From positions 1 through 64,000 of the forward strand of contig JAFQZK010000001.1 in NCBI GenBank assembly GCA_017405965.1: a stretch of DNA of 64,000 nt, given 5' to 3'. Shown here piece after piece: positions 1-64,000 of this stretch. The notes beneath the pieces are model-generated. The model did no database searches. It saw nothing but the letters and a program-made list of their open reading frames with translations, and had not been told where the DNA came from. Made by a program: the position numbers and the translations under genes. Position 1 is the stretch's first letter, and each line of letters starts with the position of its first letter. Source of the stretch: Muribaculaceae bacterium. Lineage in GTDB: Bacteria; Bacteroidota; Bacteroidia; Bacteroidales; Muribaculaceae.

Positions 1-597
1 CTCTACAAAGAATGGTTCGTTGACCTACGCTTCCCCGGCCACCAATCCACCCCCATCATCAACAACCTCCCCCAATCCTGGCAAAAGAAAAAACTCGGTG
101 AAATCGCTCCAATTAAAACGGGCAAGAAAGATGCTAATTTTGCATCTGATGATGGCGCATATCCATTCTTCACATGTGCACAAGCACCTATTAAAGCGCC
201 TTCTTACTCTTTTGACGATAATGCTGTAATACTTGCTGGAAATGGGGACTTTAATGTGAAGATATATCGAGGTAAATTTGAAGCATATCAAAGAACGTAT
301 GTTTTAGTACCTTATGACTCAGAAATGCTCTATCTGCTCTTTTTCTGCGTGTCTGAGAATATGGTCAAATTAGCAACAGGCGCAAGTGGCTCAACTATTA
401 AATTCCTGACAAAGGGTATGATTGAATCACTTGATTTATATCAACCATCAACAATGGTTTTGAAGAAGTTCAATAAACTAGTTGAACAGATTCAGAGCAA
501 GAAAGAAAACCTATTGGCCCAAATCCGCAACCTCAGCGAGGCCCGAGACCGTCTCCTGCCAAAACTGATGAGCGGGGAAATAGAAATTGTATTTTAA
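1..597 (+). CDS. hsdS: Type I restriction-modification specificity subunit HsdS (C-terminal part)
   Basis: The open frame runs in from the window edge, so the start and first target-recognition domain are missing. The visible ~198 residues begin in the central conserved spacer (LYKEWFVDLRFPG), continue through a second recognition domain (KTGKKDAN..., TGASGSTIKFLTKGMIE) and end in a distal coiled coil (LVEQIQSKKENLLAQIRNL) and the typical tail RDRLLPKLMSGEIEI. In this family HsdS sets DNA target specificity for the HsdM2S methylase and HsdR2M2S nuclease. Base composition is mosaic: both conserved ends are GC-rich and the recognition domain is AT-rich, as expected from domain exchange. hsdR lies downstream; hsdM is presumably upstream of the window. 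A separate gene sits between hsdS and hsdR. Confidence 0.93.
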   Translation, partial: LYKEWFVDLRFPGHQSTPIINNLPQSWQKKKLGEIAPIKTGKKDANFASDDGAYPFFTCAQAPIKAPSYSFDDNAVILAGNGDFNVKIYRGKFEAYQRTYVLVPYDSEMLYLLFFCVSENMVKLATGASGSTIKFLTKGMIESLDLYQPSTMVLKKFNKLVEQIQSKKENLLAQIRNLSEARDRLLPKLMSGEIEIVF

Positions 598-607
598 CTA
601 AAGAATT

Positions 608-2080
608 ATGAAAAAGAAAAACGAAATTGATACTGAATTTGTTACTATTAATGAGTATTCTGATAAAAAAGTTCTTAAATCTCTAATAGCTTTGTTGAAT
701 ACTGATGGAGGGGCTCTTATTATTAATTCTCCTGATAAGTACAATTTGACAGATAATTCTATATTGGAATTGATGAAAAAGAGTTTACCTAAAGGACATA
801 TCATTGAATCATCTGCAGATGGGTCCTATTTCAGGTTATATAACAACTCATTAATCAAAGTATTTAATTTTCCAAGACTTCTGTTTATAACAGTAATAGT
901 TGCTGACAGAGACGATAAACTTGGTTATGTTTATCTTCAGCATGAGTCGCCCAGCAATGATAGAGAATACTACATGAGAGTAAAGGGCCAAAATAGGAAA
1001 GTGGCACTTGAAACTATTATTCAATCAAATCAGAAATCCACTCCTAATCAGAGCCCTTCTAAAATGTCTCAAATTATATCATTTCCTGATACAAAGTATA
1101 TTTCAGATTATGTTTTTAAAAACGGTTATAGCGTTCCTGTATTTGAGGCGCTCTCTGCTTATGGTTTTAATAGGATTGTTGGCTATTTGAAATATATTAA
1201 TAGAAAATATGGTAATGTATATAGTAGAGGTGAATGTAAGTTGCATGATTCACTAATACCTTCTTTGTATCGTAATGCCGTTAATATTAAAGCAGAGGAT
1301 AAAAAGATTAAAGTTATTGTTAATAGGTTTCTTAAAGACAACAAGCTTTTAAATGATTTATCACTGGATGTTCGAGACGCTAAGCGAACAAGATATAGGG
1401 TAGAAGGTGTGTTGCAGCATTATGGGGCAACAACTAGTTTTTTAGATGTGGTTGACAATCACTGGGTTGCTCTATGGATGGGATTAAACCGATATAATAT
1501 TAAAATACAAACTGACAAATATGCCGAATATGTAGAACGCTCTATTCCATCAATAGATAACATAAGCAATGAAATGAATGCAAGAATAAAAGCTTGGGAA
1601 GTGATAAAGAAAACTTGGAAAGAAGAGAAGAGTATTATGGAAGAACAGAAGAAAACATGGGAAGAAGAAAGGAAAACATGGGAAGGACAGATATATCAAT
1701 ATGTTATCCTAATCGCAGCACCATTTTCAGATAATCCAACGATTGATGGAATAAAAGAGACAAAAGATATTATTGAAGTTGATTTGAGAAAAGCATTGCC
1801 TTCAACTTTTCTTAGACCACATGCTCAACACGGGCTTGTTATTAAAAGGAAACGTCCAGTAACACAGAATTCTACATCTGATGATTATGATTTATCTCAA
1901 AATGTTGTTGGCATTATAAAAATAAGGATAGATCGAGCAAAGGAATGGATTGGAAATGGCAAATTGTTAACTCAAGATAGCCTTATTCCTCCTGCTGGTT
2001 ATGATCCCGGCTATGATTTATTATTGTCTAAATATAAAATATTCAATAACAGCACCTTAAAAATCACGAAGTTTATGTAA
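608..2080 (+). CDS. FRG-domain protein with AlbA/Schlafen-like N-terminus and internal coiled coil
   Basis: 490 aa. Residues ~20-135 resemble an AlbA_2/Schlafen-type divergent ATPase/nucleic-acid module (KSLIALLNTDGGALIIN, then YYMRVKGQNR). Residues ~200-295 match the FRG domain: YSRGECKLHDSLIPSLYR, then QHYGATTSFLDVVDNHWVALW, the family's QHYGxPTxLLDxxxxxxVAL signature. A lysine/glutamate/tryptophan coiled coil (~328-361) interrupts the fold. The rest of the FRG-type domain appears to resume at ~366-490 (RPHAQHGLVI; LIPPAGYDPGYDLLLSKY). FRG proteins are common near restriction systems but their activity is poorly known, so no reaction is assigned. The gene is strikingly AT-rich beside GC-rich hsdR, is 10 nt after hsdS and 14 nt before hsdR, and is probably co-transcribed with them. 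An accessory defence role is inference. The AlbA_2 assignment is less sure than FRG. Confidence 0.8.
   Translation: MKKKNEIDTEFVTINEYSDKKVLKSLIALLNTDGGALIINSPDKYNLTDNSILELMKKSLPKGHIIESSADGSYFRLYNNSLIKVFNFPRLLFITVIVADRDDKLGYVYLQHESPSNDREYYMRVKGQNRKVALETIIQSNQKSTPNQSPSKMSQIISFPDTKYISDYVFKNGYSVPVFEALSAYGFNRIVGYLKYINRKYGNVYSRGECKLHDSLIPSLYRNAVNIKAEDKKIKVIVNRFLKDNKLLNDLSLDVRDAKRTRYRVEGVLQHYGATTSFLDVVDNHWVALWMGLNRYNIKIQTDKYAEYVERSIPSIDNISNEMNARIKAWEVIKKTWKEEKSIMEEQKKTWEEERKTWEGQIYQYVILIAAPFSDNPTIDGIKETKDIIEVDLRKALPSTFLRPHAQHGLVIKRKRPVTQNSTSDDYDLSQNVVGIIKIRIDRAKEWIGNGKLLTQDSLIPPAGYDPGYDLLLSKYKIFNNSTLKITKFM
1589..1690 (+). repeat. In-frame 21-bp tandem repeat encoding coiled-coil heptads
   Basis: Five consecutive 21-nt units start at 1589, 1610, 1631, 1652 and 1673, the last shortened. 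Each encodes a seven-residue unit of the type K-T-W-E-E-E-x (AWEVIKK, TWKEEKS, TWEEERK). The units lie inside the FRG-domain gene and lengthen its coiled coil. Because 21 is a multiple of three, gain or loss of a unit would keep the frame. Confidence 0.8.
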
Positions 2081-2094
2081 AATGTAATATTATT

Positions 2095-5000
2095 ATGTCG
2101 AAGGAATTCAGTGAAGATAAGTTGATACAGGCAAGTGCCGCCGAACTGCTGGAGAAGGAGTTGGGGTGGACGGCGGTGTATGCCATGGATGAGGTGCTGG
2201 GGCTGGACGGCACCTTGGGGCGCACGAGTTACAAGCAGGTGCTGTTGCCGGGGCGGTTTGCCCAAGCATTGAAGTCGCTGAATCCCTGGATGACCGGCCA
2301 GCAGGTCACCGAGGCCGTCGAGCGCATGACGGAGTACATGAGCAGCCAGACGCTGATGCAGATCAACGAGCAGAAGTACCAGTACATCCGTGACGGCGTG
2401 CCCGTGACGCGCGTCAAGCCCGGCGGCGAGACCGAGGAGGTTCGTGCCAAGGTCATCGACTTCGCCTCGCCCGGGAAGAACGACTTTCTGTGCGTGCGGG
2501 AGCTGTGGGTGCAGGGCGCGCTGTATAAGCGCCGTGCCGACATCGTGGGCTTTGTTAACGGTCTGCCGCTGCTGTTCGTGGAACTGAAAAACCACGACGT
2601 GGCCGTCGAGGATGCCTTCAACAAGAACTACCGCGACTATCTCGACACCGTCCCGCAACTGTTCTACCACAACGCTATGGTGATGTTCAGCAACGGGCTA
2701 GAAGCCCGCGTGGGCACCATCGACTCCAAGTGGGAATTCTTCCACGAGTGGAAACGCCTCACCGAGGAGGATGCGGGCAACATCGAGCTGCCCACCATGC
2801 TGCGCGGCATCTGCAAGAAAGAGAATTTCCTTGATCTGCTCGAGAATTTCATCCTCTATGACCATAGTGGCGGCTCAACCGTCAAAATCCTAGCCCGCAA
2901 CCATCAGTACCTGGGCGTGAACCAGGCTGTGGAGAAATACCGCAACCGCGAAATCACCCAGGGCAAGCTGGGCGTGTTCTGGCACACGCAGGGCAGCGGC
3001 AAGAGTTACTCGATGCTGTTCCTGGCGCAGAAGATCAGGCGCAAATTTGAAGGCTCGCCCACCATCGTCGTGCTCACCGACCGTGACGAGTTGAACAAGC
3101 AGATCAGCGAGACCTTTGAGAACTGCGGCTTGCTGGGTCAGTCCAAATCCAAGGAATTCATGGCGCAGAGTGCCGAGGACCTCATCAATAAGCTGAAGGG
3201 TAACCCCTCGTTCGTCTTCTCGCTCATCCAGAAGTTCAACGACACCGCCGCCAAGGCCGAGCCCATCTACCCCGACCACGACATCATCGTGATGAGCGAC
3301 GAGGCCCACAGGACCCAGAACGGCATCTTTGCCGAAAACTTGATGCACCTGCTGCCCACGGCCAGCCGCATCGGTTTCACGGGCGCGCCGCTGTTGAAGA
3401 ACGACAACATCACAGCGAGGACCTTTGGCGGCTATGTAAGCATCTATGACTTCAAGCGTGCTGTCGAGGACAAGGCCACCGTGCCCCTGTACTACGAGAA
3501 CCGCGGCGAACGCCTGCAGGAACTCAAGAACCCCGAAATCAACGAGGAAATCGCCGCCGCGCTCGAGAAGGCGGGCGATATGGACTCGTCGCAACTGGCC
3601 AAGCTGGAGCAAGAGTTTGCAAAGGAAGTGCACCTGCTCACCGCCAAGAAACGCCTGCGCGTCGTTGCCCAGGACTTCGTGAAGCACTACAGCGACCTGT
3701 GGACCAGCGGCAAGGCGATGATGGTATGTTACAACAAGGTGACCTGCGTGCGCATGTACGACTACGTGCAGGAGTACTGGCAGCAGGAAATCAAGGCAGT
3801 GGAGAAACAGTTGGACAAATGCACGTCGCAACAGGAGTACCAGGAACTGAAGCGCAAGCTGGAGTGGATGCGGGAGACCGAGATGGCCGTGGTCGTCTCA
3901 CAGGAGCAGAACGAAATGCAGACTTTCCACAAATGGGGCCTGGACATCGTGCCGCACCGCGAGAAGATGATAAAACGCGAGTTGGACAAGGAATTCAAGG
4001 ACCCCGACTCGCGGCTGAGGGTGGTGTTCGTGTGCGCCATGTGGCTCACGGGCTTTGACGTGAAGACGCTGTCGTGCCTGTATATCGACAAACCCATGAA
4101 GGCCCACACCCTGATGCAGACCATCGCCCGCGCCAACCGTGTCGCCGAGGGCAAGACAAACGGCCTGGTGGTAGATTATATCGGCATCGTGAAAGCCTTG
4201 AAACAGGCCCTTGCCGACTACACAGCCAATGCCAATGGGTTGGAGGGCAACGACCCGACCATCGACAAGGAGAAGCTGATCAAGAGTGTGGACGAGACTA
4301 TCGCTGCCACCCGTGAGTTCCTGAAAGAGCACGGCATCGACCTGCAAGAACTGATTGACGCCGAGAGCTTCATGAAACTGTCAAAACTCAAGACGGCTGC
4401 CGATGCCATGTGTGCCACGGTGGAAATCAGGAAATCCTTCTGCACGCTGGCCACCACGCTGCTCAATCGCTGGAAATACCTCGACCGCGATGACATCACG
4501 CCCGAGCGCAAGCAGGCCAAGGACGCCATCGAGGCCATCTACAAGGAATTGCAGAAGAAGCGCAAACATGCCGATATCACCGACCTGAGCGTCGCCATCA
4601 ACAACATCATCGACGAGCACCTGGAGATTGACTCCTCGGTTGTCGCCGAGAGCGGACGTCGCTTTGACATCAGCAAGATTGACTTTGACCTACTGCAGCG
4701 GGAGTTCGCCAAGGCCAAGCAGAAGAACCTGCTGCTTAAGGATATCCAGGAACTGTTGCAGGAGCGGTTGGCCGAGATGCTGGCACAGAACCCGTCACGC
4801 ATCAACTTCTATGAGCGCTACCAGGAAATCATCGAGTCCTACAACCAGGAGCAGGACCGCGCCTCTATCGAGAAAATCTTTGAGGAGCTGATGGACCTGT
4901 CCAAGAAGTTGAGCGAAGAGGAGCGGCGCTACGTGCGTGAGGGCTTCGAGAATGACGAGCAGCTGTCGATGTACGACCTGCTGATGAAGGACGACCTCAC

Positions 5001-5238
5001 CAAGGCCGAAATCAAGAAAATCAAGGAGGTCGCCGTTGAACTGCTCGAGAAAATCAAGAACCAACTGGCCACGATGGATCACCCGTTCGAAAAGCGCGAG
5101 ACCAAGGCCGCCATCATTATCACCATCCGCGACACCCTGTGGGAGATGCTGCCCGATAGCTACAGCGACGAGAGCATCGATAGCTACAAGGACGCCGTGT
5201 TCGAGTATGTCCAGCAACGCTACGGCGGCGTAGCCTAA
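2095..5238 (+). CDS. hsdR: Type I restriction endonuclease subunit R (HsdR)
   Basis: 1047 aa, the usual length for the EcoR124-like family. An N-terminal PD-(D/E)xK nuclease motif lies around residues 148-168 (ADIVGFVNG...LLFVELKN). The SF2 translocase follows: Walker A HTQGSGKSYSM (~297-307), DRDELNKQ, DEAH box MSDEAHR (~400), motif III GFTGAPL (with A where T is usual), a motif V region WLTGFDVKTLSCLYIDKP and motif VI TLMQTIARANRV. A long helical C-terminus should bind HsdM2S. With HsdM and HsdS it cleaves unmodified DNA after ATP-driven translocation. Base composition matches the host genome, unlike the FRG gene just upstream. Start is the ATG 14 nt after the FRG stop. All visible catalytic motifs are intact. 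Confidence 0.97.
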   Translation: MSKEFSEDKLIQASAAELLEKELGWTAVYAMDEVLGLDGTLGRTSYKQVLLPGRFAQALKSLNPWMTGQQVTEAVERMTEYMSSQTLMQINEQKYQYIRDGVPVTRVKPGGETEEVRAKVIDFASPGKNDFLCVRELWVQGALYKRRADIVGFVNGLPLLFVELKNHDVAVEDAFNKNYRDYLDTVPQLFYHNAMVMFSNGLEARVGTIDSKWEFFHEWKRLTEEDAGNIELPTMLRGICKKENFLDLLENFILYDHSGGSTVKILARNHQYLGVNQAVEKYRNREITQGKLGVFWHTQGSGKSYSMLFLAQKIRRKFEGSPTIVVLTDRDELNKQISETFENCGLLGQSKSKEFMAQSAEDLINKLKGNPSFVFSLIQKFNDTAAKAEPIYPDHDIIVMSDEAHRTQNGIFAENLMHLLPTASRIGFTGAPLLKNDNITARTFGGYVSIYDFKRAVEDKATVPLYYENRGERLQELKNPEINEEIAAALEKAGDMDSSQLAKLEQEFAKEVHLLTAKKRLRVVAQDFVKHYSDLWTSGKAMMVCYNKVTCVRMYDYVQEYWQQEIKAVEKQLDKCTSQQEYQELKRKLEWMRETEMAVVVSQEQNEMQTFHKWGLDIVPHREKMIKRELDKEFKDPDSRLRVVFVCAMWLTGFDVKTLSCLYIDKPMKAHTLMQTIARANRVAEGKTNGLVVDYIGIVKALKQALADYTANANGLEGNDPTIDKEKLIKSVDETIAATREFLKEHGIDLQELIDAESFMKLSKLKTAADAMCATVEIRKSFCTLATTLLNRWKYLDRDDITPERKQAKDAIEAIYKELQKKRKHADITDLSVAINNIIDEHLEIDSSVVAESGRRFDISKIDFDLLQREFAKAKQKNLLLKDIQELLQERLAEMLAQNPSRINFYERYQEIIESYNQEQDRASIEKIFEELMDLSKKLSEEERRYVREGFENDEQLSMYDLLMKDDLTKAEIKKIKEVAVELLEKIKNQLATMDHPFEKRETKAAIIITIRDTLWEMLPDSYSDESIDSYKDAVFEYVQQRYGGVA

Positions 5239-5272
5239 CCCGATCAATCCTCTAGCCGTATGGGCACAACAA

Positions 5273-5304
5273 AGGCGCACCGTTGCTGATGCGCCTCTGC
5301 TTTT
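5273..5304. terminator. Hairpin between convergent hsdR and ATPase genes
   Basis: The 7-bp stem AGGCGCA/TGCGCCT (5273-5279 with 5290-5296) is followed by CTGCTTTT on the plus strand, and by TTTG on the minus strand. It lies between two convergent stop codons, so it may serve both genes. Confidence 0.6.
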
Positions 5305-5322
5305 GTATTGGCCCTGTGCTTA

Positions 5323-6648
5323 TTATGCTGCCTGGTCCGTATCTTCTTGAGAATCGGTCACTTTCGTCTTCGCCTCCATTCTTCTTTGGATAGTAATCGG
5401 ATTAACACCGTATTCCACAGCAAGATTGTCTATCGACTCTCCATCATTGATTCTCGCGATAATCTCGTCAACATCGGTTTCAGTGAGCTTCGTATTACCC
5501 TTTTTCTTGGGAGCGTCAGCAGTGGACTTGCTTGTATTACTAGCTTTGCCGCCTTTGGGTTTAACCGGCAGGGCATCTCCCTCCTTGCAGGTGCATACAA
5601 AATCGAGGTGCAAGTTAGGGCTCTCTTTGATGCGCAGCACGTGCACATCCTCCATGCGAGCGGTGTTACGTTGCTTTAAAGCCTTAAACACTACATTGCC
5701 GTCACGGCCTGGAACAAGTGCGTAAACCGAGGTGCTGAAGCGGGCGAGATCGGCGCCTCCAGCTATATCACTTAACTGCACTGGCTTGTACATGTCGAAG
5801 TCCTTACCAGTGTGCGTAATGGTGATGAACGTAACGATGATGCCCTTAGCGGCAAGCTTCTCCTGGGTCTTTTCCAGCTTGCTGAAGTATTCGTTAACCT
5901 GATTGGTTTGGCTCATCTCCTCTTCAAGTTTGCGGATGTTGTCAATGATTACCGTGACCTTAGGGCCGTGACTTTCATGCTCTATCATCCGGAACAGTTC
6001 ATCGAGATTGTAGATCGGCTCGGTGTTACGGAGAAGATTGTCAGGGATAGTGATGCCACGGGTGCGCTCCTTTTGTTCTGCCGCGCTCATCTCCAGATCA
6101 ATAAGAATGACCTGTTGCGCCTCGTGCTGATTCTCTTCCTCGGACGGCAGGAAACCATACTCAGTGCCTCCAGCGATATGGATAGCCGTTTGGAGCGCAA
6201 AGGCTGATTTTCCGACACCAGCGGGACCGTAGATTAAGCATCTGCCGCCGACCTCAATCTTTTTGCCTACGAGCCACTCAAGTTCACGCGTGTCATTCTC
6301 GAGCGATTCCTTGAACGGTGCCACCTTGGAGACATAGGGGACTTCGAAAGCCTGGTCAGTAGTGGGTTGCTGTGAGGATTCCGAACGTTTCTGGCGTTGC
6401 TCTTCGCGCATCTCCCACATCCGACGCTGATGCTCTTCTTCATCCCTGAGCCGCTTCCTGCGCTCCTCGGTCCTCTTCTCCTCAAGGTCCATAGCGTTTT
6501 CGAGCTTGTGGTCCTCGAGCTCCATGGCTGCTTGAGCCTGGTTCTTGGTTTTAGACTTGTTTGTAAGGATACTAACACAAGCCGTAACTGCTGCTGTAAT
6601 TATCGCTGATAATGCAGCGAATCCGAATTTAATCCAACGCTTTTTCAT
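5323..6648 (-). CDS. Membrane-anchored RecA/RepA-like ATPase with C-terminal HTH
   Basis: 441 aa. One hydrophobic segment (residues ~8-28) is followed by a highly charged coiled coil (~40-90), then a RecA-like AAA_25/RepA-type ATPase core: Walker A GPAGVGKSAF (141-150), QQVILIDLEMS and Walker B-like VTVIIDNIRKLEEE. The C-terminus is basic linker followed by a resolvase-like helix-turn-helix (TETDVDEIIARINDGESID...YGVNPITIQRR, ~395-430). Related ATPases without a membrane anchor are typical of Bacteroidota mobile elements, often beside DUF3853 genes as here (6758-7144, same strand). The anchor plus HTH suggests DNA handling at the membrane, which is inference. VTAC at residues 21-24 would fit a lipobox, but a cytoplasmic ATPase makes a signal anchor likelier. 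Confidence 0.8.
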   Translation of the reverse strand: MKKRWIKFGFAALSAIITAAVTACVSILTNKSKTKNQAQAAMELEDHKLENAMDLEEKRTEERRKRLRDEEEHQRRMWEMREEQRQKRSESSQQPTTDQAFEVPYVSKVAPFKESLENDTRELEWLVGKKIEVGGRCLIYGPAGVGKSAFALQTAIHIAGGTEYGFLPSEEENQHEAQQVILIDLEMSAAEQKERTRGITIPDNLLRNTEPIYNLDELFRMIEHESHGPKVTVIIDNIRKLEEEMSQTNQVNEYFSKLEKTQEKLAAKGIIVTFITITHTGKDFDMYKPVQLSDIAGGADLARFSTSVYALVPGRDGNVVFKALKQRNTARMEDVHVLRIKESPNLHLDFVCTCKEGDALPVKPKGGKASNTSKSTADAPKKKGNTKLTETDVDEIIARINDGESIDNLAVEYGVNPITIQRRMEAKTKVTDSQEDTDQAA

Positions 6649-6705
6649 TTGTTGAAATTTTAAAAAATATGTTTATAAAAAATATAGATAATTCTTTCTT
6701 TAATA

Positions 6706-6737
6706 GTGCCGTCCTATTCAGGCCTGGGGGGCGGCAC
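6706..6737 (-). terminator. Hairpin downstream of the DUF3853 gene
   Basis: GTGCCG (6706-6711) pairs with CGGCAC (6732-6737), extended by three more pairs. It lies 20 nt after the stop at 6758 on the minus strand. The sequence after it on that strand is AT-rich but lacks a clean U-run, so termination is only possible. Confidence 0.4.
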
Positions 6738-6757
6738 TTGTCCGGACGAGAACGGCG

Positions 6758-7144
6758 CTAGGCCGTGAGACCAGTGTGACGATTTGCCTTCAAAGAACTC
6801 TTACCTTTCGGCTTACACTGCCAGCGAATACCCTCGCTTGCCTGGATTTGCTCCAGAACAAGGTCGTAGTCGAACAGCAGGACACGATCGGCACGGATGA
6901 CAGCCGGGGCATGAATGGTACCGTTCTCAAGCCAGCGGCTGATTGTCGAGGTCGACACGGTGAGCGCCGAAGCAATCTCTTTCTTACCGTGCAGGATCCT
7001 CTTCTCCTTGTGTTCGGGCATGTCACGCAACGTGGCCTGTTGAACCGCGCTGCCTATGAGGTCGAACAACTCCTGGCCCGTCATGTCGATAACGCGCTTG
7101 TCAAGGAGTTGCTTGATGATATTTTCGTCTTTGAAATGATTCAT
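6758..7144 (-). CDS. DUF3853-type helix-turn-helix protein
   Basis: 128 aa. The N-terminal motif MTGQELFDLI and the later HTH region GKKEIASALTVSTSTISRWLENG followed by RADRVLLFDYDLVLEQI match the DUF3853 family, small excisionase/MerR-like DNA-binding proteins found in Bacteroidota mobile elements and phage remnants. The second helix STISRWLENG is the likely recognition helix. The gene lies 110 nt upstream of the RecA-like ATPase on the same strand, a common pairing. Upstream lie a short inverted repeat over the possible promoter (7145-7163) and two copies of a CCGTACA/TGTACGG palindrome, candidate operators. It may control excision or element genes; family assignment is good, function is inference. 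Confidence 0.75.
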   Translation of the reverse strand: MNHFKDENIIKQLLDKRVIDMTGQELFDLIGSAVQQATLRDMPEHKEKRILHGKKEIASALTVSTSTISRWLENGTIHAPAVIRADRVLLFDYDLVLEQIQASEGIRWQCKPKGKSSLKANRHTGLTA

Positions 7145-7185
7145 GCCGCGAAATTACAGCGGCTAAAAATTCTGTGCAGATATTA

Positions 7186-7213
7186 CCGTACAGGTGGGAT
7201 GTAAGTTGTACGG
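7186..7213. repeat. Palindrome CCGTACA-N14-TGTACGG, copy A
   Basis: Perfect 7-bp inverted half-sites separated by 14 bp. The spacer is also shared with copy B (GG-GGATGTA-GT), so the two copies are direct repeats of a palindrome. It sits ~30-57 bp upstream of the possible -7 box of the DUF3853 gene, where a regulator would compete with RNA polymerase. Confidence 0.75.
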
Positions 7214-7367
7214 TATTTTGGAATTATTGTTGAGATATGTGTTTTCAAGGTGCTTTCAGGGTCGCTATTCTAGCACCGCTACCACCGTACGTTGGAGTGT
7301 TTTCTAGGGGCAAAGATAAGTCCTTATCGGGAGACTACAAAAATGCCTTAGTATTTTTTTGTCTTTA

Positions 7368-7394
7368 TCGTACAGGAGGATGTATGTTGTACGG
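7368..7394. repeat. Palindrome CGTACA-N13-TGTACGG, copy B
   Basis: Second copy of the element at 7186-7213, differing by one single-base indel and a few substitutions, in the same orientation and 182 bp away. Candidate binding site for the HTH protein or for an absent recombinase. Confidence 0.7.
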
Positions 7395-7587
7395 AAAATA
7401 AGCGATGACAACAAAACTTGACCACTTTTTGCTGATGGGAATAGCCTGAGCGTATTTGCGTATTTCAATAATAGCATGTATGCTATGATATGGATGGGAA
7501 TGAACGGGGGCATTGGGGGCGCGAGCGTGATCATGGTTTCCGATCGTGTCCAAATGGTGGCATTCGCGCGGCCTTGGGTGTGGGCAC

Positions 7588-7611
7588 AAAAAAAGCCGGA
7601 CTAATGCCGGC
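7588..7611 (-). terminator. Intrinsic terminator of the 7632-8210 gene
   Basis: Read on the minus strand, the stem GCCGG-CATTAGT-CCGGC is followed by seven U residues. It begins 20 nt after the stop codon at 7632. Confidence 0.85.
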
Positions 7612-7631
7612 GCTAACTCATACTCATAATA

Positions 7632-8210
7632 CTAAATAAATACTCTCTTTATGTCATTGTAAATCGGTTGTAGTTGGGTTGTGTATGTTCTTAAACTCTC
7701 GCTGTCATCAATACGATTTCTGTTATCGAGATGAACGAACCGGTAATGTCTGTCAGATGTCGTGTAATGCTTGCGATTCTTCTCTCCATCTTTGTCTTGC
7801 TTCTTTGTTCTGACGGATGATTCATCCAATGAAGCCCGTCTTTGACCAACAGCACTACAATAGTAGTTGAGCGATAAAAATCGCATTCTTCCTCTCACAT
7901 CTATAAAATGATAATTGAGGTCTTGAAGGATATTGAACACGAAACGATAGTATGTTAATTGAGCAGATTTTCTGCCAACATCTATTGCATTCATAATAGC
8001 TGCAATAGCAGTGTTTTCGTATTCTTTTATCTGTTTAATGACATGCTGATTAAACACTTTCTTCGGAATATTTTCGACAACCTGAAACTGAAATACGATG
8101 TTATTACTTTCTACTTTAATTTTGTGTATTCCACCGTTTTGGGCTATCTCCGGATCGATCATTATTGACTTAAGGACAGTCTCATAAGCTTCCCTTGTGA
8201 TTTCAACCAC
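7632..8210 (-). CDS. Hypothetical protein of the accessory region
   Basis: 192 aa. I do not recognise a family. It is predicted soluble, with no signal peptide or membrane segment. The N-terminal ~100 residues look like a compact alpha/beta fold (HKIKVESNNIVFQFQVVE), and the C-terminal third is very basic and polar (RTKKQDKDGEKNRKHYTTSDRHYR), which would suit nucleic-acid binding. The coding sequence is AT-rich compared with the core genes. It is supported as a real gene by a good start codon and a clear intrinsic terminator 20 nt past its stop. It lies between the DUF3853 gene and the tRNA-Arg gene, so it is probably cargo of the same element. Confidence 0.6.
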   Translation of the reverse strand: MVEITREAYETVLKSIMIDPEIAQNGGIHKIKVESNNIVFQFQVVENIPKKVFNQHVIKQIKEYENTAIAAIMNAIDVGRKSAQLTYYRFVFNILQDLNYHFIDVRGRMRFLSLNYYCSAVGQRRASLDESSVRTKKQDKDGEKNRKHYTTSDRHYRFVHLDNRNRIDDSESLRTYTTQLQPIYNDIKRVFI

Positions 8211-8592
8211 GAAGAAACGATGTGATCGATGATCATTCCTTGCTTTTTATCGTTTAGCTATCGTTTCTTTGCAATCTTTTATTTACATAGGCAATGCGTG
8301 GGGGTTATAGGGTGAGTGTTGCGGCTCATAAACTCTTTTTACTTCTCTAATATAAAAACTTAAAGTAAGTATCATATCAATTAATTACCTGCAAGCATCT
8401 TGCCAAGCGTTCAGCAGTCAGTGCTCTGTCAGTGAAACGCCATATGGTGGGCTATTTTTGGGGAGAGTATAACGCTTCGGAATGACAATATTGCCTGTCA
8501 CGTGACAAATTTGACACATGACACATTTTATTATAGACAGCGTGAGAGTGGGGGACACAAAAGGGGGTACATTGCTATATATATAAAAATAA
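8211..8592. other. AT-rich non-coding stretch at the tRNA-side edge of the island
   Basis: About 380 bp with no credible gene. It contains the perfect 12-bp palindrome TGTCACGTGACA (8496-8507), followed at once by further TGACA-type words (TTGACACATGACACA, 8511-8525). A remnant attachment region or regulator sites are possible. I saw no copy of the tRNA-Arg 3' end here. Confidence 0.5.
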
Positions 8593-8610
8593 GCCGCTGA
8601 AAATCAGCGA
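8593..8610 (-). terminator. Terminator of the tRNA-Ser/tRNA-Arg transcript
   Basis: On the minus strand the stem CGCTGA-TTT-TCAGCG is followed by GCTTATTTTTAT. It lies about 18 nt past the tRNA-Arg 3' end. Confidence 0.8.
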
Positions 8611-8627
8611 CTCAAAAATTGGAAGCG

Positions 8628-8701
8628 TGATCCTGTTGGGATTCGAACCCAAGACCCACAGCTTAGAAGGCTGTTGCTCTATCCAGCTGAGCTACAGGAC
8701 C
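8628..8701 (-). tRNA. tRNA-Arg (anticodon TCT)
   Basis: 74 nt. The acceptor stem GGTCCTG pairs with CAGGATC (one G-U), with discriminator A. The T arm TTGGG-TTCGAAT-CCCAA is complete, and the anticodon loop CTTCTAA gives UCU. CCA is not encoded. Its 3' end faces the accessory region, making it a possible integration target. Confidence 0.96.
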
Positions 8702-8736
8702 ATCCTGTATTTGCCTCAGAAAAGGGCAAAAAAATG

Positions 8737-8822
8737 CGGAGAGAAAGGGATTCGAACCCCTGGAGGTAGTTAGCCTCAACGGTTTTCAAGACCGCCGCAT
8801 TCGACCACTCTGCCATCTCTCC
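8737..8822 (-). tRNA. tRNA-Ser (anticodon TGA)
   Basis: 86 nt with the long variable arm of a serine tRNA. The acceptor stem GGAGAGA pairs with TCTCTCC, discriminator is G, and the loop CTTGAAA gives anticodon UGA. Located 35 nt upstream of tRNA-Arg on the same strand and probably co-transcribed. Confidence 0.96.
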
Positions 8823-8861
8823 GAAAGTGAATTTGATGTGCAAACTCACTCATTTGGGGTG

Positions 8862-8892
8862 CAAAGGTACTGCCAAGTTTCGTTCTGTGCAA
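8862..8892 (-). promoter_or_regulatory. Promoter of the tRNA-Ser/tRNA-Arg operon
   Basis: On the minus strand a TTG (-33) is followed after 20 nt by the -7 box TACCTTTG (8862-8869). This is the canonical Bacteroidota sigma-ABfr arrangement, about 40 nt before the tRNA-Ser gene. Confidence 0.8.
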
Positions 8893-8939
8893 GTTTTTTG
8901 GCCGATTTTTGTCTTTGTCTGACAAAAATCAATGTCAGA

Positions 8940-10268
8940 TCACGGGATTATTTCGGTAAGCATGATGTAATCTTGACTGCCGACCTTGACGGGAAAATGG
9001 GCAGATGAGCGTTGCCCGACGACCCAGATGATTTCGCCGTCGGCCTCGAGCAGCCACGCGTTTTGCCGGTTGAAGTAATCTAGTTTACGGTCGTTGAAAA
9101 GGTCGCTCACTAGTCTTGTTCCGTTCATGCCGAAGGGCTGGAAACGGTCTCCCCGCCGCCAATGACGCAGCACGATGCGACTACAGTCAAGCAACTGGGT
9201 GTTGAAGGCGACGCAGACGCTACCGTTGCACATCCGTGGATTGAACGGTGCGCCACCGCGCTGAATCTTGAGGTGCAAAGGGTTGTAAAGCTCCTTCTCC
9301 TCGCTCAGATTGATAGGAATTTCGGCATCTAGGTCAGGATTGAGCGGCATGACGTTGATCGTATATCTGTTCACGGCAAGCACGTTGTCGCCGACAGTAA
9401 AATGCGCTCCGCTACGTCCCTGCTTTGCTGCCTCGACGGCTTGGTAGCATTGATCACGATTGAAACCCAGACGGCGGATGCGGTAGTAGAGCAGGGTGGG
9501 GGCGTACGGATTTTCGCAAAAGTCCTCTTTATCGATAGAGATATAGTCGTCGATGTAATCTTCGGCCACATACTCCAGCAGCTCATGGTCTACTATCAGG
9601 TTCTGCATCGTGTCCAGTATCCGTGCCCGGGCGTTGGGGAATTGTTGCTCGATGAGGGGCAGGATGACGTTGCGGATGCGGTTGCGATGGTAGTCGTTCT
9701 GGGCATTGGTGCTGTCGGTGACATAGTCCTGCCCGATAGCGGTGAGATAATCGATGATGTCGTTACGTGTCACACCCAGCAATGGCCGCCAGATGCCATC
9801 GTTCAGTCGTTTCATGCCGGTGAGCCCCCTGAGTCCGGTGCCGCGCAAGAGGTTGAGGAAAAAGGTTTCCACCTGGTCGTCGGCATGGTGGGCAACGGCG
9901 ATGAATTCATACCCTTCTTGATAGAGTTTCTGCTCAAACCAGGCATATCGCAATTCGCGGCATGCCATCTCGACCGAGCCGCCATGCTCCTGTTGCCATG
10001 CCGGCACGTCAAAGTCCTTGACATCCAATGGCACGTCGAGTCGTTGGCAAAGGTCGCGCACGAATCGCTCGTCGCGCATCGACTCCTCGCCGCGCAGGTG
10101 AAAGTTGCAATGCGCCGCATGGCAGTTGAAGCCAGCCTCCAGCAGCAGCCGCAGCAGGGCCACCGAGTCGGCTCCGCCGCTCAGCGTTACCAGCACCCGC
10201 TTGCAGCTTGCGTCTTGCAATTCGTCGGGCGTGAACACCTTATTCAAAAATTCCTCGTGATTCATCAT
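8940..10268 (-). CDS. tilS: tRNA(Ile)-lysidine synthetase TilS
   Basis: 442 aa. The enzyme converts C34 of the AUA-reading tRNA-Ile to lysidine using ATP and lysine. The PP-loop SGGADS is at residues 30-35, followed by AAHCNFHLRG and the conserved AVAHHADDQVETFFLNLLRG...GLRGL block of the N-type ATPase. The C-terminal domain ends in RHWRRGDRFQPFGMNG...VSDLFNDRK, typical of full-length TilS. Two Met codons lie at the start (10268, 10265). A -7 box ends only 2 nt before the first ATG, so the mRNA is probably leaderless or nearly so, and the second Met may be used. It is divergent from the EamA transporter and is an essential core gene. Confidence 0.97.
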   Translation of the reverse strand: MMNHEEFLNKVFTPDELQDASCKRVLVTLSGGADSVALLRLLLEAGFNCHAAHCNFHLRGEESMRDERFVRDLCQRLDVPLDVKDFDVPAWQQEHGGSVEMACRELRYAWFEQKLYQEGYEFIAVAHHADDQVETFFLNLLRGTGLRGLTGMKRLNDGIWRPLLGVTRNDIIDYLTAIGQDYVTDSTNAQNDYHRNRIRNVILPLIEQQFPNARARILDTMQNLIVDHELLEYVAEDYIDDYISIDKEDFCENPYAPTLLYYRIRRLGFNRDQCYQAVEAAKQGRSGAHFTVGDNVLAVNRYTINVMPLNPDLDAEIPINLSEEKELYNPLHLKIQRGGAPFNPRMCNGSVCVAFNTQLLDCSRIVLRHWRRGDRFQPFGMNGTRLVSDLFNDRKLDYFNRQNAWLLEADGEIIWVVGQRSSAHFPVKVGSQDYIMLTEIIP

Positions 10269-10270
10269 TG

Positions 10271-10278
10271 CAAAGGTA
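10271..10278 (-). promoter_or_regulatory. -7 box for tilS
   Basis: TACCTTTG on the minus strand ends 2 nt before the tilS ATG. No good -33 element is visible at the usual distance. Confidence 0.65.
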
Positions 10279-10300
10279 GTGCTTTTTCAAAACTAAGTAG

Positions 10301-10308
10301 TACCTTTG
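10301..10308 (+). promoter_or_regulatory. -7 box for the EamA transporter gene
   Basis: TACCTTTG on the plus strand, 13 nt before the ATG at 10322. It is a divergent mirror of the tilS box 22 bp away, so the two promoters probably share upstream DNA. Confidence 0.7.
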
Positions 10309-10321
10309 CACCATAATTCTC

Positions 10322-11233
10322 ATGGGACAGGTCAAGAAGAATAGCGATTTTTGGTATCACGTGGCGGCATTCGCCATGATTCTGGTGTGGGGCATTTCGT
10401 TCCTCAACACGCGTGTGTTGCTGGATGCAGGATTGACTCCGACCGAAATATTCATTGCCCGTTTCGCCATGGCCTATCTGTCGCTGCTTGTCATCTGCCG
10501 TTTCAAGGTGCGCTTCACCGGTTGGCGTGACGAACTGCTGTTTGTCGTCTGTGGTGTCGCTGGCGGCTCGGCCTATTTTATTGCCGAGAACACGGCGCTG
10601 GAATACACGCTTATCAGTGACGTGGCCGTGCTGGTGAGCACTGCACCCTTGACGACAGCGTTGATGGGTGCTTTGTTCTACAAGGACGAGCGCATCACAT
10701 GGATGACCTGCCTGGGCATGGTGATTGCCTTTATCGGCTCGGTGATGCTGGCGATGAAGAACGGCCTTGTGTGGGGTGACAGCATATTGGGCGACATGCT
10801 GGCATTGTTGGCCGCGTTTGTGTGGGCATTCTATTCGATGGCGTTGAAAAAGTTGAATCGCACTTACACCACATTATTCATTACACGCAAGCTGTTCTTC
10901 TATGGTGTCCTGTCAGCATTGCCATTCCTGGCCTTTCAGAGCACTCCGATTGACTGGAACGCATTCAAGCGGCCTGAGGTGTGGGGCAATCTGCTCTATC
11001 TGGGCCTGATATGCTCCTTGGCAGCCTATTTTATCTGGGGCATCACGGTCAAGCGCATCGGGGCCGTGCGGGCCAGCAATTATTTCTACTTGAGCCCCAT
11101 CATCTCGATGATTTCTGCCGCCATCTGGTTCGGAGAGCGCACCAATGCGATAGCCTACATCGGCTGTGTGCTGATTCTGGCTGGTGTGATCATCGCCGAG
11201 AAGTTCAAGCGCACCCCAGAGGCTAATCAATGA
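10322..11233 (+). CDS. EamA/DMT-family transporter
   Basis: 303 aa, about ten hydrophobic helices arranged as two EamA repeats. The first repeat carries AMILVWGISFLNTRVLLDAGLTPTEIFIARFAMAYL (in part) and the typical ISDVAVLVSTAPLTTALM, the second MLALLAAFVWAFYSMALKKL and AVRASNYFYLSPIISMISAAIWFGE. Members export or import small metabolites such as amino acids or purines at the inner membrane; the substrate cannot be read from sequence. Its last codons overlap the 3' end of the convergent MATE gene by 11 bp. Confidence 0.93.
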   Translation: MGQVKKNSDFWYHVAAFAMILVWGISFLNTRVLLDAGLTPTEIFIARFAMAYLSLLVICRFKVRFTGWRDELLFVVCGVAGGSAYFIAENTALEYTLISDVAVLVSTAPLTTALMGALFYKDERITWMTCLGMVIAFIGSVMLAMKNGLVWGDSILGDMLALLAAFVWAFYSMALKKLNRTYTTLFITRKLFFYGVLSALPFLAFQSTPIDWNAFKRPEVWGNLLYLGLICSLAAYFIWGITVKRIGAVRASNYFYLSPIISMISAAIWFGERTNAIAYIGCVLILAGVIIAEKFKRTPEANQ

Positions 11234-12650
11234 CAGACCTCATCCAGCGCTTGGTGGATAACCACAGCAGATAGACCGTCCCGCGGAAGCAAAGCTCAAT
11301 GGCCATGGCCATCCACACGCCGTAAAGCCCCATGCTCCTGACCATGATGGCCGACAGGCCGAGCCTCACAATCCACATGCTCACCAGATTGATACCGCAG
11401 GGTACTAACGTGTATCCGGCACCGGCAAACACACCGTAGCTGATGATGGCGGCTGCGAACAGCGGTTCGGCCCAGGCCTCGACACGCAAGCATCGCGCTC
11501 CCAGTTCCACAACTTCGGGGACTGGCGACATGAGTCCCATCAACTCGGTGGCAAACACGTACATCAACACAGCCATGAAACCCATGATGACCATTCCCGA
11601 CAGGACTGTGATCCATGCAAAGCTGCGGGTAAGACGCTTGCGGCCTGCACCCAGACTTTGTCCGATAAGCGTGGTGGAGGCGTCAGCGATACCGTAGCCC
11701 GACATGTAGCACAGGCTCTCGGCCGTGATGCCGAATGAGTTAGCGGCCAGTGCTATGCTGCCCAACGGGGCAACAATTCCCGTGATGACAATCGACGCAC
11801 TGCACATCATGATGTGTTGCAGCCCCATAGGCGCCGAAATGCCGACGGCCTTATGGAAAGTCCTGTAATTGGGCTTGAAACTTCCGCGGTCAAGCGTCAG
11901 CCGCAGTTCCGATGACTTGAACACGAGGTAATACATCATGAGCATGGCCACCACGAGTCCGGCACATGCTGTGCCCAGGGCAGCGCCCATCACGCCAAGT
12001 CCGGCTCCGGGCATTGTCATGGAATGTCCCAAAACGGATATCTCTCGGGTAGGGAAGATAAGCAGGAAGTTGAAAATTACATCCAGTACGCACATCAGGA
12101 TGTTGAGTGCGCTGGGAATGCGCATGTTGCCGCTGCTGCGCAACATCGAGCTGGCCACGATATCGAGCATGAAGAACGGCACGAACAGCATGAATGTGCC
12201 GAAATAGATGGTGGCATTGGCTCGGATATGTGCTTCTGCGCCCAGCCACACGGGCAGCGGCTTGCACAGCACAAGGCCAAGGCCTGCCAGCAGCAGGCTG
12301 AATGTCAGGCAGACGACAATGGATTGCCGCACGACCTGTCGCGCATCGGCTTGACGTTTAGCTCCTAGCAGATGGGCTACCTGTACCGCATATCCGGCGG
12401 CGAAGGCGCTCAGCACACCCTCGAACAACCAGTTTGTGGTGCCCATCAGCCCTACCGATGCCGAGTCGTCGGCTCCCAGCTGACCCACCATGGCAGCGTC
12501 AATGAATTGCATCACGATAGCCGATATGTTGGCCAGAATTGTGGGCAGACCCAAGGCAAAGGTCAGCGACAACTGCTGCTTCAAGGACATGGGTTGCCCT
12601 TCACTGATGAGCCGCAGCAGCGCTCCTTTGTTTGATTGTCGTAGCCTCAT
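11223..12650 (-). CDS. MATE-family multidrug/sodium antiporter
   Basis: 475 aa with about 12 hydrophobic helices. It matches the MATE family at ALGLPTILANISAIVMQFIDAAMVGQLGADDSASVG (in part) and the internal duplicate beginning GISAPMGLQHIMM. MATE pumps export cationic drugs or metabolites in exchange for Na+ or H+; this one is substrate-unassigned. The ATG at 12650 lies about 30 nt after the predicted transcription start. A second Met at residue 21 (MSLKQQLSLTFALGLP) is the usual family start and is an alternative. The 3' end overlaps the EamA gene by 11 bp, tail to tail. Confidence 0.94.
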   Translation of the reverse strand: MRLRQSNKGALLRLISEGQPMSLKQQLSLTFALGLPTILANISAIVMQFIDAAMVGQLGADDSASVGLMGTTNWLFEGVLSAFAAGYAVQVAHLLGAKRQADARQVVRQSIVVCLTFSLLLAGLGLVLCKPLPVWLGAEAHIRANATIYFGTFMLFVPFFMLDIVASSMLRSSGNMRIPSALNILMCVLDVIFNFLLIFPTREISVLGHSMTMPGAGLGVMGAALGTACAGLVVAMLMMYYLVFKSSELRLTLDRGSFKPNYRTFHKAVGISAPMGLQHIMMCSASIVITGIVAPLGSIALAANSFGITAESLCYMSGYGIADASTTLIGQSLGAGRKRLTRSFAWITVLSGMVIMGFMAVLMYVFATELMGLMSPVPEVVELGARCLRVEAWAEPLFAAAIISYGVFAGAGYTLVPCGINLVSMWIVRLGLSAIMVRSMGLYGVWMAMAIELCFRGTVYLLWLSTKRWMRSVID

Positions 12651-12684
12651 GCAATTCTTGTCGTGATAAAGCGGTTAGGGTGTG

Positions 12685-12692
12685 CAAAGATA
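12685..12692 (-). promoter_or_regulatory. -7 box for the MATE gene
   Basis: TATCTTTG on the minus strand lies directly after the U-run of the preceding OmpA terminator, so terminator and promoter are fused. Confidence 0.7.
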
Positions 12693-12697
12693 ATATA

Positions 12698-12735
12698 AAA
12701 AGATGTCCCACATGGTATTGAGTGGGACATCTTTT
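12698..12735 (-). terminator. Strong intrinsic terminator of the OmpA-like gene
   Basis: A perfect 14-bp stem (12698-12711 with 12722-12735; core AGATGTCCCAC) with a 10-nt loop and an AT/U-rich run on either side. It lies 28 nt after the OmpA stop. Confidence 0.92.
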
Positions 12736-12763
12736 GTGCCTTCAGTAATCTGTGCTCAGCAAA

Positions 12764-14008
12764 TTACTTGCGCTGGATGGTCACGGCGCGGTCGAGAGAA
12801 GCGCACTTGGGACCATAGTCGGTCAGCTCGCCATTGTTGATTTCAGTCTCCAGACGGCTGTCTGCAACACCCTTGTTGATGAGCTCTTTCTTAACGGTAG
12901 CTACACGACCCTTACGCAGGCGAACGTTGATATTGTCGTTGCCGGTGTAGTTGTCGGCCCAACCGGTGAGCATGTAGCTGCGGTTCTCGTTCTTCATCAC
13001 CTCGGCAACTGCATCGAGTACGTTGCGCTGAACGCCCATAACCTCGGTACGGTTGATCGGGAAGTAGATGGTTGCGAGAGGAACTTCACCCTCGGGCTTA
13101 GCCTCGGCTTTCTTCTCCAAGCACTTGCGCAGCTGGTCCTCAAGATCCGAGATCTTGCGGTTGGCGTCGTTCAGGTTGGCAACCAGTGCATCACCCTCGG
13201 GATCGGTGTACTTCCACTCGGGGCAAACAGCCTGAATGGGAGCATTCCACTCGCTCTTGCCGAACTTGTAGGTAAGACCGAGCAGGATACCGGGATACTC
13301 ATTCCAAGTCTTGTACCAGATGTCGGCACCATCAACGTGCTCCTGCATCAGGTCAAAGCGGAGGTCAACGTTGAAGTCGATCTTCTTGGTGATGGCAAAG
13401 CTGTTAAGCAAACCGGCCTGCATACTGTAGTTGCGGCAGTGGTCAGTATCATCGTTACCACCATATACCCACTTACCGTCGGAAACGGGACGGGCACCTT
13501 CGCGGGCATATACCCAGTTAACTGCCATACCCACGTAGAAAATGCAGTTGTAGAAACGATGAGGCTTGTAGCCACACAGCCAGTTGGAGACGTTGAACAA
13601 TACGTCACCAACGAGACCGAAGTTGTTGAAATGCTGAGGTACATACTTGCCTCCATCCAACTGACGGGGCCAGTTGCGATAACCCAGAGCACCGTAGTTG
13701 CCGGTGTAGGTTGCACCCTTCATCTGCTCATAGTCAAGACCAGCACGCAGACCCAGAAGCGGTGAGAACCATTTGCCGACAAAGAAATCAGCCTTGGCAC
13801 CCAAACGGTGGCCGAAATGCTCGTGCTTGTCATACGGTGACATCATCATGCCGACACCACCGTCAGCCATGATGAACCAGTTGTCACGCATACGATTCAA
13901 GAGGTAACCTTGAGTGGGATCCTCAACGTAAGTTACTTCTTGAGCACTGGAAACCGAGGGCATCAAGTACGATACACACAGGAGTACTAATAAAGCAAAT
14001 TTTTTCAT
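12764..14008 (-). CDS. OmpA-family outer membrane protein
   Basis: 414 aa. Signal peptide MKKFALLVLLCVSYLMPSVSSA with cleavage before Q. An N-terminal beta-barrel domain of ~240 residues is rich in aromatic, glycine-containing strands. A short coiled coil follows (LNDANRKISDLEDQLRKCLEKK). The C-terminal OmpA/MotB peptidoglycan-binding domain begins at ~305 (IYFPINRTEV...GWADNYTG) and contains the motif NVRLRKGRVATVKKELI. It should anchor the outer membrane to the cell wall, and similar proteins are abundant porins of Bacteroidota. It has its own promoter (14089-14096), an ~80-nt leader and a very strong terminator, which suits a highly expressed gene. Confidence 0.95.
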   Translation of the reverse strand: MKKFALLVLLCVSYLMPSVSSAQEVTYVEDPTQGYLLNRMRDNWFIMADGGVGMMMSPYDKHEHFGHRLGAKADFFVGKWFSPLLGLRAGLDYEQMKGATYTGNYGALGYRNWPRQLDGGKYVPQHFNNFGLVGDVLFNVSNWLCGYKPHRFYNCIFYVGMAVNWVYAREGARPVSDGKWVYGGNDDTDHCRNYSMQAGLLNSFAITKKIDFNVDLRFDLMQEHVDGADIWYKTWNEYPGILLGLTYKFGKSEWNAPIQAVCPEWKYTDPEGDALVANLNDANRKISDLEDQLRKCLEKKAEAKPEGEVPLATIYFPINRTEVMGVQRNVLDAVAEVMKNENRSYMLTGWADNYTGNDNINVRLRKGRVATVKKELINKGVADSRLETEINNGELTDYGPKCASLDRAVTIQRK

Positions 14009-14088
14009 AATATATTTTGTTAAATGTAATTAACTGATAAGTAGGAGGATATGTCGCTGTTCACGGCAAAAAGTGCTCCTTTGAACTA

Positions 14089-14096
14089 CAAAAGTA
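14089..14096 (-). promoter_or_regulatory. -7 box for the OmpA-like gene
   Basis: TACTTTTG on the minus strand, about 80 nt before the start codon. A T-rich tract precedes it, and a TTTAC near the -33 position is a plausible partner. Confidence 0.7.
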
Positions 14097-14139
14097 GTCT
14101 TTTTTTTATAAATAAGTGTAAAGAAAACACATTTTTTTT

Positions 14140-16170
14140 TCAACATCTCAAATCTTTGATGATGAGTTCGGCCACATGGCTGGGAGTGAAACCGAATTTT
14201 TCATCAAGGACCTTGTAGGGAGCCGAGGCGCCGAAATGGTCAAGGCCGTAGATTGTGCCCGTGGGTACAACACGGCGCAAGGTGCTGGGCAGACCGGATG
14301 TCAAGCCGAACGCGGGAGCATCAGCTGGAATCACCGTGTTGCGGTAATCGGCATCCTGATTGAGGAACAGACCTGTCGAGGGCACCGAGACCACTTGAGC
14401 CTTGATGCCTTGCTCCTTGATGATCTCGTTGGCGGCAACCAGCGTGGCCACTTCCGAGCCGTTACCCACCAGCACCACGTCAGGCTTGTCCTGCTTGATG
14501 ACGATGTAACCGCCACGTTCAGCACCTAGGGCGTCGGCATAGCGGTTGCCCGATGAACTGGGCAGGTCGTCGATGTTCTGACGTGACAGGATCAGGGCAG
14601 TGGGGGTCAAGTTGTTCTCCATGGCCATCTTCCAGGCTACCGATGTCTCGGCAGCATCGGCGGGACGCAGAACGAGCATACTGTTGCGACCATGGTGATT
14701 CTGCAATTCCTCCATCAGGCGGATTTGGGCCTCTTGCTCGACGGGCTCGTGAGTGGGGCCATCCTCGCCCACGCGGAAAGCGTCATGGGTCCAGATGAAC
14801 TTGACGGGCAACTCCATCAGGGCCGACAAGCGGGCGGCAGGCTTGATGTAGTCACTGAAGACGAAGAACGTACCGCAGGCTGCGATGACACCTCCGTGCA
14901 GTGCCATACCATTGATGATGGCGGCCATGGCGAGCTCCGAGACACCGGCATGCAGGAAGCCACCGGCAAAGTCATGCCTCTTGAATGCGCCGCGCACCTT
15001 GAGGAAGCCGTCGGTCTTGTCGCTGTTGGCCAGGTCGGCCGACGAGACGATCATGTTCTCGACATCCCTGGCGAGCGTAGCCAGCACGTTGGCCGAGGCT
15101 GCGCGTGTGGCGATGCCGGGCTTGTGCTCAATGGCAGCATAGTCCACATTGGGTGCCTTGCCGTCGATATAATCTTGCAGACGATTCATGGCCTCGGGGT
15201 TGGCTTTCGCCCATTCGTCAATCTCTTTTTTGCGCTTAGCAACTAGCTCTCGCTGTTCGGCAGCACGCTGTGCATACAACTCGGCCACCTCGGGGAAGAC
15301 TACCCAGGGATTCTCGGGGTCGCCGCCCAGGTGCTCGATGGTCTTGCCGTAGTCGGCACCCGATTTGCTCAACGGATTGCCGTGGGTGCTGCACTTGCCC
15401 TCGAAGTTCTCGCCCTCGGCGGTCACACAGCCACGGCCCATGATGGTGCGGCCGATGATGATGGTGGGACGCTCAGCCTCGGCAATGGCTTTGTCAAGAG
15501 CGTCGGCCAGAGCAACGGGATCGGTGCCGTCACACTCGATGACGTTCCAGTTCCAGGCCCTGTATTTCATGGCAGTATCTTCGTTGCTCACAGCGTTGCA
15601 GTCGGTCGAGAGCTGCACCGTGTTGCTGTCATAGAACATGATCAGATTGTTCAATCCCAGATAGCCGGCGATGCGGGCTGCCTCTTGCGAGATGCCCTCC
15701 TGAACACCGCCGTCACTGATGAAGGCATAAGTCTTGTGGGCAAATACCTCACTGTAGTGAGTGGCGATGAAGCGCTCGGCAATAGCGGCGCCCACAGCCA
15801 TCACATGGCCTTGTCCCAGAGGACCGGACGTGTTCTCCACACCATGCTCGACATCCAGCTCGGGATGGCCGGGTGTGATGCTGCCCCAGCTGCGGAAGGC
15901 CTTGAGATCGTCGGTCTTGTAGCGGCCTGCAAGGTGAAGCACGCTGTAGAGCATGGGCGACATGTGGCCGGGATCCAGGAAGAAGCGGTCACGGGCGAAC
16001 CACGAGGGGTTGTCGGGGTCGGTCACGATGTATTTGGAGAACAGGACATTCACATAGTCGGCGCCACCCATAGCGCCACCAGGGTGTCCTGACTTGGCCT
16101 GTTCGACCATCGAAGCTGCAAGGATGCGGATATTATCTGCCGCGCGTGTCATCAATCTGGAATCAATCAT
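14140..16170 (-). CDS. tkt: Transketolase
   Basis: 676 aa, full length for bacterial transketolase. It transfers two-carbon ketol units in the non-oxidative pentose phosphate pathway using thiamine diphosphate. Visible signatures: SGHPGGAMGGADYVNVL at the N-terminus; GHPELDVEHGVENTSGPLGQG and the GDG-like SDGGVQEGISQEA ThDP region; the pyrimidine-domain stretch HDAFRVGEDGPTHEPVEQ; and a C-terminal transketolase domain (VPSTGLFLNQD). It has its own promoter (16210-16217) and is transcribed towards the OmpA gene. No accessory partner gene is adjacent. Confidence 0.98.
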   Translation of the reverse strand: MIDSRLMTRAADNIRILAASMVEQAKSGHPGGAMGGADYVNVLFSKYIVTDPDNPSWFARDRFFLDPGHMSPMLYSVLHLAGRYKTDDLKAFRSWGSITPGHPELDVEHGVENTSGPLGQGHVMAVGAAIAERFIATHYSEVFAHKTYAFISDGGVQEGISQEAARIAGYLGLNNLIMFYDSNTVQLSTDCNAVSNEDTAMKYRAWNWNVIECDGTDPVALADALDKAIAEAERPTIIIGRTIMGRGCVTAEGENFEGKCSTHGNPLSKSGADYGKTIEHLGGDPENPWVVFPEVAELYAQRAAEQRELVAKRKKEIDEWAKANPEAMNRLQDYIDGKAPNVDYAAIEHKPGIATRAASANVLATLARDVENMIVSSADLANSDKTDGFLKVRGAFKRHDFAGGFLHAGVSELAMAAIINGMALHGGVIAACGTFFVFSDYIKPAARLSALMELPVKFIWTHDAFRVGEDGPTHEPVEQEAQIRLMEELQNHHGRNSMLVLRPADAAETSVAWKMAMENNLTPTALILSRQNIDDLPSSSGNRYADALGAERGGYIVIKQDKPDVVLVGNGSEVATLVAANEIIKEQGIKAQVVSVPSTGLFLNQDADYRNTVIPADAPAFGLTSGLPSTLRRVVPTGTIYGLDHFGASAPYKVLDEKFGFTPSHVAELIIKDLRC

Positions 16171-16209
16171 AATCTAAGAGGTTTTATTAAATAATGTTTT
16201 TCTAAACTA

Positions 16210-16217
16210 CAAAAATA
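16210..16217 (-). promoter_or_regulatory. -7 box for tkt
   Basis: TATTTTTG on the minus strand, 39 nt before the tkt start. Confidence 0.65.
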
Positions 16218-16261
16218 GACATATTTCGTGAAAGAAACTGCCAAACACGAAAAAAAAATTA

Positions 16262-16303
16262 AAAAAATAAAAAAAGTGGCTGCTCCTTTAAGGAAACAGC
16301 CAC
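16262..16303 (-). terminator. Intrinsic terminator of the MFS permease gene
   Basis: Stem GTGGCTG/CAGCCAC (16276-16282 with 16297-16303), with an inner TCCTTTAAGGA palindrome, followed on the minus strand by a long U-rich tract. Confidence 0.93.
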
Positions 16304-16334
16304 ATGAATGTGTCTGATTAACAGCCGTTAACGA

Positions 16335-17603
16335 TTATTCGTCGGCTTTTTTGCTGGGCTTGCTGCCGACCAGTGCATAGAACAGGATGTAGGCAGCGCA
16401 GGCTACGGGAATCCAGTAGCTCGAGAGGATGCTCACCTTGTCGGCTACAACTGCCTGCAGAGCGACCATCACGGCGCAACCGAATACCATCGTCATGAAG
16501 ATGCCGCTGGCAGCAGCAGTGAACTTGCCCAAGCCCTCAACAGCCATGTTGAAGATGCCGCCCCACATTACCGAGGTGCAAAGACCTACGAGGATGAAGG
16601 CAAACACGCCCACAGGAACGGGAGTCCAAATCACGCTCAGGTTACCCCAGTCGATGCCGGGAACGCTCACCTTGATGTCGGTGGGGGCAAACATGCCGAA
16701 CAACAACAGCACGACAGCGATGGCGGCAACAGTCGATACCATGGCGCGACTGCTGACTTTGCCACCGATGGCACCACCAATAGTTCGACCGATGAACATC
16801 ATCAGCCAGTAAACTGACGCAATCAGTGCAGCTACACCTGCAGTTACGCCAATCTCGGGCGTCTGCAGATAAGATATCATGTAAGTGGGAGTACCCACCT
16901 CTACACTCATGTACAGGAAGATGGCGAGAGCACCCAGGGCGAAGTGACGGAATTTGAGTGCGCCGGGGATGAGGCTCATCTCCATCGGTGCCTGCTCGGG
17001 CTCCTCAATCTTGGTGAACAACAATACGATAAAGGCTACGATGAAGATGCCCAGGGCGATGAACATCGCGGGGGTGGCATCAGCAATAACGGTGTTCTTG
17101 GTTACCTCACCGATGAGGGCACCCATCAGTATGTAAACAGCCACTGCTGCAGCCGAGTTGAAAGCACCGCCAATCTGGATGAGTTGGTTGCCGGTCTTGC
17201 CGCCGCCGCCCAGGACGTTGAGCAAGGGATTAACAACGGTGTTGAGCATGCACATGCACATACCGCTGATGAATGCGCCCAGCAAGTAGATCCAGTAAGC
17301 TCCGTTGCCGCCGATCTGACCGCTCAGGTACTCAATCACAAGACCGATGATACCCACGATGAGCGCGGCAAGCGCAGTCTTTTTGTAACCCATCTTGGTG
17401 ATGAGCATACCGCTGGGAATACCCATCAGCAGATAAGCGATGAAGTTGGCGTAGTTACCGATCTGTCCGGCAGCCTCCGAGGCGCCGAATTGGTTCTTAA
17501 CGATGGTTGCCATCGGTGAGCACAGGTTGGTGACGAAGGCAATCATTGCGAATAGCGCGATCATCATGATAATCGCTGCCCATTGTTTGGATTTTTGAGC
17601 CAT
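16335..17603 (-). CDS. Major facilitator superfamily sugar permease-like transporter
   Basis: 422 aa with 12 predicted membrane helices. The N-terminal part (NLCSPMATIVKNQFGASEAAGQIGNYANFIAYLLMGIP, in part) and its two-half layout resemble the FHS/fucose-galactose-glucose permease group. The loop MGYKKTALAAL stands where MFS proteins keep their cytoplasmic basic motif. It probably imports a sugar with H+, but the substrate cannot be assigned from sequence. A GH29 fucosidase gene lies elsewhere in the window (43457) and is not linked. It has its own promoter and terminator, so it is monocistronic. Confidence 0.88.
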   Translation of the reverse strand: MAQKSKQWAAIIMMIALFAMIAFVTNLCSPMATIVKNQFGASEAAGQIGNYANFIAYLLMGIPSGMLITKMGYKKTALAALIVGIIGLVIEYLSGQIGGNGAYWIYLLGAFISGMCMCMLNTVVNPLLNVLGGGGKTGNQLIQIGGAFNSAAAVAVYILMGALIGEVTKNTVIADATPAMFIALGIFIVAFIVLLFTKIEEPEQAPMEMSLIPGALKFRHFALGALAIFLYMSVEVGTPTYMISYLQTPEIGVTAGVAALIASVYWLMMFIGRTIGGAIGGKVSSRAMVSTVAAIAVVLLLFGMFAPTDIKVSVPGIDWGNLSVIWTPVPVGVFAFILVGLCTSVMWGGIFNMAVEGLGKFTAAASGIFMTMVFGCAVMVALQAVVADKVSILSSYWIPVACAAYILFYALVGSKPSKKADE

Positions 17604-17654
17604 TTCTTAAATGATATTTTTAGGATTAATAATTGTTTTCGTTGAAAATTCTGC

Positions 17655-17662
17655 CAAAAGTA
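17655..17662 (-). promoter_or_regulatory. -7 box for the MFS permease gene
   Basis: TACTTTTG on the minus strand, ~52 nt before the start codon and 20 nt after the yggS terminator stem. Confidence 0.7.
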
Positions 17663-17681
17663 CAATTTTTCTAAAAAACAA

Positions 17682-17716
17682 GCAACAGATGGCCGTAAAA
17701 ATTTACCATCTGTTGC
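17682..17716 (-). terminator. Intrinsic terminator after the YggS-family gene
   Basis: Perfect 11-bp stem GCAACAGATGG/CCATCTGTTGC followed on the minus strand by TTGTTTTTTAG. It runs almost directly into the MFS promoter. Confidence 0.9.
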
Positions 17717-17744
17717 CGTTTAAAGGGTTTCGGTGTGTTTTTTT

Positions 17745-18419
17745 TCAGTATTCTCGGGGGCCGAAAATGGCAGTCCCGATGCGTACCAGCGTTGCGCCGT
17801 ACTTGACGGCGATGGGCCAGTCGTCGCTCATGCCCATGCTCAACTCGTTGAAGTACTCGCTCTCGTCAAAGCATTCATCCTTCAAGGTGATGAAGGTGCG
17901 ACGCACCAGGTCAAATTCCTGGGCTACCTGTTCCATGTCATCGGTGAGCGAGGCCATGGCCATCACGCCGCACACGTGGACGTGAGGCAGATTCTCGGTC
18001 AGCTCACCGGCCTCAGCGGCTTCCAAGACCTCATCAACGCTGAAACCGCTCTTGGTCTCTTCCTGGGCTACGTGCAGTTGCAGCAGCACATCCACAGTGC
18101 GGTCGATACGGGCCGCCTCTTTCTCGATGAGCTTCAGCAACTCGACACTGTCCACGCTCTCGATGACACTCACGTGAGGCATGAGGGCACGCACTTTGTT
18201 CTTCTGCAAGTGGCCGATGAAGTGCCAACGGATGTCTTCGGGCAGTTGCGGTGCCTTGGCCACAAGCTCTTGGACACGGTTCTCGCCGAAGAGACGTTGA
18301 CCGGCTGCATAGGCTTCGGCAAGCTCTTCGACTGGATGAAATTTTGAAACAGCCACAAGTCTCACTCCATCAGGAAGCTTATCTGTGACAATCTCAAGGT
18401 TTTCTTTAATGTTTGCCAT
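17745..18419 (-). CDS. YggS/PLPBP-family pyridoxal phosphate-binding protein
   Basis: 224 aa. A single TIM-barrel PLP protein thought to handle free pyridoxal phosphate and amino-acid homeostasis; no catalytic reaction is established. The PLP lysine is in LVAVSKFHP (K26). Family blocks FGENRVQELVAKAP, WHFIGHLQKNKV, VCGVMAMAS and the C-terminal SMGMSDDWPIAVKYGATLVRIGTAIFG are intact. The start ATG lies 6 nt after the DUF4494 gene, so the two form an operon. Slightly short N-terminus is normal for Bacteroidota members. Confidence 0.96.
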   Translation of the reverse strand: MANIKENLEIVTDKLPDGVRLVAVSKFHPVEELAEAYAAGQRLFGENRVQELVAKAPQLPEDIRWHFIGHLQKNKVRALMPHVSVIESVDSVELLKLIEKEAARIDRTVDVLLQLHVAQEETKSGFSVDEVLEAAEAGELTENLPHVHVCGVMAMASLTDDMEQVAQEFDLVRRTFITLKDECFDESEYFNELSMGMSDDWPIAVKYGATLVRIGTAIFGPREY

Positions 18420-18425
18420 GGGTGG

Positions 18426-18908
18426 TCAAGCGTTTTTGCTCTGAATGTTTTGGCGTGCTTCACGGTCGGCGCGGGTCTCGCCGAGGTCAGCGGGGAAGAC
18501 GTCCATGAGCGGCGTCTCGGTGATCGAGGCGATTTCAAAATCGGCCATGGTATCGTGCATTCCCTCCATGAATGTGGCCAGTGCGCCCTTGAAGTCGCTG
18601 GCCTGAACGAGCTGGAAACTGGCAGTGCGTTTCTCAACAGCTGTTTTCTCGTCGATGGTGATGAAGTTGGTCTTTACTTTATACCAGCGGTCGCCGGCCT
18701 CATTATAAAAAATGTCACTCAACTTGACACGCTTGACGGTATCCACACTGAACTCACCCGAGATAAAGGGCTGCATCTTATCGGTGATGCGGGCCTCGGC
18801 CTCGGTAAATGACAGTGCGTCAACAAGATAGGGCTCTGAAACGGTTTTCAGAACACCGTTTTCCATCATTCGGTCATATTTTACCTTACATTCAAACCAC
18901 TGTGACAT
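18426..18908 (-). CDS. DUF4494 protein
   Basis: 160 aa, soluble, no signal peptide. It matches the Bacteroidota-specific DUF4494 family (WFECKVKYDRMMENG, VDALSFTEAEARI, GDRWYKVKTNFITIDEKT). Function unknown. It is the first gene of a two-gene unit with the YggS-family gene, an arrangement that hints at a shared amino-acid or cofactor role, but this is inference. The C-terminal ~25 residues are charged and probably disordered. Confidence 0.88.
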   Translation of the reverse strand: MSQWFECKVKYDRMMENGVLKTVSEPYLVDALSFTEAEARITDKMQPFISGEFSVDTVKRVKLSDIFYNEAGDRWYKVKTNFITIDEKTAVEKRTASFQLVQASDFKGALATFMEGMHDTMADFEIASITETPLMDVFPADLGETRADREARQNIQSKNA

Positions 18909-19001
18909 AATTATTTGATTTTATATTTTTAAAGTGATAATTTAAGTTTAATAGTTATTTATTCTCTAGTTCTAAATCAGCTGACTTGCGAATCACTAAT
19001 C

Positions 19002-19038
19002 GTTTATTGATGAAGGGGTTTTCCCTTCACCAATAAAC
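19002..19038 (-). terminator. Hairpin downstream of the nitronate monooxygenase-like gene
   Basis: GTTTATTG-A-TGAAGGG pairs with CCCTTCA-C-CAATAAAC (15 pairs and one mismatch), 7 nt after the stop at 19046. No U-run follows on the minus strand, so it may protect the 3' end rather than terminate alone. Confidence 0.6.
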
Positions 19039-19045
19039 TTTTACA

Positions 19046-20032
19046 TTAAAAAGATCTTCTTGACATTTGCTCCTCCATGGCCTGGTTGATGAGCTGCCTG
19101 CGTGCGATGTAATATTCTTGAACAAACCGTTGCATCACCACATCCACAGGCTCAATTTCGCGTCCTTTCAGCAAGCTGGCGGCTTGACCGATTTCCAGTT
19201 CTCCGTTCTCGACATCGCCCTCAAAGATACCGGTGCGGGTCTTGCCGATCCCGATGAGATCAAGCAGCTCTTCCTCGCTGGCACCGCGGTTTTCGGCCTC
19301 CAGAACATTGGCCTGGAAACCGTTTTTAACCAAACGCGTAGGAGAAAGCTTCCTGAAGTGCAGCATGGTACTGCCTTCATCGAGATTCAGGCACAGGCGC
19401 TTGAAGTTCTCATGGGCCGAGCTCTCCTCGGTCAATGCGAATAATGTGCCTACCTGTACACCGTCGGCGCCCATCGACTCCGCGGCAAGCATGGCGTCGC
19501 CGGTGGCGATGCCGCCTGCAGCGATAAGGGGCAGATCTGTAGCACGTCTCACGGCAGGTATGAGACACATGGTGGTCGTTTCCTCTTTGCCGTTGTGGCC
19601 GCCGGCCTCAAAACCCTCGGCAACGACTGCATCAACGCCTGCTTCTTGGCATTTCACAGCGAATGCCGATGAGGACACCACGTGGGCCACAAGAATGCCG
19701 CGTTCATGCAGCCAGCTGGTCCACTTTTTGGGACTGCCGGCCGACGTGAACACGACGGGGACCTTCTGCTCGGCGATGACTTCCATCATCTCTGCTGCCT
19801 GAGGACGCATCAGCGGCACGTTGACACCGAAGTTATAAGCAGTTGCTTGACGGCACTTGATGATATGATCACGCAACACCTCGGGAGTCATGGAACCTGC
19901 ACCGATCAGTCCCAATCCGCCGGCATTGCTCACGGCGGCAGCGAGTTCCCACCCACTGCACCACACCATACCGCCTGAAACCACTGGATAATCGATTTCA
20001 AACAGTTCGGTGATTCGGGATAGCATTGCCAT
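19046..20032 (-). CDS. Nitronate monooxygenase / FabK-like FMN enzyme
   Basis: 328 aa TIM-barrel flavoprotein. Family signatures: VVSGGMVWCSGWELAAAVSNAGGLGLIGAGS (in part) at the N-terminus, VVAEGFEAGGHNG with the conserved GGH, LPLIAAGGIATGDAMLAAESMGADGVQVGTLF (in part) for the phosphate-binding loop. Members are either nitronate monooxygenases or FabK enoyl-ACP reductases; sequence alone does not separate these safely, and no fatty-acid genes are adjacent. It follows deoD on the same strand after 57 nt, with a small 7-nt repeat in the spacer, and may be co-transcribed. Confidence 0.85.
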   Translation of the reverse strand: MAMLSRITELFEIDYPVVSGGMVWCSGWELAAAVSNAGGLGLIGAGSMTPEVLRDHIIKCRQATAYNFGVNVPLMRPQAAEMMEVIAEQKVPVVFTSAGSPKKWTSWLHERGILVAHVVSSSAFAVKCQEAGVDAVVAEGFEAGGHNGKEETTTMCLIPAVRRATDLPLIAAGGIATGDAMLAAESMGADGVQVGTLFALTEESSAHENFKRLCLNLDEGSTMLHFRKLSPTRLVKNGFQANVLEAENRGASEEELLDLIGIGKTRTGIFEGDVENGELEIGQAASLLKGREIEPVDVVMQRFVQEYYIARRQLINQAMEEQMSRRSF

Positions 20033-20044
20033 AATAATCCTATT

Positions 20045-20060
20045 ATTAGATATTAGATAT
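20045..20060. repeat. 7-nt-period repeat (ATTAGAT x2)
   Basis: Two perfect ATTAGAT units plus a partial third, in the spacer between the deoD stop and the next ATG. Shortest member of the heptanucleotide family described in the findings. Confidence 0.5.
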
Positions 20061-20089
20061 AAAGATGAAACCTTGGACTGGAAACTGAA

Positions 20090-20800
20090 TCAGATGATAC
20101 CGAAAGCGACGTCCATCATCTTGGTGAAGCTGTTCTGGCGCTCCTCGGCTGTAGTCACCTCACCAGTTATCAGCGAGTCGCTGATGGTGCAGATGCACAA
20201 GGCGCGGGCACCGCTGCGGGCGGCGTTCATGTAGAGTGCGGGAGCCTCCATCTCAACGGCGAGCACGCCCATCTTCTGCCACTGGTCGGTGTCGGGGCTG
20301 TCATCATAGAAGGTGTCGGAAGAATACACGTTACCCACCTTGTAGTGGTAACCGAGCTCCTCGGCCTTCTCGACGGCTGAGCGCAACAGGTCGAAGTCGG
20401 CAATCGGGGCATAGATGCCGGGCAAGTGGAATTGCATGGCGTAGGCGCTGTTGGTGCAGGCACCTTGGGCCATTACCAGGTCGCCGATGTGCAGGTCGGG
20501 GTGCATAGAGCCTGCCGAACCCACACGGATGATGGTCTTCACATCATAGAAATTGAACAGCTCGTAACTGTAGATGCCGATTGAGGGAATGCCCATGCCG
20601 TGGCCCTGAACCGAAATGCGTTTGCCTTTGTAAGTGCCGGTATAGCCCAGCATGCCACGAACCTGGTTGTAGAGCGTGGGGTTCTCGAGATAACGCTCGG
20701 CCATCAACTTGGCGCGCAAGGGGTCGCCTGCCATAATCACTGTGGGTGCAATCTCGCCATATTTGGCGCCGATGTGCGGAGTAGGTGTTTTGTCTGCCAT
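20090..20800 (-). CDS. deoD: Purine-nucleoside phosphorylase, DeoD type
   Basis: 236 aa, the family's usual length. It splits purine (deoxy)ribonucleosides with phosphate into base and (deoxy)ribose-1-phosphate in salvage. Signatures: [24 protein letters not shown] (in part; phosphate-binding GDPLRA), [34 protein letters not shown], the nucleoside-site [13 protein letters not shown] and the catalytic Asp in [11 protein letters not shown]. Its promoter at 20833-20840 lies ~33 nt upstream. Confidence 0.97.
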
Positions 20801-20832
20801 ATACTTATAATATTATAAATGTAGTCTAACTG

Positions 20833-20840
20833 CAAAGGTA
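20833..20840 (-). promoter_or_regulatory. -7 box for deoD
   Basis: TACCTTTG on the minus strand, 32 nt before the deoD start. Confidence 0.7.
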
Positions 20841-20954
20841 CGGAGTTTTTCCCACATTTGACAAATATCGACCTATTATTTTATTACCAATGAACAAATA
20901 AAACCGCATTTGGAAATTATTTCGTGATATTTTGGCCTGTTATTGAATAATGCG

Positions 20955-20962
20955 TATTTTTG
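20955..20962 (+). promoter_or_regulatory. -7 box for the S41-like gene
   Basis: TATTTTTG 38 nt before the ATG at 21001. It lies inside the 5' extension of the longest open frame, which argues for the downstream ATG. Confidence 0.65.
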
Positions 20963-21000
20963 CAATACGAAATCAATGTCAATCAATTAAGAATTGTAAG

Positions 21001-22449
21001 ATGAAGAACGGGCCCGGGAAAAAGCGCTTCTCATTCAAGAAGAGAATACTTATTTTTATTGGTGTGCTGTTGGCTATGATCACAGTTATCCTGTTGATTA
21101 TGGCGTGGCCCATGATACATCCCAAAACATATTCTCCCGCCCAGGTTGCTGCCGATTTGGATTCGCTTGTCGTCTATATCGAGCGTGTTCATCCTGATCC
21201 ATATCGGCAGTTGAGCAAAGTGGAGTTCTACAAGGCTGTCGAGCAGGCCAAGCAGCGTTTGTCTGCAAAGGGGAAAGTGACTCAGATGGAGTTCTACTAC
21301 GAGGCCTCTCGTCTTGCTGCGATGTTCAAGGAGGGGCACCTGTCCGTCCGGTCGGATGTCTTTATTGAGCGGAATATGAAGCTGTTTCCATATTTCACGG
21401 CTTTCCGTCTCGAGCCTGGCACCCACCGCCTTTTCTTGAAGACTGATGTCGAAATTGCTGGACACGGGTTCAAAGCGGGTGATGAATTGCAAGAAATCAA
21501 CGGGAAACCGGTTCGCGAGATTGTTGAAGGGGCGCTCGAGGGCGTTTCGGGCGAGAGCGACGGATTCCGTTGCGCTTTGCTTGACGTTTTTTTTTACGTT
21601 CCCGATCCCTTGAACATTTGGGTGAGTCAAAACATGCCTGCCGATGTGTATCGGGTGAAGATGAGAAAGTCAAGCGGTGAACTGATGAGCCTTGATGTGG
21701 AATCAGTTGGCTTGTTGAAGTGGTTCGTAATGAATAAGGAACAGAATGTTGATGAGTCGTTGCAAGTCAAGGCGCCGTTTGAGAGCAAAATGCTCAATGA
21801 TTCCACGCTGTTGTTCAGCTTTAATGAATGTGTGACCGATGGTTTGAAGGAATTCTTGAGTGATATGTTCGCCAAGGCCAAAGCCGATGGCGTGCGCTAC
21901 CTCATCATTGATAACCGATTTAATACGGGTGGCACCTCCGAGGCCGGAGACGAGTTGTGCCGATACTTGACCGACAAGCCTTTCAGCTCTGTTGACAAGG
22001 TGATGATTCGGTTTTCTGAGCCGATCCGCCTTCTCCAGCGCGAATACTTGAATGGCGTTATTCCGCCACGCGACACCCTGGTGACACAGCTTGACGATCC
22101 TGCCTGCCGTCAACAGCCTTACGGCGATGACGTCCGTTTCGATGGTAAGGTCTTTCTGCTGAACAGTTACTTGACATTCTCGGCGGCTGCCGACTTCGCT
22201 TCACAATTCGCTTACTACAAGATGGGTACCATCGTTGGAGAGGAGACTGGCGGAATGACGATATCATCAGGCGACATCATAACCCTTTTACTCCCTAACA
22301 CAAGACTTGGCTTGTCTTTGCCGTTCAAGTTGTTCTACAATATCGGCGCCGACGAGAATGCTCCGGTTCAGGGCGTGAAGCCCGATGTTGAGGTTCCCTC
22401 TTCGGGTGCTCTCGACATGGCACTGGACATGATAGCCAAAGGGAAATGA
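21001..22449 (+). CDS. S41-like (tail-specific protease family) membrane-anchored protein
   Basis: 482 aa from the chosen ATG. The open frame extends to 20950, but the promoter lies inside that extension. After a basic stretch (KKRFSFKKR) comes one membrane anchor (ILIFIGVLLAMITVILLIMAW, in part), so the body is extracytoplasmic. The S41 features are an N-terminal helical domain with KEGHLSV (counterpart of the DGHxxV motif), PDZ-like loop GHGFKAGDELQEINGKPV, YLIIDNRFNTGGTS, and the nucleophile region NSYLTFSAAADFA. The Lys that follows in CtpA-type enzymes is replaced (VGEETGGMTISSGD), so it belongs to the other S41 branch or is not a classical CTP. Function unknown. Confidence 0.85.
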   Translation: MKNGPGKKRFSFKKRILIFIGVLLAMITVILLIMAWPMIHPKTYSPAQVAADLDSLVVYIERVHPDPYRQLSKVEFYKAVEQAKQRLSAKGKVTQMEFYYEASRLAAMFKEGHLSVRSDVFIERNMKLFPYFTAFRLEPGTHRLFLKTDVEIAGHGFKAGDELQEINGKPVREIVEGALEGVSGESDGFRCALLDVFFYVPDPLNIWVSQNMPADVYRVKMRKSSGELMSLDVESVGLLKWFVMNKEQNVDESLQVKAPFESKMLNDSTLLFSFNECVTDGLKEFLSDMFAKAKADGVRYLIIDNRFNTGGTSEAGDELCRYLTDKPFSSVDKVMIRFSEPIRLLQREYLNGVIPPRDTLVTQLDDPACRQQPYGDDVRFDGKVFLLNSYLTFSAAADFASQFAYYKMGTIVGEETGGMTISSGDIITLLLPNTRLGLSLPFKLFYNIGADENAPVQGVKPDVEVPSSGALDMALDMIAKGK

Positions 22450-22586
22450 GCCAATTTCGGATTTTTTATGGAAAAAGGAGCGGACTGTGGCTTTCTCCTT
22501 GGATTTTACTGTAGTTTACTCATTAGGTTTAACTACTTTTAACAAATCTGGCATGGCTTAAATCTCTCAATTTTGACAAAACAATG

Positions 22587-22594
22587 TACTTTTG
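22587..22594 (+). promoter_or_regulatory. -7 box for the tandem acyltransferase genes
   Basis: TACTTTTG about 120 nt before the first acyltransferase. The leader holds a small hairpin CTTGTT-GTACG-AACAAG (22650-22666) of unknown role. Confidence 0.6.
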
Positions 22595-22721
22595 CAAATA
22601 AAACCTCATTTTATAGTATAGCGTTTTTTCAGTGTCGTTGTGACTTGATCTTGTTGTACGAACAAGTGCTTGGCAAAAAAAGCGGTTAGCAATAAAGTGT
22701 TGATTAGTTGTAATGATCAAG

Positions 22722-23714
22722 ATGTCTAAAGAGTTATCTGCGATAATCAAAGGTATTGCCATATTGCTGATGTTGATTTATCATCTCAGCAATATACCAG
22801 GAATCCAAGGTTTAGACAATGTGTTTCACCGCACGTTGTCAACGGCCTCATATCCGGTATGCTACTTCTTGATTGTGAGTGGATACGGGCTGTATTATGT
22901 TTACAAGCAAGGACGTTTGTCGATGAAGTACCTTCTAAAGCGTTCCTGCAAATTGTATATCGCTTTTTGGATTGTCCTGCTGATTTTTGTCGTAGGCTTG
23001 GCTTCATTCCTTTATCCAGGCCGATTCTCTCTTCAATGGGATGACTTGATACAGAATTTCCTTGGGTGGCGCTGGGGATATTGCCATTTTACCTGGTTCC
23101 TGTTGCCCTACATATTGATGTCGTTTTCGGCTAAATGGGTTTTCCGGGCCATCGATTATCTGGGTAATGTGGTATCAGTTCTTTGCTCATTTTTCATATA
23201 TCTGGTGTGCGGTTTCTTGATCAGCCGCTACTTTGAGTCGTGGCTGCAATGGCACATGGCGGTTTATCATGTGGTGTTGTGGGCCCAGACCTTGTTCACC
23301 TTGACGATAGGTGCTGTGATGGCACGCTTGGTTTTGTCGGGCAAGAGCCTTGTCTGGGACCAATTGAATGGCAAGAATCTGCTGGTTCTCCTGTTGTTGC
23401 TGGTATCGTTTGCCATCCGTGGGCAAGTACACACATCGGTATTGAATCCTTTCCATGCCACTCTAGTCGTGTGGTTGGTTTTGCATTTGAGAATCAGTGG
23501 ATTGCCCAAAACGATTCTTACTGAACTTGGCGATAAGTCGATGTTGATGTGGTTTGCGCAAGGCTTCTTGGGAGTTGCCATGTTCTCAGAGTATATTACA
23601 CTACTGCGATGGCCGGTGCTGATTTGGATTACTTGGGTTGTTGTTTGTTATCTGGTCGCTTGTCTGCTCAAACCGCTGGCCGATGGCGTTGCAAAGGTAG
23701 TCAAGTTGTCCTGA
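22722..23714 (+). CDS. Acyltransferase family 3 integral membrane protein, copy 1
   Basis: 330 aa from the MSKELSAIIKG start. An ATG at 22713 would add three residues, but the downstream one aligns with the paralogue at 23758. About ten helices. The N-terminal His of acyltransferase-3 proteins is seen in MLIYHLSNIPGIQ, and RSCKLYIAFWIVLL fits the conserved Arg region. Such enzymes add acetyl or succinyl groups to surface sugars at the inner membrane; acceptor unknown. It is the first of two adjacent homologues. Confidence 0.87.
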   Translation: MSKELSAIIKGIAILLMLIYHLSNIPGIQGLDNVFHRTLSTASYPVCYFLIVSGYGLYYVYKQGRLSMKYLLKRSCKLYIAFWIVLLIFVVGLASFLYPGRFSLQWDDLIQNFLGWRWGYCHFTWFLLPYILMSFSAKWVFRAIDYLGNVVSVLCSFFIYLVCGFLISRYFESWLQWHMAVYHVVLWAQTLFTLTIGAVMARLVLSGKSLVWDQLNGKNLLVLLLLLVSFAIRGQVHTSVLNPFHATLVVWLVLHLRISGLPKTILTELGDKSMLMWFAQGFLGVAMFSEYITLLRWPVLIWITWVVVCYLVACLLKPLADGVAKVVKLS

Positions 23715-23757
23715 GTCAAATAAACGTTTAACAAATAAAGCTAGCGATAATCAGTAG

Positions 23758-24747
23758 ATGTCTAAAGAGCAATCAGCAATAATCAAGGGCTTCGCTATAT
23801 TGATGATGTTATTATATCATCTGTCTTGTATCCCCAAGATACAAGAGCTGGACTTATTCACTTCAACGTTGTCATCCATTTCTCACCCCATTTTGTATTT
23901 CTTGGTGGTGAGCGGTTATGGTCTTTACCTTGTTTATAAACAGGGGAGGATGACATGGAGCTACTTGTTGAAACGCTCGCTCAAATTATATTTGGCCTAC
24001 TGGGTCGTTCTGTTGATTTTTGTCTTTGGAATTGCCACTTGGATGTATCCCGACCGTTTTCACTATAGCGCGACCGGCGTGGTGCTCAATTTCCTGGGCT
24101 GGAGGTGGGATTACTGCAAATTCACTTGGTTCCTGCTGCCATATGTCTTGATGTGTCTGTCCTCTAAGTGGGTGTTTCGAATCATCGACCGGTTTGGGAT
24201 AGTCGTGTCGTTGATTGTTGCATTCCTGCTTTATATACTTGCCACATTCTGTATCGGCCGTTATTATCCCACGTGGTTGCGTTATCACTATGTGGCCTAT
24301 CATTTTGTCTTGTGGCTCCAGACCCTTTTGGGGTTGACGGTCGGTGCGTCGATGGCGCGCATGGTGACCGAGGGAAAGAGTATCGTTTGGGATAAGTTAA
24401 TGGGCAAGAACCTGCTGTTGCTGGCAGTGTTTGTCGTCTCGATTCTCATCAGGCGACTGTTGCCGTTCCCTGGCATACATCCGTTCCATGTGGTCCTGAT
24501 CATCTGGCTGATTTTGCATTTCGACTGGAATGGGCTTGTCAAGAAAATCTTTGTCGAACTTGGCGACAAGTCGATGATCATGTGGTTTGTCCAAGGTTTT
24601 CTGGCGGTTTATATGTTTGCCGAGTACATGGTGCAGCTGCGCTGGCCATTGCTTATCTGGATTGTATGGACCATCATCTGCTACCTCGTTGCTTGCTTGT
24701 TGAAGCCCGTCATTAATGGATTGGCGAGACTTTTAAGGCTGAGTTGA
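23758..24747 (+). CDS. Acyltransferase family 3 integral membrane protein, copy 2
   Basis: 329 aa. It is clearly homologous to the preceding protein along its whole length: MSKEQSAIIKGFAIL against MSKELSAIIKGIAIL, MLLYHLSCIPKIQ, LNFLGWRWDYCKFTWFLLPY against LGWRWGYCHFTWFLLPY. The pair is therefore a tandem duplication, separated by 43 nt and probably one transcript. It keeps the conserved His of the family. The acceptor sugar is unknown; no glycosyltransferases are adjacent. Confidence 0.87.
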   Translation: MSKEQSAIIKGFAILMMLLYHLSCIPKIQELDLFTSTLSSISHPILYFLVVSGYGLYLVYKQGRMTWSYLLKRSLKLYLAYWVVLLIFVFGIATWMYPDRFHYSATGVVLNFLGWRWDYCKFTWFLLPYVLMCLSSKWVFRIIDRFGIVVSLIVAFLLYILATFCIGRYYPTWLRYHYVAYHFVLWLQTLLGLTVGASMARMVTEGKSIVWDKLMGKNLLLLAVFVVSILIRRLLPFPGIHPFHVVLIIWLILHFDWNGLVKKIFVELGDKSMIMWFVQGFLAVYMFAEYMVQLRWPLLIWIVWTIICYLVACLLKPVINGLARLLRLS

Positions 24748-24770
24748 TGCGTTGTTCACAAAATAATGTG

Positions 24771-24778
24771 TACCTTTG
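24771..24778 (+). promoter_or_regulatory. -7 box for the YitT gene
   Basis: TACCTTTG 88 nt before the YitT start. Confidence 0.7.
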
Positions 24779-24865
24779 CGGCCAAAATTTGTGAAAGTCG
24801 AGTGCCATGAAGCATATTGCGATGGCTGAGACGCATTATATTTTTCATAATTCAAAGAATTAGAG

Positions 24866-25828
24866 ATGATTAAGATTAATCCAAAGAGAAAGTTGTGGCA
24901 GGAGGTTCTGGCTTATGTCCTGCTCACGATCGGTAGCCTGTTGTTCGCCATTGGTGACGTGATGTTTGTTAACCCTTACCTGATGGCACCTGGTGGCACT
25001 TATGGTTTGTCTAACGTGTTCAATACGCTGTGGCCGTGGAAAATCTCGTTCTACGCCATCTGCATGGATATCCCTCTGTTGATCATCGGCACCTGGATTC
25101 TGGGTCCTAAATTCGGCATCAAGACGATTGTCTCGACGGCGTTGATTTTCTTGTTTACCTTTATTCTCGAGAGTTGGTGGGGCTACAAGCCTGTCATCCT
25201 CGATGGCGCTATCGTCAGCTCGGTTGACCCCACGATGGTCAAGTCGATGGTCGAGATACCTCACCACGGTGGATGGTTCCGTCCCGACTATTTCCTCAAC
25301 ACCGTTGTTGCCGGCATCATCTATGGTGTGGCCATCGGTCTGATTTTCCGTTCGGGTGCAACCAGTGGCGGTTCTGACATCATTTCGATGATTATCCACA
25401 AGTACACCAAGATATCGTTGGGTACCCTGGTTATGATAGTTGACGGCATCATCACCTTGAGTACGCTTATCGCCTTTGGTGACGTGCGCCTGCCTATCTA
25501 CTCCATTATCATCATCTTCATCGAGGGCAAGGTGATCGACCTTGTGGTAGATGGTATGAAGAGCTACAAGACGATGTTTATCATTACCGACACGCCTGAT
25601 CCCATCCGTGACTATATCATCAACGACATCAAGCGTGGTGGTACGCTCATCACGGGCAGCGGTCTCTACAAGGGCACCGAGCGCAAGATGCTCTACGTTA
25701 CCCTTGACCGTTCCGATATGATCAAGTTGCGTTCGGTGCTCTACGATATTGACCCGCACGCGTTTGTCAACATCATGGAGAGCAATGAAATCTTGGGCGA
25801 GGGCTTCCGCCGTCTCCCTCACGAGTGA
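24866..25828 (+). CDS. YitT-family membrane protein (DUF161 + DUF2179)
   Basis: 320 aa. Five to six hydrophobic helices (TIGSLLFAIGDVMFVNPYLMAPGG..., TVVAGIIYGVAIGLIFRSGATSGGSDII, in part) carry the two YitT repeats with their GxxxGGxD-type motif. The C-terminal soluble DUF2179 domain follows (YKTMFIITDTPDPIRDYIINDIKRGGTLI, in part; MLYVTLDRSDMIKLRSVL). The function of the family is not established. Monocistronic, with its own promoter and a terminator that lies in the 3' end of the convergent antiporter gene. Confidence 0.95.
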   Translation: MIKINPKRKLWQEVLAYVLLTIGSLLFAIGDVMFVNPYLMAPGGTYGLSNVFNTLWPWKISFYAICMDIPLLIIGTWILGPKFGIKTIVSTALIFLFTFILESWWGYKPVILDGAIVSSVDPTMVKSMVEIPHHGGWFRPDYFLNTVVAGIIYGVAIGLIFRSGATSGGSDIISMIIHKYTKISLGTLVMIVDGIITLSTLIAFGDVRLPIYSIIIIFIEGKVIDLVVDGMKSYKTMFIITDTPDPIRDYIINDIKRGGTLITGSGLYKGTERKMLYVTLDRSDMIKLRSVLYDIDPHAFVNIMESNEILGEGFRRLPHE

Positions 25829-25863
25829 TTGCAGCTCTTGATTACTTTTTGAATTCCATACTC

Positions 25864-25901
25864 GCGGCTCATGGGGATTACCCCTTGAGTCGCGTCAGTT
25901 T
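25864..25901 (+). terminator. Terminator of yitT embedded in the antiporter 3' end
   Basis: GCG-CTCA-GGGG pairs with CCCC-TGAG-CGC with symmetric mismatches (25864-25876 with 25881-25893), followed by GTCAGTTTTT on the plus strand. The loop holds the stop codon of the minus-strand antiporter. Confidence 0.65.
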
Positions 25902-28118
25902 TTGGGGATCTCCTACGATCCACAGGATGTCGCCTGCCTTGAACGCCAGATCACGGGTGGGGTAGACATACTCATCTCCACGCTGTACAGCCACCAGCAG
26001 AGCTCCGTAATCTTCACGCAGGTGCGTATCTTCCAGTTTCTTCCCTACGATGGGCGATTGGCTGCCGATGGAGAAGTGGACGAACTTCACTTCTTTGTTT
26101 TGGGTATCCATGATTTCGTTCTGCGCCTCGACAAGGGGTAGCAAGCGCTCGATTTGATCCTCGGTGGCGATGACGCCAATTACATCTCGAGGGAAGATGC
26201 GCATGTCACCCGACGGCACTGGATATACCTTGCCGGCACGCTGGATGCTGGCCAGATTCACGCCATAACGGGTTCTCAAGTCAAGGTTGCGCAGCTTCTC
26301 GCCGACGAACGGGCAGTCACGTCCCACTTTCATGTAGGCCAGATGCAGGTCGCTCACCAGGTTGTTTTCACGTCCGGTGCGGCGGTTCTCGCGCTCATTA
26401 ATGTTGCTGATGAACCGCTTCTCGATGTTGACCATGCGTTTACGCAGCGGCGTGGGCACAATCGTTATAAAAATCATGGTGGCAATGACAATTATCACTG
26501 CGGCGATTACCGATGGTGCACTGGAATAGATGCCGTCCAGGATCGAAGCGACAAATCCGATGGACAGGACGAGACTGATGATAATCATCACTACGATAGG
26601 GACATAGGACACCCTTCCGGAGGTCTCGACCAACTGTTCATATTCTGCCCGCTTGATTGAGGGAAAGATGATAGATACGATAAACGGTCCCACGATAACG
26701 AAAGTCGTTATCAGGCATGCCAACCGTCCCCAAACGTCATTGCCTATCCACTTCATCAAGAATGGCATCAGGTAGCTGCGGCACACGGCGATCAAGGCGA
26801 TGATGACTGCCGAGTAGATGACCAGACGCACCACATAACGCTTGATGATAGACCCCCACATGCGCACCGAGTCGCTCCGTTCGCTCTCGCTGGCATCCTG
26901 GCTGTAGCCGTTGAGCAGGCGCGTCCAGTGTTTTGGCAATATCATGAGCAGCGCATTGTAGCATGGCTCGGCCTGCTTGATGAAGAACGGTGTCGTGAAC
27001 GTCGTGATGACCGACACGGCCACAATGATGGGATAGACGCTCTTGTCCAGCACACCGAGACTGGTGCCCAGCGTAGCGATGATGAACGAGAACTCACCGA
27101 TCTGTGTCAGCGAGAAACCTGACTCCATCGCCAACTTGAGGGGCTGACCAGTGGCTAACATGCCGAAGGTGCCGAACACGATCATGCCCACGATCACCAC
27201 AACGGCCAGCAGGGCGATGACACTCCAGTGCTGGGTCATCACCGTGGGATTCACCATCATGCCCACCGAGATGAAGAACACGGCACCGAACAGGTCTTTG
27301 ATTGGTGTAATGAGGTGTTCGATGCGCTCGGCCTCGTTGGTGCCGGCAAGGATGGAACCCATGACAAATGCTCCCAATGCTGCCGAGAATCCCGAATTGA
27401 TGGAGAACAGCACCATGAAGAAGCACAGGCCCATGGCAATGACCAGCATCTGTTCATCGCTGATATAACGTTTGAACCGCTTGAACAACGTGGGAATCAT
27501 GAAAATACCTACTGTGAACCAGATAATCAAGAAAAACGACAACTTGAGAATGCTGCTTACCATCTCTTCGCCCTTGACGCTGTTGTTCAAGGCGATGGAT
27601 GACAGAATCACCATCATCACTACAGCAAACAAGTCCTCGACGATGAGCACCGCAAAGGTCATGGGCACGAAGCGCCGCTGACGCATGTTCAGGTCGGTCA
27701 ATGCCTTGATGATAATGGTGGTAGAGGACATCGATATCATTCCGCCCAGGAAAATACTGTTCACCAGCCCGTAACCCAGATACCTGCCGACAACAAATCC
27801 CAGACTCATCATGCCCAGCACAATGATTAGGGCCGTGACAATCGCCGAACCGCCCACATCGATCAATTTCTTGAAACTGAATTCCAGTCCCAGCGAGAAC
27901 AGGAGAACAATGATGCCGATTTGAGCCCAGAACTCGATATTTGCCTCAACAACGATTGTCGGCAGCGCGGTGAAGTGTGGGCTGGCAAGAAAACCGGCCA
28001 CGATATAACCCAGCACGACGGGCTGTTTAAGCATCTTGAACACAACGGTGGCGATGGCTCCCAGAATCAGGATAAGCGCCAAATCGCTGATCAGACTGTT
28101 GATATCGAGTGATTCCAT
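25878..28118 (-). CDS. CPA2-family cation:proton antiporter with two TrkA-C-like domains
   Basis: 746 aa. The N-terminal ~400 residues hold 12 or so helices of the KefB/NapA-type exchanger, with LGLEFSFKKLIDVGGSAI (in part), SMSSTTIIIKALTDL and the conserved Asp region FAVLIVEDLFAVVMM. After a second membrane segment (~430-560) two soluble TrkA-C/RCK-C domains follow (CPFVGEKLRNLDLRTRYGVNLASIQRAG, in part; SPIVGKKLEDTHLREDYGALLVAVQRG, in part), which bind regulatory ligands in this family. The protein likely exchanges K+ or Na+ for protons. Ion choice cannot be told from sequence. It follows mgtC on the same strand across a 7-nt repeat spacer. Confidence 0.93.
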   Translation of the reverse strand: MESLDINSLISDLALILILGAIATVVFKMLKQPVVLGYIVAGFLASPHFTALPTIVVEANIEFWAQIGIIVLLFSLGLEFSFKKLIDVGGSAIVTALIIVLGMMSLGFVVGRYLGYGLVNSIFLGGMISMSSTTIIIKALTDLNMRQRRFVPMTFAVLIVEDLFAVVMMVILSSIALNNSVKGEEMVSSILKLSFFLIIWFTVGIFMIPTLFKRFKRYISDEQMLVIAMGLCFFMVLFSINSGFSAALGAFVMGSILAGTNEAERIEHLITPIKDLFGAVFFISVGMMVNPTVMTQHWSVIALLAVVVIVGMIVFGTFGMLATGQPLKLAMESGFSLTQIGEFSFIIATLGTSLGVLDKSVYPIIVAVSVITTFTTPFFIKQAEPCYNALLMILPKHWTRLLNGYSQDASESERSDSVRMWGSIIKRYVVRLVIYSAVIIALIAVCRSYLMPFLMKWIGNDVWGRLACLITTFVIVGPFIVSIIFPSIKRAEYEQLVETSGRVSYVPIVVMIIISLVLSIGFVASILDGIYSSAPSVIAAVIIVIATMIFITIVPTPLRKRMVNIEKRFISNINERENRRTGRENNLVSDLHLAYMKVGRDCPFVGEKLRNLDLRTRYGVNLASIQRAGKVYPVPSGDMRIFPRDVIGVIATEDQIERLLPLVEAQNEIMDTQNKEVKFVHFSIGSQSPIVGKKLEDTHLREDYGALLVAVQRGDEYVYPTRDLAFKAGDILWIVGDPQKLTRLKG

Positions 28119-28141
28119 CAGTTTTAAGTATGAATAATCCT

Positions 28142-28176
28142 CTAACCTGTAACCTTTAACCTTTAACCTTTAACCT
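28142..28176. repeat. 7-nt-period repeat (unit TTAACCT, five units)
   Basis: Units CTAACCT, GTAACCT and TTAACCT x3 lie between the mgtC stop (28180) and the antiporter start (28118) on the minus strand, 3 nt after the stop. Each unit contains TAA on the plus strand; the minus strand reads AGGTTAA. Confidence 0.9.
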
Positions 28177-28179
28177 GTA

Positions 28180-28896
28180 TCACATGTTTATCTCGTTGGT
28201 GATGGTGATTGACACGGCATTGCTTTTCTCCTTGATGGTGTTGAACATCGACGGCACGTTCACGCCACCCTTGCTGCGCACCATGAAGTTGACAATCGTC
28301 AACTCGTTGTCGTAGTCATACTTCATGAACTCGTCGCTGATGTGGATATCGTTGTCCTTGAGGATGTCCCTCACCGCCTGGATGTCATCAAGGATGCCGT
28401 GCACCTTCACACGGATGATTTTGGACTCCCACAGGAAATTGTGGCGCAACTCGATGCGCTCGATGTTCACCAGAATGAAAATGATGAGTAGGGTAGCGAC
28501 GATGCTCACAAGATACATCCCTGCACCCACCGATAGGCCGAGGCAAGCAGCCATCCAGATGCCGGCGGCTGTCGTCAAGCCACGCACCGAACCTTTCATC
28601 TGGATGATGGCTCCTGCACCCAGGAAACCCACGCCGCTCACCACTTGAGCGGCAATGCGGCCCGGGTCGCCGTTTTTCAGCCCCATGTATTCTTGAGGTA
28701 TGTAGATGGATATGAGCATAGCCAGCGTGGCGCCCATAGAGATGAGGGCGAAGGTGCGCATTCCGGCGATTTGCCCTTTGCGGCGACGCTCAATTCCGAT
28801 GGTGGCGCCCAGCACCATGCTCAGCACCAGTTTGACGATGGACCCCGTGAGATTCACTTCGGGGCTGATGATATCTTGATAAATGTTTTCCAGCAT
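28180..28896 (-). CDS. MgtC/SapB-family membrane protein
   Basis: 238 aa. The membrane part (residues ~15-140) shows the family's GATIGIERRRKGQIAGMRTFALISMGATL (in part) and GRIAAQVVSGVGFLGAGAIIQ blocks. The C-terminal soluble domain (IIRVKVHGILDDIQAVRDILKDNDIHISD, in part) resembles an ACT-like regulatory domain. MgtC relatives modulate magnesium homeostasis or ATP synthase in other bacteria; a role here is unproven. It is the first gene of a likely operon with the CPA2 antiporter. Its promoter (28924-28931) is divergent from the next gene. Confidence 0.95.
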   Translation of the reverse strand: MLENIYQDIISPEVNLTGSIVKLVLSMVLGATIGIERRRKGQIAGMRTFALISMGATLAMLISIYIPQEYMGLKNGDPGRIAAQVVSGVGFLGAGAIIQMKGSVRGLTTAAGIWMAACLGLSVGAGMYLVSIVATLLIIFILVNIERIELRHNFLWESKIIRVKVHGILDDIQAVRDILKDNDIHISDEFMKYDYDNELTIVNFMVRSKGGVNVPSMFNTIKEKSNAVSITITNEINM

Positions 28897-28923
28897 GTTG
28901 TGACGATTACTTGGTTACAGACG

Positions 28924-28931
28924 CAAAATTA
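28924..28931 (-). promoter_or_regulatory. -7 box for the mgtC-like gene
   Basis: TAATTTTG on the minus strand, 27 nt before the start codon. Confidence 0.6.
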
Positions 28932-28974
28932 GCGGTTTTAGCTTGTCTGTGCAACCATTTTTCTTAAAAATCGC

Positions 28975-28982
28975 TATATTTG
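28975..28982 (+). promoter_or_regulatory. -7 box for the EEP-family gene
   Basis: TATATTTG on the plus strand, 30 nt before the ATG at 29013 and divergent from the mgtC-like promoter. Confidence 0.65.
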
Positions 28983-29012
28983 CACCATTAAATCATTAAA
29001 TATCCGTATGCT

Positions 29013-29933
29013 ATGAAACGAATTGTATTATCGCTCGTGTTGCTTTTTGCTTTGTCGGCCATGCACTTGCAGGCCCAGATGCTTGTAGGGTCCTATAACA
29101 TCCGCCTCAAGGTCAGCAGCGACAGTGTAGCCGGCAACGTGTGGACCAAGCGTTGTCAGGTCATCTGTGACCAGGTGAACTTCATGTCGCCCGACATATT
29201 CGGTGCCCAGGAGGTACTGCACACCCAACTGATTGACATGCTGGGTCATCTCGACGGCTACGACTACATCGGTGTGGGTCGTGACGACGGCAAGACTGGT
29301 GGCGAGTATGCCGCCATCTTCTACAAGACCGACCGTCTGAGGTTGCTCGATCAGGGCAACTTCTGGCTTAGCGAGACACCTGACCGGCCGGGCCTGGGTT
29401 GGGACGCTGCCTGTGTGCGTGTTTGCACATGGGGACGCTTTGCGGGCCAGACGGCAACCAACGATGAAGCCTTCTACTTCTTCAACTTGCACATGGATCA
29501 CATTGGCGTGACTGCACGGCGCGAGGGCGCTAAACTCATCGTCAGGAAAATCCGTGAGATTGCACAGGGTGCTCCGGTGATTGTCACGGGCGACTTCAAT
29601 GTGGATCAGAACGACGAAATCTACAGCATCTTCACCGAGTCGGGCCTCTTGAAGGACTGCTATGTGTCTTCGAGGTTGCGTTTTGCCGAGAACGGCACGT
29701 TCAATTCCTTTGAGACTGAACTTTATACCGATAGCCGCATCGACCACATTTTCATTTCGCCTGCCACGTGTGTTGACTCCTACGGTATTCTCACCAACAG
29801 CTACTGGTCACCTGACGAGAAATCAGCCACCCAACTGAAAGGCCATGACGCGCCCCAGGAGATATCCTTCAGCCGTTACATCCGTCGCCAGCCCTCCGAC
29901 CACTATCCCGTCTTCGTCCGCCTCTCCCTGTAA
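29013..29933 (+). CDS. Secreted endonuclease/exonuclease/phosphatase-family protein
   Basis: 306 aa. Signal peptide MKRIVLSLVLLFALSAMHLQA. The EEP fold follows, with VGSYNIRLKV (metal-binding Asn), FGAQEVLHTQ (catalytic Glu), FYFFNLHMDHIG, PVIVTGDFNVDQND (the DxN pair) and the C-terminal DHYPVFVRL with the catalytic Asp-His. All active-site residues are present. The closest shape is that of Bacteroidota secreted phosphatases/nucleases acting in the periplasm or outside; whether it cuts DNA, a phospholipid or a sugar phosphate cannot be read from sequence. Confidence 0.92.
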   Translation: MKRIVLSLVLLFALSAMHLQAQMLVGSYNIRLKVSSDSVAGNVWTKRCQVICDQVNFMSPDIFGAQEVLHTQLIDMLGHLDGYDYIGVGRDDGKTGGEYAAIFYKTDRLRLLDQGNFWLSETPDRPGLGWDAACVRVCTWGRFAGQTATNDEAFYFFNLHMDHIGVTARREGAKLIVRKIREIAQGAPVIVTGDFNVDQNDEIYSIFTESGLLKDCYVSSRLRFAENGTFNSFETELYTDSRIDHIFISPATCVDSYGILTNSYWSPDEKSATQLKGHDAPQEISFSRYIRRQPSDHYPVFVRLSL

Positions 29934-29940
29934 CGCTTCA

Positions 29941-29985
29941 CCCACATCACAGAGCATTAACTTAAATTAAACGTGTGATTGTGGG
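29941..29985 (+). terminator. Possible hairpin after the EEP-family gene
   Basis: CCCACA-TCACA pairs with TGTGA-TTGTGGG around a 22-nt loop with one bulge, 7 nt after the stop. It lacks a U-run. Confidence 0.35.
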
Positions 29986-30005
29986 GCGGTGTGGCAAAAA
30001 TGTAT

Positions 30006-30013
30006 TAACTTTG
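30006..30013 (+). promoter_or_regulatory. -7 box for the DHH phosphoesterase operon
   Basis: TAACTTTG 25 nt before the ATG at 30039. Confidence 0.7.
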
Positions 30014-30038
30014 CCGATTCGATAGCAAGAAACAGGCA

Positions 30039-31100
30039 ATGATCAGTTCAATTATTGACGAACATACTATAGAACGGTTGCGCTCGTTTATCAACGGCGT
30101 GAACCGCATCGTCATCACGTGCCACAAGTCGCCCGACGGTGACGCCTTGGGCTCGACGCTGGCGTTGTGCCACATATTGCGCCGCCTGGGTAAGGATGCC
30201 GTGGTCGTCACGCCCGACATGCCTCCCAAGTCGCTGGAGTTCTTCCCCGGCCTGCGTGATCTGGTGGTGTTTACAAAGCATGAGCTGCGCGCCCGCCATG
30301 TGTTGAGTGAGGCCCAACTGCTGTTTTGTCTCGATTTCAACTCAATGAAGCGTATCGACCGCCTGGCCGAACTTGTCGAGCCGCTCAAGGTGCGTCGTGT
30401 GCTCATCGATCACCACCTGGACCCCGATGACACATTCGACATCATGATTTCGCATCCCGAGGCTTCTTCGACGTGCGAACTGGTCTTCAGGGTGATTATG
30501 CAGATGGGCCTGCTGCGCATGATGGATCGCCTGACTGCCAGCTGCCTGTATGTGGGCTTGTTGACCGACACCGGCGGCTTTGCTTACAGTTGCGACAACC
30601 CTGAATTTTACGAGATACTGGCCTCGGTGCTGCGTCGTCGCATCGACCGAATTGGCCTTTACAACAAGGCGATGAACACTTTCAGCGCCGACAGTTTGCG
30701 TCTACAGGGCTACGCAATCAGCGAGAAGATGCAGCTTTTCCCCGAGCAGGGTGCTGCCTTGATCACGTTGAGTAAGGAGGAGCTTGAACGCTTCAACTAC
30801 AACCGTGGCGACACCGAGACGCTTGTGAACAAACCGCTTGCCATCCCCGAGATCTATTGGAGTGTGTTCCTGCGCGAGGATGCTGACAAAATCAAGGTGT
30901 CGTGCCGCAGCCAGGGCGACTTCTCGGTGAGCGACATCTGCGCCAAGTACTTCAATGGAGGTGGTCATTTCAATGCTGCTGGCGGTGATTTCGTCGGCAC
31001 CCTCGACGAGGCTGTGGCCGCTTTCCACCAGGTTCTTGCCGACCTCTTTCCCGACCAAGACAACAATAACGACGAACAACCAACACAAGAACAAGAATAA
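30039..31100 (+). CDS. DHH-family phosphoesterase (NrnA-like)
   Basis: 353 aa. Catalytic DHH motifs are intact: ITCHKSPDGDALGSTLAL, FCLDFNSMKRID, VLIDHHLDPDDTFD and, in the DHHA1 domain, GGGHFNAAGGDF. NrnA proteins degrade nano-oligonucleotides and 3'-phosphoadenosine 5'-phosphate, which fits here by similarity. The last ~15 residues are an acidic, glutamine-rich tail. Its TAA shares one base with the ATG of the next gene, so the lipoprotein is translationally coupled to it. Confidence 0.94.
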   Translation: MISSIIDEHTIERLRSFINGVNRIVITCHKSPDGDALGSTLALCHILRRLGKDAVVVTPDMPPKSLEFFPGLRDLVVFTKHELRARHVLSEAQLLFCLDFNSMKRIDRLAELVEPLKVRRVLIDHHLDPDDTFDIMISHPEASSTCELVFRVIMQMGLLRMMDRLTASCLYVGLLTDTGGFAYSCDNPEFYEILASVLRRRIDRIGLYNKAMNTFSADSLRLQGYAISEKMQLFPEQGAALITLSKEELERFNYNRGDTETLVNKPLAIPEIYWSVFLREDADKIKVSCRSQGDFSVSDICAKYFNGGGHFNAAGGDFVGTLDEAVAAFHQVLADLFPDQDNNNDEQPTQEQE

Positions 31101-31681
31101 TGAAAAGAATTTTCAGACACAGCATGTTATTGGGCTTATTAGCTGCCCTCATGTCACTTGCTGCTTGCAACAACGATCAGAGTTATGCCGACCGCCTCAA
31201 CCTGGAGCGCAACGCGGTCAACGCCTATCTAGCCAATCACCGCGTGGTGATGACGATACCTGAAGACTCGGTCTTTGAGGTGGGAGAGAACGCGCCCTAC
31301 TATCGCGTGGATGTCGATGGCAATGTCTATATGCAGGTGATTAGTGCCGGCGACCGTAAGAACGACAAGGCCAAAAAAGGCGAACCCATCTATTTCCGCT
31401 ATACTCGCTATGACCTTGCGATCTGGTATGCCGACGGTGTATGGAGTCCGACCAGCGGTAACGAGAACACGATGGATGCCCCGTCGTGCTCGTTCAATTA
31501 TTCCGACTTCACGTTGCCCTCATCTTCCCAGTGGGGTTACGGTCTCCAGTATCCCTTGATGTTCCTGGGTGTGGAGTGCGAGGTGAACTTGATCATCAAG
31601 TCACAGTACGGCTTCACAAACGAGATCTCTTATGTAACGCCGTTTTTCTACCATGTGCGTTACTACCATAGCATGATCTAA
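31100..31681 (+). CDS. DUF4827-like lipoprotein
   Basis: 193 aa. Lipoprotein signal MKRIFRHSMLLGLLAALMSLAAC with Cys at ~23 after LAA. The mature part (SYADRLNLERNAVNAYLANH, VEVG-like ENAPYYRVD..., GEPIYFRYTRYDLAIW, YPLMFLGVECEVNLIIKSQYG) matches Bacteroidota lipoproteins of the DUF4827 group, believed FKBP-like in fold. It carries no evident catalytic residues. It overlaps the upstream gene by one base, and a short 7-nt repeat follows its stop before the phosphohexomutase gene. Confidence 0.82.
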   Translation: MKRIFRHSMLLGLLAALMSLAACNNDQSYADRLNLERNAVNAYLANHRVVMTIPEDSVFEVGENAPYYRVDVDGNVYMQVISAGDRKNDKAKKGEPIYFRYTRYDLAIWYADGVWSPTSGNENTMDAPSCSFNYSDFTLPSSSQWGYGLQYPLMFLGVECEVNLIIKSQYGFTNEISYVTPFFYHVRYYHSMI

Positions 31682-31683
31682 CG

Positions 31684-31699
31684 TCTAAAATCTAAAATC
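31684..31699. repeat. 7-nt-period repeat (TCTAAAA x2)
   Basis: Two TCTAAAA units and a partial third start 3 nt after the DUF4827 stop and end 3 nt before the next ATG. Confidence 0.55.
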
Positions 31700-31701
31700 A
31701 T

Positions 31702-33087
31702 ATGTCACTGATTAAATCTATATCAGGAATTCGCGGTACCATTGGCGGCAGGGCCGGCGATGGACTCACGCCGCTCGATATCGTCAAGTTCACATCGGCC
31801 TATGCTACCTTCATGCGTCGCAACTCGCCGGTGCAATCCAACGTCATAGTTGTCGGTCGTGACGCCCGCTTGTCGGGTCGCATGGTGCTGAACACTGTTG
31901 TCGGCACACTCACCGGCATGGGCTTTGACGTGGTTAATATCGGACTCGCCACCACCCCGACTACCGAACTCGCCGTGGTCGGTGAGCATGCCTGTGGCGG
32001 CATCATCATCACCGCCTCACACAATCCCAAGCAGTGGAATGCCCTCAAGCTCCTCAACCACAATGGAGAATTCCTCACCGATGCCGAGGGCAAAGAGGTG
32101 CTCCGCCTTGCCGAGGCCGAGGACTTCGACTATGCCGAGGTCGATCATCTGGGCCGTGAGCAGAAGAACTACACTTGGCTGCGCCGTCACATCGACCATG
32201 TTCTGGGTTTGGAACTTGTTGACGTGGAGGCCATCCGCAAGGCCGACTTCACCGTTGCCGTCGATGCCGTCAATTCGGTGGGCGGTATCGCCATCCCGCA
32301 GCTGCTCGATGCCCTGGGCGTCAAGAAGGTGGAGAAGCTCTTCTGTGACCCGACGGGTAATTTCGGTCACACTCCTGAGCCCATTCCCCAGAATTTGACT
32401 GCTATCAGCGACTTCATGCGCCAGGGCAAGGCCGACGTGGGCTTTGTCGTGGATCCTGATGTTGACCGCTTGGCTATCGTCATGGAGAACGGTGAATTCT
32501 TTGTCGAGGAATACACCCTGGTTGCCGTGGCCGACTATGTACTTGCCCACACCCCGGGCGCGACGGTGAGCAACCTGTCGTCCTCACGCGCCCTGCGTGA
32601 TGTGACCAACAACCACGGATGCACCTATACTGCTGCTGCTGTGGGCGAGGTGAATGTCACCACCGAGATGCGCCGCACGGGTGCTGTCATCGGCGGCGAG
32701 GGCAACGGCGGTGTCATCTATCCCGCCAGCCACTACGGTCGCGATGCCCTCGTGGGTGTAGCCCTGTTCTTGTCGCTGCTGGCCAAGAGTGGTAAGACCG
32801 TCAGCCAGCTCAAGCAGACCTATCCCCAGTACAGCATTGCCAAGACAAAGCTCGAGCTGAAGCCCGAAATGGATGTCGATGCCATCCTCAAGGCTGTCGA
32901 GAAGCATTATCAGGGTGAGCAGATGACCACCATCGATGGTGTGAAGATTGACTTTGCCGACAGTTGGGTTCACCTGCGCAAGAGCAACACCGAGCCCATC
33001 ATCCGCATCTACAGCGAGGCCCACACCATGCAGGAGGCCGAGCGCCTGGGCGAGGACGTCAAGCAGATTGTCCTTTCCCTGATATAA
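31702..33087 (+). CDS. glmM: Phosphoglucosamine mutase / phosphohexomutase
   Basis: 461 aa. Alpha-D-phosphohexomutase family with the active-site phosphoserine in TASHNPKQWNALK (S106), the metal loop DPDVDRLAIV, the sugar-binding loop GGEGNGGVI and the phosphate-binding RKSNTEPIIRIYSE. In this family the enzyme isomerises glucosamine-6-P to glucosamine-1-P for cell wall synthesis; a phosphomannomutase/phosphoglucomutase activity is the alternative. The gene is preceded by a 7-nt repeat and followed by a hairpin and a long repeat array. Confidence 0.93.
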   Translation: MSLIKSISGIRGTIGGRAGDGLTPLDIVKFTSAYATFMRRNSPVQSNVIVVGRDARLSGRMVLNTVVGTLTGMGFDVVNIGLATTPTTELAVVGEHACGGIIITASHNPKQWNALKLLNHNGEFLTDAEGKEVLRLAEAEDFDYAEVDHLGREQKNYTWLRRHIDHVLGLELVDVEAIRKADFTVAVDAVNSVGGIAIPQLLDALGVKKVEKLFCDPTGNFGHTPEPIPQNLTAISDFMRQGKADVGFVVDPDVDRLAIVMENGEFFVEEYTLVAVADYVLAHTPGATVSNLSSSRALRDVTNNHGCTYTAAAVGEVNVTTEMRRTGAVIGGEGNGGVIYPASHYGRDALVGVALFLSLLAKSGKTVSQLKQTYPQYSIAKTKLELKPEMDVDAILKAVEKHYQGEQMTTIDGVKIDFADSWVHLRKSNTEPIIRIYSEAHTMQEAERLGEDVKQIVLSLI

Positions 33088-33092
33088 TCTGA

Positions 33093-33132
33093 TTCTGGTT
33101 CCTAAAGGATCAAAACCCTTTAGGAACCAGAA
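33093..33132 (+). terminator. Long hairpin after the phosphohexomutase gene
   Basis: TTCTGGTTCCTAAAGG pairs perfectly with its complement (33093-33108 with 33117-33132), 5 nt after the stop. No U-run follows; the 7-nt repeat begins at the next base. Confidence 0.75.
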
Positions 33133-33174
33133 GATTAAAGATTAGTGATTAGTGATTAGAGATTAGAGATTAGA
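33133..33174. repeat. 7-nt-period repeat, left arm (GATTAGN, six units)
   Basis: GATTAAA, GATTAGT x2 and GATTAGA x3 in unbroken register. Each of the five GATTAGN units carries TAG on the plus strand and CTAATC on the minus strand; the first (GATTAAA) carries TAA. Confidence 0.92.
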
Positions 33175-33184
33175 ACGCCCCAAT

Positions 33185-33247
33185 CTCTCACTCCTAACTC
33201 CTAATTCCTAACTCCTAATTCCTCACTCCTAATTCCTAATTCCTAAT
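33185..33247. repeat. 7-nt-period repeat, right arm (TCCTAAY, nine units)
   Basis: Nine units of the type TCCTAAC/TCCTAAT (two read CTCAC variants) in unbroken register end 1 nt before the ATG at 33249. The unit is the loose inverse of the left arm, so a stem-loop is possible. The same TCCTAAY unit recurs at 43410. Confidence 0.92.
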
Positions 33248-33248
33248 T

Positions 33249-33926
33249 ATGCCCCTGTCTGCCGCCATCAAGTTAAAGAAATTCATGGTCAATCCTTTCG
33301 AGGAATGCACCCATATCCTCTCCGATGAAACTGGCGAGGCCGTGATTATCGATTGCGGTGTATTCCATAAGGGTGAGCGCCAGCGTCTGCTCGACTACTT
33401 GAAAGAAGAGCAGTTGCGACCGGTGCGCCTGCTGTTGACTCATGCTCATCACGACCATCTGTACGGCAACGACTTGATTCAGGAGCATTACGGCTTGCTG
33501 CCCGAGGTCCATAAGGCCGACCTCCCCTTGATGGGTGGCCACTTGATGAACCGCATCAACGAGTGCTATTACGGGAAATACCCTTATACCATTCCCATGC
33601 CTGAACACTTCCTTAGTGACGGCGACATCATCCCGTTCGGCAACCACGAGTTGCGTGTGATCCACACGCCGGGCCATTCACCGGGCTCGGTCATCTTTTA
33701 TTGTGAGCAGGAGGGCATCGCTTTTACTGGCGACACCTTGTTCCGCCTGGATATCGGGGCGACCAACCTGCCGTTCGGCTCGTTCGAGGACATCATGAAC
33801 AGCTTGGATTACATTATCCAACTGTTGCCCGACGACACGGTAATTTACCCGGGTCATGGCGCGAAATCCACGATCGGTTACGAGAAAGAGAAAAATCCCC
33901 ACCTCAACGGCGGCGTCTTCTATTGA
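33249..33926 (+). CDS. MBL-fold metallo-hydrolase (glyoxalase II-like)
   Basis: 225 aa. The metal ligands of the metallo-beta-lactamase fold are present: LLTHAHHDHLYG, HTPGHSPGSVIFYCE, FTGDTLFRLDIG and the C-terminal YPGHGAKSTIG. Small hydrolases of this class split thioesters such as S-lactoylglutathione or act on related substrates; the true substrate is unknown. The ATG at 33249 is the only start that keeps the first strand (AIKLKKFMVNPFEE). It directly follows the repeat array and has no visible Shine-Dalgarno sequence. It overlaps the convergent phosphoesterase gene by 7 bp. A paralogue lies at 47445. Confidence 0.93.
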   Translation: MPLSAAIKLKKFMVNPFEECTHILSDETGEAVIIDCGVFHKGERQRLLDYLKEEQLRPVRLLLTHAHHDHLYGNDLIQEHYGLLPEVHKADLPLMGGHLMNRINECYYGKYPYTIPMPEHFLSDGDIIPFGNHELRVIHTPGHSPGSVIFYCEQEGIAFTGDTLFRLDIGATNLPFGSFEDIMNSLDYIIQLLPDDTVIYPGHGAKSTIGYEKEKNPHLNGGVFY

Positions 33927-35029
33927 TTGATTGTTGCAGCTTGTTGTGACGGGGTGATGGTGATAACCGCATATTCCGAGTCGGTGCCGATGCGAAATTT
34001 ACCACCCCAGATGCCCATACCCGAGCTGACGTAATAGTCGGTATTTCCGCGTTTCCACTGACCGTAGTCACATTCATACATTTTTTTAGTCACCCAGTTC
34101 AAGGGCCACACTTGTCCGCGATGAGTATGGCCACTCAGTTGCAGGTCAACGTGGTTGTCGGCAGCCTCATCGAGGTGGAAGGGCTGGTGGTCAAGCAGGA
34201 TAATAAAGTTGTTGCTTGTTGTACCCTGCATCAATTGCTCTACGCTCTTGCGGCGGCGGTTGCTGCGGTCATCGCGTCCCACAATGGTCACGTTGTCCAT
34301 GACCACGACACTGTCGCGCAACAGGTGGATGCCGGTCTGATGAATCAGGTCGATGGCCTTGTCGATGCCTGTGATGTATTCGTGGTTGCCCAGGCAGGCA
34401 AATGTCGGGGCATTGAGGCGCTTCAGCTCCTCGGCGGTGCCTTGGGCCAGCAGTGGACGCACGTTGCCGTCGATCATGTCGCCCGCGATGAGAATCAAAT
34501 CGGCGTTCTCGGCGTTAATCAGGTCAACCCAGCGCCCGATTTCAGCACGGCGGTTGTGGAAGCCCGCATGCAGGTCGCTCAGCATCACAATCTTGAGCGG
34601 CCGTTCAAGTTGCTTGTCGGTGGTCAAGTGTATTTCCTGGCGTTGCTTGTTGTGGTAATGGATATTGCCGGCGATGAAGGTGGTGAGCATCACGCCCGTC
34701 AATGCCACTGTGGTGATGGCATTGTCTTTGAGCCAGGAGGCAGGAACCAGATGCACCAGCCTGCCGATGTCCAGCACGAGGAACGCCATCAGCAGATAGA
34801 ACATGATCACGAGCCATGAGTTGCCCACCTCATACATCGTTGTGGCCATCCCCAATGGCAAACTGTCACTCTTGAACTGCATCACCATGCAGGCCAATGC
34901 TGCAAGCATGAGCAGTATGATGATCACCTTGACGGGCGTGGTGAAGGGCAGCACCCGCCACACGTGCCACAATACATAGGTTTGCATGACCAGCATGACG
35001 GTCAGCGCTACGATGAAGAATTTTGCCAT
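33920..35029 (-). CDS. Membrane-anchored metallophosphoesterase
   Basis: 369 aa from the ATG at 35029. The frame could begin at a TTG at 35053, but that codon lies in the promoter. About four membrane helices (residues 1-~115: MAKFFIVALTVMLVMQ, VIIILLMLAALACMVMQ, TTVALTGVMLTTFIAGNI). The YkuE/calcineurin-like catalytic domain follows: IVMLSDLHAGFH, LILIAGDMID, CLGNHEYITG, ILLDHQP and LSGHTHRGQVWPL. All six metal ligand motifs are present. Its substrate is unknown; relatives include lipid and nucleotide phosphatases at the membrane. The 3' end overlaps the MBL gene by 7 bp. Confidence 0.93.
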   Translation of the reverse strand: MAKFFIVALTVMLVMQTYVLWHVWRVLPFTTPVKVIIILLMLAALACMVMQFKSDSLPLGMATTMYEVGNSWLVIMFYLLMAFLVLDIGRLVHLVPASWLKDNAITTVALTGVMLTTFIAGNIHYHNKQRQEIHLTTDKQLERPLKIVMLSDLHAGFHNRRAEIGRWVDLINAENADLILIAGDMIDGNVRPLLAQGTAEELKRLNAPTFACLGNHEYITGIDKAIDLIHQTGIHLLRDSVVVMDNVTIVGRDDRSNRRRKSVEQLMQGTTSNNFIILLDHQPFHLDEAADNHVDLQLSGHTHRGQVWPLNWVTKKMYECDYGQWKRGNTDYYVSSGMGIWGGKFRIGTDSEYAVITITPSQQAATINQ

Positions 35030-35050
35030 ATAGTCGTGATTTTTGGGCGA

Positions 35051-35058
35051 CAAAAATA
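35051..35058 (-). promoter_or_regulatory. -7 box for the metallophosphoesterase gene
   Basis: TATTTTTG on the minus strand, 21 nt upstream of the ATG at 35029. It overlaps the upstream TTG start candidate, which it therefore excludes. Confidence 0.7.
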
Positions 35059-35100
35059 CAAAGATTCATCATATATTGAGCATGGTACGGTTATTTTAAC

Positions 35101-35108
35101 TAATTTTG
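35101..35108 (+). promoter_or_regulatory. -7 box for the helicase gene
   Basis: TAATTTTG on the plus strand, 23 nt before the ATG at 35132, divergent from the phosphoesterase promoter. Confidence 0.65.
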
Positions 35109-35131
35109 TGCTTTGATAGATTGAAGCCTGA

Positions 35132-36469
35132 ATGAAAGAGAAAGATTTATTGCAGGTAGTGAAGCAACGCTTGGGCATTGACGAACTCAATGCCATGCAG
35201 CGTCAGGCACTTGACGTGTGGAAATCGGGCGGGGGAGACCTCGTGTTGTATTCGCCCACCGGGACGGGTAAGACCTTGGCGTTTGCACTGTGTGTGTTGC
35301 AGGCACTCCAGCCCCCCATGCAACAGCTGCAGGCGGTGGTGATGTCGCCCTCACGCGAGCTTGTGATTCAGACGGCCGACATCTTACGCCAACTGGCTGT
35401 TGGTTACAAGGTCACGCCCTGCTACGGTGGTCACACCGTCAGCGACGAGAAGGCCTCGCTAGCTGTCATGCCCGACATCATTGTGGCAACCCCCGGACGA
35501 TTGCTCGACCATCACAAGCGTGGGCACATCAACCTGCGCGGTGCGCGACTGCTTGTGCTCGATGAGATGGACAAGTCGTTGGAGCTGGGTTTCGAAGACG
35601 AGATGCGTCAGCTCATCAAGCAGATGCCTCACTTGTCGCGTCGCATCCTGGCCTCGGCCACCGTGCTTGACGTTGTGCCCGACTACGTGCGACTGCACAA
35701 TCCTTTCGTCCTCGATGTGCTTGAAAAGACCGCACAGCCTGCCGAGCGCATCAAGGTGTGGCAGGTGATGTCCGATGACAAAGACAAACTCGCGACCTTG
35801 CGTTCGCTGTTGCTGAGCCTGGACGGTGGCAAGACGATTGTATTTGCCAACTATCGCGAGAGCGCCCAGCGCATCCATCAGTACCTTGTCAAGGGCGGCA
35901 TTGATGCGGGCCTGTATCACGGTGCGATGGAACAGCACGAGCGCGAACAGGCCGTTGCGATGCTCAACAACGGCAGCGTGACGGTGCTGGTATCTACCGA
36001 CCTGGCTGCACGCGGCCTGGACATCGATACGGTGGAGCACATCATCCACTACCATGTGCCCGTGAGCGAGCAGGCCTACATCCACCGTAATGGCCGCACG
36101 GCCCGTGTGGATGCCACGGGCAACGCCTATGTGATCACGGCACCCGATGAATCGCTGCCCGATTGGGTGGCCATCGACGAGGAGTTTGTCCTTCATCCTG
36201 CCGCCAGCTTGCCGCGGGCACCGATGACGACTCTGTATTTCCAGGCTGGCAAGAAAGAGAAACTCTCGCGAGGCGACATCCTGGGATTCATCGTGGCCAA
36301 CGCCGGAATCGAAGCCTCGACAGTGGGCCGCATCGACGTGCGCGACCACTATGCGTTGGCTGCAGTGCCACGGGCTAGGGCTCGCGAGGTGCTGCAGAGT
36401 CTGCAGAACGCCAAAATAAAAGGCAAAAAGGTCCGCATCTCTATAATATTCACTAATAAAACTCGTTAA
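35132..36469 (+). CDS. DbpA-like DEAD-box RNA helicase (DEMD variant)
   Basis: 445 aa. RecA domain 1: GTGKTLAF (motif I: SPTGTGKT), PSRELVIQTAD, TPGRLLDHH, and motif II reading VLDEMDKSLELG, so DEMD stands for DEAD. SAT reads ASATVLD. Domain 2: VLVSTDLAARGLDIDTVEHIIHYHVP and HRNGRTARVDATG. The C-terminal ~75 residues (LSRGDILGFIVANAGIEASTVGRIDVRDHYAL, in part) match the DbpA RNA-binding domain that recognises 23S rRNA hairpin 92. It probably helps 50S subunit assembly; rRNA specificity is inference from that domain. Confidence 0.93.
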   Translation: MKEKDLLQVVKQRLGIDELNAMQRQALDVWKSGGGDLVLYSPTGTGKTLAFALCVLQALQPPMQQLQAVVMSPSRELVIQTADILRQLAVGYKVTPCYGGHTVSDEKASLAVMPDIIVATPGRLLDHHKRGHINLRGARLLVLDEMDKSLELGFEDEMRQLIKQMPHLSRRILASATVLDVVPDYVRLHNPFVLDVLEKTAQPAERIKVWQVMSDDKDKLATLRSLLLSLDGGKTIVFANYRESAQRIHQYLVKGGIDAGLYHGAMEQHEREQAVAMLNNGSVTVLVSTDLAARGLDIDTVEHIIHYHVPVSEQAYIHRNGRTARVDATGNAYVITAPDESLPDWVAIDEEFVLHPAASLPRAPMTTLYFQAGKKEKLSRGDILGFIVANAGIEASTVGRIDVRDHYALAAVPRARAREVLQSLQNAKIKGKKVRISIIFTNKTR

Positions 36470-36512
36470 TTATAATAGTCATATACCTTAAACTTATAGC
36501 TATAGCAACACT

Positions 36513-38522
36513 ATGAAACCTTTAAAAAGAAAACGCGACATTTATTTCCTGAAGCTGCTATCGCGCAGTTTCCCCAATGTGGCAACCGCCAGCACCGAGA
36601 TCATCAACCTCGAGGCTATCTTGAACCTGCCCAAGGGCACCGAGCACTTCCTGGCCGACCTGCACGGTGAGTACCTGGCCTTCCAGCACGTGCTGCGCAA
36701 CGCCAGCGGTACCATCAAGCGCAAGGTGGGTGAGATTTTCAACGACTCGTTGAGCACCCGCGAGCAGAAGGATCTGTGCACCCTCATTTACTATCCTGCC
36801 GAGAAGCTGGAACTGGTGAAAGAGGCGATTACCGACAAAGTTGAACTCAACGATTGGTACTTCATCACCATCAACAGGCTGGTGAAAGTGTGCCGCAATG
36901 TATCGTCAAAATATAGCCGCTCCAAGGTTCACAAGGCTCTGCCCGAGGATTTCTCCTATATCATCCAGGAGTTGCTCCACGAGCACAGCAGCGATCCCAA
37001 CAAGCAGGCCTATGTCGACGTGATCATCAAGACCATCATCTCGACCCATCGTGTCGATGAATTCATCATCGCCATGTGCAACCTGATTCAGCAGCTCACC
37101 ATCGACACGTTGCACATCCTGGGTGACGTCTATGACCGTGGTCCCAGCCCCGACAAGATCATGGATGTCCTGGGCAGCTTCCACAACTTCGATATCCAGT
37201 GGGGTAACCACGATATCCTGTGGATGGGTGCCGCAGCGGGCAACGATTGCAGCATAGCCAATGTGCTGCGCATCGCCCTGCGCTACGGTAACCACGGCGT
37301 GCTCGAGGACGGTTACGGTATCAATCTGCTGCCGCTGGCCACCTTCGCCATGGACACCTATGCCGGCGACCCCTGTGAGCGTTTCCTCCCCAAGGACGGC
37401 AGCGCCAAGGATCCTGAGCGTGCCCGCACCGCCCAGCTCGTGGCCCAGATGCACAAGGCCATCAGTATCATCCAGTTCAAACTCGAGGCCGCAGCCATCA
37501 AGCGTCGTCCCGACTTTGACATGAAAGACCGTCTCTTGCTTGACAAGATGGACCTCAAGAAGGGCATCATCAAGATCAAGGGCAAAGAATATGAGTTACT
37601 CGACACCAATTTCCCGACTGTCGATCCTAAGCACCCCTACAAACTCACCCCCGAGGAGGAATCGATTGTCACCAAGCTGCACCAGTCGTTTACCGAGAGC
37701 GAGAAGCTGCGCAAGCACATGAAGTGCATGTTCCGCAACGGTTGTCTCTACACGATTGTCAACGGCAACTTGCTCTATCACGCTTCAATCCCCCTGAACG
37801 AGGATGGAACCCTCAAGGATGTCACCATTCGCGGCGAGAAATTCCACGGCAAGGCACTGCTGAAGCGCGCCGGAACTCTCATCCGCACGGCCTACTTCGG
37901 CTGTGACGATCCCGAGGAACGTGCTTTTGCGCTTGACTATCTGTGGTACTTGTGGTGCGGTCAGGACTCTCCGGCATTCGACAAGAGCAAGATGGCGACC
38001 TTTGAGCGCTACTTCCTTGCCGACAAGGAGACCCACAAGGAGATCAAGGGCGCCTATTACACCATGCGCGATAATCCCGAGGTGGTTGACGCCATCCTTG
38101 ACGAGTTCGGTGTAGTGGGCGAACATCGCCACATCATCAACGGTCATGTGCCTGTCAAGACCATCAAGGGCGAGAATCCCATCAAGGCCGGTGGCAAACT
38201 CATGGTGATTGACGGCGGCTTCTCCAAGGCTTACCAGCCCGAGACCGGTATCGCCGGTTACACCCTGGTTTATCACTCGCGAGGCTTTGAGCTCGTGCAG
38301 CACGAGCCGTTCTCGTCGATCGACGAAGCCGTTCGTCTGGGTCAGGACATTAAGTCCACCCGCAGCCTGGTCGAACTGACCAACCATCGCATGCTCGTTA
38401 ACGATACCGACATCGGCACCGAACTGCAGTCTCAGATCGAGGACCTCAAGGAACTTCTCGACGCTTACCGCTCTGGCGATATCAAGGAACGCAACATCCG
38501 TCCGATCACCAACAAGCGTTAA
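36513..38522 (+). CDS. fbp: Fructose-1,6-bisphosphatase class III
   Basis: 669 aa, full length for the class III (Bacillus-type, calcineurin-like) enzyme. It hydrolyses fructose-1,6-bisphosphate in gluconeogenesis. Metal-binding motifs: LADLHGEYLAF, LGDVYDRGPSPDKIMD, WGNHDILWMGAAAGN and the C-terminal INGHVPVK and VIDGGFSKAYQ. It starts 44 nt after the helicase stop with no clear promoter between, so partial co-transcription is possible. A strong terminator follows. Confidence 0.97.
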   Translation: MKPLKRKRDIYFLKLLSRSFPNVATASTEIINLEAILNLPKGTEHFLADLHGEYLAFQHVLRNASGTIKRKVGEIFNDSLSTREQKDLCTLIYYPAEKLELVKEAITDKVELNDWYFITINRLVKVCRNVSSKYSRSKVHKALPEDFSYIIQELLHEHSSDPNKQAYVDVIIKTIISTHRVDEFIIAMCNLIQQLTIDTLHILGDVYDRGPSPDKIMDVLGSFHNFDIQWGNHDILWMGAAAGNDCSIANVLRIALRYGNHGVLEDGYGINLLPLATFAMDTYAGDPCERFLPKDGSAKDPERARTAQLVAQMHKAISIIQFKLEAAAIKRRPDFDMKDRLLLDKMDLKKGIIKIKGKEYELLDTNFPTVDPKHPYKLTPEEESIVTKLHQSFTESEKLRKHMKCMFRNGCLYTIVNGNLLYHASIPLNEDGTLKDVTIRGEKFHGKALLKRAGTLIRTAYFGCDDPEERAFALDYLWYLWCGQDSPAFDKSKMATFERYFLADKETHKEIKGAYYTMRDNPEVVDAILDEFGVVGEHRHIINGHVPVKTIKGENPIKAGGKLMVIDGGFSKAYQPETGIAGYTLVYHSRGFELVQHEPFSSIDEAVRLGQDIKSTRSLVELTNHRMLVNDTDIGTELQSQIEDLKELLDAYRSGDIKERNIRPITNKR

Positions 38523-38550
38523 CGCCCTCGTCTTATGTGAAAAGATTAGA

Positions 38551-38590
38551 CAAAACCGCCCGACTGGTAAAGTCCGGGCGGTTTTGTTGA
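38551..38590 (+). terminator. Intrinsic terminator of fbp
   Basis: CAAAACCGCCCG-ACT pairs with AGT-C-CGGGCGGTTTTG (one bulge), with T residues inside the 3' arm. It lies 28 nt past the fbp stop. Confidence 0.9.
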
Positions 38591-38815
38591 TGGCATTGAA
38601 TCATCACCCATGGTCACTTGACAGGTAGGCTCTCGCCTTGGCATGGCCGCAGTTTTCCGCATAGTGAAACTCCGAGCTGGCAAGTCGTGATTGAGCCCTT
38701 CATCCTGCTCGTATTCCATAAGGGGGTTTATGCATATCATAGCCTTTTTTATCAATGTCAATAAACCAGAAAGTGTTTTTTTAGTCCAAAACAGTGTTGA
38801 TTTTAAAATATTTAC
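38591..38815. other. Unexplained intergenic stretch
   Basis: About 225 bp between the fbp terminator and the OmpA-like lipoprotein promoter. It is GC-richer in its first half (38600-38700) than the AT-rich second half. A 97-aa minus-strand frame (38546-38839) has no recognisable features and crosses the fbp terminator, so I do not call it. An unannotated small RNA or gene remnant is possible; I see no family match. Confidence 0.4.
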
Positions 38816-38823
38816 TATATTTG
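38816..38823 (+). promoter_or_regulatory. -7 box for the OmpA-like lipoprotein gene
   Basis: TATATTTG 48 nt before the ATG at 38872, in an AT-rich tract. Confidence 0.65.
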
Positions 38824-38871
38824 CGTGTTCAAACGACATTAATTCACATTATTCATTAAATATTTGCAAAA

Positions 38872-39561
38872 ATGAAAAAGACTTTATGTTTGTTACTGAG
38901 TGCAATGTTGATGCTTGGCATCTCGGGCTGTGATTCAATGAACAATGCTACCAAGGGTGGTCTGATTGGTGCTGGTGGCGGTGGCGCTTTGGGCGCTGGT
39001 ATCGGTGCTCTTATCGGTAAGGGCAAGGGTGCTGCCATCGGTGGTGCTATCGGTGCCGTCGCTGGTGGTGTTGCCGGTACTCTCATCGGCAAGAAGATGG
39101 ACAAGCAGGCTCGTGAGCTCGCACAGATCGAAGGTGCTCAGGTTGACACTGTGACCGACGTGAACGGCTTCGAGGGCATCAAGGTGACCTTCGACGAGGG
39201 CATCCTCTTCGCTTTCAACAGCTCCAAGCTGGGTCAAAAGGCCGAGAATTCGCTGAACGACTTTGCCAAGTCGCTGATCAACAATCCTCAGACCGATGTG
39301 CAGATTTACGGACATACCGACAACATTGGTACCCGCGCTGCCAATGAGAAGGTTTCGAACGCTCGTGCTAACGAGGTGAAGAACTTCTTGACCAATGCCG
39401 GTGTTCCCAAGGTTCGCATGACCAGCAAGGGTCTGGCCTATGATTATCCTGTTGCCAGCAATGACACCGAAGCTGGCCGTGCCCAGAATCGTCGCGTTGA
39501 AATCTACATCACCGCTAACGAGGACATGATTAAGGCTGCTCAAGACGGCACCCTGGAATAA
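38872..39561 (+). CDS. Glycine-zipper OmpA-family lipoprotein (YiaD-like)
   Basis: 229 aa. Lipoprotein signal MKKTLCLLLSAMLMLGISGC with Cys at 20. A long glycine-zipper follows (GLIGAGGGGALGAGIGALIG, GAAIGGAIGAVAGGVAGTLIG), then the OmpA/MotB peptidoglycan-binding domain (IKVTFDEGILFAFNSSKL..., IYGHTDNIGTRAANEKVSNARANEVKNFL, in part; AGRAQNRRVEIYITAN). It should link the outer membrane to peptidoglycan. Monocistronic, with its own promoter and a perfect terminator. Confidence 0.95.
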   Translation: MKKTLCLLLSAMLMLGISGCDSMNNATKGGLIGAGGGGALGAGIGALIGKGKGAAIGGAIGAVAGGVAGTLIGKKMDKQARELAQIEGAQVDTVTDVNGFEGIKVTFDEGILFAFNSSKLGQKAENSLNDFAKSLINNPQTDVQIYGHTDNIGTRAANEKVSNARANEVKNFLTNAGVPKVRMTSKGLAYDYPVASNDTEAGRAQNRRVEIYITANEDMIKAAQDGTLE

Positions 39562-39582
39562 TCACTGTTTTCGGTAAGTTTT

Positions 39583-39620
39583 AAAAAAGAGACATCTCTC
39601 GCATGAGATGTCTCTTTTTT
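39583..39620 (+). terminator. Intrinsic terminator of the OmpA-like lipoprotein gene
   Basis: Perfect 16-bp stem AAAAAAGAGACATCTC with its complement around a 6-nt loop, ending in six U residues. Confidence 0.95.
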
Positions 39621-39786
39621 GTGCAAGTGGTTTATAGATAGCGACTTCGGTATCCTGCCAGTTGAAGTTTTGGAAAACTTTTTCTTTGTGTGTAAAAATT
39701 AAAACATTGATTTTCAGTCAATTAAAAAATTTTTTGAAAAACTTTAGAAAAATTGTCTGAAATTTTGTTGTTCAAAAAAATCATAT
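39621..39786. other. AT-rich spacer upstream of the RNR promoter
   Basis: About 166 bp, very AT-rich after 39660. No gene, no cobalamin riboswitch-like conserved core (box GCCACT) and no NrdR box seen. It is bounded by the lipoprotein terminator and the RNR promoter. Confidence 0.5.
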
Positions 39787-39794
39787 TACCTTTG
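39787..39794 (+). promoter_or_regulatory. -7 box for the class II RNR gene
   Basis: TACCTTTG, ~75 nt before the ATG at 39869. Confidence 0.75.
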
Positions 39795-39795
39795 C

Positions 39796-39835
39796 GAGGA
39801 TTTTGCCGATATGGCAGAACCCTCCATTTTTTTAT
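39796..39835 (+). promoter_or_regulatory. Leader hairpin with U-run upstream of the RNR gene
   Basis: GAGG-A-TTTTGCC pairs with GGCAGAA-C-CCTC around the loop GATAT, and is followed by CATTTTTTTATCC. The shape is that of an intrinsic terminator placed right at the transcription start, so attenuation or a 5' stabilising hairpin is possible. The coding start is ~35 nt further on. Confidence 0.55.
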
Positions 39836-39868
39836 CCTTAAAAACTTAAGATTTACAACAAAATAGCA

Positions 39869-42436
39869 ATGGAAGAAAAAACCTACAATTATCAACAAGT
39901 TTACGAGGCTTCGTTGAAGTACTTCGACGGCGATGAACTGGCCGCCAGGGTATGGGCAACGAAGTATGCCTTGAAGGACTCGTTCGGCCATCTGTATGAA
40001 TTGACGCCCGACGACATGCACCGTCGCATCGCGCGTGAGATCGCCCGTATCGAGAACAAGTATCCTAATCCCTTGAGTGAAGACCGTCTGTTTGACCTGA
40101 TGAGTCATTTCCGCTATATCGTGCCGCAGGGTAGTCCCATGGCTGGCATCGGCAACAATTTCCAGGTCGGTTCGTTGAGCAACTGCTTTGTCGTCGGCCT
40201 CGATGGTGAGCCCGACAGCTATGGTGGCATCCTCAAGATCGACGAGGAACAGGTGCAGCTCATGAAACGCCGTGGTGGTGTGGGACATGACCTGTCGCAC
40301 ATCCGTCCCAAGGGCTCTCCTGTCAAGAACAGTGCCTTGACATCGACTGGTCTGGTGCCGTTCATGGTACGTTACAGTAACAGTACGCGTGAGGTGGCTC
40401 AGGACGGCCGTCGCGGTGCCTTGATGCTCACCGTGAGCATCAAGCATCCTGATGCCGAGTCGTTCATCGATGCCAAGATGGAAGAGGGCAAGGTGACCGG
40501 TGCCAACGTGTCGGTTCGCATCGACGATGCTTTCATGCAGGCTGCTGTCGATGGCAAGCCTTATCGCCAGACTTATCCTGTCGATAGCGACAAGCCCGTC
40601 TATGAGCAGGAGACCGATGCAGCAAGGCTCTGGGCCAAGATTGTCCACAACGCTTGGAAGAGCGCTGAGCCCGGCATTCTGTTCTGGGATACGATCACCC
40701 GCGAGTCGGTGCCCGACTGCTATGCCGATCTGGGCTTCAAGACCATCTCGACCAATCCCTGCGGTGAGATTCCTCTGTGTCCCTACGACAGCTGCCGCCT
40801 GATCGCCATCAACCTGTACAGCTACGTCAAGAATCCCTTTACGCCCGAGGCCAGCTTCGATTATGACCTCTTTGCCGAGCACGTGGCTTGCGCACAGCGC
40901 ATGATGGATGACATCATTGACCTGGAGATGGAGAAAATTGAGAAGATTCTTGAGAAGATCAAGTCCGACCCCGAGACCAGTGAGGTCAAGACCACCGAGA
41001 TGAACCTGTGGAACAAGATCCGCACCAAGACCCTCAAGGGCCGCCGCACCGGTGTGGGCACCACGGGCGAGGGCGACATGATCGCCGCTATGGGTCTGCG
41101 CTACGGCACTCCCGAGGCTACCGAATTCTCGGTGAGCGTTCACAAGGCTCTGGCACTGGCTGCTTACGGTTCATCGGTGCAGATGGCCAAGGAGCGTGGC
41201 GCATTTGAGATCTATGATGCCAAGCGCGAGGAGAACAATCCCTACATCAATCGCATTCGTGAAGCTGATCCGAAACTCTATGATGAAATGAAGAAGTATG
41301 GTCGCCGCAACATCGCTTGCCTGACCATCGCCCCGACGGGCACCACCAGTTTGCTGACGCAGACCACCTCGGGCATCGAACCTGTGTTCATGCCGGTTTA
41401 CAAGCGTCGCCGCAAGGTGAATCCCAGCGACAAGGACGTGCATGTTGACCTGGTTGACGAGAACGGCGATTCGTTCGAGGAGTTTATCGTCTATCACCAC
41501 AAGCTCATCACTTGGATGAATGCCAACAACATTCCCGTGCGCCGCGACTACACTCAGGAGGAACTCAACGCCATCGTTGCCAAGTCTCCTTATTACAAGG
41601 CTACAGCCAATGATGTGGACTGGGTCAACAAGGTGCGCATGCAAGGTGAGGTGCAGAAGTGGGTGGATCACAGCATCAGCGTGACCATCAACCTGCCCAA
41701 CGACATCAGCGAGGAAATGGTGGGCAAACTCTATGTCGAGGCTTGGCGCAGTGGCTGTAAGGGCTGCACCGTCTATCGCGACGGTTCGCGCACCGGTGTG
41801 CTTGTGGCCCTGAGCGACAACGACAAGAAGAAGGAGAAGGAGAAAGAGAATGCCGAGAACAATTCTGGTCGCTACATCGCCGAGGAGGAACACATCCTCA
41901 AGCGCCCCGTAGAACTCGAGGCCGACGTCGTGCGTTTCCAGAACAAGAAGGAGAAGTGGATCGCCTTTATCGGACTCATCGACGGCCGTCCCTACGAGAT
42001 CTTTACCGGTATTGCCGACGATGACGAGGGCATCTTCTGTCCCAAGTCGGTGACCAAGGGCAAGATCATCAAGGCCGTGGGCGAGGATGGCGTGAAGCGC
42101 TACGACTTCCAGTTCATCAACAAGCGCGGATTCAAGACCACCATCGAAGGCCTGAGCGAGAAGTTCAATCCCGAGTTCTGGAACTACGCCAAGCTCATTT
42201 CGGGTGTATTGCGTTACGGTATGCCCATTCCCCAGGTGCTCAAACTCGTGAGCAGTCTGGAACTGGACAGCCAGTCCATCAACACCTGGAAGATGGGTGT
42301 GGAGCGCGCCCTCAAGCGTTATATCCACAATGGCGAGGCTGCAGCCGAGAAGTGTCCCAACTGCGGTCAGAACACGCTGGTTTATCAGGAGGGTTGCCTC
42401 ATCTGCACCAACTGCGGCACCTCCCGCTGCGGTTAA
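39869..42436 (+). CDS. nrdJ: Adenosylcobalamin-dependent (class II) ribonucleoside-diphosphate reductase
   Basis: 855 aa. It reduces ribonucleotides for DNA synthesis with a cobalamin radical. The active site reads NPCGEIPLCPYDSCRLIAINL: N296, C298 and E300 are the Asn-Cys-Glu triad, with an earlier SLSNCFVVGLDGEPDS. Other blocks are the glycine-rich GRRTGVGTTGEG and the phosphate-binding APTGTTSLLTQTTSGIEP. The C-terminus carries a zinc ribbon (CPNCGQNTLV...CLICTNCGTSRCG) that can relay reducing power. An acidic/lysine-rich insert (KKKEKEKENAEN) lies at ~652. No partner beta subunit is adjacent, as expected for class II. The leader hairpin suggests regulated expression. Confidence 0.95.
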   Translation: MEEKTYNYQQVYEASLKYFDGDELAARVWATKYALKDSFGHLYELTPDDMHRRIAREIARIENKYPNPLSEDRLFDLMSHFRYIVPQGSPMAGIGNNFQVGSLSNCFVVGLDGEPDSYGGILKIDEEQVQLMKRRGGVGHDLSHIRPKGSPVKNSALTSTGLVPFMVRYSNSTREVAQDGRRGALMLTVSIKHPDAESFIDAKMEEGKVTGANVSVRIDDAFMQAAVDGKPYRQTYPVDSDKPVYEQETDAARLWAKIVHNAWKSAEPGILFWDTITRESVPDCYADLGFKTISTNPCGEIPLCPYDSCRLIAINLYSYVKNPFTPEASFDYDLFAEHVACAQRMMDDIIDLEMEKIEKILEKIKSDPETSEVKTTEMNLWNKIRTKTLKGRRTGVGTTGEGDMIAAMGLRYGTPEATEFSVSVHKALALAAYGSSVQMAKERGAFEIYDAKREENNPYINRIREADPKLYDEMKKYGRRNIACLTIAPTGTTSLLTQTTSGIEPVFMPVYKRRRKVNPSDKDVHVDLVDENGDSFEEFIVYHHKLITWMNANNIPVRRDYTQEELNAIVAKSPYYKATANDVDWVNKVRMQGEVQKWVDHSISVTINLPNDISEEMVGKLYVEAWRSGCKGCTVYRDGSRTGVLVALSDNDKKKEKEKENAENNSGRYIAEEEHILKRPVELEADVVRFQNKKEKWIAFIGLIDGRPYEIFTGIADDDEGIFCPKSVTKGKIIKAVGEDGVKRYDFQFINKRGFKTTIEGLSEKFNPEFWNYAKLISGVLRYGMPIPQVLKLVSSLELDSQSINTWKMGVERALKRYIHNGEAAAEKCPNCGQNTLVYQEGCLICTNCGTSRCG

Positions 42437-42478
42437 GCTCCCGAGACACCTATTAATGTAAAGCAAAAGTCAACTGTA

Positions 42479-42510
42479 AAGGCGCGTCCCACGATAGGGC
42501 GCGCCTTTTT
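42479..42510 (+). terminator. Intrinsic terminator of nrdJ
   Basis: AAGGCGCG pairs with CGCGCCTT (42479-42486 with 42500-42507), followed by U residues. Confidence 0.92.
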
Positions 42511-42565
42511 ATTGTCGGAAACTTAAAGAACGTTTCTTGAAACTCGATCTGTGCGATGAATGGTA

Positions 42566-43402
42566 TCAACCGCAGTCCCAGCAGTAGTAGGGATGTGTGA
42601 AGTCGAGGTTGTCGAGGTCGTCACGGTTGATGAAGATAAAGCCGCTGCCCATGTCGCCCCACATGACCAGTGCCTTGTTGTCGATGGTGGAGAATTGGGA
42701 ATCGAGTTGGAACAGCAGGGTGTCGTGAGTGTCGATGTCGCGGCGTGCGTCTTCTTGGGTGAAAGCGGGATAGCCGAGCATCTGGTGGCAGGGGCGTCGC
42801 ATGCCCAGGTGTTGCTCAAAATACAGGCAATCGTCGTTGTCGAGGTATTGATACCACATCTGGTCGTTATGCTCTACACCAGTGATTTCCTTGATGATTT
42901 CAAAGAACAGACGGTTAAAACGTCCGTCGCTCACGCCCATGGAGGTCGGCTCTGCCACCACGTCAATGGCCACTTCGCGCTTGACAGGCGTGAGCGCCTC
43001 ATCTACCGTGTCGTGGGTGGGTACATCGGCGGGCGTGACACCTTGCTCCACTGTTTCGTGATAGACAACCTTGAAACCACTGCCGTCCTCGTCATAGTTG
43101 CCGCGGCAGCCGTACATGCGCTCTGTATCCAGGCTGATGAACCACTGCAACATACCATGTTCGGGCAGCGGGGCTTTCAGGCCGGCCTCTGAACAGTTCA
43201 CCTGCATGACCATGAGCATGGGTTTGCCTTGGCTGTCAACCGGGTATTGCAAGTCGGCAGGCCAATAGGGTTTGCCGCCAATTTTGCTGCCCATGATTGA
43301 TGGCTCACGCTCCTCGTTGAGCACGAGGCGGTAATGCTCTGTTGTTGTGCGCCGAGTGATTTCCTCGGCAATGCGCAACGCGCGTTCACTTGCTTGATTC
43401 AT
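42566..43402 (-). CDS. DUF1963 (YwqG-like) protein
   Basis: 278 aa, soluble, no signal peptide. It matches YwqG/DUF1963: IGGKPYWPADLQYPVDSQGKPMLMVMQVNCSE (in part), PEHGMLQWFISLD, FKVVYHE, GYPAFTQEDAR, LLFQLDSQ and WGDMGSGFIFINRDDL. Function of the family is unknown. It is the last gene of a likely operon cvfB-fucosidase-DUF1963. The spacer upstream is a 7-nt repeat whose minus strand reads AGGAGTTAGGAGT, so it is rich in Shine-Dalgarno-like words. Confidence 0.92.
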   Translation of the reverse strand: MNQASERALRIAEEITRRTTTEHYRLVLNEEREPSIMGSKIGGKPYWPADLQYPVDSQGKPMLMVMQVNCSEAGLKAPLPEHGMLQWFISLDTERMYGCRGNYDEDGSGFKVVYHETVEQGVTPADVPTHDTVDEALTPVKREVAIDVVAEPTSMGVSDGRFNRLFFEIIKEITGVEHNDQMWYQYLDNDDCLYFEQHLGMRRPCHQMLGYPAFTQEDARRDIDTHDTLLFQLDSQFSTIDNKALVMWGDMGSGFIFINRDDLDNLDFTHPYYCWDCG

Positions 43403-43409
43403 AACAATA

Positions 43410-43451
43410 TCCCAATTCCCAATTCCTAATTCCTAACTCCTAACTCCTAAA
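43410..43451. repeat. 7-nt-period repeat (TCCYAAY, six units)
   Basis: Units TCCCAAT x2, TCCTAAT, TCCTAAC x2 and TCCTAAA in unbroken register. The array starts 5 nt after the fucosidase stop (43457, minus strand) and ends 7 nt before the DUF1963 ATG (43402). Same unit as 33185-33247. Confidence 0.92.
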
Positions 43452-43456
43452 AAAAG

Positions 43457-44914
43457 CTACTCAGCATAATACCCCTCGATGTTGTTGATGCAGGGGCATG
43501 CACGGCTGTCGATGATGCGGATGCGCCACTCGCTGGCTGTCTTCTCGTGAAAGCGTACGATGCGCTTGTAGCCGATGGTCGTAGTTTCCTCATCGACCAG
43601 CACGGGAACCCACTTGCCGCAGCACGTCTTGTACTCGACGACAAATTCCTTGATGCGTTGGCCCAGTGGGATGTACTCTTGCAGCATGATGCGATTGAGC
43701 GTCACATCTTTCTTGGTTTTGATCTCGATGTCGGCTGCGGTGACGCCGTCGCTGGCAGCCCAATAGGTGTCCCAGTCGCCGTCACCCATCAGCGAGGCAC
43801 TGAATTGCTTGTTGCGGGTGTCGCTGGCGGTGAATTTGGCTCCCATGAGAAGGTTGGTGCCCAATTCGTTGGTGATGCGCTCATGCCATTGCACGGCAGT
43901 GGCCGAGTCGATGGGGTGAATCAGGCCCTCGCGGTTAACAGGGAAATTGAGCAAGAGGGTGCCGTTGTGGCCCACACTGCGGTAGTACAAGTCGGTCAGT
44001 TGGTCAACGGTTTTCACCTTGTCGTCCTCGTTCTCGTGGTAGAACCATCCCGGGCGGATTGATGTATCGCACTCGCTGGCGCACCACGCATTGCCGTCGG
44101 CATGGCCCGATTGCAGTTCCTCGTATTGGGGATAACCGGGATAAACCTCCTTGATACGCAGGAAAGCCCAGTTGGTGGAGTTGGCATAGCCTTTTTCGTT
44201 GCCCACCCAGCGGCAGCCGGGGCCACCGTCCGAGAAGATGATGGCTTTGGGCTGCAGTCGGTTCACGATGCCCCAGGCCTTGGGGTAGTTGTAGTAGGTG
44301 CTGCGGTCGATTTCGCGTTTCTCACAGGCGCCTCCGTACCAGCCGTCGCCTCCGTTGGCTCCATCAAACCATACCTCGAAGATGTCGCCGTACTGGGTCA
44401 TCAGTTCCTCGAGTTGCTTGTAATAATAGGTGACATACTCGGGTGAGCCGTAACTGGCCTGATGCCTGTCCCACGGTGAAAGATACACACCGAATCTGAT
44501 GCCGTACTTCTTGCAGGCGGCTGCCAACTCGCCTACGACGTCCCCCTTGTAGGGCGATGCGGCGACGCTGTAGTCGGTGTATCGGCTGGGCCACAGGCAG
44601 AATCCGTCATGGTGCTTGCAGGTGAGGATCACACCTTTCATGCCGGCATTGACGATGGTCTGCACCCATTGCTCGCAGTCGAGTCGAGTGGGGTTGAATG
44701 CGCTGGCCGGGGTGTCGCCATAGCCCCATTCCTTGTCGGTGAATGTGTTGGGCCCGAAATGGATGAATGCATAGGTCTCCAGCTGCTGCCATGCCACCTG
44801 TTGGGGTGACGGTATCGGTCCGCAGGGCTCAGGGGCCTGGTTGTTGTCGGCCATAGCTGTGCCGGCGGTAATCAGCAGTCCAGCCAATAGGGTGATGATG
44901 CGATTGGTGTTCAT
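43457..44914 (-). CDS. Alpha-L-fucosidase, GH29, with C-terminal F5/8-type domain
   Basis: 485 aa. Signal peptide MNTNRIITLLAGLLITAGTAMA. The GH29 barrel shows YAFIHFGPNTFTDKEWG, GVILTCKHHDGFCLWPSRYT and the nucleophile region FEVWFDGANGG (D184). Residues ~360-485 form a discoidin/CBM32-like beta-sandwich (GAKFTASDTRNKQFSASLMGD... WRIRIIDSRACPCINNIEGYY, in part). It should release fucose from glycans in the periplasm or at the surface. The general acid residue is not assigned here. It lies between cvfB and DUF1963, apart from any SusC/D pair or polysaccharide locus, which is unusual for a Bacteroidota GH gene. Confidence 0.94.
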   Translation of the reverse strand: MNTNRIITLLAGLLITAGTAMADNNQAPEPCGPIPSPQQVAWQQLETYAFIHFGPNTFTDKEWGYGDTPASAFNPTRLDCEQWVQTIVNAGMKGVILTCKHHDGFCLWPSRYTDYSVAASPYKGDVVGELAAACKKYGIRFGVYLSPWDRHQASYGSPEYVTYYYKQLEELMTQYGDIFEVWFDGANGGDGWYGGACEKREIDRSTYYNYPKAWGIVNRLQPKAIIFSDGGPGCRWVGNEKGYANSTNWAFLRIKEVYPGYPQYEELQSGHADGNAWCASECDTSIRPGWFYHENEDDKVKTVDQLTDLYYRSVGHNGTLLLNFPVNREGLIHPIDSATAVQWHERITNELGTNLLMGAKFTASDTRNKQFSASLMGDGDWDTYWAASDGVTAADIEIKTKKDVTLNRIMLQEYIPLGQRIKEFVVEYKTCCGKWVPVLVDEETTTIGYKRIVRFHEKTASEWRIRIIDSRACPCINNIEGYYAE

Positions 44915-44936
44915 CGTTGATGCTCTGTGTTGTTGA

Positions 44937-45764
44937 TTATAACAGTTTGACGGTGTCGCCGAGGGTGACTTTCTGCTGCTTGTAGAGCAGGCCGAGGGCT
45001 TTCTTGAAGTCCTTCTTGCTGCACTGGAACACCTTGTTGATGTCGTCGGGACTGGCTTTGTCGGTGAGCGTCATCTCGCCGTTGTTGGCCTTGAGGTAGT
45101 CCAGGATGCGGTCCGACAGGTCATCGACGCGCATTTTCTCGATTTTGGACAGGGTGAGGTCCACCTTGCCGTCGGGGCGCACCTGCTTGACGAAAGCAGT
45201 GAGGCGGTCGCCAACATTCACGTCCTGATAGGTCTCGTTCTGGTAAATCTGTCCCCAATGGGCACCCTCCACAATCACGCGGTAGCCCATGTCGCTGCGC
45301 TGCACCACCAGCACCTCGACACGCTCGCGGTGGTAGTAGTCGGGCTCGGTGTGGTTCAGGAATTTGGCGAGTTTAGCGCTGGCGACGATGCGGTGACTGG
45401 CCTCGTCGAGATAGACGCGCACGATATAGCTGCGGCCCACCTTCATGTCAACACGCTGCTCGCTGAAGGGTACCAGCAGGTCTTTAGCGACCAAGCCCCA
45501 ATCCAGGAATGCGCCCACCTTGTTGACCGCTTTCACGCGCATCAGGGCAAAATCGCCCACCACGGCATAGGGCTGTTCGGTTGTTGCCACGGGCCGGTTC
45601 TCGCTGTCGTTATAAACAAACACGCGGATGGTGTCACCCACCTTCATCTCGGGCGTGAGGTAGCGCTTGGGCAGCAGCACCTCATGGGTGTCGTCATCAA
45701 TCAGATAGGCGCCGAAATCCACCATGCGGTTAATGCTTAACTCGTTGTATTCTCCAATCTTCAT
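44937..45764 (-). CDS. cvfB: CvfB-like S1 RNA-binding protein
   Basis: 275 aa. Three S1-type OB folds: the first (~1-60: FGAYLIDDDTHEVLLPKRYL), the second (~65-130: VGAFLDWGLVAKDLLVPFSEQ), the third (~145-215: DLTLSKIE), and a C-terminal winged-helix (~215-275: ISD-like LSDRILDYLKANNGEMTLTDK). The family (YitL/CvfB) binds RNA and affects virulence or translation in other bacteria; no direct function here. First gene of the cvfB-fucosidase-DUF1963 group, 22 nt upstream of the fucosidase. Confidence 0.92.
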   Translation of the reverse strand: MKIGEYNELSINRMVDFGAYLIDDDTHEVLLPKRYLTPEMKVGDTIRVFVYNDSENRPVATTEQPYAVVGDFALMRVKAVNKVGAFLDWGLVAKDLLVPFSEQRVDMKVGRSYIVRVYLDEASHRIVASAKLAKFLNHTEPDYYHRERVEVLVVQRSDMGYRVIVEGAHWGQIYQNETYQDVNVGDRLTAFVKQVRPDGKVDLTLSKIEKMRVDDLSDRILDYLKANNGEMTLTDKASPDDINKVFQCSKKDFKKALGLLYKQQKVTLGDTVKLL

Positions 45765-45892
45765 ATTTCTCAGGACTTTGATTGTAGCTGTGGGGTTGCA
45801 GATGCCGACTAGAAGCTGAAACTAGGGATCAGAAACCGGAAAACTTTTTGCAAAGTTCGTTAAAAAAATCCATTTCTCTGACGGGTTTTAGA

Positions 45893-45900
45893 TAAATTTG
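45893..45900 (+). promoter_or_regulatory. -7 box for the DUF3298 lipoprotein gene
   Basis: TAAATTTG 45 nt before the ATG at 45946. Confidence 0.6.
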
Positions 45901-45945
45901 TACTACTTTAGCGAGATAAACAAGAAGCCATAAGGAGAATTTGTC

Positions 45946-46791
45946 ATGAAAACAAAGGTTTTTGCATTCGTTATATTGTTGTCAATCACCGGGTTACTGT
46001 TTTCTTGCGGAAAGATGAAATCCGGAAAAACCGATGAGGCCAAGCCTGCTGTCATCGTCAAAACCGAGCAATTGAGCGACAACTCCAGTTTTGCCATGTC
46101 CAATGGCGAACGCTGCACCATTGTGGCCGATGCCACCATCGATTACCCGGTCAGTGCTGGTGAGGGCGTGCCGATGGACAGTCTGCAGCGACTGTTCGCT
46201 GTCTATGTGCTTGAGTCGGGCGACTCATTGTCACTGCAAGACGCCATGCGTCAGGTGGTCTCCAACAGTATGCACCAGTATGACTTCATGCAGGAGCCGG
46301 TTGCTAAAGACGAGGCCGATGAGAGCAGTGACCTGGCAACGCTCAAGTATGCCACCAGCACCCGTGTGACACCCATCTACAACCGCAACGGGGTAGTCAC
46401 CTTTGAGCGCGTGGATGTGGTGAAAAAGAATGACAAAGTGACCTCGGTGACGCATCGCTACTACAACTTTGATGTCGAGACCCAGACGTTCATCGATGTG
46501 AATCGCCTTTTCCGTGAGGATGCCGTGGCCGACGTCTGCCAGCTGCTGCGCCAGCAGTTGCTCAATCAGAACAACGTGTCAGGCAATGAGCAGTTGAATG
46601 ACCTGGGTTACTTCAATGTCGAGAACATCATGGTGACACGCAACTTCTACTTCGATGACAAAGGCGTAACCTGGAGCTATCTGCCCAATGAACTGGCCGT
46701 TGAGGCTGTCGGTGAGCCCAAGATTTCCATCCCGTACGATGACCTGAAGTCGTCACTGTGTGATGACAGCATCATTGACCGCTTGAAATAA
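45946..46791 (+). CDS. DUF3298/RsiV-like lipoprotein
   Basis: 281 aa. Lipoprotein signal MKTKVFAFVILLSITGLLFSC (Cys 21). The mature part matches the DUF4163/DUF3298 pair of RsiV-type proteins (SNSMHQYDFMQE, VTSVTHRYYNFDVETQTFIDVNRLF, FYFDDKGVTWSYLPNEL, ISIPYDDLKSSL). RsiV anti-sigma factors bind lysozyme in Bacillus with this domain, but this lipoprotein has no membrane helix to a cytoplasmic anti-sigma domain, so that role does not carry over. It is 5 nt upstream of rsmG and probably co-transcribed. Confidence 0.9.
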   Translation: MKTKVFAFVILLSITGLLFSCGKMKSGKTDEAKPAVIVKTEQLSDNSSFAMSNGERCTIVADATIDYPVSAGEGVPMDSLQRLFAVYVLESGDSLSLQDAMRQVVSNSMHQYDFMQEPVAKDEADESSDLATLKYATSTRVTPIYNRNGVVTFERVDVVKKNDKVTSVTHRYYNFDVETQTFIDVNRLFREDAVADVCQLLRQQLLNQNNVSGNEQLNDLGYFNVENIMVTRNFYFDDKGVTWSYLPNELAVEAVGEPKISIPYDDLKSSLCDDSIIDRLK

Positions 46792-46796
46792 TCACG

Positions 46797-47438
46797 ATGG
46801 AACATATCCTGAAATACTTCCCTGAACTCTCCGAGAAACAACGCTTGCAGATGGAGCAGCTCGAAACGCTCTATCCCGAGTGGAATGCCAAGATCAACGT
46901 CATCTCCCGCAAGGACATCGACAACTTGGAGATCAACCACATTCTGCATTCTTTGGGCCTGGTCAAGTTTGTGCAATTCACGCCCGGCACTCGGGTGATG
47001 GACTTGGGGACGGGTGGGGGATTTCCCGCTATTCCGCTGGCCATCTATTACCCTGAAGTGACTTTTCATCTCGTTGACCGCATCGGCAAGAAACTGCGTG
47101 TAGCCAGCGACATCGCCGAGCGCATCGGCTTGACCAACGTCACCTTCCAGCATGGCGACGTCAAGGAGGTGAAGGGCAAGTTTGACTTCGTCGTGAGCCG
47201 TGCTGTGATGGACTTAGGTGACATGGTGCCCCTGGTCAAGCGATTCATCGACAGCGAGGACCGCAATGCCGTCCCCAATGGCCTGCTCTGCCTCAAGGGC
47301 GGCGACCTCACTGCCGAGGTGCAGAAATTCAAGAACCAAGTCCTCATCGACGATCTCTCCCATTACTTCAAGGAAGACTTCTTCAAAACCAAGAAAATCC
47401 TCTATCTCCCCCTTGAACCTCTAACCTCTAACCTTTAG
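46797..47438 (+). CDS. rsmG: 16S rRNA (guanine(527)-N7)-methyltransferase RsmG
   Basis: 213 aa. SAM-dependent methylation of G527 in 16S rRNA. Motifs: NVISRKDI, the SAM-binding VMDLGTGGGFPAIPLAI, VDRIGKKLRVASDIAERIGL, and VVSRAVMDL. The final residues LEPLTSNL are encoded by a 7-nt repeat (TGAACCT, CTAACCT, CTAACCT) that runs into the 3' end and supplies the TAG. This tail is longer than the usual end near YLPL. The next gene starts 6 nt later. Pairing with an MBL hydrolase fits co-transcription. Confidence 0.96.
   Translation: MEHILKYFPELSEKQRLQMEQLETLYPEWNAKINVISRKDIDNLEINHILHSLGLVKFVQFTPGTRVMDLGTGGGFPAIPLAIYYPEVTFHLVDRIGKKLRVASDIAERIGLTNVTFQHGDVKEVKGKFDFVVSRAVMDLGDMVPLVKRFIDSEDRNAVPNGLLCLKGGDLTAEVQKFKNQVLIDDLSHYFKEDFFKTKKILYLPLEPLTSNL
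47414..47434. repeat. 7-nt-period repeat inside the rsmG 3' end (three units)
   Basis: TGAACCT and CTAACCT x2, followed by TTAG. The array overlaps the last codons of rsmG, and its first in-frame stop ends the gene. Confidence 0.85.
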
Positions 47439-47444
47439 CTAGAT

Positions 47445-48083
47445 ATGAATGCGACAATGATGACCGTCAATCCGTTTGGCGAAAATATGTATATCCTGTG
47501 GGACGAGGCTTCGCACGATGCCGTGGTCGTTGACCCTGGCATGATGCGTGATGGCGAACGCGACATGGTGACCAAGTTCATTGAGGACAACAAGTTGAAT
47601 GTGAAGCATGTTTTGCTCACCCATCTTCATGTGGACCACATCACCAGCGCTCGATGGCTGGCCGACAAGACAGGTGCCGACGTGTGCGGCAGTGCTCTGG
47701 ATAACCAATTGGGACAAGAACTGCCCGAGCAAGTGGCACATTTCCGCATCAATGTCGAAGTCGAGCCCTTGACCGTTGACCGAAACTTAGCTGATGGTGA
47801 TACCATTCCGTTGGGTGACGAGACCATCCAGGTGCTGCATGTCCCCGGCCACAGCCCTGGCGGCCTGGCCTTCTATCTGCCGAACAGTGGCTTGCTCATC
47901 AGCGGCGACACCATCTTCAACGGCAGTGTGGGACGCACCGACCTGTGGGGTGGCGACATGGCACAACTCATCAACAGCATCCGCGAGAAAATCCTCCCGC
48001 TCCCCGACGAGACCGTCATCGCCTCGGGCCACGGCCCCACAACCACCGTCGCCGACGAGAAGCGTTTCAACCCCTTTCTTTAG
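47445..48083 (+). CDS. MBL-fold metallo-hydrolase (glyoxalase II-like)
   Basis: 212 aa. Metal ligands are intact: HVLLTHLHVDHITSARW (HxHxDH), HVPGHSPGGLAFYLP, ISGDTIFNGSVGRTDL and SGHGPTTT. It resembles small glyoxalase II-type thioesterases; the substrate is unknown. It is 6 nt after rsmG and shares the fold of the protein at 33249. A long 7-nt repeat starts in its stop codon. Confidence 0.94.
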   Translation: MNATMMTVNPFGENMYILWDEASHDAVVVDPGMMRDGERDMVTKFIEDNKLNVKHVLLTHLHVDHITSARWLADKTGADVCGSALDNQLGQELPEQVAHFRINVEVEPLTVDRNLADGDTIPLGDETIQVLHVPGHSPGGLAFYLPNSGLLISGDTIFNGSVGRTDLWGGDMAQLINSIREKILPLPDETVIASGHGPTTTVADEKRFNPFL

Positions 48084-48110
48084 TGAACAGTTAACAGAGA
48101 ACAGTTAACA
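48083..48110. repeat. 7-nt-period repeat, left arm (GTKAACA-type, four units)
   Basis: GTGAACA, GTTAACA, GAGAACA and GTTAACA. It starts at the last base of the MBL stop codon. Its reverse complement matches the unit of the right arm. Confidence 0.9.
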
Positions 48111-48156
48111 GTTGGCATTCGCCGACTATTGTTGACGAGCCAATTCCGTAGAAATA

Positions 48157-48200
48157 AGAAATGAGAGATAGACGAAACATCGCCTGTCTCTCATATTCTT
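48157..48200. terminator. Central hairpin between convergent genes
   Basis: AAGAAATGAGAGATAG pairs imperfectly with CTGTCTCTCATATTCTT around a short loop. It is flanked on both sides by the inverted 7-nt repeat arms, so the whole 48083-48294 segment may fold as one long structure. It lies between the 3' ends of convergent genes. Confidence 0.6.
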
Positions 48201-48294
48201 AACTGTTAACTCTTATCTGTTCACTGTTCTCTGTTCACTGTTCACTGTTCACTGTTCTCTGTTAACTGTTAACTGTTAACTGTTAACTGATCAC
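48197..48294. repeat. 7-nt-period repeat, right arm (TGTTMAC, fourteen units)
   Basis: Fourteen units in unbroken register: TCTTAAC, TGTTAAC, TCTTATC, then alternating TGTTCAC, TGTTCTC and TGTTAAC units, ending TGATCAC. The last unit contains the stop codon (TCA at 48291-48293 on the plus strand) of the minus-strand beta-barrel gene. Many TTAA cores are palindromic, so stops appear on both strands. Confidence 0.95.
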
Positions 48295-49148
48295 AGGGCT
48301 ATGGCGCCGCCAAGCATCCAGGTGTTCTTGATTTCGGGGCCGAAGCCATTCTTGAACATGTTGCCGGGGGTGAAGCGGCAGTAGATGGCCAAACCATCAA
48401 ACGACAAGGCTCCAATTACATCAAAGGTGATTTTGTTCTGCTTGATGCCGTGATAAGAAACGTCATAGTTGGTTTTGTTGATCTTGTAATGGGTGTTGCA
48501 CTTGGCATACACGTTCCAGTTCATGCTCGCGCCAAGAACAAAGTGGAACTCCTTGCCAAAGTCCTGTTGGAACAGCAGCGGGAACTGGATGGCCCTGACA
48601 CTGAGGACCGAAGAGCGGTCTTTCACATCATTGGGATAGGTGTCTATGCCCACGATGTTGGTCGCTTCGTCCATGACAAAACAGTTGGGACGCTTGAGCG
48701 AGAAACGCTTGTTGTCATAGCCTACACCCAGCGAGAAATGCTGGCCGTGCAGGGTGTGGTAATTGATGCTGGCAATGTTGAGAATACCCCAGTTGAAACT
48801 GTTGTTCACGAGGTCATATGATGTCTTGAGTCCGCCACCAAAGTAGATTCCCTTGCTTTCCATGCTCCAGTGGTAGTCATTCTTTTTGTTTTTCTTGAAT
48901 GGGAAATTAAGATCCCAATCAAGGTCTTGACTGGTGTGGATGCTGTCGTTGGCAGCGTGCTCCATCTGATAGGTGTAGTTGTACTCATCGTTATCTTTCA
49001 TGCCCTTAACCTTCACAACAGTGCCGGTGGGCGTTTCGGTGATAATGACTTGCTGAGGTTGTTCAATAACGGTTACCGTGTCGGGTGTTTGTGCCGAAAG
49101 CGTTGCGGATGCCATGATGGCAGCGATGATGAATGAAAACTTTTTCAT
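48291..49148 (-). CDS. Outer membrane beta-barrel protein, paralogue 1
   Basis: 285 aa. Signal peptide MKKFSFIIAAIMASATLSA. A low-complexity linker (TVTVIEQPQQVIITETPTG) and charged region are followed by a ~190-residue beta-rich domain (GIYFGGGLKTSYDLVNNSFNWGILNIASINYHTLHGQHFSLGVGY, in part) ending in a C-terminal strand with hydrophobic residues. No named family recognised. It is a paralogue of the 50750-51526 product (shared LHGQxxSLGxG, SxKRPxxxVxD, KNTWxxG) and is probably in the sigma-factor regulon. Its stop lies in a 7-nt repeat unit. Confidence 0.8.
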   Translation of the reverse strand: MKKFSFIIAAIMASATLSAQTPDTVTVIEQPQQVIITETPTGTVVKVKGMKDNDEYNYTYQMEHAANDSIHTSQDLDWDLNFPFKKNKKNDYHWSMESKGIYFGGGLKTSYDLVNNSFNWGILNIASINYHTLHGQHFSLGVGYDNKRFSLKRPNCFVMDEATNIVGIDTYPNDVKDRSSVLSVRAIQFPLLFQQDFGKEFHFVLGASMNWNVYAKCNTHYKINKTNYDVSYHGIKQNKITFDVIGALSFDGLAIYCRFTPGNMFKNGFGPEIKNTWMLGGAIAL

Positions 49149-49173
49149 AATGTGTTCATTTATTTGATTGTTA

Positions 49174-49620
49174 TTATTTTCGGATTAATTTCTTGATTTT
49201 CTCGGCACTGGCATCACCTTCCATATAGATGAGCGTAACGACGTTTTTGGGCGATTTGCGTGCCAGATTCTGGTTGAGGAAGAAGATATAACGGTTACTG
49301 CGCTTGTACTTGGGCAATGTGTAGAAGCCGTAGTATAGTTGCCCGTTGCGGTACTCCACTTCCTTGTCAATGGCTTTGGCTCCGTCTTTCACCACCAGAT
49401 TCTCGATGATTTCGGCCTGCGCCTTCTCGGTCACGCTGATGCTGTGATAGATGGTGAGCCCGATTTCGTGGGCTTGACTGCCGGTGACGATGATCTCGGT
49501 TGCATCGGCAGCTTTCTTGTACCGCCCGTCAAACAGGCGGTTGATGTTCAAGCCGGTTTGTGCCATGGCTGCCATGGTCGTCAGCATGCAGGCTAGGATG
49601 ATGATTGTAGTCCGTTTCAT
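49174..49620 (-). CDS. Small secreted DUF6108-like protein
   Basis: 148 aa from the ATG at 49620. The longer frame would start at a TTG inside the upstream gene, and the ATG gives a clean signal peptide, MKRTTIIILACMLTTMAAMA. The mature part starts QTGLNINRLFDGRYKKAADATEIIVTG and ends in a lysine-rich tail. It resembles a small Bacteroidota family that I recall as DUF6108, but only tentatively. Function unknown. It lies between the anti-sigma-like gene and a beta-barrel gene on the same strand. Confidence 0.65.
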   Translation of the reverse strand: MKRTTIIILACMLTTMAAMAQTGLNINRLFDGRYKKAADATEIIVTGSQAHEIGLTIYHSISVTEKAQAEIIENLVVKDGAKAIDKEVEYRNGQLYYGFYTLPKYKRSNRYIFFLNQNLARKSPKNVVTLIYMEGDASAEKIKKLIRK

Positions 49621-49633
49621 ATTGTCGCGTTGT

Positions 49634-50095
49634 TTATTCGTTATCAAGTTCAAGGGCCGCGCCCAGACTGGAGAGCTGATCGGTCATAGCATCGGCAGCA
49701 TTATCCATCATGCTCAAGTCATTAACTATCAGTGCCATGACCTTATCATCGTCCTGCACTATCTGCCCGTTGACATAGGCAATGCACACGCCAGCCGATT
49801 GTTGCTGGTGCCATAAGGCATATCCACCAGCAGCAAGCACGATGGCTATCGAAGCCGCAATGCCGATGAACTTGTTGCGGTTGTTCTTTCTGGCAACACG
49901 CTGGCCCTCATGGCTGTGGGCGGCAAAATAGCCCATCGTGAAGCGTGCCTCGTCAATCACCTCGCTGCTCCAGGGGCAGTCGGCGAGGGTTTCACGCAGC
50001 ATCTGCTCCTCTAGGACGCTGGTATCACCGTCGAAGTAGCGCTCGATAAGCTCTTCCAGCTCGGCTTGGGTGGTTATGTGATGATTCTTGTTCAT
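49634..50095 (-). CDS. Putative anti-sigma factor (single-pass membrane protein)
   Basis: 153 aa. N-terminal ~75 residues are cytoplasmic and acidic (ELEELIERYFDGDTSVLEEQ, in the style of Bacteroidota anti-sigma N-terminal regions, but without the HxxxCxxC zinc motif). One membrane helix lies at ~76-95 (FIGIAASIAIVLAAGGYALW). The outer part (~58 residues) is short and acidic. Its ATG overlaps the sigma factor stop by 4 bp (ATGA), which is the classical sigma/anti-sigma coupling. The role is inferred from position and topology. Confidence 0.75.
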   Translation of the reverse strand: MNKNHHITTQAELEELIERYFDGDTSVLEEQMLRETLADCPWSSEVIDEARFTMGYFAAHSHEGQRVARKNNRNKFIGIAASIAIVLAAGGYALWHQQQSAGVCIAYVNGQIVQDDDKVMALIVNDLSMMDNAADAMTDQLSSLGAALELDNE

Positions 50096-50601
50096 AATGT
50101 CTTCTCCATGTTTCTTGATTGATAAATCTCACGCACGCGTCGGCGTGCTCGGCTCAGTTCCACGCGCACGTTGGCGGCGGTCATGTTCATGCGTCGGGCG
50201 ATGTCCTCAAACTCCAGCCCCTGCATTTCCCTCAGGTCGATAATCAACCGCTGGTTGTCAGACAAGTAGTTGTCGATGATGTGGCGCACTTGCAGGTAGG
50301 CAAGGCTGCGGTCGTTGTCGTTCACGTCCTCGATAGCTTCGGCAACTTGGTCAAGTGAAACGTCACTGTTGTGACTGTTCTTGCGAGCCATGTCGATGCT
50401 GGTGGTGCGAACGGTCATCATTCCTGCCCCTCGGGCATGGCTGGAGTTCTCATAGCGCCCTCGTTGCTGCCACAGTTTCACAAAGGCGTCCTGTACCGCG
50501 TCGGCAGCATCATCGCGGTTGCCCGTGATGCGTTCGGCCAGCGAGAGCATCTGCTCCCTCAAAGCGGTGAATGCATTGGTGATGCGGTCAGGTTGCTTCA
50601 T
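50092..50601 (-). CDS. ECF-type RNA polymerase sigma factor
   Basis: 169 aa with sigma-70 region 2 (residues ~10-75: DAADAVQDAFVKLWQQRGRYEN, the -10 contact region) and region 4 (~115-160: DNYLSDNQRLIIDLREMQGLEFEDIARRMNMTAANVRVELSRARRR, in part; HTH EDIARRMNMTAANVRVELSRA). It should direct transcription of a small regulon, probably including its own operon. The gene overlaps the putative anti-sigma gene by 4 bp. Confidence 0.95.
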   Translation of the reverse strand: MKQPDRITNAFTALREQMLSLAERITGNRDDAADAVQDAFVKLWQQRGRYENSSHARGAGMMTVRTTSIDMARKNSHNSDVSLDQVAEAIEDVNDNDRSLAYLQVRHIIDNYLSDNQRLIIDLREMQGLEFEDIARRMNMTAANVRVELSRARRRVREIYQSRNMEKTL

Positions 50602-50660
50602 TGTCGTTTGCTGTTTCTATTCAATAAACGCAGAAAGACGCTGTTTGTAACAAAGAAATG

Positions 50661-50697
50661 AAAAAAAAGACGAAAATTCCAAGAATGATGGAATTTC
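50661..50697 (-). terminator. Intrinsic terminator of the beta-barrel paralogue 2 gene
   Basis: AAATTCC pairs with GGAATTT (50674-50680 with 50690-50696), followed on the minus strand by a run of eight U residues. Confidence 0.85.
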
Positions 50698-50716
50698 CGC
50701 CTTTCTGTTCCGTGAT

Positions 50717-50743
50717 ATCCGTTTAATCCGTAATATCCGTTTC
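50717..50743. repeat. 9-nt-period repeat (ATCCGTTTA, three units)
   Basis: ATCCGTTTA, ATCCGTAAT and ATCCGTTTC. It starts 6 nt after the beta-barrel paralogue 2 stop on the minus strand. It behaves like the 7-nt family by position but has a different period. Confidence 0.7.
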
Positions 50744-50749
50744 TCTCGA

Positions 50750-51526
50750 TTAGAGACCCAGGATCAGACCCATGGTCCAAGTGTTCTTGATTTCGGGACC
50801 ATTGTTCTCCTTGAAGAACTTGCCGGGGGTGTAGCGGCAGTAGATACCAAACTCATTCCAGGTGAGGCTACCGATGACATCGAAGTTCACCTTGTTCTGC
50901 TTGAGGCCCTTGTAATGGGTGTCGTGATCGATCTTGTTCATTTCGTAGTGGTTGTCCACGCGGGCATACATGTTCCAGTTGAGGATGCCGCCAACGCTGA
51001 TGTCACACTTACCTGCGATGTGCTGACGGAAAATCAAGGGGAACTGAATAGCCCACAAGTTCAGGTTGGACGAGCGGTCCTTGATGACGTCCACGTTTTC
51101 CGAGGGGTAAACCGACGGGATAACAACGCCATGGTCATCACGCACGAGCATACCCGGACGCTTCATGCTGTAGGAACGATGGTGGATACCTGCACCCAGC
51201 GAGATGGTCTGTCCGTGCAGCGAGCTGTACTTTATACCTACTATGTTGAGGAAACCAACCTCAAAGGAGTTGTTGATGGCATCCCAGTTGTGCTTGATGC
51301 CCATACCCAAGTAGAAACCGTCGTCGAAGACAGCCCAGTGCTTGTTGATCTTGGTATCAGTTTTTTCAAGCAACGATGATGAATTGTAGTCATCCTCGGC
51401 AGCGGCTACCGCAGCGGCAGGGGGCTCGGCGTTTGTGGCTTCATTATTGACAGCAGCGTCATTAGTGGCTGCACTCATCTGTGCCATGGAAATCATGGCT
51501 GCAAAAAGTATTGCAAATTTCTTCAT
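50750..51526 (-). CDS. Outer membrane beta-barrel protein, paralogue 2
   Basis: 258 aa. Signal peptide MKKFAILFAAMISMAQMSA, then a low-complexity Ala-rich segment (NNEATNAEPPAAAVAAAEDD, in part) and a beta-rich domain (GFYLGMGIKHNWDAINNSFEVGFLNIVGIKYSSLHGQTISLGAG, in part) ending KNTWTMGLILGL. Paralogue of the 48291-49148 product. It has its own promoter (51580-51611), so it is separate from the sigma-factor unit, but may be in the regulon. No named family is recognised. Confidence 0.8.
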   Translation of the reverse strand: MKKFAILFAAMISMAQMSAATNDAAVNNEATNAEPPAAAVAAAEDDYNSSSLLEKTDTKINKHWAVFDDGFYLGMGIKHNWDAINNSFEVGFLNIVGIKYSSLHGQTISLGAGIHHRSYSMKRPGMLVRDDHGVVIPSVYPSENVDVIKDRSSNLNLWAIQFPLIFRQHIAGKCDISVGGILNWNMYARVDNHYEMNKIDHDTHYKGLKQNKVNFDVIGSLTWNEFGIYCRYTPGKFFKENNGPEIKNTWTMGLILGL

Positions 51527-51579
51527 TTTCAGTTATTTATTCTTTTTCTTTATGAAAAAATGTTGTTAAAAGTTGGCGG

Positions 51580-51611
51580 CAAAGGTACTATTATTTGCTG
51601 AATTGTGCAAA
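51580..51611 (-). promoter_or_regulatory. Promoter of the beta-barrel paralogue 2 gene
   Basis: On the minus strand TTTG (51608-51611) is followed after 20 nt by the -7 box TACCTTTG (51580-51587). This is the textbook Bacteroidota arrangement. Confidence 0.85.
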
Positions 51612-51620
51612 TTTTTGGTT

Positions 51621-52751
51621 TCATTCGGGATTTATCACCTTGGCAAAACGCACTTGACTCTTGTATTCGGGGAAATTGAGGGTGAGGATAACGCCGTTCT
51701 CGACGGTCGCATAGGCATCGTTGTCAATCGGCTCCATCGTGGCATCAATCCAGCTCAGGTTGTAGTTGCCCGTGAACAAGGTGCGTGAGATGTGCCCTTT
51801 CTTCATGCCGGGTTGCCACATGGATTTCTTGACCTGAGCCCCGTCAATGTAAATAATGTCATAGCCGTCATCGGCCCTGACAACGGCAAGCGTGTAGCGG
51901 CCGCCCAACCGCAGCCACTGCTCTTCCATGTCGCGGTCGAGATAGGTCCAATAGCCCTCTACGGGATCAGCGCTCTGCTCGAAATAGGCATCCAGCGTCT
52001 CGGGGGTCCATGCTGTAGTCGTGGCGACGACTTGTTGATCGTTCTCGATGGTGAGCACGGCTCTTTCGATGGCCACACGGGCGCCAGGGCCAGTCAGATA
52101 GCCCACACGAACCGTGCCGGTTGGTCTGGCGATAGGGACTTCAATCACTCGATTGAGTTCGTCTTTACCGACCGAAACGATGACATTGTGCTCGTCAACG
52201 TCAACGCAGAGGTTGTTCAGGTCATCCTCGAGCGAAACACCTTTTTTCACGACGGTCGATGCCGCTTCGGTCTTCTTGCCATCCTTGACTTGTACAAGAG
52301 TGACTAGCATGGTGCGCTCGTCGGTGATGTCATCATAGAGGGTACTGTTTTCGCAACTCAGTACCACAGCACAGTAGTTGCCCTGGTCATCATCGTTGAA
52401 GATGAGTCCCCATTGTGAGTTAGTGATCGTGCTCTTGTCGCCGGTCATGGGGTTCTTGATTGACTTGGTCTTGCCCTGCTTGTTGTTCAGGTTGGCCAGG
52501 CGCAGTTGGTAGCGGTAGGCCGTGCTGTTGATGCCCATGGTGTCGATGGTGACGGCGGTTGCCATGGTCGCGTTTTCCTCGATGAGGTATTCGCCCTCGA
52601 TGGTCTTGTAGCGCCCGGCCATCCTCATGCCGGGATGCGGGTACAGACCGCCAAAGTTGTTTCTCACCGAGTTATAATACGACCTGCCATCGGCCATGAA
52701 TGAACTCACAGCCACCAGTCCAGCCACTAAAGCCACCAATATCCTTCTCAT
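51621..52751 (-). CDS. Secreted hypothetical protein
   Basis: 376 aa from the ATG at 52751, which gives a signal peptide (MRRILVALVAGLVAVSSFMADG). A longer frame to 52781 would add ten residues and overlaps the 7-nt repeat, so I prefer the downstream start. The body is beta-rich (RYQLRLANLNNKQG, YWTYLDRDMEEQWLRLGGRYTLAVV, DGVILTLNFPEYKSQVRF-like end) and recalls laminin-G or concanavalin-type folds, but no family is recognised. No active-site motif is visible. It follows rlmH on the same strand. Confidence 0.75.
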   Translation of the reverse strand: MRRILVALVAGLVAVSSFMADGRSYYNSVRNNFGGLYPHPGMRMAGRYKTIEGEYLIEENATMATAVTIDTMGINSTAYRYQLRLANLNNKQGKTKSIKNPMTGDKSTITNSQWGLIFNDDDQGNYCAVVLSCENSTLYDDITDERTMLVTLVQVKDGKKTEAASTVVKKGVSLEDDLNNLCVDVDEHNVIVSVGKDELNRVIEVPIARPTGTVRVGYLTGPGARVAIERAVLTIENDQQVVATTTAWTPETLDAYFEQSADPVEGYWTYLDRDMEEQWLRLGGRYTLAVVRADDGYDIIYIDGAQVKKSMWQPGMKKGHISRTLFTGNYNLSWIDATMEPIDNDAYATVENGVILTLNFPEYKSQVRFAKVINPE

Positions 52752-52764
52752 TTTATATAACAAA

Positions 52765-52785
52765 TGACTAATGTCTAACATCTAC
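52765..52785. repeat. 7-nt-period repeat over the rlmH stop (three units)
   Basis: TGACTAA, TGTCTAA and CATCTAC. The minus strand reads TAG at 7-nt spacing, and one of these TAGs is the rlmH stop (52782-52784). Confidence 0.75.
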
Positions 52786-53255
52786 TCATGATGATAAGGC
52801 TCATGCCGCAAGATGGTAAAAGCCCTGTACAGTTGCTCTACAAAGATGAGTCGTACCAGTTCATGGGGGAAAGTCATCTTGCTGAGTGATATCTTCTCGT
52901 TGGCACGGTCATACACTTCTTGAGAAAAGCCGTAAGGCCCTCCCACGACAAACACCACTCGCTTGCAACCGCTGGCCATGCGCCGTTGTAGCCACTGACT
53001 GTAATCCATGGAGGTGCGTTCGGTGCCATGCTCATCGAGCAGCACCACATGGTCACTGGTGTCAAGTGCTGCAAGCAGTGATTTGCCCTCTGCGACCTTT
53101 TGTTGCGCCTCGCTCATGTTGCGGGTGCTCTTCACATCACCGATGTACTGGATGTTGAACTGTACATAGTGCTGCAATCGCTTGACGTATTCCTCGATGC
53201 CTTGACGGACGAAACCTACCTCGGTCTTACCGATCACGGCGAGCGTAATCTTCAT
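52782..53255 (-). CDS. rlmH: 23S rRNA (pseudouridine1915-N3)-methyltransferase RlmH
   Basis: 157 aa, normal length. SPOUT methylase that modifies helix 69 of 23S rRNA in assembled 70S ribosomes. Motifs: VKSTRNMSEAQQKVAEGK, VVLLDEHGTERTSMDYSQWL, VFVVGGPYGFSQEVYDRANEKISLSKMTFPHELVRLIFVEQLYRA (in part), ending LRHEPYHHE. The TAG comes from a 7-nt repeat. Confidence 0.97.
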   Translation of the reverse strand: MKITLAVIGKTEVGFVRQGIEEYVKRLQHYVQFNIQYIGDVKSTRNMSEAQQKVAEGKSLLAALDTSDHVVLLDEHGTERTSMDYSQWLQRRMASGCKRVVFVVGGPYGFSQEVYDRANEKISLSKMTFPHELVRLIFVEQLYRAFTILRHEPYHHE

Positions 53256-53285
53256 ATTGTGCTTTTGTTTGATTGATTATTGCCA

Positions 53286-53293
53286 CAAAATTA
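53286..53293 (-). promoter_or_regulatory. -7 box for rlmH
   Basis: TAATTTTG on the minus strand, 30 nt before the start codon, divergent from nadC. Confidence 0.6.
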
Positions 53294-53314
53294 GCTAATT
53301 CGTGAAGAATTACC

Positions 53315-53322
53315 TAACTTTG
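53315..53322 (+). promoter_or_regulatory. -7 box for the nadC operon
   Basis: TAACTTTG, 30 nt before the ATG at 53353. It lies inside the longest nadC frame, which argues against the upstream start at 53302. Confidence 0.7.
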
Positions 53323-53352
53323 TGGTCGGAAATTGATAAATATTGGAATGAT

Positions 53353-54201
53353 ATGAAAACTCGTGAAGAACTGATTGATGAGCTGATTGACTTGGCATTT
53401 GCCGAGGACATCGGTGATGGCGACGCTACCACATTGTGCTGCATTCCCGACGACGAGATCGGGCGCCAGCGACTGATCGTGAAAGAGGAGGGAATCCTGG
53501 CAGGTGTGGAAATCGCCCGCCGCGTGTTTGAAAAATTTGACCCGGAGCTGAAGATGGAGGTCATGATCGGTGACGGTGCCCACGTCAAGCCTGGTGACAT
53601 CGCCTTTGTCGTAACCGGCAAGGTGCGCTCTCTGTTGCAGACCGAGCGCCTGATGCTCAACATCATGCAGCGCATGAGCGGCGTGGCAACGACCACTGCA
53701 CGTTACGCCAAGTGCCTTGAGGGTCTCAAGACTCGCGTCCTGGATACCCGTAAGACCACACCCGGCATGCGAATGCTCGAGAAAGAGGCTGTCAAGATTG
53801 GCGGCGGTTGCAACCACCGCATCGGCCTGTTCGACATGATTCTGCTCAAGGACAATCATGTTGACTTTGCCGGCGGTATCGTGCCTGCTATCGAGAATGC
53901 TCATCGGTGGTGCAAGGAGAACGGCAAGGACCTCAAGATTGAGATCGAGGTGCGCAACTTCGACGAGTTGCAGCAGGTGCTCGACCACGGCGGTGTAGAT
54001 CGCGTGATGCTCGACAACTTCAGTGTCGAGAACACCCGCAAGGCCGTCGAACTGATAGATGGTAGGGTAGAGACCGAGTCCAGTGGCGGCATCACCATCG
54101 ACACGCTGCGTGCCTATGGCGAGTGTGGTGTGGACTACATCTCGGTGGGTGCCCTCACGCACTCCATCAAGTCGCTTGACATGAGTTTCAAGGCGTGCTG
54201 A
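53353..54201 (+). CDS. nadC: Nicotinate-nucleotide pyrophosphorylase (quinolinate phosphoribosyltransferase)
   Basis: 282 aa from the ATG chosen (the longest frame to 53302 is ruled out by the promoter inside it). It makes nicotinate mononucleotide from quinolinate and PRPP in NAD synthesis. Signatures: AEDIGDGDATT, GDIAFVVTGKVRSLLQTERLMLNIMQRMSGVATTTARYA (in part), VLDTRKTTPGMRMLEKEAVKIGGGCNHRIGLFDMILLKDNH (in part), VEVRNFDELQQVL, and the phosphate-binding SSGGITIDTLRAYGECGVDYISVGALTHS (in part). The stop TGA shares one base with the next ATG. Confidence 0.97.
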   Translation: MKTREELIDELIDLAFAEDIGDGDATTLCCIPDDEIGRQRLIVKEEGILAGVEIARRVFEKFDPELKMEVMIGDGAHVKPGDIAFVVTGKVRSLLQTERLMLNIMQRMSGVATTTARYAKCLEGLKTRVLDTRKTTPGMRMLEKEAVKIGGGCNHRIGLFDMILLKDNHVDFAGGIVPAIENAHRWCKENGKDLKIEIEVRNFDELQQVLDHGGVDRVMLDNFSVENTRKAVELIDGRVETESSGGITIDTLRAYGECGVDYISVGALTHSIKSLDMSFKAC

Positions 54202-55292
54202 TGAGCGCCTCACTCACATTGAATGATATCACCCCGCTCTCCATCCCTGGTGTGGAGAGCGGTTACCCTATTGTCGTCGCTGGCCCGTGCAGTGCCGAGA
54301 CCTTGCAGCAGACGCTTGATACAGCCAAGGCTTTGAGTGCTGCAGGTGTCAAGGTGTTCAGGGCAGGTATATGGAAACCGCGCACGATGCCCGGCGGCTT
54401 TGAGGGCGTGGGCGACATCGGTCTGCATTGGCTTGCCCAAGTGAAACGCGAGACTGGAATGATGGTGGCTACCGAGGTGGCCACTGTTGAGCATGTACGA
54501 GCTGCGCTTGATGCAGGTATCGATATCCTGTGGATCGGGGCTCGCACGACAGCCAATCCGTTTGCCATTCAAGACATCGCCGATGCCTTGCAAGGACACG
54601 GCGACGTGGCGGTGCTGGTGAAAAATCCGGTTAATCCTGACCTGGACTTGTGGCTTGGTGCTTTGCAACGCATCCGCAATGCCGGCATTACACGCTTGGC
54701 GGCTGTGCATCGCGGCTTCAGCTCTGCTGGCCAACACCTTTACCGCAACGACCCTCAGTGGCACATCCCCTTTGAGTTGCGCCGCCTAGCCCCTAGCATG
54801 ACCATCCTGTGTGATCCGTCACACATCGGTGGTAAGCGAGAGTTTGTTGAACCCTTGTCTCAACTGGCTCTTGATGCTGGTTTTGACGGCCTGATGATTG
54901 AGTGTCACTGTGATCCTGACCGTGCCCTGAGTGACAGCGCACAGCAAGTGACGCCTGGCGCATTGAGCACGATACTCAAGAAGCTCGTAGTGCGTTCAGG
55001 GATACCTGTTGAGGACGAATTGGGACTCTTGCGCCAGCAGATTGATGACTGTGATCATGAATTGCTTGCTGTTCTGGCGCGTCGCATGAGTGTCTCGCGC
55101 GAGATTGGCCGATTCAAGAAGGCGCACAACCTGCGCGTAGTGCAGCCCGCCCGCTATCAGGATATCATGAAAGCGCGTATTGAAGAAGGTGATTCGCTGG
55201 GTCTCTCTTCTGATTTCACACAGAGTATCATGCAGACGATACACGAGGAAAGTGTCCGTCAGCAACTTGATCTTCTTAATGAGACTTCATAA
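54201..55292 (+). CDS. Bifunctional DAHP synthase / chorismate mutase
   Basis: 363 aa from the ATG at 54201; a GTG at 54195 would overlap nadC by two more codons. Residues ~20-260 form a DAHPS-type barrel (VVAGPCSAETLQQ, VFRAGIWKPRTMPGGFEG, EVATVEHVRAALDAGIDILWIGARTTANPF, in part; GLMIECHCDPDRALSDS). Residues ~280-363 are an AroQ chorismate mutase helix bundle (LRQQIDDCDHELLAVLARRMSVSREIGRFKKAHNL, in part). It feeds aromatic amino acid synthesis, likely with feedback regulation by the mutase domain. It overlaps nadC and the SDR gene by one base each, so the three are translationally coupled. Confidence 0.95.
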   Translation: MSASLTLNDITPLSIPGVESGYPIVVAGPCSAETLQQTLDTAKALSAAGVKVFRAGIWKPRTMPGGFEGVGDIGLHWLAQVKRETGMMVATEVATVEHVRAALDAGIDILWIGARTTANPFAIQDIADALQGHGDVAVLVKNPVNPDLDLWLGALQRIRNAGITRLAAVHRGFSSAGQHLYRNDPQWHIPFELRRLAPSMTILCDPSHIGGKREFVEPLSQLALDAGFDGLMIECHCDPDRALSDSAQQVTPGALSTILKKLVVRSGIPVEDELGLLRQQIDDCDHELLAVLARRMSVSREIGRFKKAHNLRVVQPARYQDIMKARIEEGDSLGLSSDFTQSIMQTIHEESVRQQLDLLNETS

Positions 55293-56014
55293 TGAAAAGA
55301 GTGATTATTATCGGGGCTTCGTCTGGTATGGGCATGGAGGTGGCTAAGTTACTCCTTGCCGAGGGTTGCCGTCTGGGAGTTGCGGCACGCCGCGAGGATC
55401 GCCTGCAAGCCTTGAAGCAATTGGCACCCGACAGGGTGGAGGTGCAAGCCATTGACGTTACTGCCGAAGATGCGACTTCCCGCCTGCGGTCACTCATCGA
55501 CCGCCTGGGTGGCATGGATTTGTTTTTCTATGCCTCAGGTATTGGCAAGCAGAACCGTACTTTAACGCCTGATTTCGAACTTAATACAGTCAATACCAAT
55601 GGAATGGGCTTCACCCGAATGATAGGGGAGGCCTATCGCTACTTTGCCGAGCGCGGTGAGGGCCATATCGTTGCCATCACGAGTATTGCCGGCACTAAAG
55701 GCCTCGGTCCGGCTCCGTCTTATTCAGCCACCAAGGCATTCCAGAATGTCTATCTCCAATCCCTTGAGCAGCAAGCCAATGCCCGCAAGCTGAATATCCG
55801 TTTCACAGATATCCGGCCAGGCTTCGTTGATACCGATCTGTTGTCAGGCGATTTCCGTTATCCCATGATGCTCAAGCCCGAGAAAGTCGCCCGTCAAATC
55901 GTCAGCGCCATCCACAGTCGTCGCCACGTCAAGGTCATCGACTGGCGCTATGCCCTGTTGACCGCCCTGTGGCGCCGCCTCCCGCGCCCACTGTGGCGTC
56001 ACCTCAAACTGTAA
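55292..56014 (+). CDS. Short-chain dehydrogenase/reductase
   Basis: 240 aa. Rossmann motif GASSGMGMEVAK (TGxxxGxG type) at ~8-20, then DVTAEDA and the catalytic region ITSIAGTKGLGPAPSYSATKAFQN with Ser, Tyr and Lys in the classical YxxxK arrangement (Y-SAT-K). NAD(P)-dependent, substrate unknown. It overlaps the DAHPS-mutase gene by one base; the pairing suggests metabolic linkage, but none is documented here. Confidence 0.93.
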   Translation: MKRVIIIGASSGMGMEVAKLLLAEGCRLGVAARREDRLQALKQLAPDRVEVQAIDVTAEDATSRLRSLIDRLGGMDLFFYASGIGKQNRTLTPDFELNTVNTNGMGFTRMIGEAYRYFAERGEGHIVAITSIAGTKGLGPAPSYSATKAFQNVYLQSLEQQANARKLNIRFTDIRPGFVDTDLLSGDFRYPMMLKPEKVARQIVSAIHSRRHVKVIDWRYALLTALWRRLPRPLWRHLKL

Positions 56015-56020
56015 TCCGGT

Positions 56021-56060
56021 TCTCCCTTTTCTTTTCTCTCCCTTTTCTCCCTCTTGTCCC
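56021..56060. other. Polypyrimidine tract
   Basis: A 40-nt stretch made of C and T with a single G, after the SDR stop. It may favour an unusual DNA structure or mark the 3' end of the operon. Confidence 0.5.
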
Positions 56061-56064
56061 GTAA

Positions 56065-56083
56065 ACCGAGGCTCCGCCTCGGT
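56065..56083 (+). terminator. Hairpin after the nadC-DAHPS-SDR operon
   Basis: ACCGAGGC pairs with GCCTCGGT around a 3-nt loop, after the polypyrimidine tract. The following bases are ATTT rather than a full U-run. Confidence 0.55.
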
Positions 56084-56141
56084 ATTTACACCGTGCGTTC
56101 ACTCATTTTAATCTTGTCCTTGGTGATGATTACCCGCGCTG

Positions 56142-56792
56142 TTATTTGTCATCCTTGGTGATGACGCGGGCAGCGGTGTGGAAATGGGTGGCGTAGTAGT
56201 TCTGGCGCAAGTCATCGACTGCAACGCCGCGAGACGATGAAGCGTGAACGAATTTGTTGTCTTTCAGGTAAATGCCCACATGCGAGACGTGCCCGTCACT
56301 GCTGGTGATGAAGAAGACGAGATCTCCCTCCTTGAGATCGTCAAGTTCAATGGGCTCACAGTTCTGCTCCAGCATTTTGGCCGAATTGCGGTGCACCTTG
56401 ATGCCATAGACTTCCAGATACACCTCCATAACCATGCCCGAGCAATCGGTGCCCTCGCCACAGGTGTGCGCTGCATAGACATAGGGGGTGCCGAGCCATC
56501 GCTTGAGCTCCATGTACAGTTTCTTGTTGTCTTTCCGGCCCAACTTGATGTCTAGGCGTGCCCATTCATCGCTCACCAGGCCGTGGCCGCTTTGGGGAAT
56601 GGGCTTTTTCTTGTCGTCGGCTTTTTTTGTGGTCGAGCCGTTGTCATCGGTGGATGAATTACCGCGGTTGCGGCGTTCATTGTAGGGGCGATAGGTGTGT
56701 GTGTTATTGTTGGTGGTGCGGCACGATACCACTGGCAGCGACAAGAGTATCGCCGCTGCCAGATAAAGTATCGATTTGCCTTTATGACTCAT
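56142..56792 (-). CDS. NlpC/P60 (C40) peptidase lipoprotein
   Basis: 216 aa. Lipoprotein signal with Cys at 24 (LLSLPVVSC). Disordered linker (~28-70), then the NlpC/P60 domain: TPYVYAAHTCGEGTDCSGMVMEVYLEV with catalytic C117, GDLVFFITSSDGHVSHVGIYLKDNKFVHASSSRGVAVDDL (in part) with catalytic His. It should cut peptidoglycan stem peptides in the periplasm. It overlaps the DUF5606 gene by one base and is the last gene of the nusB-yajC-cdaR-coaE-DUF5606 group. Confidence 0.94.
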   Translation of the reverse strand: MSHKGKSILYLAAAILLSLPVVSCRTTNNNTHTYRPYNERRNRGNSSTDDNGSTTKKADDKKKPIPQSGHGLVSDEWARLDIKLGRKDNKKLYMELKRWLGTPYVYAAHTCGEGTDCSGMVMEVYLEVYGIKVHRNSAKMLEQNCEPIELDDLKEGDLVFFITSSDGHVSHVGIYLKDNKFVHASSSRGVAVDDLRQNYYATHFHTAARVITKDDK

Positions 56793-57238
56793 CAGTCTTT
56801 GTTTTCCTCGGCAGGTGATTCAGCCTCTGCTTCTTTTTCATCTTCTTCCTTGGCGGTGAAGTCGGTGATACCGGCGCCAACGAGGATGTTGTACCACGCG
56901 ATGATCTTCTTGATGTCACTGTTGTGGACGCGCTCAGCATCCCAGTTCTCCAGAACGCCGGCCATGAACTCGTGCATCTGGTCGGGCGTGGCAATTGTCT
57001 TGGCGTCGATGGGCTTGTTCTCGTATTTCTTGCCGATACTCTCAAACACTTGTGACAGGGAGATGTCATCGGCAGTGGTGAATATCGAAATGTCGCCCAG
57101 CGACATCACGCGCTCACGGGCATGAACAGGGAAACGTTTGCCATCGGCAAAAGCCTCGACCAAAATCATATTCTTGCCATAGGAAACAAGTTTGTAGAGT
57201 CCGGGACGTCCCGAGATAGATAAAATTTTCTTCAGCAT
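56792..57238 (-). CDS. DUF5606 protein
   Basis: 148 aa. N-terminus MLKKILSISGRPGLYKLVSYGKNMILVEAF (in part) followed by a helical middle and an acidic tail (EEDEKEAEAESPAEENKD). Matches the Bacteroidota DUF5606 family, which is conserved after coaE. Function unknown; the fold is partly SH3-like. It is coupled by one-base overlap to the C40 peptidase gene. Confidence 0.9.
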   Translation of the reverse strand: MLKKILSISGRPGLYKLVSYGKNMILVEAFADGKRFPVHARERVMSLGDISIFTTADDISLSQVFESIGKKYENKPIDAKTIATPDQMHEFMAGVLENWDAERVHNSDIKKIIAWYNILVGAGITDFTAKEEDEKEAEAESPAEENKD

Positions 57239-57275
57239 AGTTTAATGTTGTAATAGTGTTGATTTAAAGCTATTG

Positions 57276-57863
57276 TTAGTTGTTTGTATTCTGTAACAGT
57301 CGTGTGACTTGTGGCAGCAGGGCCGTGTCATTGTCGTTGTTGATGACCTGTTCGCCCTCCATCACGCTCTCCTCGATGCGCTGAGCCGCCATGCGTTCCC
57401 TCACTTGCTCACTGGTGAGTCCGCTACGGGCCATGACACGGTCGATGCGCACATCGTCGGGGGCTGTCACGTGCCACACTTCATCCACCAGACGGTCAAG
57501 GCCTGAGGTCCGCAACAGTGCCGTCTCGACAAAGGCGATGTCAGCGCCACGCGCGGCTTGCTCTCCTGCCCATCGTTGCATGTCTCGTGCAGTTGCAGGA
57601 TGAACGATGCCGTTGAGGCGGGCCAGGGCGGTGTTGTCGGCAAAAGCCACACGGCTCAAGTGCTGACGGTTCAGTGTTCCGTCGTCAAGATAGGTCTCTT
57701 TGCCGAAGGCATCAACAAGCAGTTGACGCACCTCGGCATCGTCGGTCATGAGCGCTTTGGCGCGGGAATCACAGTCATAGACCTCATGGCCCATGACTTG
57801 AACCATGTGCGCGACAACACTCTTGCCGCTGCCTATGCCACCGGTGATTGCAATCAACTTCAT
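57276..57863 (-). CDS. coaE: Dephospho-CoA kinase
   Basis: 195 aa. Last step of CoA synthesis, phosphorylating dephospho-CoA. P-loop GGIGSGKSVVAHM (residues ~7-19), YDCDSRAKALM, the lid region (VTAPDDVRIDRVMARSGLTSEQVRERMAAQ, in part) and the C-terminal NNDNDTALLPQV. Complete. Starts 6 nt after the cdaR stop. Confidence 0.96.
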   Translation of the reverse strand: MKLIAITGGIGSGKSVVAHMVQVMGHEVYDCDSRAKALMTDDAEVRQLLVDAFGKETYLDDGTLNRQHLSRVAFADNTALARLNGIVHPATARDMQRWAGEQAARGADIAFVETALLRTSGLDRLVDEVWHVTAPDDVRIDRVMARSGLTSEQVRERMAAQRIEESVMEGEQVINNDNDTALLPQVTRLLQNTNN

Positions 57864-57869
57864 GCCTTG

Positions 57870-58832
57870 TCAATGCTTCTCGATAATGTATTCTACACTG
57901 TCGTGAGAGAATGTCACATCTTGATAAGCTGCCGGCACCTCGCCGATCATCACCTTCACCTTGTTGTTGTGTGACCCGAAGTCCACCGAGTTGTAGTCCA
58001 CCACGGCAGTGATGCCTGCTTCCTCGGTGATGCGGCTCACGGGCGACATGTATTTCACCTCCACATCGCTGGGGAAGAGCAACATTTTCACGCCTTTAGG
58101 AGCATTGCGCACGGCAATCTTGATACGGCGCGATTGTGGCTTCAGTTTCTCGATGGGTACCATAATGTTGATGGAGCGGGGCTCCACCACGGCACCGTTA
58201 ATGGGAGCGATTGTCACGTTGCGACGCAGGGTGTCGGTCAATTCAAGTTCCTCGACATGGTAGGTATATACCTCGTTGATCTCGCTCAGTGTCTTGGCGT
58301 CGCTGAAGACGAGCACCGAGTCCTGGCTCTGGATCAACGCACCGTATTGCGTGTAATCCTCGCGGGGTTCCACGATGATATCGGCCTTGACAGGCACTTT
58401 CTTGCCGGGCAGGTCGGTGAACTTGATGTTGATTGATTCAGGCAAGACACTCACTATGTTGGCATGCTTGTTGAGGACATGGGCCAGTGCCTTTTTCAAA
58501 TGACTCTGGTCAATCTTGAAGGAACTGTTGCCGTCGCTGTAGTCACTGAAACGCAACGTGAGTTTGGGTGTCTTGTGGAACAGATAGGAAAAGAACCTGT
58601 AACCACGGTCGCGAACGGTGACAGTAAGCGTGTCGGGTACCTTGGCGAGCAGATGCACATTGCTGGGCATACTCATCTCGACGGGCACTTCCACATCAAG
58701 CTGCACGTCGCTGTTGAAGGTCAGGAAACTCCAGAACACGGCCGAGATGACCACAAAACCGAGGTAAAGCAATATCGACCTCGTGCGAGGTGATTGCCTG
58801 AGTCGTTCCTGCAATTTGTCCCAGAGTTTCAT
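57870..58832 (-). CDS. YbbR/CdaR-family protein
   Basis: 320 aa. One N-terminal membrane helix (residues ~18-38: RSILLYLGFVVISAVFWSFL) followed by three to four YbbR-type beta repeats on the outer face (VPVEMSMPSNVHLLAKVPDTLTVTVRDRG, in part; VKADIIVEPREDYTQYGALIQSQDSVLVFSD, in part). CdaR controls the di-adenylate cyclase in firmicutes; here it lies in the conserved yajC-ybbR-coaE unit and no cyclase gene is adjacent. Confidence 0.9.
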   Translation of the reverse strand: MKLWDKLQERLRQSPRTRSILLYLGFVVISAVFWSFLTFNSDVQLDVEVPVEMSMPSNVHLLAKVPDTLTVTVRDRGYRFFSYLFHKTPKLTLRFSDYSDGNSSFKIDQSHLKKALAHVLNKHANIVSVLPESINIKFTDLPGKKVPVKADIIVEPREDYTQYGALIQSQDSVLVFSDAKTLSEINEVYTYHVEELELTDTLRRNVTIAPINGAVVEPRSINIMVPIEKLKPQSRRIKIAVRNAPKGVKMLLFPSDVEVKYMSPVSRITEEAGITAVVDYNSVDFGSHNNKVKVMIGEVPAAYQDVTFSHDSVEYIIEKH

Positions 58833-58864
58833 TGGTGATATACTTGACTGTAGATGATTACGGG

Positions 58865-59185
58865 TTATTTCGTGTTAAGATCGCTGCCGTCGGGCATCGA
58901 AATAGCGCTCTTGTCGAACTTGATGCGCACACCGTCGGCCACCTCAAGGATGACGGAGTTGTCCTTGATTTCGCGAACGCGGCCATAGATACCGCCGATG
59001 GTCACCACCTTGTCGCCGTTCTTGAGACTGTCGTGGAAAGCTTTGATCTTTTTCTGCTTCTTCTGCTGCGGAGCGATGATGAAGAAATAGAATATGGCAA
59101 ACAGCGCCACGATCATGAGCAGGGACATCATTCCGTTGCCGCCGGTTTGATTGCCGGTACTTTGCAATAAAATTGTGTAAAGCAT
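58865..59185 (-). CDS. yajC: Preprotein translocase subunit YajC
   Basis: 106 aa. A single membrane helix (GGNGMMSLLMIVALFAIFYFFIIAPQQKKQKK, in part), basic stretch, and the conserved KAFHDSLKNGDKVVTIGGIYGRVREIKDNSVILEVADGVRIKFDKSAI (in part). Part of the SecDF-YajC complex. It is followed by cdaR, as in other Bacteroidota. Confidence 0.96.
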   Translation of the reverse strand: MLYTILLQSTGNQTGGNGMMSLLMIVALFAIFYFFIIAPQQKKQKKIKAFHDSLKNGDKVVTIGGIYGRVREIKDNSVILEVADGVRIKFDKSAISMPDGSDLNTK

Positions 59186-59232
59186 AATCTTGTTGATTTA
59201 GAATATTAATAATGTATTTCTTGTTTCGATGA

Positions 59233-60165
59233 TCAGGGCTTGATGATTTTGCCCTCGTGGCGCAAACGCTTGATGGCATTGTTGAGGATGCCGTTCACAA
59301 ACTTGCCGCTGGCAGCGGTGCTGAAGTTCTTGGCCAACTCAATATACTCGTTGAGCGTCACTGCAGTCGGGATTTTTTCAAATGTGAGAGCCTCGGCCAG
59401 GGCGGTGCACATGATGATGCGGTCCATGAGCACGATACGGTCTTTGTCCCAGCGGCTGTCCAGCACCAGCTCGTCGATCAAGGCATTGTTCTCGGGCATC
59501 ATGGTGACGGTGGCCTTGAACAGTTCCTTGCCGAATTCGCCGTCTTCCTCGTCCTTGAACATGGGCAAGATGGCATCTTCATCCCCCTCAGCGATGCGGC
59601 GGAAGGTCTTGCACACGAATTGCAACGTCAAGTCCACATCGTCCTCGGTCCAGAACAGTGAGCGCTGCTCGATGGCGTCGGCCATGTTCTCGTCAGGCAC
59701 GATGACCTGCTTGAGGAGTTGTTGCCACAGCAGGCTGTCGCCGATGTCTGTGACCTCATCGTCGGCCATGTAGTCGTTGTACAAGTCGCTCTTGATGATC
59801 TTGTCGAGCATCAGGCGCTCAAAGATGGGATCGTCATTCCAGGTGATGGAATGGTCTTGAGCGTACTGCTGCAACTGCTCGTTGGCGGCCAGAGCGGCAA
59901 CCAGACGGTTGTTGACGAACTTCATGTTGGGGTTGAGGTCTTCCTCGGTGGGCATGTACTTGTTGCGGGCCTCGTCAAGTTTTATCTCCTGGATGTGCGT
60001 CAGTTCAACAGGCAGACGCATCAGGTAGTGATACAACTCGTAGGTCTTGTCAAGACACGTGTCCAGGTCCTTCAAGGCACTGGCAAGCGTGCGCTCGGGA
60101 CGAGTAAGTACATAGGAGTACAGATTCTGTACAACTTTGGTCCTTATTAAAACTCGATTTATCAT
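59233..60165 (-). CDS. nusB: Transcription antitermination factor NusB (long Bacteroidota form)
   Basis: 310 aa from the ATG at 60165; the frame goes back to a TTG that is inside the promoter. The first half is the Bacteroidota-type extension (NRVLIRTKVVQNLYSYVLTRPERTLASALKDLDTCLDKTYELYHYLM, in part), and the C-terminal ~130 residues are the NusB fold (WDKDRIVLMDRIIMCTALAEALTFEKIPTAVTLNEYIELAKNFSTAASGKFVNGIL, in part). With NusE it helps rRNA antitermination. Own promoter; probably transcribed through yajC and cdaR. Confidence 0.95.
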   Translation of the reverse strand: MINRVLIRTKVVQNLYSYVLTRPERTLASALKDLDTCLDKTYELYHYLMRLPVELTHIQEIKLDEARNKYMPTEEDLNPNMKFVNNRLVAALAANEQLQQYAQDHSITWNDDPIFERLMLDKIIKSDLYNDYMADDEVTDIGDSLLWQQLLKQVIVPDENMADAIEQRSLFWTEDDVDLTLQFVCKTFRRIAEGDEDAILPMFKDEEDGEFGKELFKATVTMMPENNALIDELVLDSRWDKDRIVLMDRIIMCTALAEALTFEKIPTAVTLNEYIELAKNFSTAASGKFVNGILNNAIKRLRHEGKIIKP

Positions 60166-60186
60166 AAGTGTGATCGTTTGAACTTG

Positions 60187-60194
60187 CAAAGTTA
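60187..60194 (-). promoter_or_regulatory. -7 box for nusB
   Basis: TAACTTTG on the minus strand, 21 nt before the ATG at 60165. It overlaps the alternative TTG start. Confidence 0.7.
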
Positions 60195-60226
60195 CTCAAA
60201 AATGCCGATTTTACCAAGAAATGGGC

Positions 60227-60985
60227 TTATTTCACCTCTTGATTGTCGTTGATGCGCTGTCTCACCACTTCATAGATCATGATGCCGCCGGCTACCGACA
60301 CGTTCAACGAGTTGATGTGACCGAACTCGGGTATCATCACCTGGGTGTCGCACAGTTTCATGATTTCGGGTGAAATGCCCTTGTCCTCCGAGCCCAGCAC
60401 GATGGCCACGGGACCCGTGTAATCTCCCTTGGTGAACGGCATCTGACTCTTGTCGCTGGTGCCCACGATTTTGAAACCGCTGTCACGCAACAACTTCACG
60501 GCGTTCACCAGGTTGTGCTCACGGCATACGGGCAGATAGTTGAGCGCTCCGGCCGAGGTCTTCACGGCATCGGCGTTGACGCTCACGCTCTCGCGGTCAG
60601 GAATGACAATAGCGCTCACGCCGGCGCATTCACAGGTGCGTGCCACGGCACCGAAGTTGCGCACGTCGGTCACTCCGTCAAGCACGACGACAAACGGGTT
60701 CTCGCCCTCGTCAAACAATTGCGGAACAAGGTCCTCGACACGGTAATAGGTCACTGCAGCCAGCAGGGCAAGCACTCCTTGATGGTTGCGGCGAGTGATG
60801 CGGTCGATTTTTTGCACGGGAACGCGCTGCACGGGAACTCGCAACTGTCGTGCCCGGTCGATGATTTCCTGTGCGGTGTCGGCATTAAGCGTTTTGCTCA
60901 ACAATATCTTGTCGATGTCCTTACCGGCATCGAAGGCTTCAATCACGGCATGCACGCCGTAGATGTATTGGGTCTTGTCAATCAT
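60227..60985 (-). CDS. rlmB: 23S rRNA (guanosine2251-2'-O)-methyltransferase RlmB
   Basis: 252 aa SPOUT/TrmH methyltransferase. Motif 1 (VVLDGVTDVRNFGAVARTCECAG, in part), motif 2 (VAIVLGSEDKGISPEIMKLCD) and motif 3 (INSLNVSVAGGIMIYEVVRQR) are all present. A short N-terminal L30e-like substrate domain precedes it. It is 5 nt downstream of recN. Confidence 0.95.
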   Translation of the reverse strand: MIDKTQYIYGVHAVIEAFDAGKDIDKILLSKTLNADTAQEIIDRARQLRVPVQRVPVQKIDRITRRNHQGVLALLAAVTYYRVEDLVPQLFDEGENPFVVVLDGVTDVRNFGAVARTCECAGVSAIVIPDRESVSVNADAVKTSAGALNYLPVCREHNLVNAVKLLRDSGFKIVGTSDKSQMPFTKGDYTGPVAIVLGSEDKGISPEIMKLCDTQVMIPEFGHINSLNVSVAGGIMIYEVVRQRINDNQEVK

Positions 60986-60990
60986 TTTTA

Positions 60991-62655
60991 TTATTTATGT
61001 TTGTGCTTGATGAGTGATTTTGCGTTTTCGATAGCGGCTTGATTCAGGTCCTTGCCGCTCAGCATGCGGGCGATTTCCATCACGTGCTCCTGCTCGTCAA
61101 GGCTCTGGACGCGCGTGAGGGTTTCCACCTCGTTGTCGGCCTTGAATACGCGCAGGTGGTGGTCACCGTTTGCGGCCACCTGAGGCAAGTGGGTGATAGC
61201 AATCACTTGGATGGCTTGGGCGATGTCGGCCATCATTTCGCCCACCATGTTGGCCACGTCGCCGCTCACACCGGTATCCACCTCGTCAAAGATGATGCTG
61301 GGGAGCCGCATGTGACGGGCGATGATGGTCTTGATGCACAGCATCACACGGGATATCTCGCCACCTGAGGCGGTATCCTTCACGGGCGTGAGTTGCTGGT
61401 TCTTGTTGAAGGCCATCATGAACTCCACGCTGTCGGTGCCGCTGGATGTGAGGTCGGTTATGTTAAAAGCGACATCAAAGGCGATGTTCTTCATTCCCAA
61501 CGGATTGGCCAAAGCCAGCAGTTCTGTGCCGAATCGATTAGCGGCATCCTGTCGTTTGACCGACAGCTGTGAGGCCAATTTCATCGCCTCGTCGCGGCAA
61601 GCGTTGACATGCGCCTTGAGTTCCTCGACGATGTCGTCGTTATGCTCGATTTCACCCAATTGGCGTTCATACTCATGCTGGATGTCGATGAGCTGGTTCA
61701 CGTCTTGGGCATTGTGCTTGCGTTGCAGTGTATAGATGTTGTTCAGTCGTTCGTCGATGCGGGCCAGTTCGGCCGGGTCGTCGTTGAGGGTGTCCATGAT
61801 GGAGCTCACGCTCTGGGCAATGTCCTTAAGCTCGATGAGCGCCGACCGTACGCGCGATGACATTCCTTCCACCTCGCTCAGGTTGCGCTCGGCATCCTCC
61901 AGCCTTTGCGCTACTGCCGTGAGGCGTTCCAGAATGCTGTTCTCCTCACTGTTGAGGTCATTCTCCACGCTCCACAGGGCTTCTTTGAGTTCGGTGATGT
62001 TGCTCAGTTTGCTTTGCTCGGCCTCGAGTTGCTTGTCCTCGTCGGGCTGCAGTTGCATGGTCTGCAGCTGGTCGAGCTGGAAGCGGATGTAGTCCTCGTT
62101 TTGGCGCAACTGTTCCATGGCCCGTTGAGTCTCGTCAAGCGTCTTGACGGCTTCGCGATAGCTCTTGTAGGCTGTGCGGTAGTCGTTGAGCAACTCACTG
62201 TTGCCGGCTATGCTGTCAAGGATTGAAAGTTGATAGGCCGGTTGTGACAGCAGCATGTTGCTGTGCTGGGAATGGATGTCGAGCAGTTGAGTTGTCAGCT
62301 CTCGCAGCACGGTCAAGGCAACTGGCGTGTCGTTCACGAAAGCTCGTGAGCGGCCCGTCGGCGAGAGTTCCCGCCTGATCAGACATTCATGCTCATCCCA
62401 ATCGATGTCGTTGGTCTTGAAAAACGGTTCCAGATGGTAGCCGCCGATGTCAAATGTCGCTTCGACAACGGTCTTGGCCGATGTGTCGCGAATCGCCTTG
62501 CTGTCAGCACGTTCGCCCAGGATGAGCGATAGCGCTCCCAGGATGATGGATTTGCCGGCACCGGTCTCACCGGTGATGATGGTCAAGCCATCGGCAAACG
62601 CGATGTCGAGTTTGTCGATGAGGGCATAGTTAAAGATGTGCAGTTGCTTGATCAT
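60991..62655 (-). CDS. recN: DNA repair protein RecN
   Basis: 554 aa, the normal length. SMC-like ATPase acting in double-strand break repair. Walker A ITGETGAGKSIIL near residue 28, coiled coils across the middle (~155-360), signature motif DTASGGEISRVMLCIK, Walker B LPSIIFDEVDTGVSGDVAN and the D/H-loop VIAITHLPQVAANGDHHLRVFK (in part). It follows DUF4835 on the same strand (15 nt spacing). Confidence 0.97.
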   Translation of the reverse strand: MIKQLHIFNYALIDKLDIAFADGLTIITGETGAGKSIILGALSLILGERADSKAIRDTSAKTVVEATFDIGGYHLEPFFKTNDIDWDEHECLIRRELSPTGRSRAFVNDTPVALTVLRELTTQLLDIHSQHSNMLLSQPAYQLSILDSIAGNSELLNDYRTAYKSYREAVKTLDETQRAMEQLRQNEDYIRFQLDQLQTMQLQPDEDKQLEAEQSKLSNITELKEALWSVENDLNSEENSILERLTAVAQRLEDAERNLSEVEGMSSRVRSALIELKDIAQSVSSIMDTLNDDPAELARIDERLNNIYTLQRKHNAQDVNQLIDIQHEYERQLGEIEHNDDIVEELKAHVNACRDEAMKLASQLSVKRQDAANRFGTELLALANPLGMKNIAFDVAFNITDLTSSGTDSVEFMMAFNKNQQLTPVKDTASGGEISRVMLCIKTIIARHMRLPSIIFDEVDTGVSGDVANMVGEMMADIAQAIQVIAITHLPQVAANGDHHLRVFKADNEVETLTRVQSLDEQEHVMEIARMLSGKDLNQAAIENAKSLIKHKHK

Positions 62656-62670
62656 TACACATCAGGCCGA

Positions 62671-63594
62671 TTAACGAGTGGGGGTCTTCTTGATTTCTTC
62701 CAGTTTGGTATTCTCGCTGGGATAGACCTGATAAAGCATTTCATACACCGATTCCTTCTCGGTCATGTTGGCCTTGCTGTAGATGTTGATGAGTTCGTCG
62801 AGTTTGGAATCTTTGAACATCGTCAGGCACACCGACAAGGGGGCCACTTGATAGATTTTACCCAAGTTCTCCAGCGTGTGGGTGATAGTCGCGCGGCCTT
62901 TGTCAACAGTGACGACCATCTGGTCCAGGCCCAAGCGGTGATACTCATACAGGATGTCACGGATGGGCGATGTCTGGGTGTCGGTGAAGGCACTGAGCAC
63001 AGCATTGCGGTTGGTGTTGTCCTCAAAGGCTTTCCATCCGCTCTCGCCGGTGCTTTGAGCCATTCTCACTATATTGGCGGCTTGCTCATAGTAGGGGTCA
63101 CCGCCCTTGAGCTCAAATGTGTCAAAGTCCAAGGCGATGATCATATAGGCCCAGTAGTTGAGAATGGCTGTCAAGTTATCCAGCATCTCCATCTCCGAGA
63201 ACACGAGTTGTTGACCGGTCTCGAATTGGAAATCCACCTTGGCGTCCTTGAAGTTGATGATGGCTGTGGTGTAAGAACTGTTGTAAACGGGGCGTGATGA
63301 CTGAATCTGCAGGTCACCTTTCATCAGTCCGGAGGAGTTGTCCCACGAACTGATGGTGAACATGAGTTTGCAGTGGATTTTCTCATTGGTGCCGAAGATG
63401 GCGTTGGTCCACTTCGTCGTGTTCATGTAGTCGGTCACCTTCTCCTGGAGTTCGTTGAAGATCTCCCTGCTGCCGTCGGTAATCTTGTCACTGTTGACCT
63501 CCACCTCGCACAAGAGCTCGGTAGCCTCGTCATCGGCAAAGGCGTTGAAGACGCCCAGGAGCGCCACCAGCACCAGCATTAATGTCTTTTTCAT
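62671..63594 (-). CDS. DUF4835 secreted protein
   Basis: 307 aa. Signal peptide MKKTLMLVLVALLGVFNAFA, then a body typical of the Bacteroidota DUF4835 family (LLCEVEVNSDKITDGSREIFNELQEKVTDYMNTTKWTNAIFGTNEKIHCKL, in part; LNYWAYMIIALDFDTFELKGG; PIRDILYEYHRLGLDQM). Function unknown. The family is conserved between coaBC and recN. It overlaps coaBC by 4 bp (ATGA). Confidence 0.93.
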   Translation of the reverse strand: MKKTLMLVLVALLGVFNAFADDEATELLCEVEVNSDKITDGSREIFNELQEKVTDYMNTTKWTNAIFGTNEKIHCKLMFTISSWDNSSGLMKGDLQIQSSRPVYNSSYTTAIINFKDAKVDFQFETGQQLVFSEMEMLDNLTAILNYWAYMIIALDFDTFELKGGDPYYEQAANIVRMAQSTGESGWKAFEDNTNRNAVLSAFTDTQTSPIRDILYEYHRLGLDQMVVTVDKGRATITHTLENLGKIYQVAPLSVCLTMFKDSKLDELINIYSKANMTEKESVYEMLYQVYPSENTKLEEIKKTPTR

Positions 63595-64000
63595 TTTGTC
63601 AAATACTTGTGTAAAACGTCAACAATGTCGCGAGCGACGTCTCGTTTGGATTTGCATGCGCCCTCGATGACCTCTCCCTTGTCGGTGAAGATGGTCACCT
63701 TGTTGGTATCGACCTGGAAGCCGGCATTCTTGTCACGCAGTGAGTTCATCACGATGAAATTCAAGTTTTTACGTCCTAGTTTGCCTTGTGCGTTGACACT
63801 CTCGTTGTCGGTTTCCAGTGCAAAGCCCACGCTCACTTGGTCGGGGCGTTTGGCTTCTCCCACGGCTCGGGCGATATCGGGGTTGGGTGTAAGGCGCAGC
63901 ACTGGGGTTGCGTCTTTTTCACGTTTTATCTTCTTGTCGGCGACATTCTCGACCCTGTAGTCGGCGACAGCGGCACACAGGATGATGGCATCGGCCTGGG
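63591..64000 (-). CDS. coaBC: Phosphopantothenoylcysteine decarboxylase/synthetase CoaBC (C-terminal part)
   Basis: About 136 residues are visible; the gene's 5' end lies beyond the window. The frame is open to the window edge and contains the CoaB domain: AIILCAAVADYRVENVADKKIKREKD (in part), LRLTPNPDIARAVGEAKRPDQVSVGFALET (in part), LGRKNLNFIVMNSL. It catalyses CTP-dependent ligation of cysteine to phosphopantothenate in CoA synthesis. It is the upstream gene of the coaBC-DUF4835-recN-rlmB group. Confidence 0.95.
   Translation of the reverse strand, partial: QADAIILCAAVADYRVENVADKKIKREKDATPVLRLTPNPDIARAVGEAKRPDQVSVGFALETDNESVNAQGKLGRKNLNFIVMNSLRDKNAGFQVDTNKVTIFTDKGEVIEGACKSKRDVARDIVDVLHKYLTK

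Follow-up and report, generated by a model that had tools for sequence, protein, structure and literature searches.

Our preferred reading, to which we give a probability of roughly 0.4, is that the spacers hold polar heptamer arrays of a class limited to this lineage, which directional 7-nt growth keeps rewriting and selection filters. Throughout the genus of the window (the whole 64,000-nt stretch of Muribaculaceae DNA that was analysed), in the genomes sampled, the arrays keep a strict period, lie between genes, carry a constrained core and are anchored at gene edges, with the TTAG strand running outward and adjacent arrays forming convergent pairs. Neighbouring units are alike, and an array often persists in orthologous spacers although its unit has been replaced.

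An earlier note on this DNA had described a strict 7-nt period with shared geometry and divergent units, and the description is borne out. Among the 50 spacers of the window, six segments score at least 14 at period 7 and none does so at any other period from 4 to 13; the array at 47411 overlaps a gene end and falls outside these six. The mean number of period-7 segments in 200 dinucleotide shuffles of the same spacers was 0.01, with a maximum of 1. Exact lag runs of at least 9 in the window numbered 12 at period 7, 7 at its harmonic 14, 2 each at periods 3, 6 and 12, and 0 at periods 2, 4, 5, 8, 9, 10, 11 and 13. Tandem units of 7 nt are in excess of other unit lengths, as expected of heptanucleotide simple sequence repeats (SSRs). 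All the sites named in the earlier note carry period-7 sequence, with lag-7 scores (+1/-1 scoring across the whole window) from 10 to 65. The copies are inexact, so the exact repeat units listed there are better described as a core, usually YTAA, plus three freer bases.

The arrays of the window are given below with the strand that reads TTAG (or is the G-richer), directed outward from the nearest gene edge. A short TATTAGA array of 2.4 copies (20044-20060, plus strand; score 10, weak singly) has as its nearest edge the start of a minus-strand FabK-like gene (19046-20032). The array at 28139-28179 (minus; score 28) reads CTAACCT/TTAACCT on the plus strand and stands immediately past the stop of a minus-strand MgtC-like gene (28180-28896). 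Another, TCTAACG TCTAAAA TCTAAAA on the plus strand (31677-31699, minus; score 12, weak singly), spans the end of a bamK-like gene (stop, 31681) together with the greater part of the 20-nt spacer before the glmM ATG (31702). Downstream of the glmM stop, a perfect 16-bp terminator-like hairpin read from the sequence (33093-33132, plus), not itself a heptamer array, is followed by two partner arrays of opposite polarity: GATTAGT/GATTAGA (33131-33174, plus; score 31), of R type, with TTAG on the plus strand, 43 nt from the stop, and TCCTAAT/TCCTAAC (33187-33248, minus; score 39), of F type, which adjoins the ATG of an MBL-fold-like gene (33249-33926). TCCTAAT/TCCTAAC units recur at 43410-43450 (minus; score 30), where they occupy the whole spacer that separates one minus-strand stop (43457) from the start of the next minus-strand gene (43402). 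AACCTCT (CTAACCT) units at 47411-47437 (minus; score 14) overlap the end of rsmG (46797-47438) and finish 7 nt short of the ATG at 47445. These last two arrays fill their spacers, reaching the opposite gene. The left arm of a convergent pair, AGTTAACAG/AGTGAACAG (48082-48113, plus; score 15), begins at the stop of the gene at 47445-48083 and adjoins a GGCATTCGCC centre (48114-48123, unstranded); similar centres recur between arms in congeners G032, G034 and G009. Its right arm, 13 copies (TRF) of TTAACTG/TTCACTG/TTCTCTG (48199-48294, minus; score 65), finishes at the stop of a minus-strand gene (48291-49148). The degenerate array ACTAATG TCTAACA TCTA (52757-52784, minus; score 11, weak singly) adjoins the stop of minus-strand rlmH (52782-53255). 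Two extra segments, 10199-10218 and 48150-48169, have a lag-7 score of 9. At the gathering threshold, Rfam found two tRNAs in the window and matched none of the arrays.

Samples of the window genome and three congeners contained 130 intergenic arrays and 2 coding ones. The window genome has 37 intergenic arrays per 684 kb, window included, which makes the window array-rich but not unique. Congeners vary from 0 to 412 in matches to one CTAA pattern, a span that makes the genus a good test bed; 7 of 36 have no match, and G012 yielded 0 arrays in 180 kb. Stretches from G352 (another order of the same class) and G027 were picked around CTAA matches, which biases array density there. Those from G034 (the first 20 kb of contigs 1-12 and more of C6 and C37), G032 (C1), G012 (C10) and G009 (C6) were not picked for arrays, and contigs C21, C33 and C10 of the window genome were picked as large, their size being known from the CTAA matches. 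Array length showed no sharp mode, with 4, 5 and 6 units in 30, 32 and 30 of 151 arrays, at a score threshold of 14 that disfavours short ones.

The arrays hug genes: half of 121 arrays in spacers of at least 100 nt finish within 10 nt of a gene, against 16% expected. The earlier note's description of them as a feature of gene 3' ends captures their closeness to gene ends but misses the starts, which are hugged too (33187-33248, 31677-31699 and 43410-43450 in the window). The nearest edge is a stop codon within 12 nt for 51 of 131 arrays and a start codon within 12 nt for 42, though start positions are approximate because genes came from a simple ORF caller. Arrays were found in 118 of 844 co-directional, 20 of 201 convergent and 11 of 197 divergent spacers.

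Among arrays within 30 nt of an edge, the strand that leads away from the nearest gene reads TTAGNNN in 79 cases, against 4 of the opposite polarity. The rule is a mirror image at the two edges, 35:3 at starts and 44:1 at stops, and beyond 30 nt the count is 10 to 7. Of 131 arrays, this core-based count leaves out 31 whose core was unclear and the 17 beyond 30 nt; another array lacked a gene on one of its sides. Eight further sets of stretches around glmM, which were not picked for arrays although the glmM spacers themselves had already been inspected, gave 23 outward to 3, and G009 gave 18 to 2 at any distance. By base skew, for 160 arrays from six genomes, the outward strand is G-richer in 129, C-richer in 25 and tied in 6. 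By this measure G352 showed 29 to 8 with 1 tie within 30 nt, but its arrays with clear CTAA/CTGA or TTAG/TCAG cores had no clear polarity, at 11 to 8 at any distance. Base-skew polarity is weak in two cells, at G000 starts (9 to 5) and at G027 stops (2 to 2). Where arrays share a spacer, 33 of 48 adjacent pairs run G-then-C (convergent), 1 runs C-then-G and 14 are otherwise arranged. Base composition was rejected as the source of the polarity: array-free spacers are unbiased after stops, with a pooled CTAA:TTAG count of 84:76.

The unit consists of a 4-nt core, mostly CTAA/TTAG, and three freer bases. With the core labelled on odd units and measured on even ones, mismatch is.13,.09,.07 and.13 at the core positions and.37,.27 and.20 at the free ones. 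Such constraint points either to selection or to a process with sequence specificity, which plain slippage lacks, and counts against the preferred reading. A local duplication component, suggested in the earlier note, is upheld by the likeness of neighbours: 266 of 312 neighbouring pairs of CTAA units (85%) differ at 0-1 of the three free bases, compared with 38% for random draws from the same-genome pool. Neighbouring units are too alike for whole-unit shuffling from a genome-wide pool, and that candidate was dropped, as was the gene-cassette idea that arrays flanking one gene should be alike (10 pairs, mean similarity.106 against.158 for other pairs). Several unrelated unit families coexist within one genome. 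Between species, both orthologous spacers carry arrays in 34 of 406 comparisons, where 16.6 were expected; the comparisons are non-independent, and many reuse the glmM spacer. In 19 of these 34 the unit similarity is at most 0.15. The bamK-glmM spacer, for example, keeps an array among species while its unit is replaced. Array presence among congeners is labile as well: a glmM tree of 30 genomes has at least 6 changes.

We suggest that local 7-nt duplication or slippage grows and rewrites the arrays and that this growth has a direction, new units probably being added on the side where the TTAG strand has its 3' end. Purifying selection may remove arrays that run into coding sequence and leave those that start at a gene edge and lead away from it. 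On this view the stop codons in CTAA cores would not be what the arrays are for; they would be a by-product that is tolerated and may even help. Why arrays should start precisely at a gene edge is not accounted for by survivorship alone. Directional growth also predicts fresher, more uniform units distally, yet lag-7 mismatch was.184 in proximal and.185 in distal parts, showing no such freshness. The lack of clear core polarity in G352 and the arrays that reach the opposite gene (43410 and 47411) tell against this reading too.

A possible, though to us doubtful, alternative is that the arrays act in RNA, as CUAANNN leaders before starts and UUAGNNN trailers after stops, either recognised by a protein or serving as unstructured translation leaders in Bacteroidota, where Shine-Dalgarno sites are little used. 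This alternative draws on the 42 arrays close to start codons, the constrained core, the retention of array positions between species beyond expectation and the rarity of arrays in divergent spacers; the two single arrays that were folded proved no more structured than their shuffles (z +0.9 and +1.6). MacGregor made a comparable proposal, naming S1, Csp and Csr, for TAACTGA (PMC4679880). Against it stand the 51 arrays near stops, some of them between convergent genes, which follow the mirror rule, together with the several unrelated unit families per genome and the lack of arrays in the G012 sample and of CTAA matches in 7 of 36 congeners.

It is less probable that R and F arms pair into a hairpin, intercistronic or terminating, and that single arrays are what remains of such pairs. 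Adjacent pairs do converge (33:1), and in G352 the arms are complementary (18 pairs, 0.55 against 0.13, p 4e-10), one spacer folding at -265 kcal/mol with z -25.65. The five pairs of G000 gave.44 against.08 (p.019), and in the window the RNA of 48080-48294 and 33125-33251 folds with z -11.6 and -2.2. Most array spacers of the genus, however, hold a single array (121 spacers and 30 adjacent pairs in five genomes). Taken together, 19 pairs gave arms that resemble each other only slightly more than other pairs do (.233 against.158, p.12), and arm complementarity was not significant in G032, G034, G009 or G027. A hairpin as common purpose was rejected, complementarity being found in G352 and G000 only among six genomes and the two folded single arrays being unstructured.

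One of the two readings offered in the earlier note is a universal translation-stop spacer, in which the core would be kept since period 7 places a stop in every frame and prevents read-through. We consider this quite improbable and find it unsupported, although the earlier note's interpretation is partly supported overall. Stops occur in all three sense frames in 130 of 151 arrays from five genomes of the genus. The gene's own stop lies in the first core of 14 out of 62 stop-side arrays with an orientation, and of 38 R-type arrays no more than 12 nt from a stop, 19 come after TAG, which makes up 177 of 1157 stops overall. All-frame sense stops nevertheless do not extend to essentially every array: G352 has them in 25 of 48 and, at starts, in 5 of 18. 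Nor are stop-keeping changes in evident excess: among 79 CTAA-majority arrays, 33 of 49 units with a single-base core change keep the stop against about 30 expected, a figure worked out by hand from the types of transition and transversion open to the core, for a small sample in which units of the same array are non-independent. A stop function leaves the mirror polarity at starts and stops unexplained, and needs none, because CTAA and TTAG both yield stops on both strands. GGGAATC arrays, whose published layout is the same (PMC4692102), contain no stop codon on either strand when the unit is read in tandem.

We doubt still more that a mobile element is involved, with a transposase or reverse transcriptase seeding or moving the arrays in the manner of REP/RAYT, MITE-like elements or group II reverse transcriptases. 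The labile presence among congeners would suit it, and inverted pairs share a GGCATNCGC centre in some species, intergenic copies lying within 40 nt of an array in 14 of 15 cases in G034, 2 of 2 in G009, 6 of 24 in G000 and 5 of 13 in G032. That centre is missing, however, from the sampled intergenic DNA of G027 and G352. Judged by eye, none of the candidate trans factors RVT_1 (sampled in G000 and 22 congeners), Y1_Tnp and the IMS polymerase (both sampled in G000 and 40 other genomes) has an evident relation to array counts, and the Y1 transposase does not track repeat abundance as in REP/RAYT. RVT_1 is absent from array-rich G007, G009, G018 and G021 and present in G003, G005 and G012, which have no CTAA match. 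Y1_Tnp occurs in 38 of 41 genomes, with 5, 6 and 8 matches in G004, G014 and G030 (no CTAA match) and 2 each in array-rich G035 and G036; IMS occurs in 36 of 41. The array core presumably also resembles integron attC. G-quadruplex repeats, finally, have next to no chance as an explanation: the published Xanthomonas and Nostoc repeats have the same geometry, but the canonical G3 pattern occurs in 0 of 151 arrays from five genomes of the genus, which refutes canonical quadruplexes there, and in 1 of 48 in G352.

Among known systems, REP/BIME elements are extragenic, come in palindromic pairs and are mostly absent between divergent genes. The arrays described here differ from them in having 7-nt tandem arms, no fixed 20-40 bp palindrome and no evident relation to Y1 transposases. 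Among the matches listed, the literature on CTAA/TTAG heptamers of Bacteroidota comprised MacGregor's TAACTGA and nothing else. In part the arrays do amount to a known element, which the earlier note had counted as a refutation: heptamer arrays with this geometry have been published for other units and taxa. Rehm et al. (2015) described G-rich heptamers, GGGAATC and GGGGA(C/T)T, in Xanthomonas and Nostoc (PMC4692102). These repeats resemble ours in being intergenic with period 7, in hugging the neighbouring ORF, in an outward G-bearing strand (non-coding upstream, coding downstream), in convergent inverted pairs (Xanthomonas), in their scarcity between divergent ORFs and in lengths and sequences that differ between close species. 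Our arrays show the same polarity, outward at both edges, convergent and scarce in divergent spacers, in G352 by base skew only. They differ in the Bacteroidota host, in lacking G-tracts, in having several unit families per genome and in their AT-rich CTAA/TTAG/CTGA cores; the preference for four units stated there is not seen here at a threshold that disfavours short arrays.

MacGregor (2015) described TAACTGA direct repeats in Beggiatoaceae, Cyanobacteria and five Bacteroidetes (PMC4679880). They, too, have period 7, a CTGA core that faces the gene, all-frame stops in the forward direction, a position mostly directly before start codons and a scattered distribution; their outward G-strand is implied by the published orientation. 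Their repeats are dominated by one unit, and variants differing from it by a single base seldom occur as repeats, whereas here the three free bases vary widely and tandem TAACTGA gave 0 pairs in seven samples. Our start-side arrays have the same forward placement (35:3), but stop-side arrays are equally common.

The G-quadruplex repeats and the TAACTGA sites, previously discussed apart, thus share one geometry with the arrays described here. The three sets have no common sequence, so that G-tracts, stop codons and a single binding site each fail as a general explanation. The occurrence of the heptamer layout in unrelated bacteria may, by analogy, point to a general way of writing intergenic DNA. 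At long odds, one DNA-writing process could be common to Bacteroidota, Xanthomonas, Nostoc and Beggiatoaceae, adding 7-nt units at ends or nicks in intergenic DNA, with the G-bearing 3' strand invariably extended outward from coding sequence and the 4-nt core used as the re-annealing unit. Its geometry would be telomere-like, with mirror-image arrays marking gene edges, free in sequence and fixed in direction. As cited in PMC4679880 and PMC4692102, Mrazek et al. (2007) found 7-nt units over-represented among long SSRs and linked the number 7 to slippage at polymerase contacts; those citations are silent on core constraint, gene-edge polarity and unit replacement in orthologous spacers. The old question of why heptamers are favoured as long bacterial repeats becomes testable as the question of what directs 7-nt growth relative to genes.

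The earlier note had described period-7 arrays at gene 3' ends of the window and suggested either a translation-stop spacer or repeated local slippage under selection against read-through; we found 7-nt periodicity at every site that it named. The note's observation is right, and the most telling feature of the arrays, their direction, was overlooked. When matches at lag 7 were scored (+1/-1) with a strict threshold of 14, six segments were detected in the window's 50 spacers, compared with none at the remaining periods between 4 and 13 and a mean of 0.01 lag-7 segments in dinucleotide-shuffled spacers. The sites at 20044, 31677 and 52757 are weak if taken singly. The GC content of the window is 52%, and the Bacteroidales genome to which it belongs (G000) spans 3.6 Mb in 40 contigs. 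GlmM is about 96% identical to that of the closest named loci, in MAGs that carry the label Prevotellaceae or Bacteroidales, RUG412 and RUG14590 among them. A 21-nt minisatellite (AAGAAAACATGGGAAGAAGAG, 3.8 copies) lies within an open reading frame at 1607-1685.

Arrays are almost entirely intergenic. Samples of 684 kb from G000 (window included) and of 400, 300 and 95 kb from the congeners G032, G034 and G027 contained 37, 37, 36 and 20 intergenic arrays and 1, 0, 1 and 0 coding arrays, respectively; 180 kb of a fourth congener, G012, contained none. Intergenic arrays at other periods from 4 to 16 numbered at most three per genome, with two exceptions, the harmonic period 14 and period 9 (10 in G000, 4 in G032). 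Chains in which one 4-mer recurs four times at a constant 7-nt spacing numbered 85, 83, 123 and 38 in the four array-bearing genomes, with CTAA/TTAG as the top 4-mer in each, and 0 in G012. A further 355 kb, in eight sets of stretches around glmM chosen without regard to arrays, held 37 arrays at period 7; no other period between 4 and 13 gave more than six.

Other repeats were encountered in the same samples. G000 has a second intergenic family, of period 9 with a TCTAGA core (e.g. G000:C21:58426-58516, in L008), which a heptamer array sometimes adjoins. One convergent spacer of G000 (L175, G000:C10:206482-206736) carries four copies of a roughly 76-nt higher-order repeat with AGTTTAG heptamers. 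Gene-edge spacers of G027 (L195:4107-4384 and L194:17489-17595) carry CTYG-core period-7 arrays (TCTTGCA/TCTCGCA), judged by eye to be without stop codons.

Four CTAA cores spaced 7 nt apart, counted by their starts so that long arrays are counted several times, were matched 163 times in G000, 412 in G034 and 388 in the congener G009, compared with 15, 1 and 42 matches to the reversed pattern used as a control. Seven of 36 congeners (G003, G004, G005, G012, G014, G028 and G030) had no match. The pattern occurs in 104 of 296 genomes of the phylum, mostly at low numbers; the reversed control equals or exceeds it in a number of these 104, and a CTAA preference is therefore not necessarily implied there. 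A glmM tree covering 30 genomes of the genus requires at least six changes of the rich state (at least 40 matches). Of the 14 rich genomes, 11 belong to a single clade of 15; the four remaining genomes of that clade are poor by this count, may carry other cores and are in some cases incomplete.

Arrays abut both ends of genes. Ninety-three of 131 lie within 12 nt of the nearest edge (51 at stops, 42 at starts), and in spacers of at least 100 nt half of 121 arrays have an end no more than 10 nt from a gene, compared with 16% under random placement. In seven samples, array-free G012 included, arrays occupy 118 of 844 co-directional, 20 of 201 convergent and 11 of 197 divergent spacers. For 14 of the 62 stop-side arrays that could be oriented, the first core contains the gene's own stop codon.

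When each array was assigned to its nearest gene edge and read outward, the core was TTAG (or TCAG) in 79 and CTAA (or CTGA) in 4 of the 83 clear-core arrays within 30 nt of an edge in G000, G032, G034 and G027 (35:3 at starts, 44:1 at stops). Two of the four exceptions are long merged arrays with both types. At more than 30 nt from an edge, arrays of these genomes gave 10:7. Polarity was 18:2 in G009, counted at any distance, and 23:3 in the further 355 kb. By base skew alone, the outward strand was G-richer in 129 of 160 arrays from six genomes, C-richer in 25 and tied in 6, the weakest cells being G000 starts (9:5) and G027 stops (2:2). Among 48 adjacent pairs in multi-array spacers, 33 ran from G-rich to C-rich and one the reverse. 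In array-free spacers neither CTAA nor TTAG was favoured after stops (84:76, pooled), and the bias before starts was modest (123:76). By hand check, the window's own ten arrays all follow the rule by core or skew, the one at 43410-43450 by a 1-nt margin in the choice of nearest edge.

Array units are inexact copies. Odd units served to label the core and even units to measure variation (55 arrays, 142 comparisons); successive units mismatched at.13,.09,.07 and.13 at the four core bases, compared with.37,.27 and.20 at the other three. Simple slippage would leave no four of the seven positions spared. Adjacent CTAA units had 0-1 differences in 266 of 312 cases, far above random units of the same genome, and local duplication is therefore at work.

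Array position is conserved above expectation, and array sequence is often replaced. The bamK-glmM spacer, compared in relatives where both genes were found, carries TCTAACG TCTAAAA TCTAAAA in the window and CTAACAA/CTAAAAA, CTAAACT/CTAAACC or GCTAATT/GCTAACA arrays in relatives; others have a centre between TTAG-type and CTAA-type arms (TTAGGCN arms) or are array-free. By eye, array-bearing versions are not systematically longer. Of 406 conserved spacers, 34 bear an array in both orthologues, compared with 16.6 expected (species pairs pooled, comparisons non-independent), and unit similarity is at most 0.15 in 19 of these 34 non-independent comparisons.

G352, a relative from another order of the same class, was sampled over 240 kb in stretches picked around CTAA matches, where 52 arrays reached score 14 at period 7 and at most three at any other period. 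Its units include CGTGAGA, GGATGAC, GGATGTT, GTGAATA and AGCTNTT. These mostly occupy the left side of spacers, and the reverse complements mostly occupy the right side. Outward skew was G-rich in 29, C-rich in 8 and tied in 1. A minority of the arrays had a CTAA or TTAG core that was clear, and their polarity was only 11 vs 8, so arrays there do not clearly follow the core rule of the genus. Arms that share a spacer are strongly complementary (0.55 vs 0.13, 18 pairs). One spacer, L196:3955-4350, is a single giant nested palindrome, its outer arms made of heptamers and its inner part a long palindrome, with a predicted hairpin of -265 kcal/mol (z -25.65).

Period, place, core constraint, polarity and replacement are established in the window's genus; the growth process and its direction we infer. 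The reading we prefer, at a probability of roughly 40%, is that arrays would grow directionally by 7-nt units, that purifying selection would filter the arrays so grown, and that their stop codons would be a by-product. Directional growth predicts fresher distal units, and a test for these did not find them. The main rival is a role at the RNA level. Hairpins, considered separately, are predicted at 48080-48294 (z -11.6) and 33125-33251 (z -2.2) of the window and were absent from the two single arrays folded; such folding suggests that hairpins are real in places. Opposed arms flank a GGCATNCGC-like motif at 48114-48123 of the window and in spacers of G032, G034 and G009. An array lies no more than 40 nt away for 14 of the motif's 15 intergenic copies in the G034 sample and for just 6 of 24 in G000; the intergenic sequence sampled from G012, G027 and G352 contained no copy.

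Stop codons as the purpose of the arrays were not supported. Sense stops occur in all three frames of 130 of 151 arrays in the genus, but core changes showed no clear preference for keeping stops in a small sample of non-independent units (33 of 49 kept, about 30 expected), and in G352 just 25 of 48 arrays have such stops and 23 do not. Canonical quadruplex patterns are absent from the 151 arrays of the genus, and reverse transcriptases, Y1 transposases and IMS polymerases, considered as trans factors, had by eye no evident match to array counts.

Heptamer arrays of this geometry have been described before. In MacGregor 2015 (PMC4679880), TAACTGA heptamers of a Beggiatoaceae genome lie mostly just upstream of starts, occur also in Cyanobacteria and five Bacteroidetes, and are noted to place stops in three frames; in our notation they are CTGA + TAA, gene-facing. 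Rehm et al. 2015 (PMC4692102) reports GGGAATC and GGGGA(C/T)T heptamers mostly within 50 bp of ORFs; the G-bearing strand is the non-coding one upstream of the ORF and the coding one downstream. That study counts 70 convergent pairs in one Xanthomonas genome and 75 in another, and few G-rich repeats between divergent ORFs; a role in gene regulation could not be identified in it, and quadruplexes are stressed. Neither the G-tracts nor the single fixed unit by which the two published cases were defined occurs in the present arrays; by geometry, the arrays are of this known kind.
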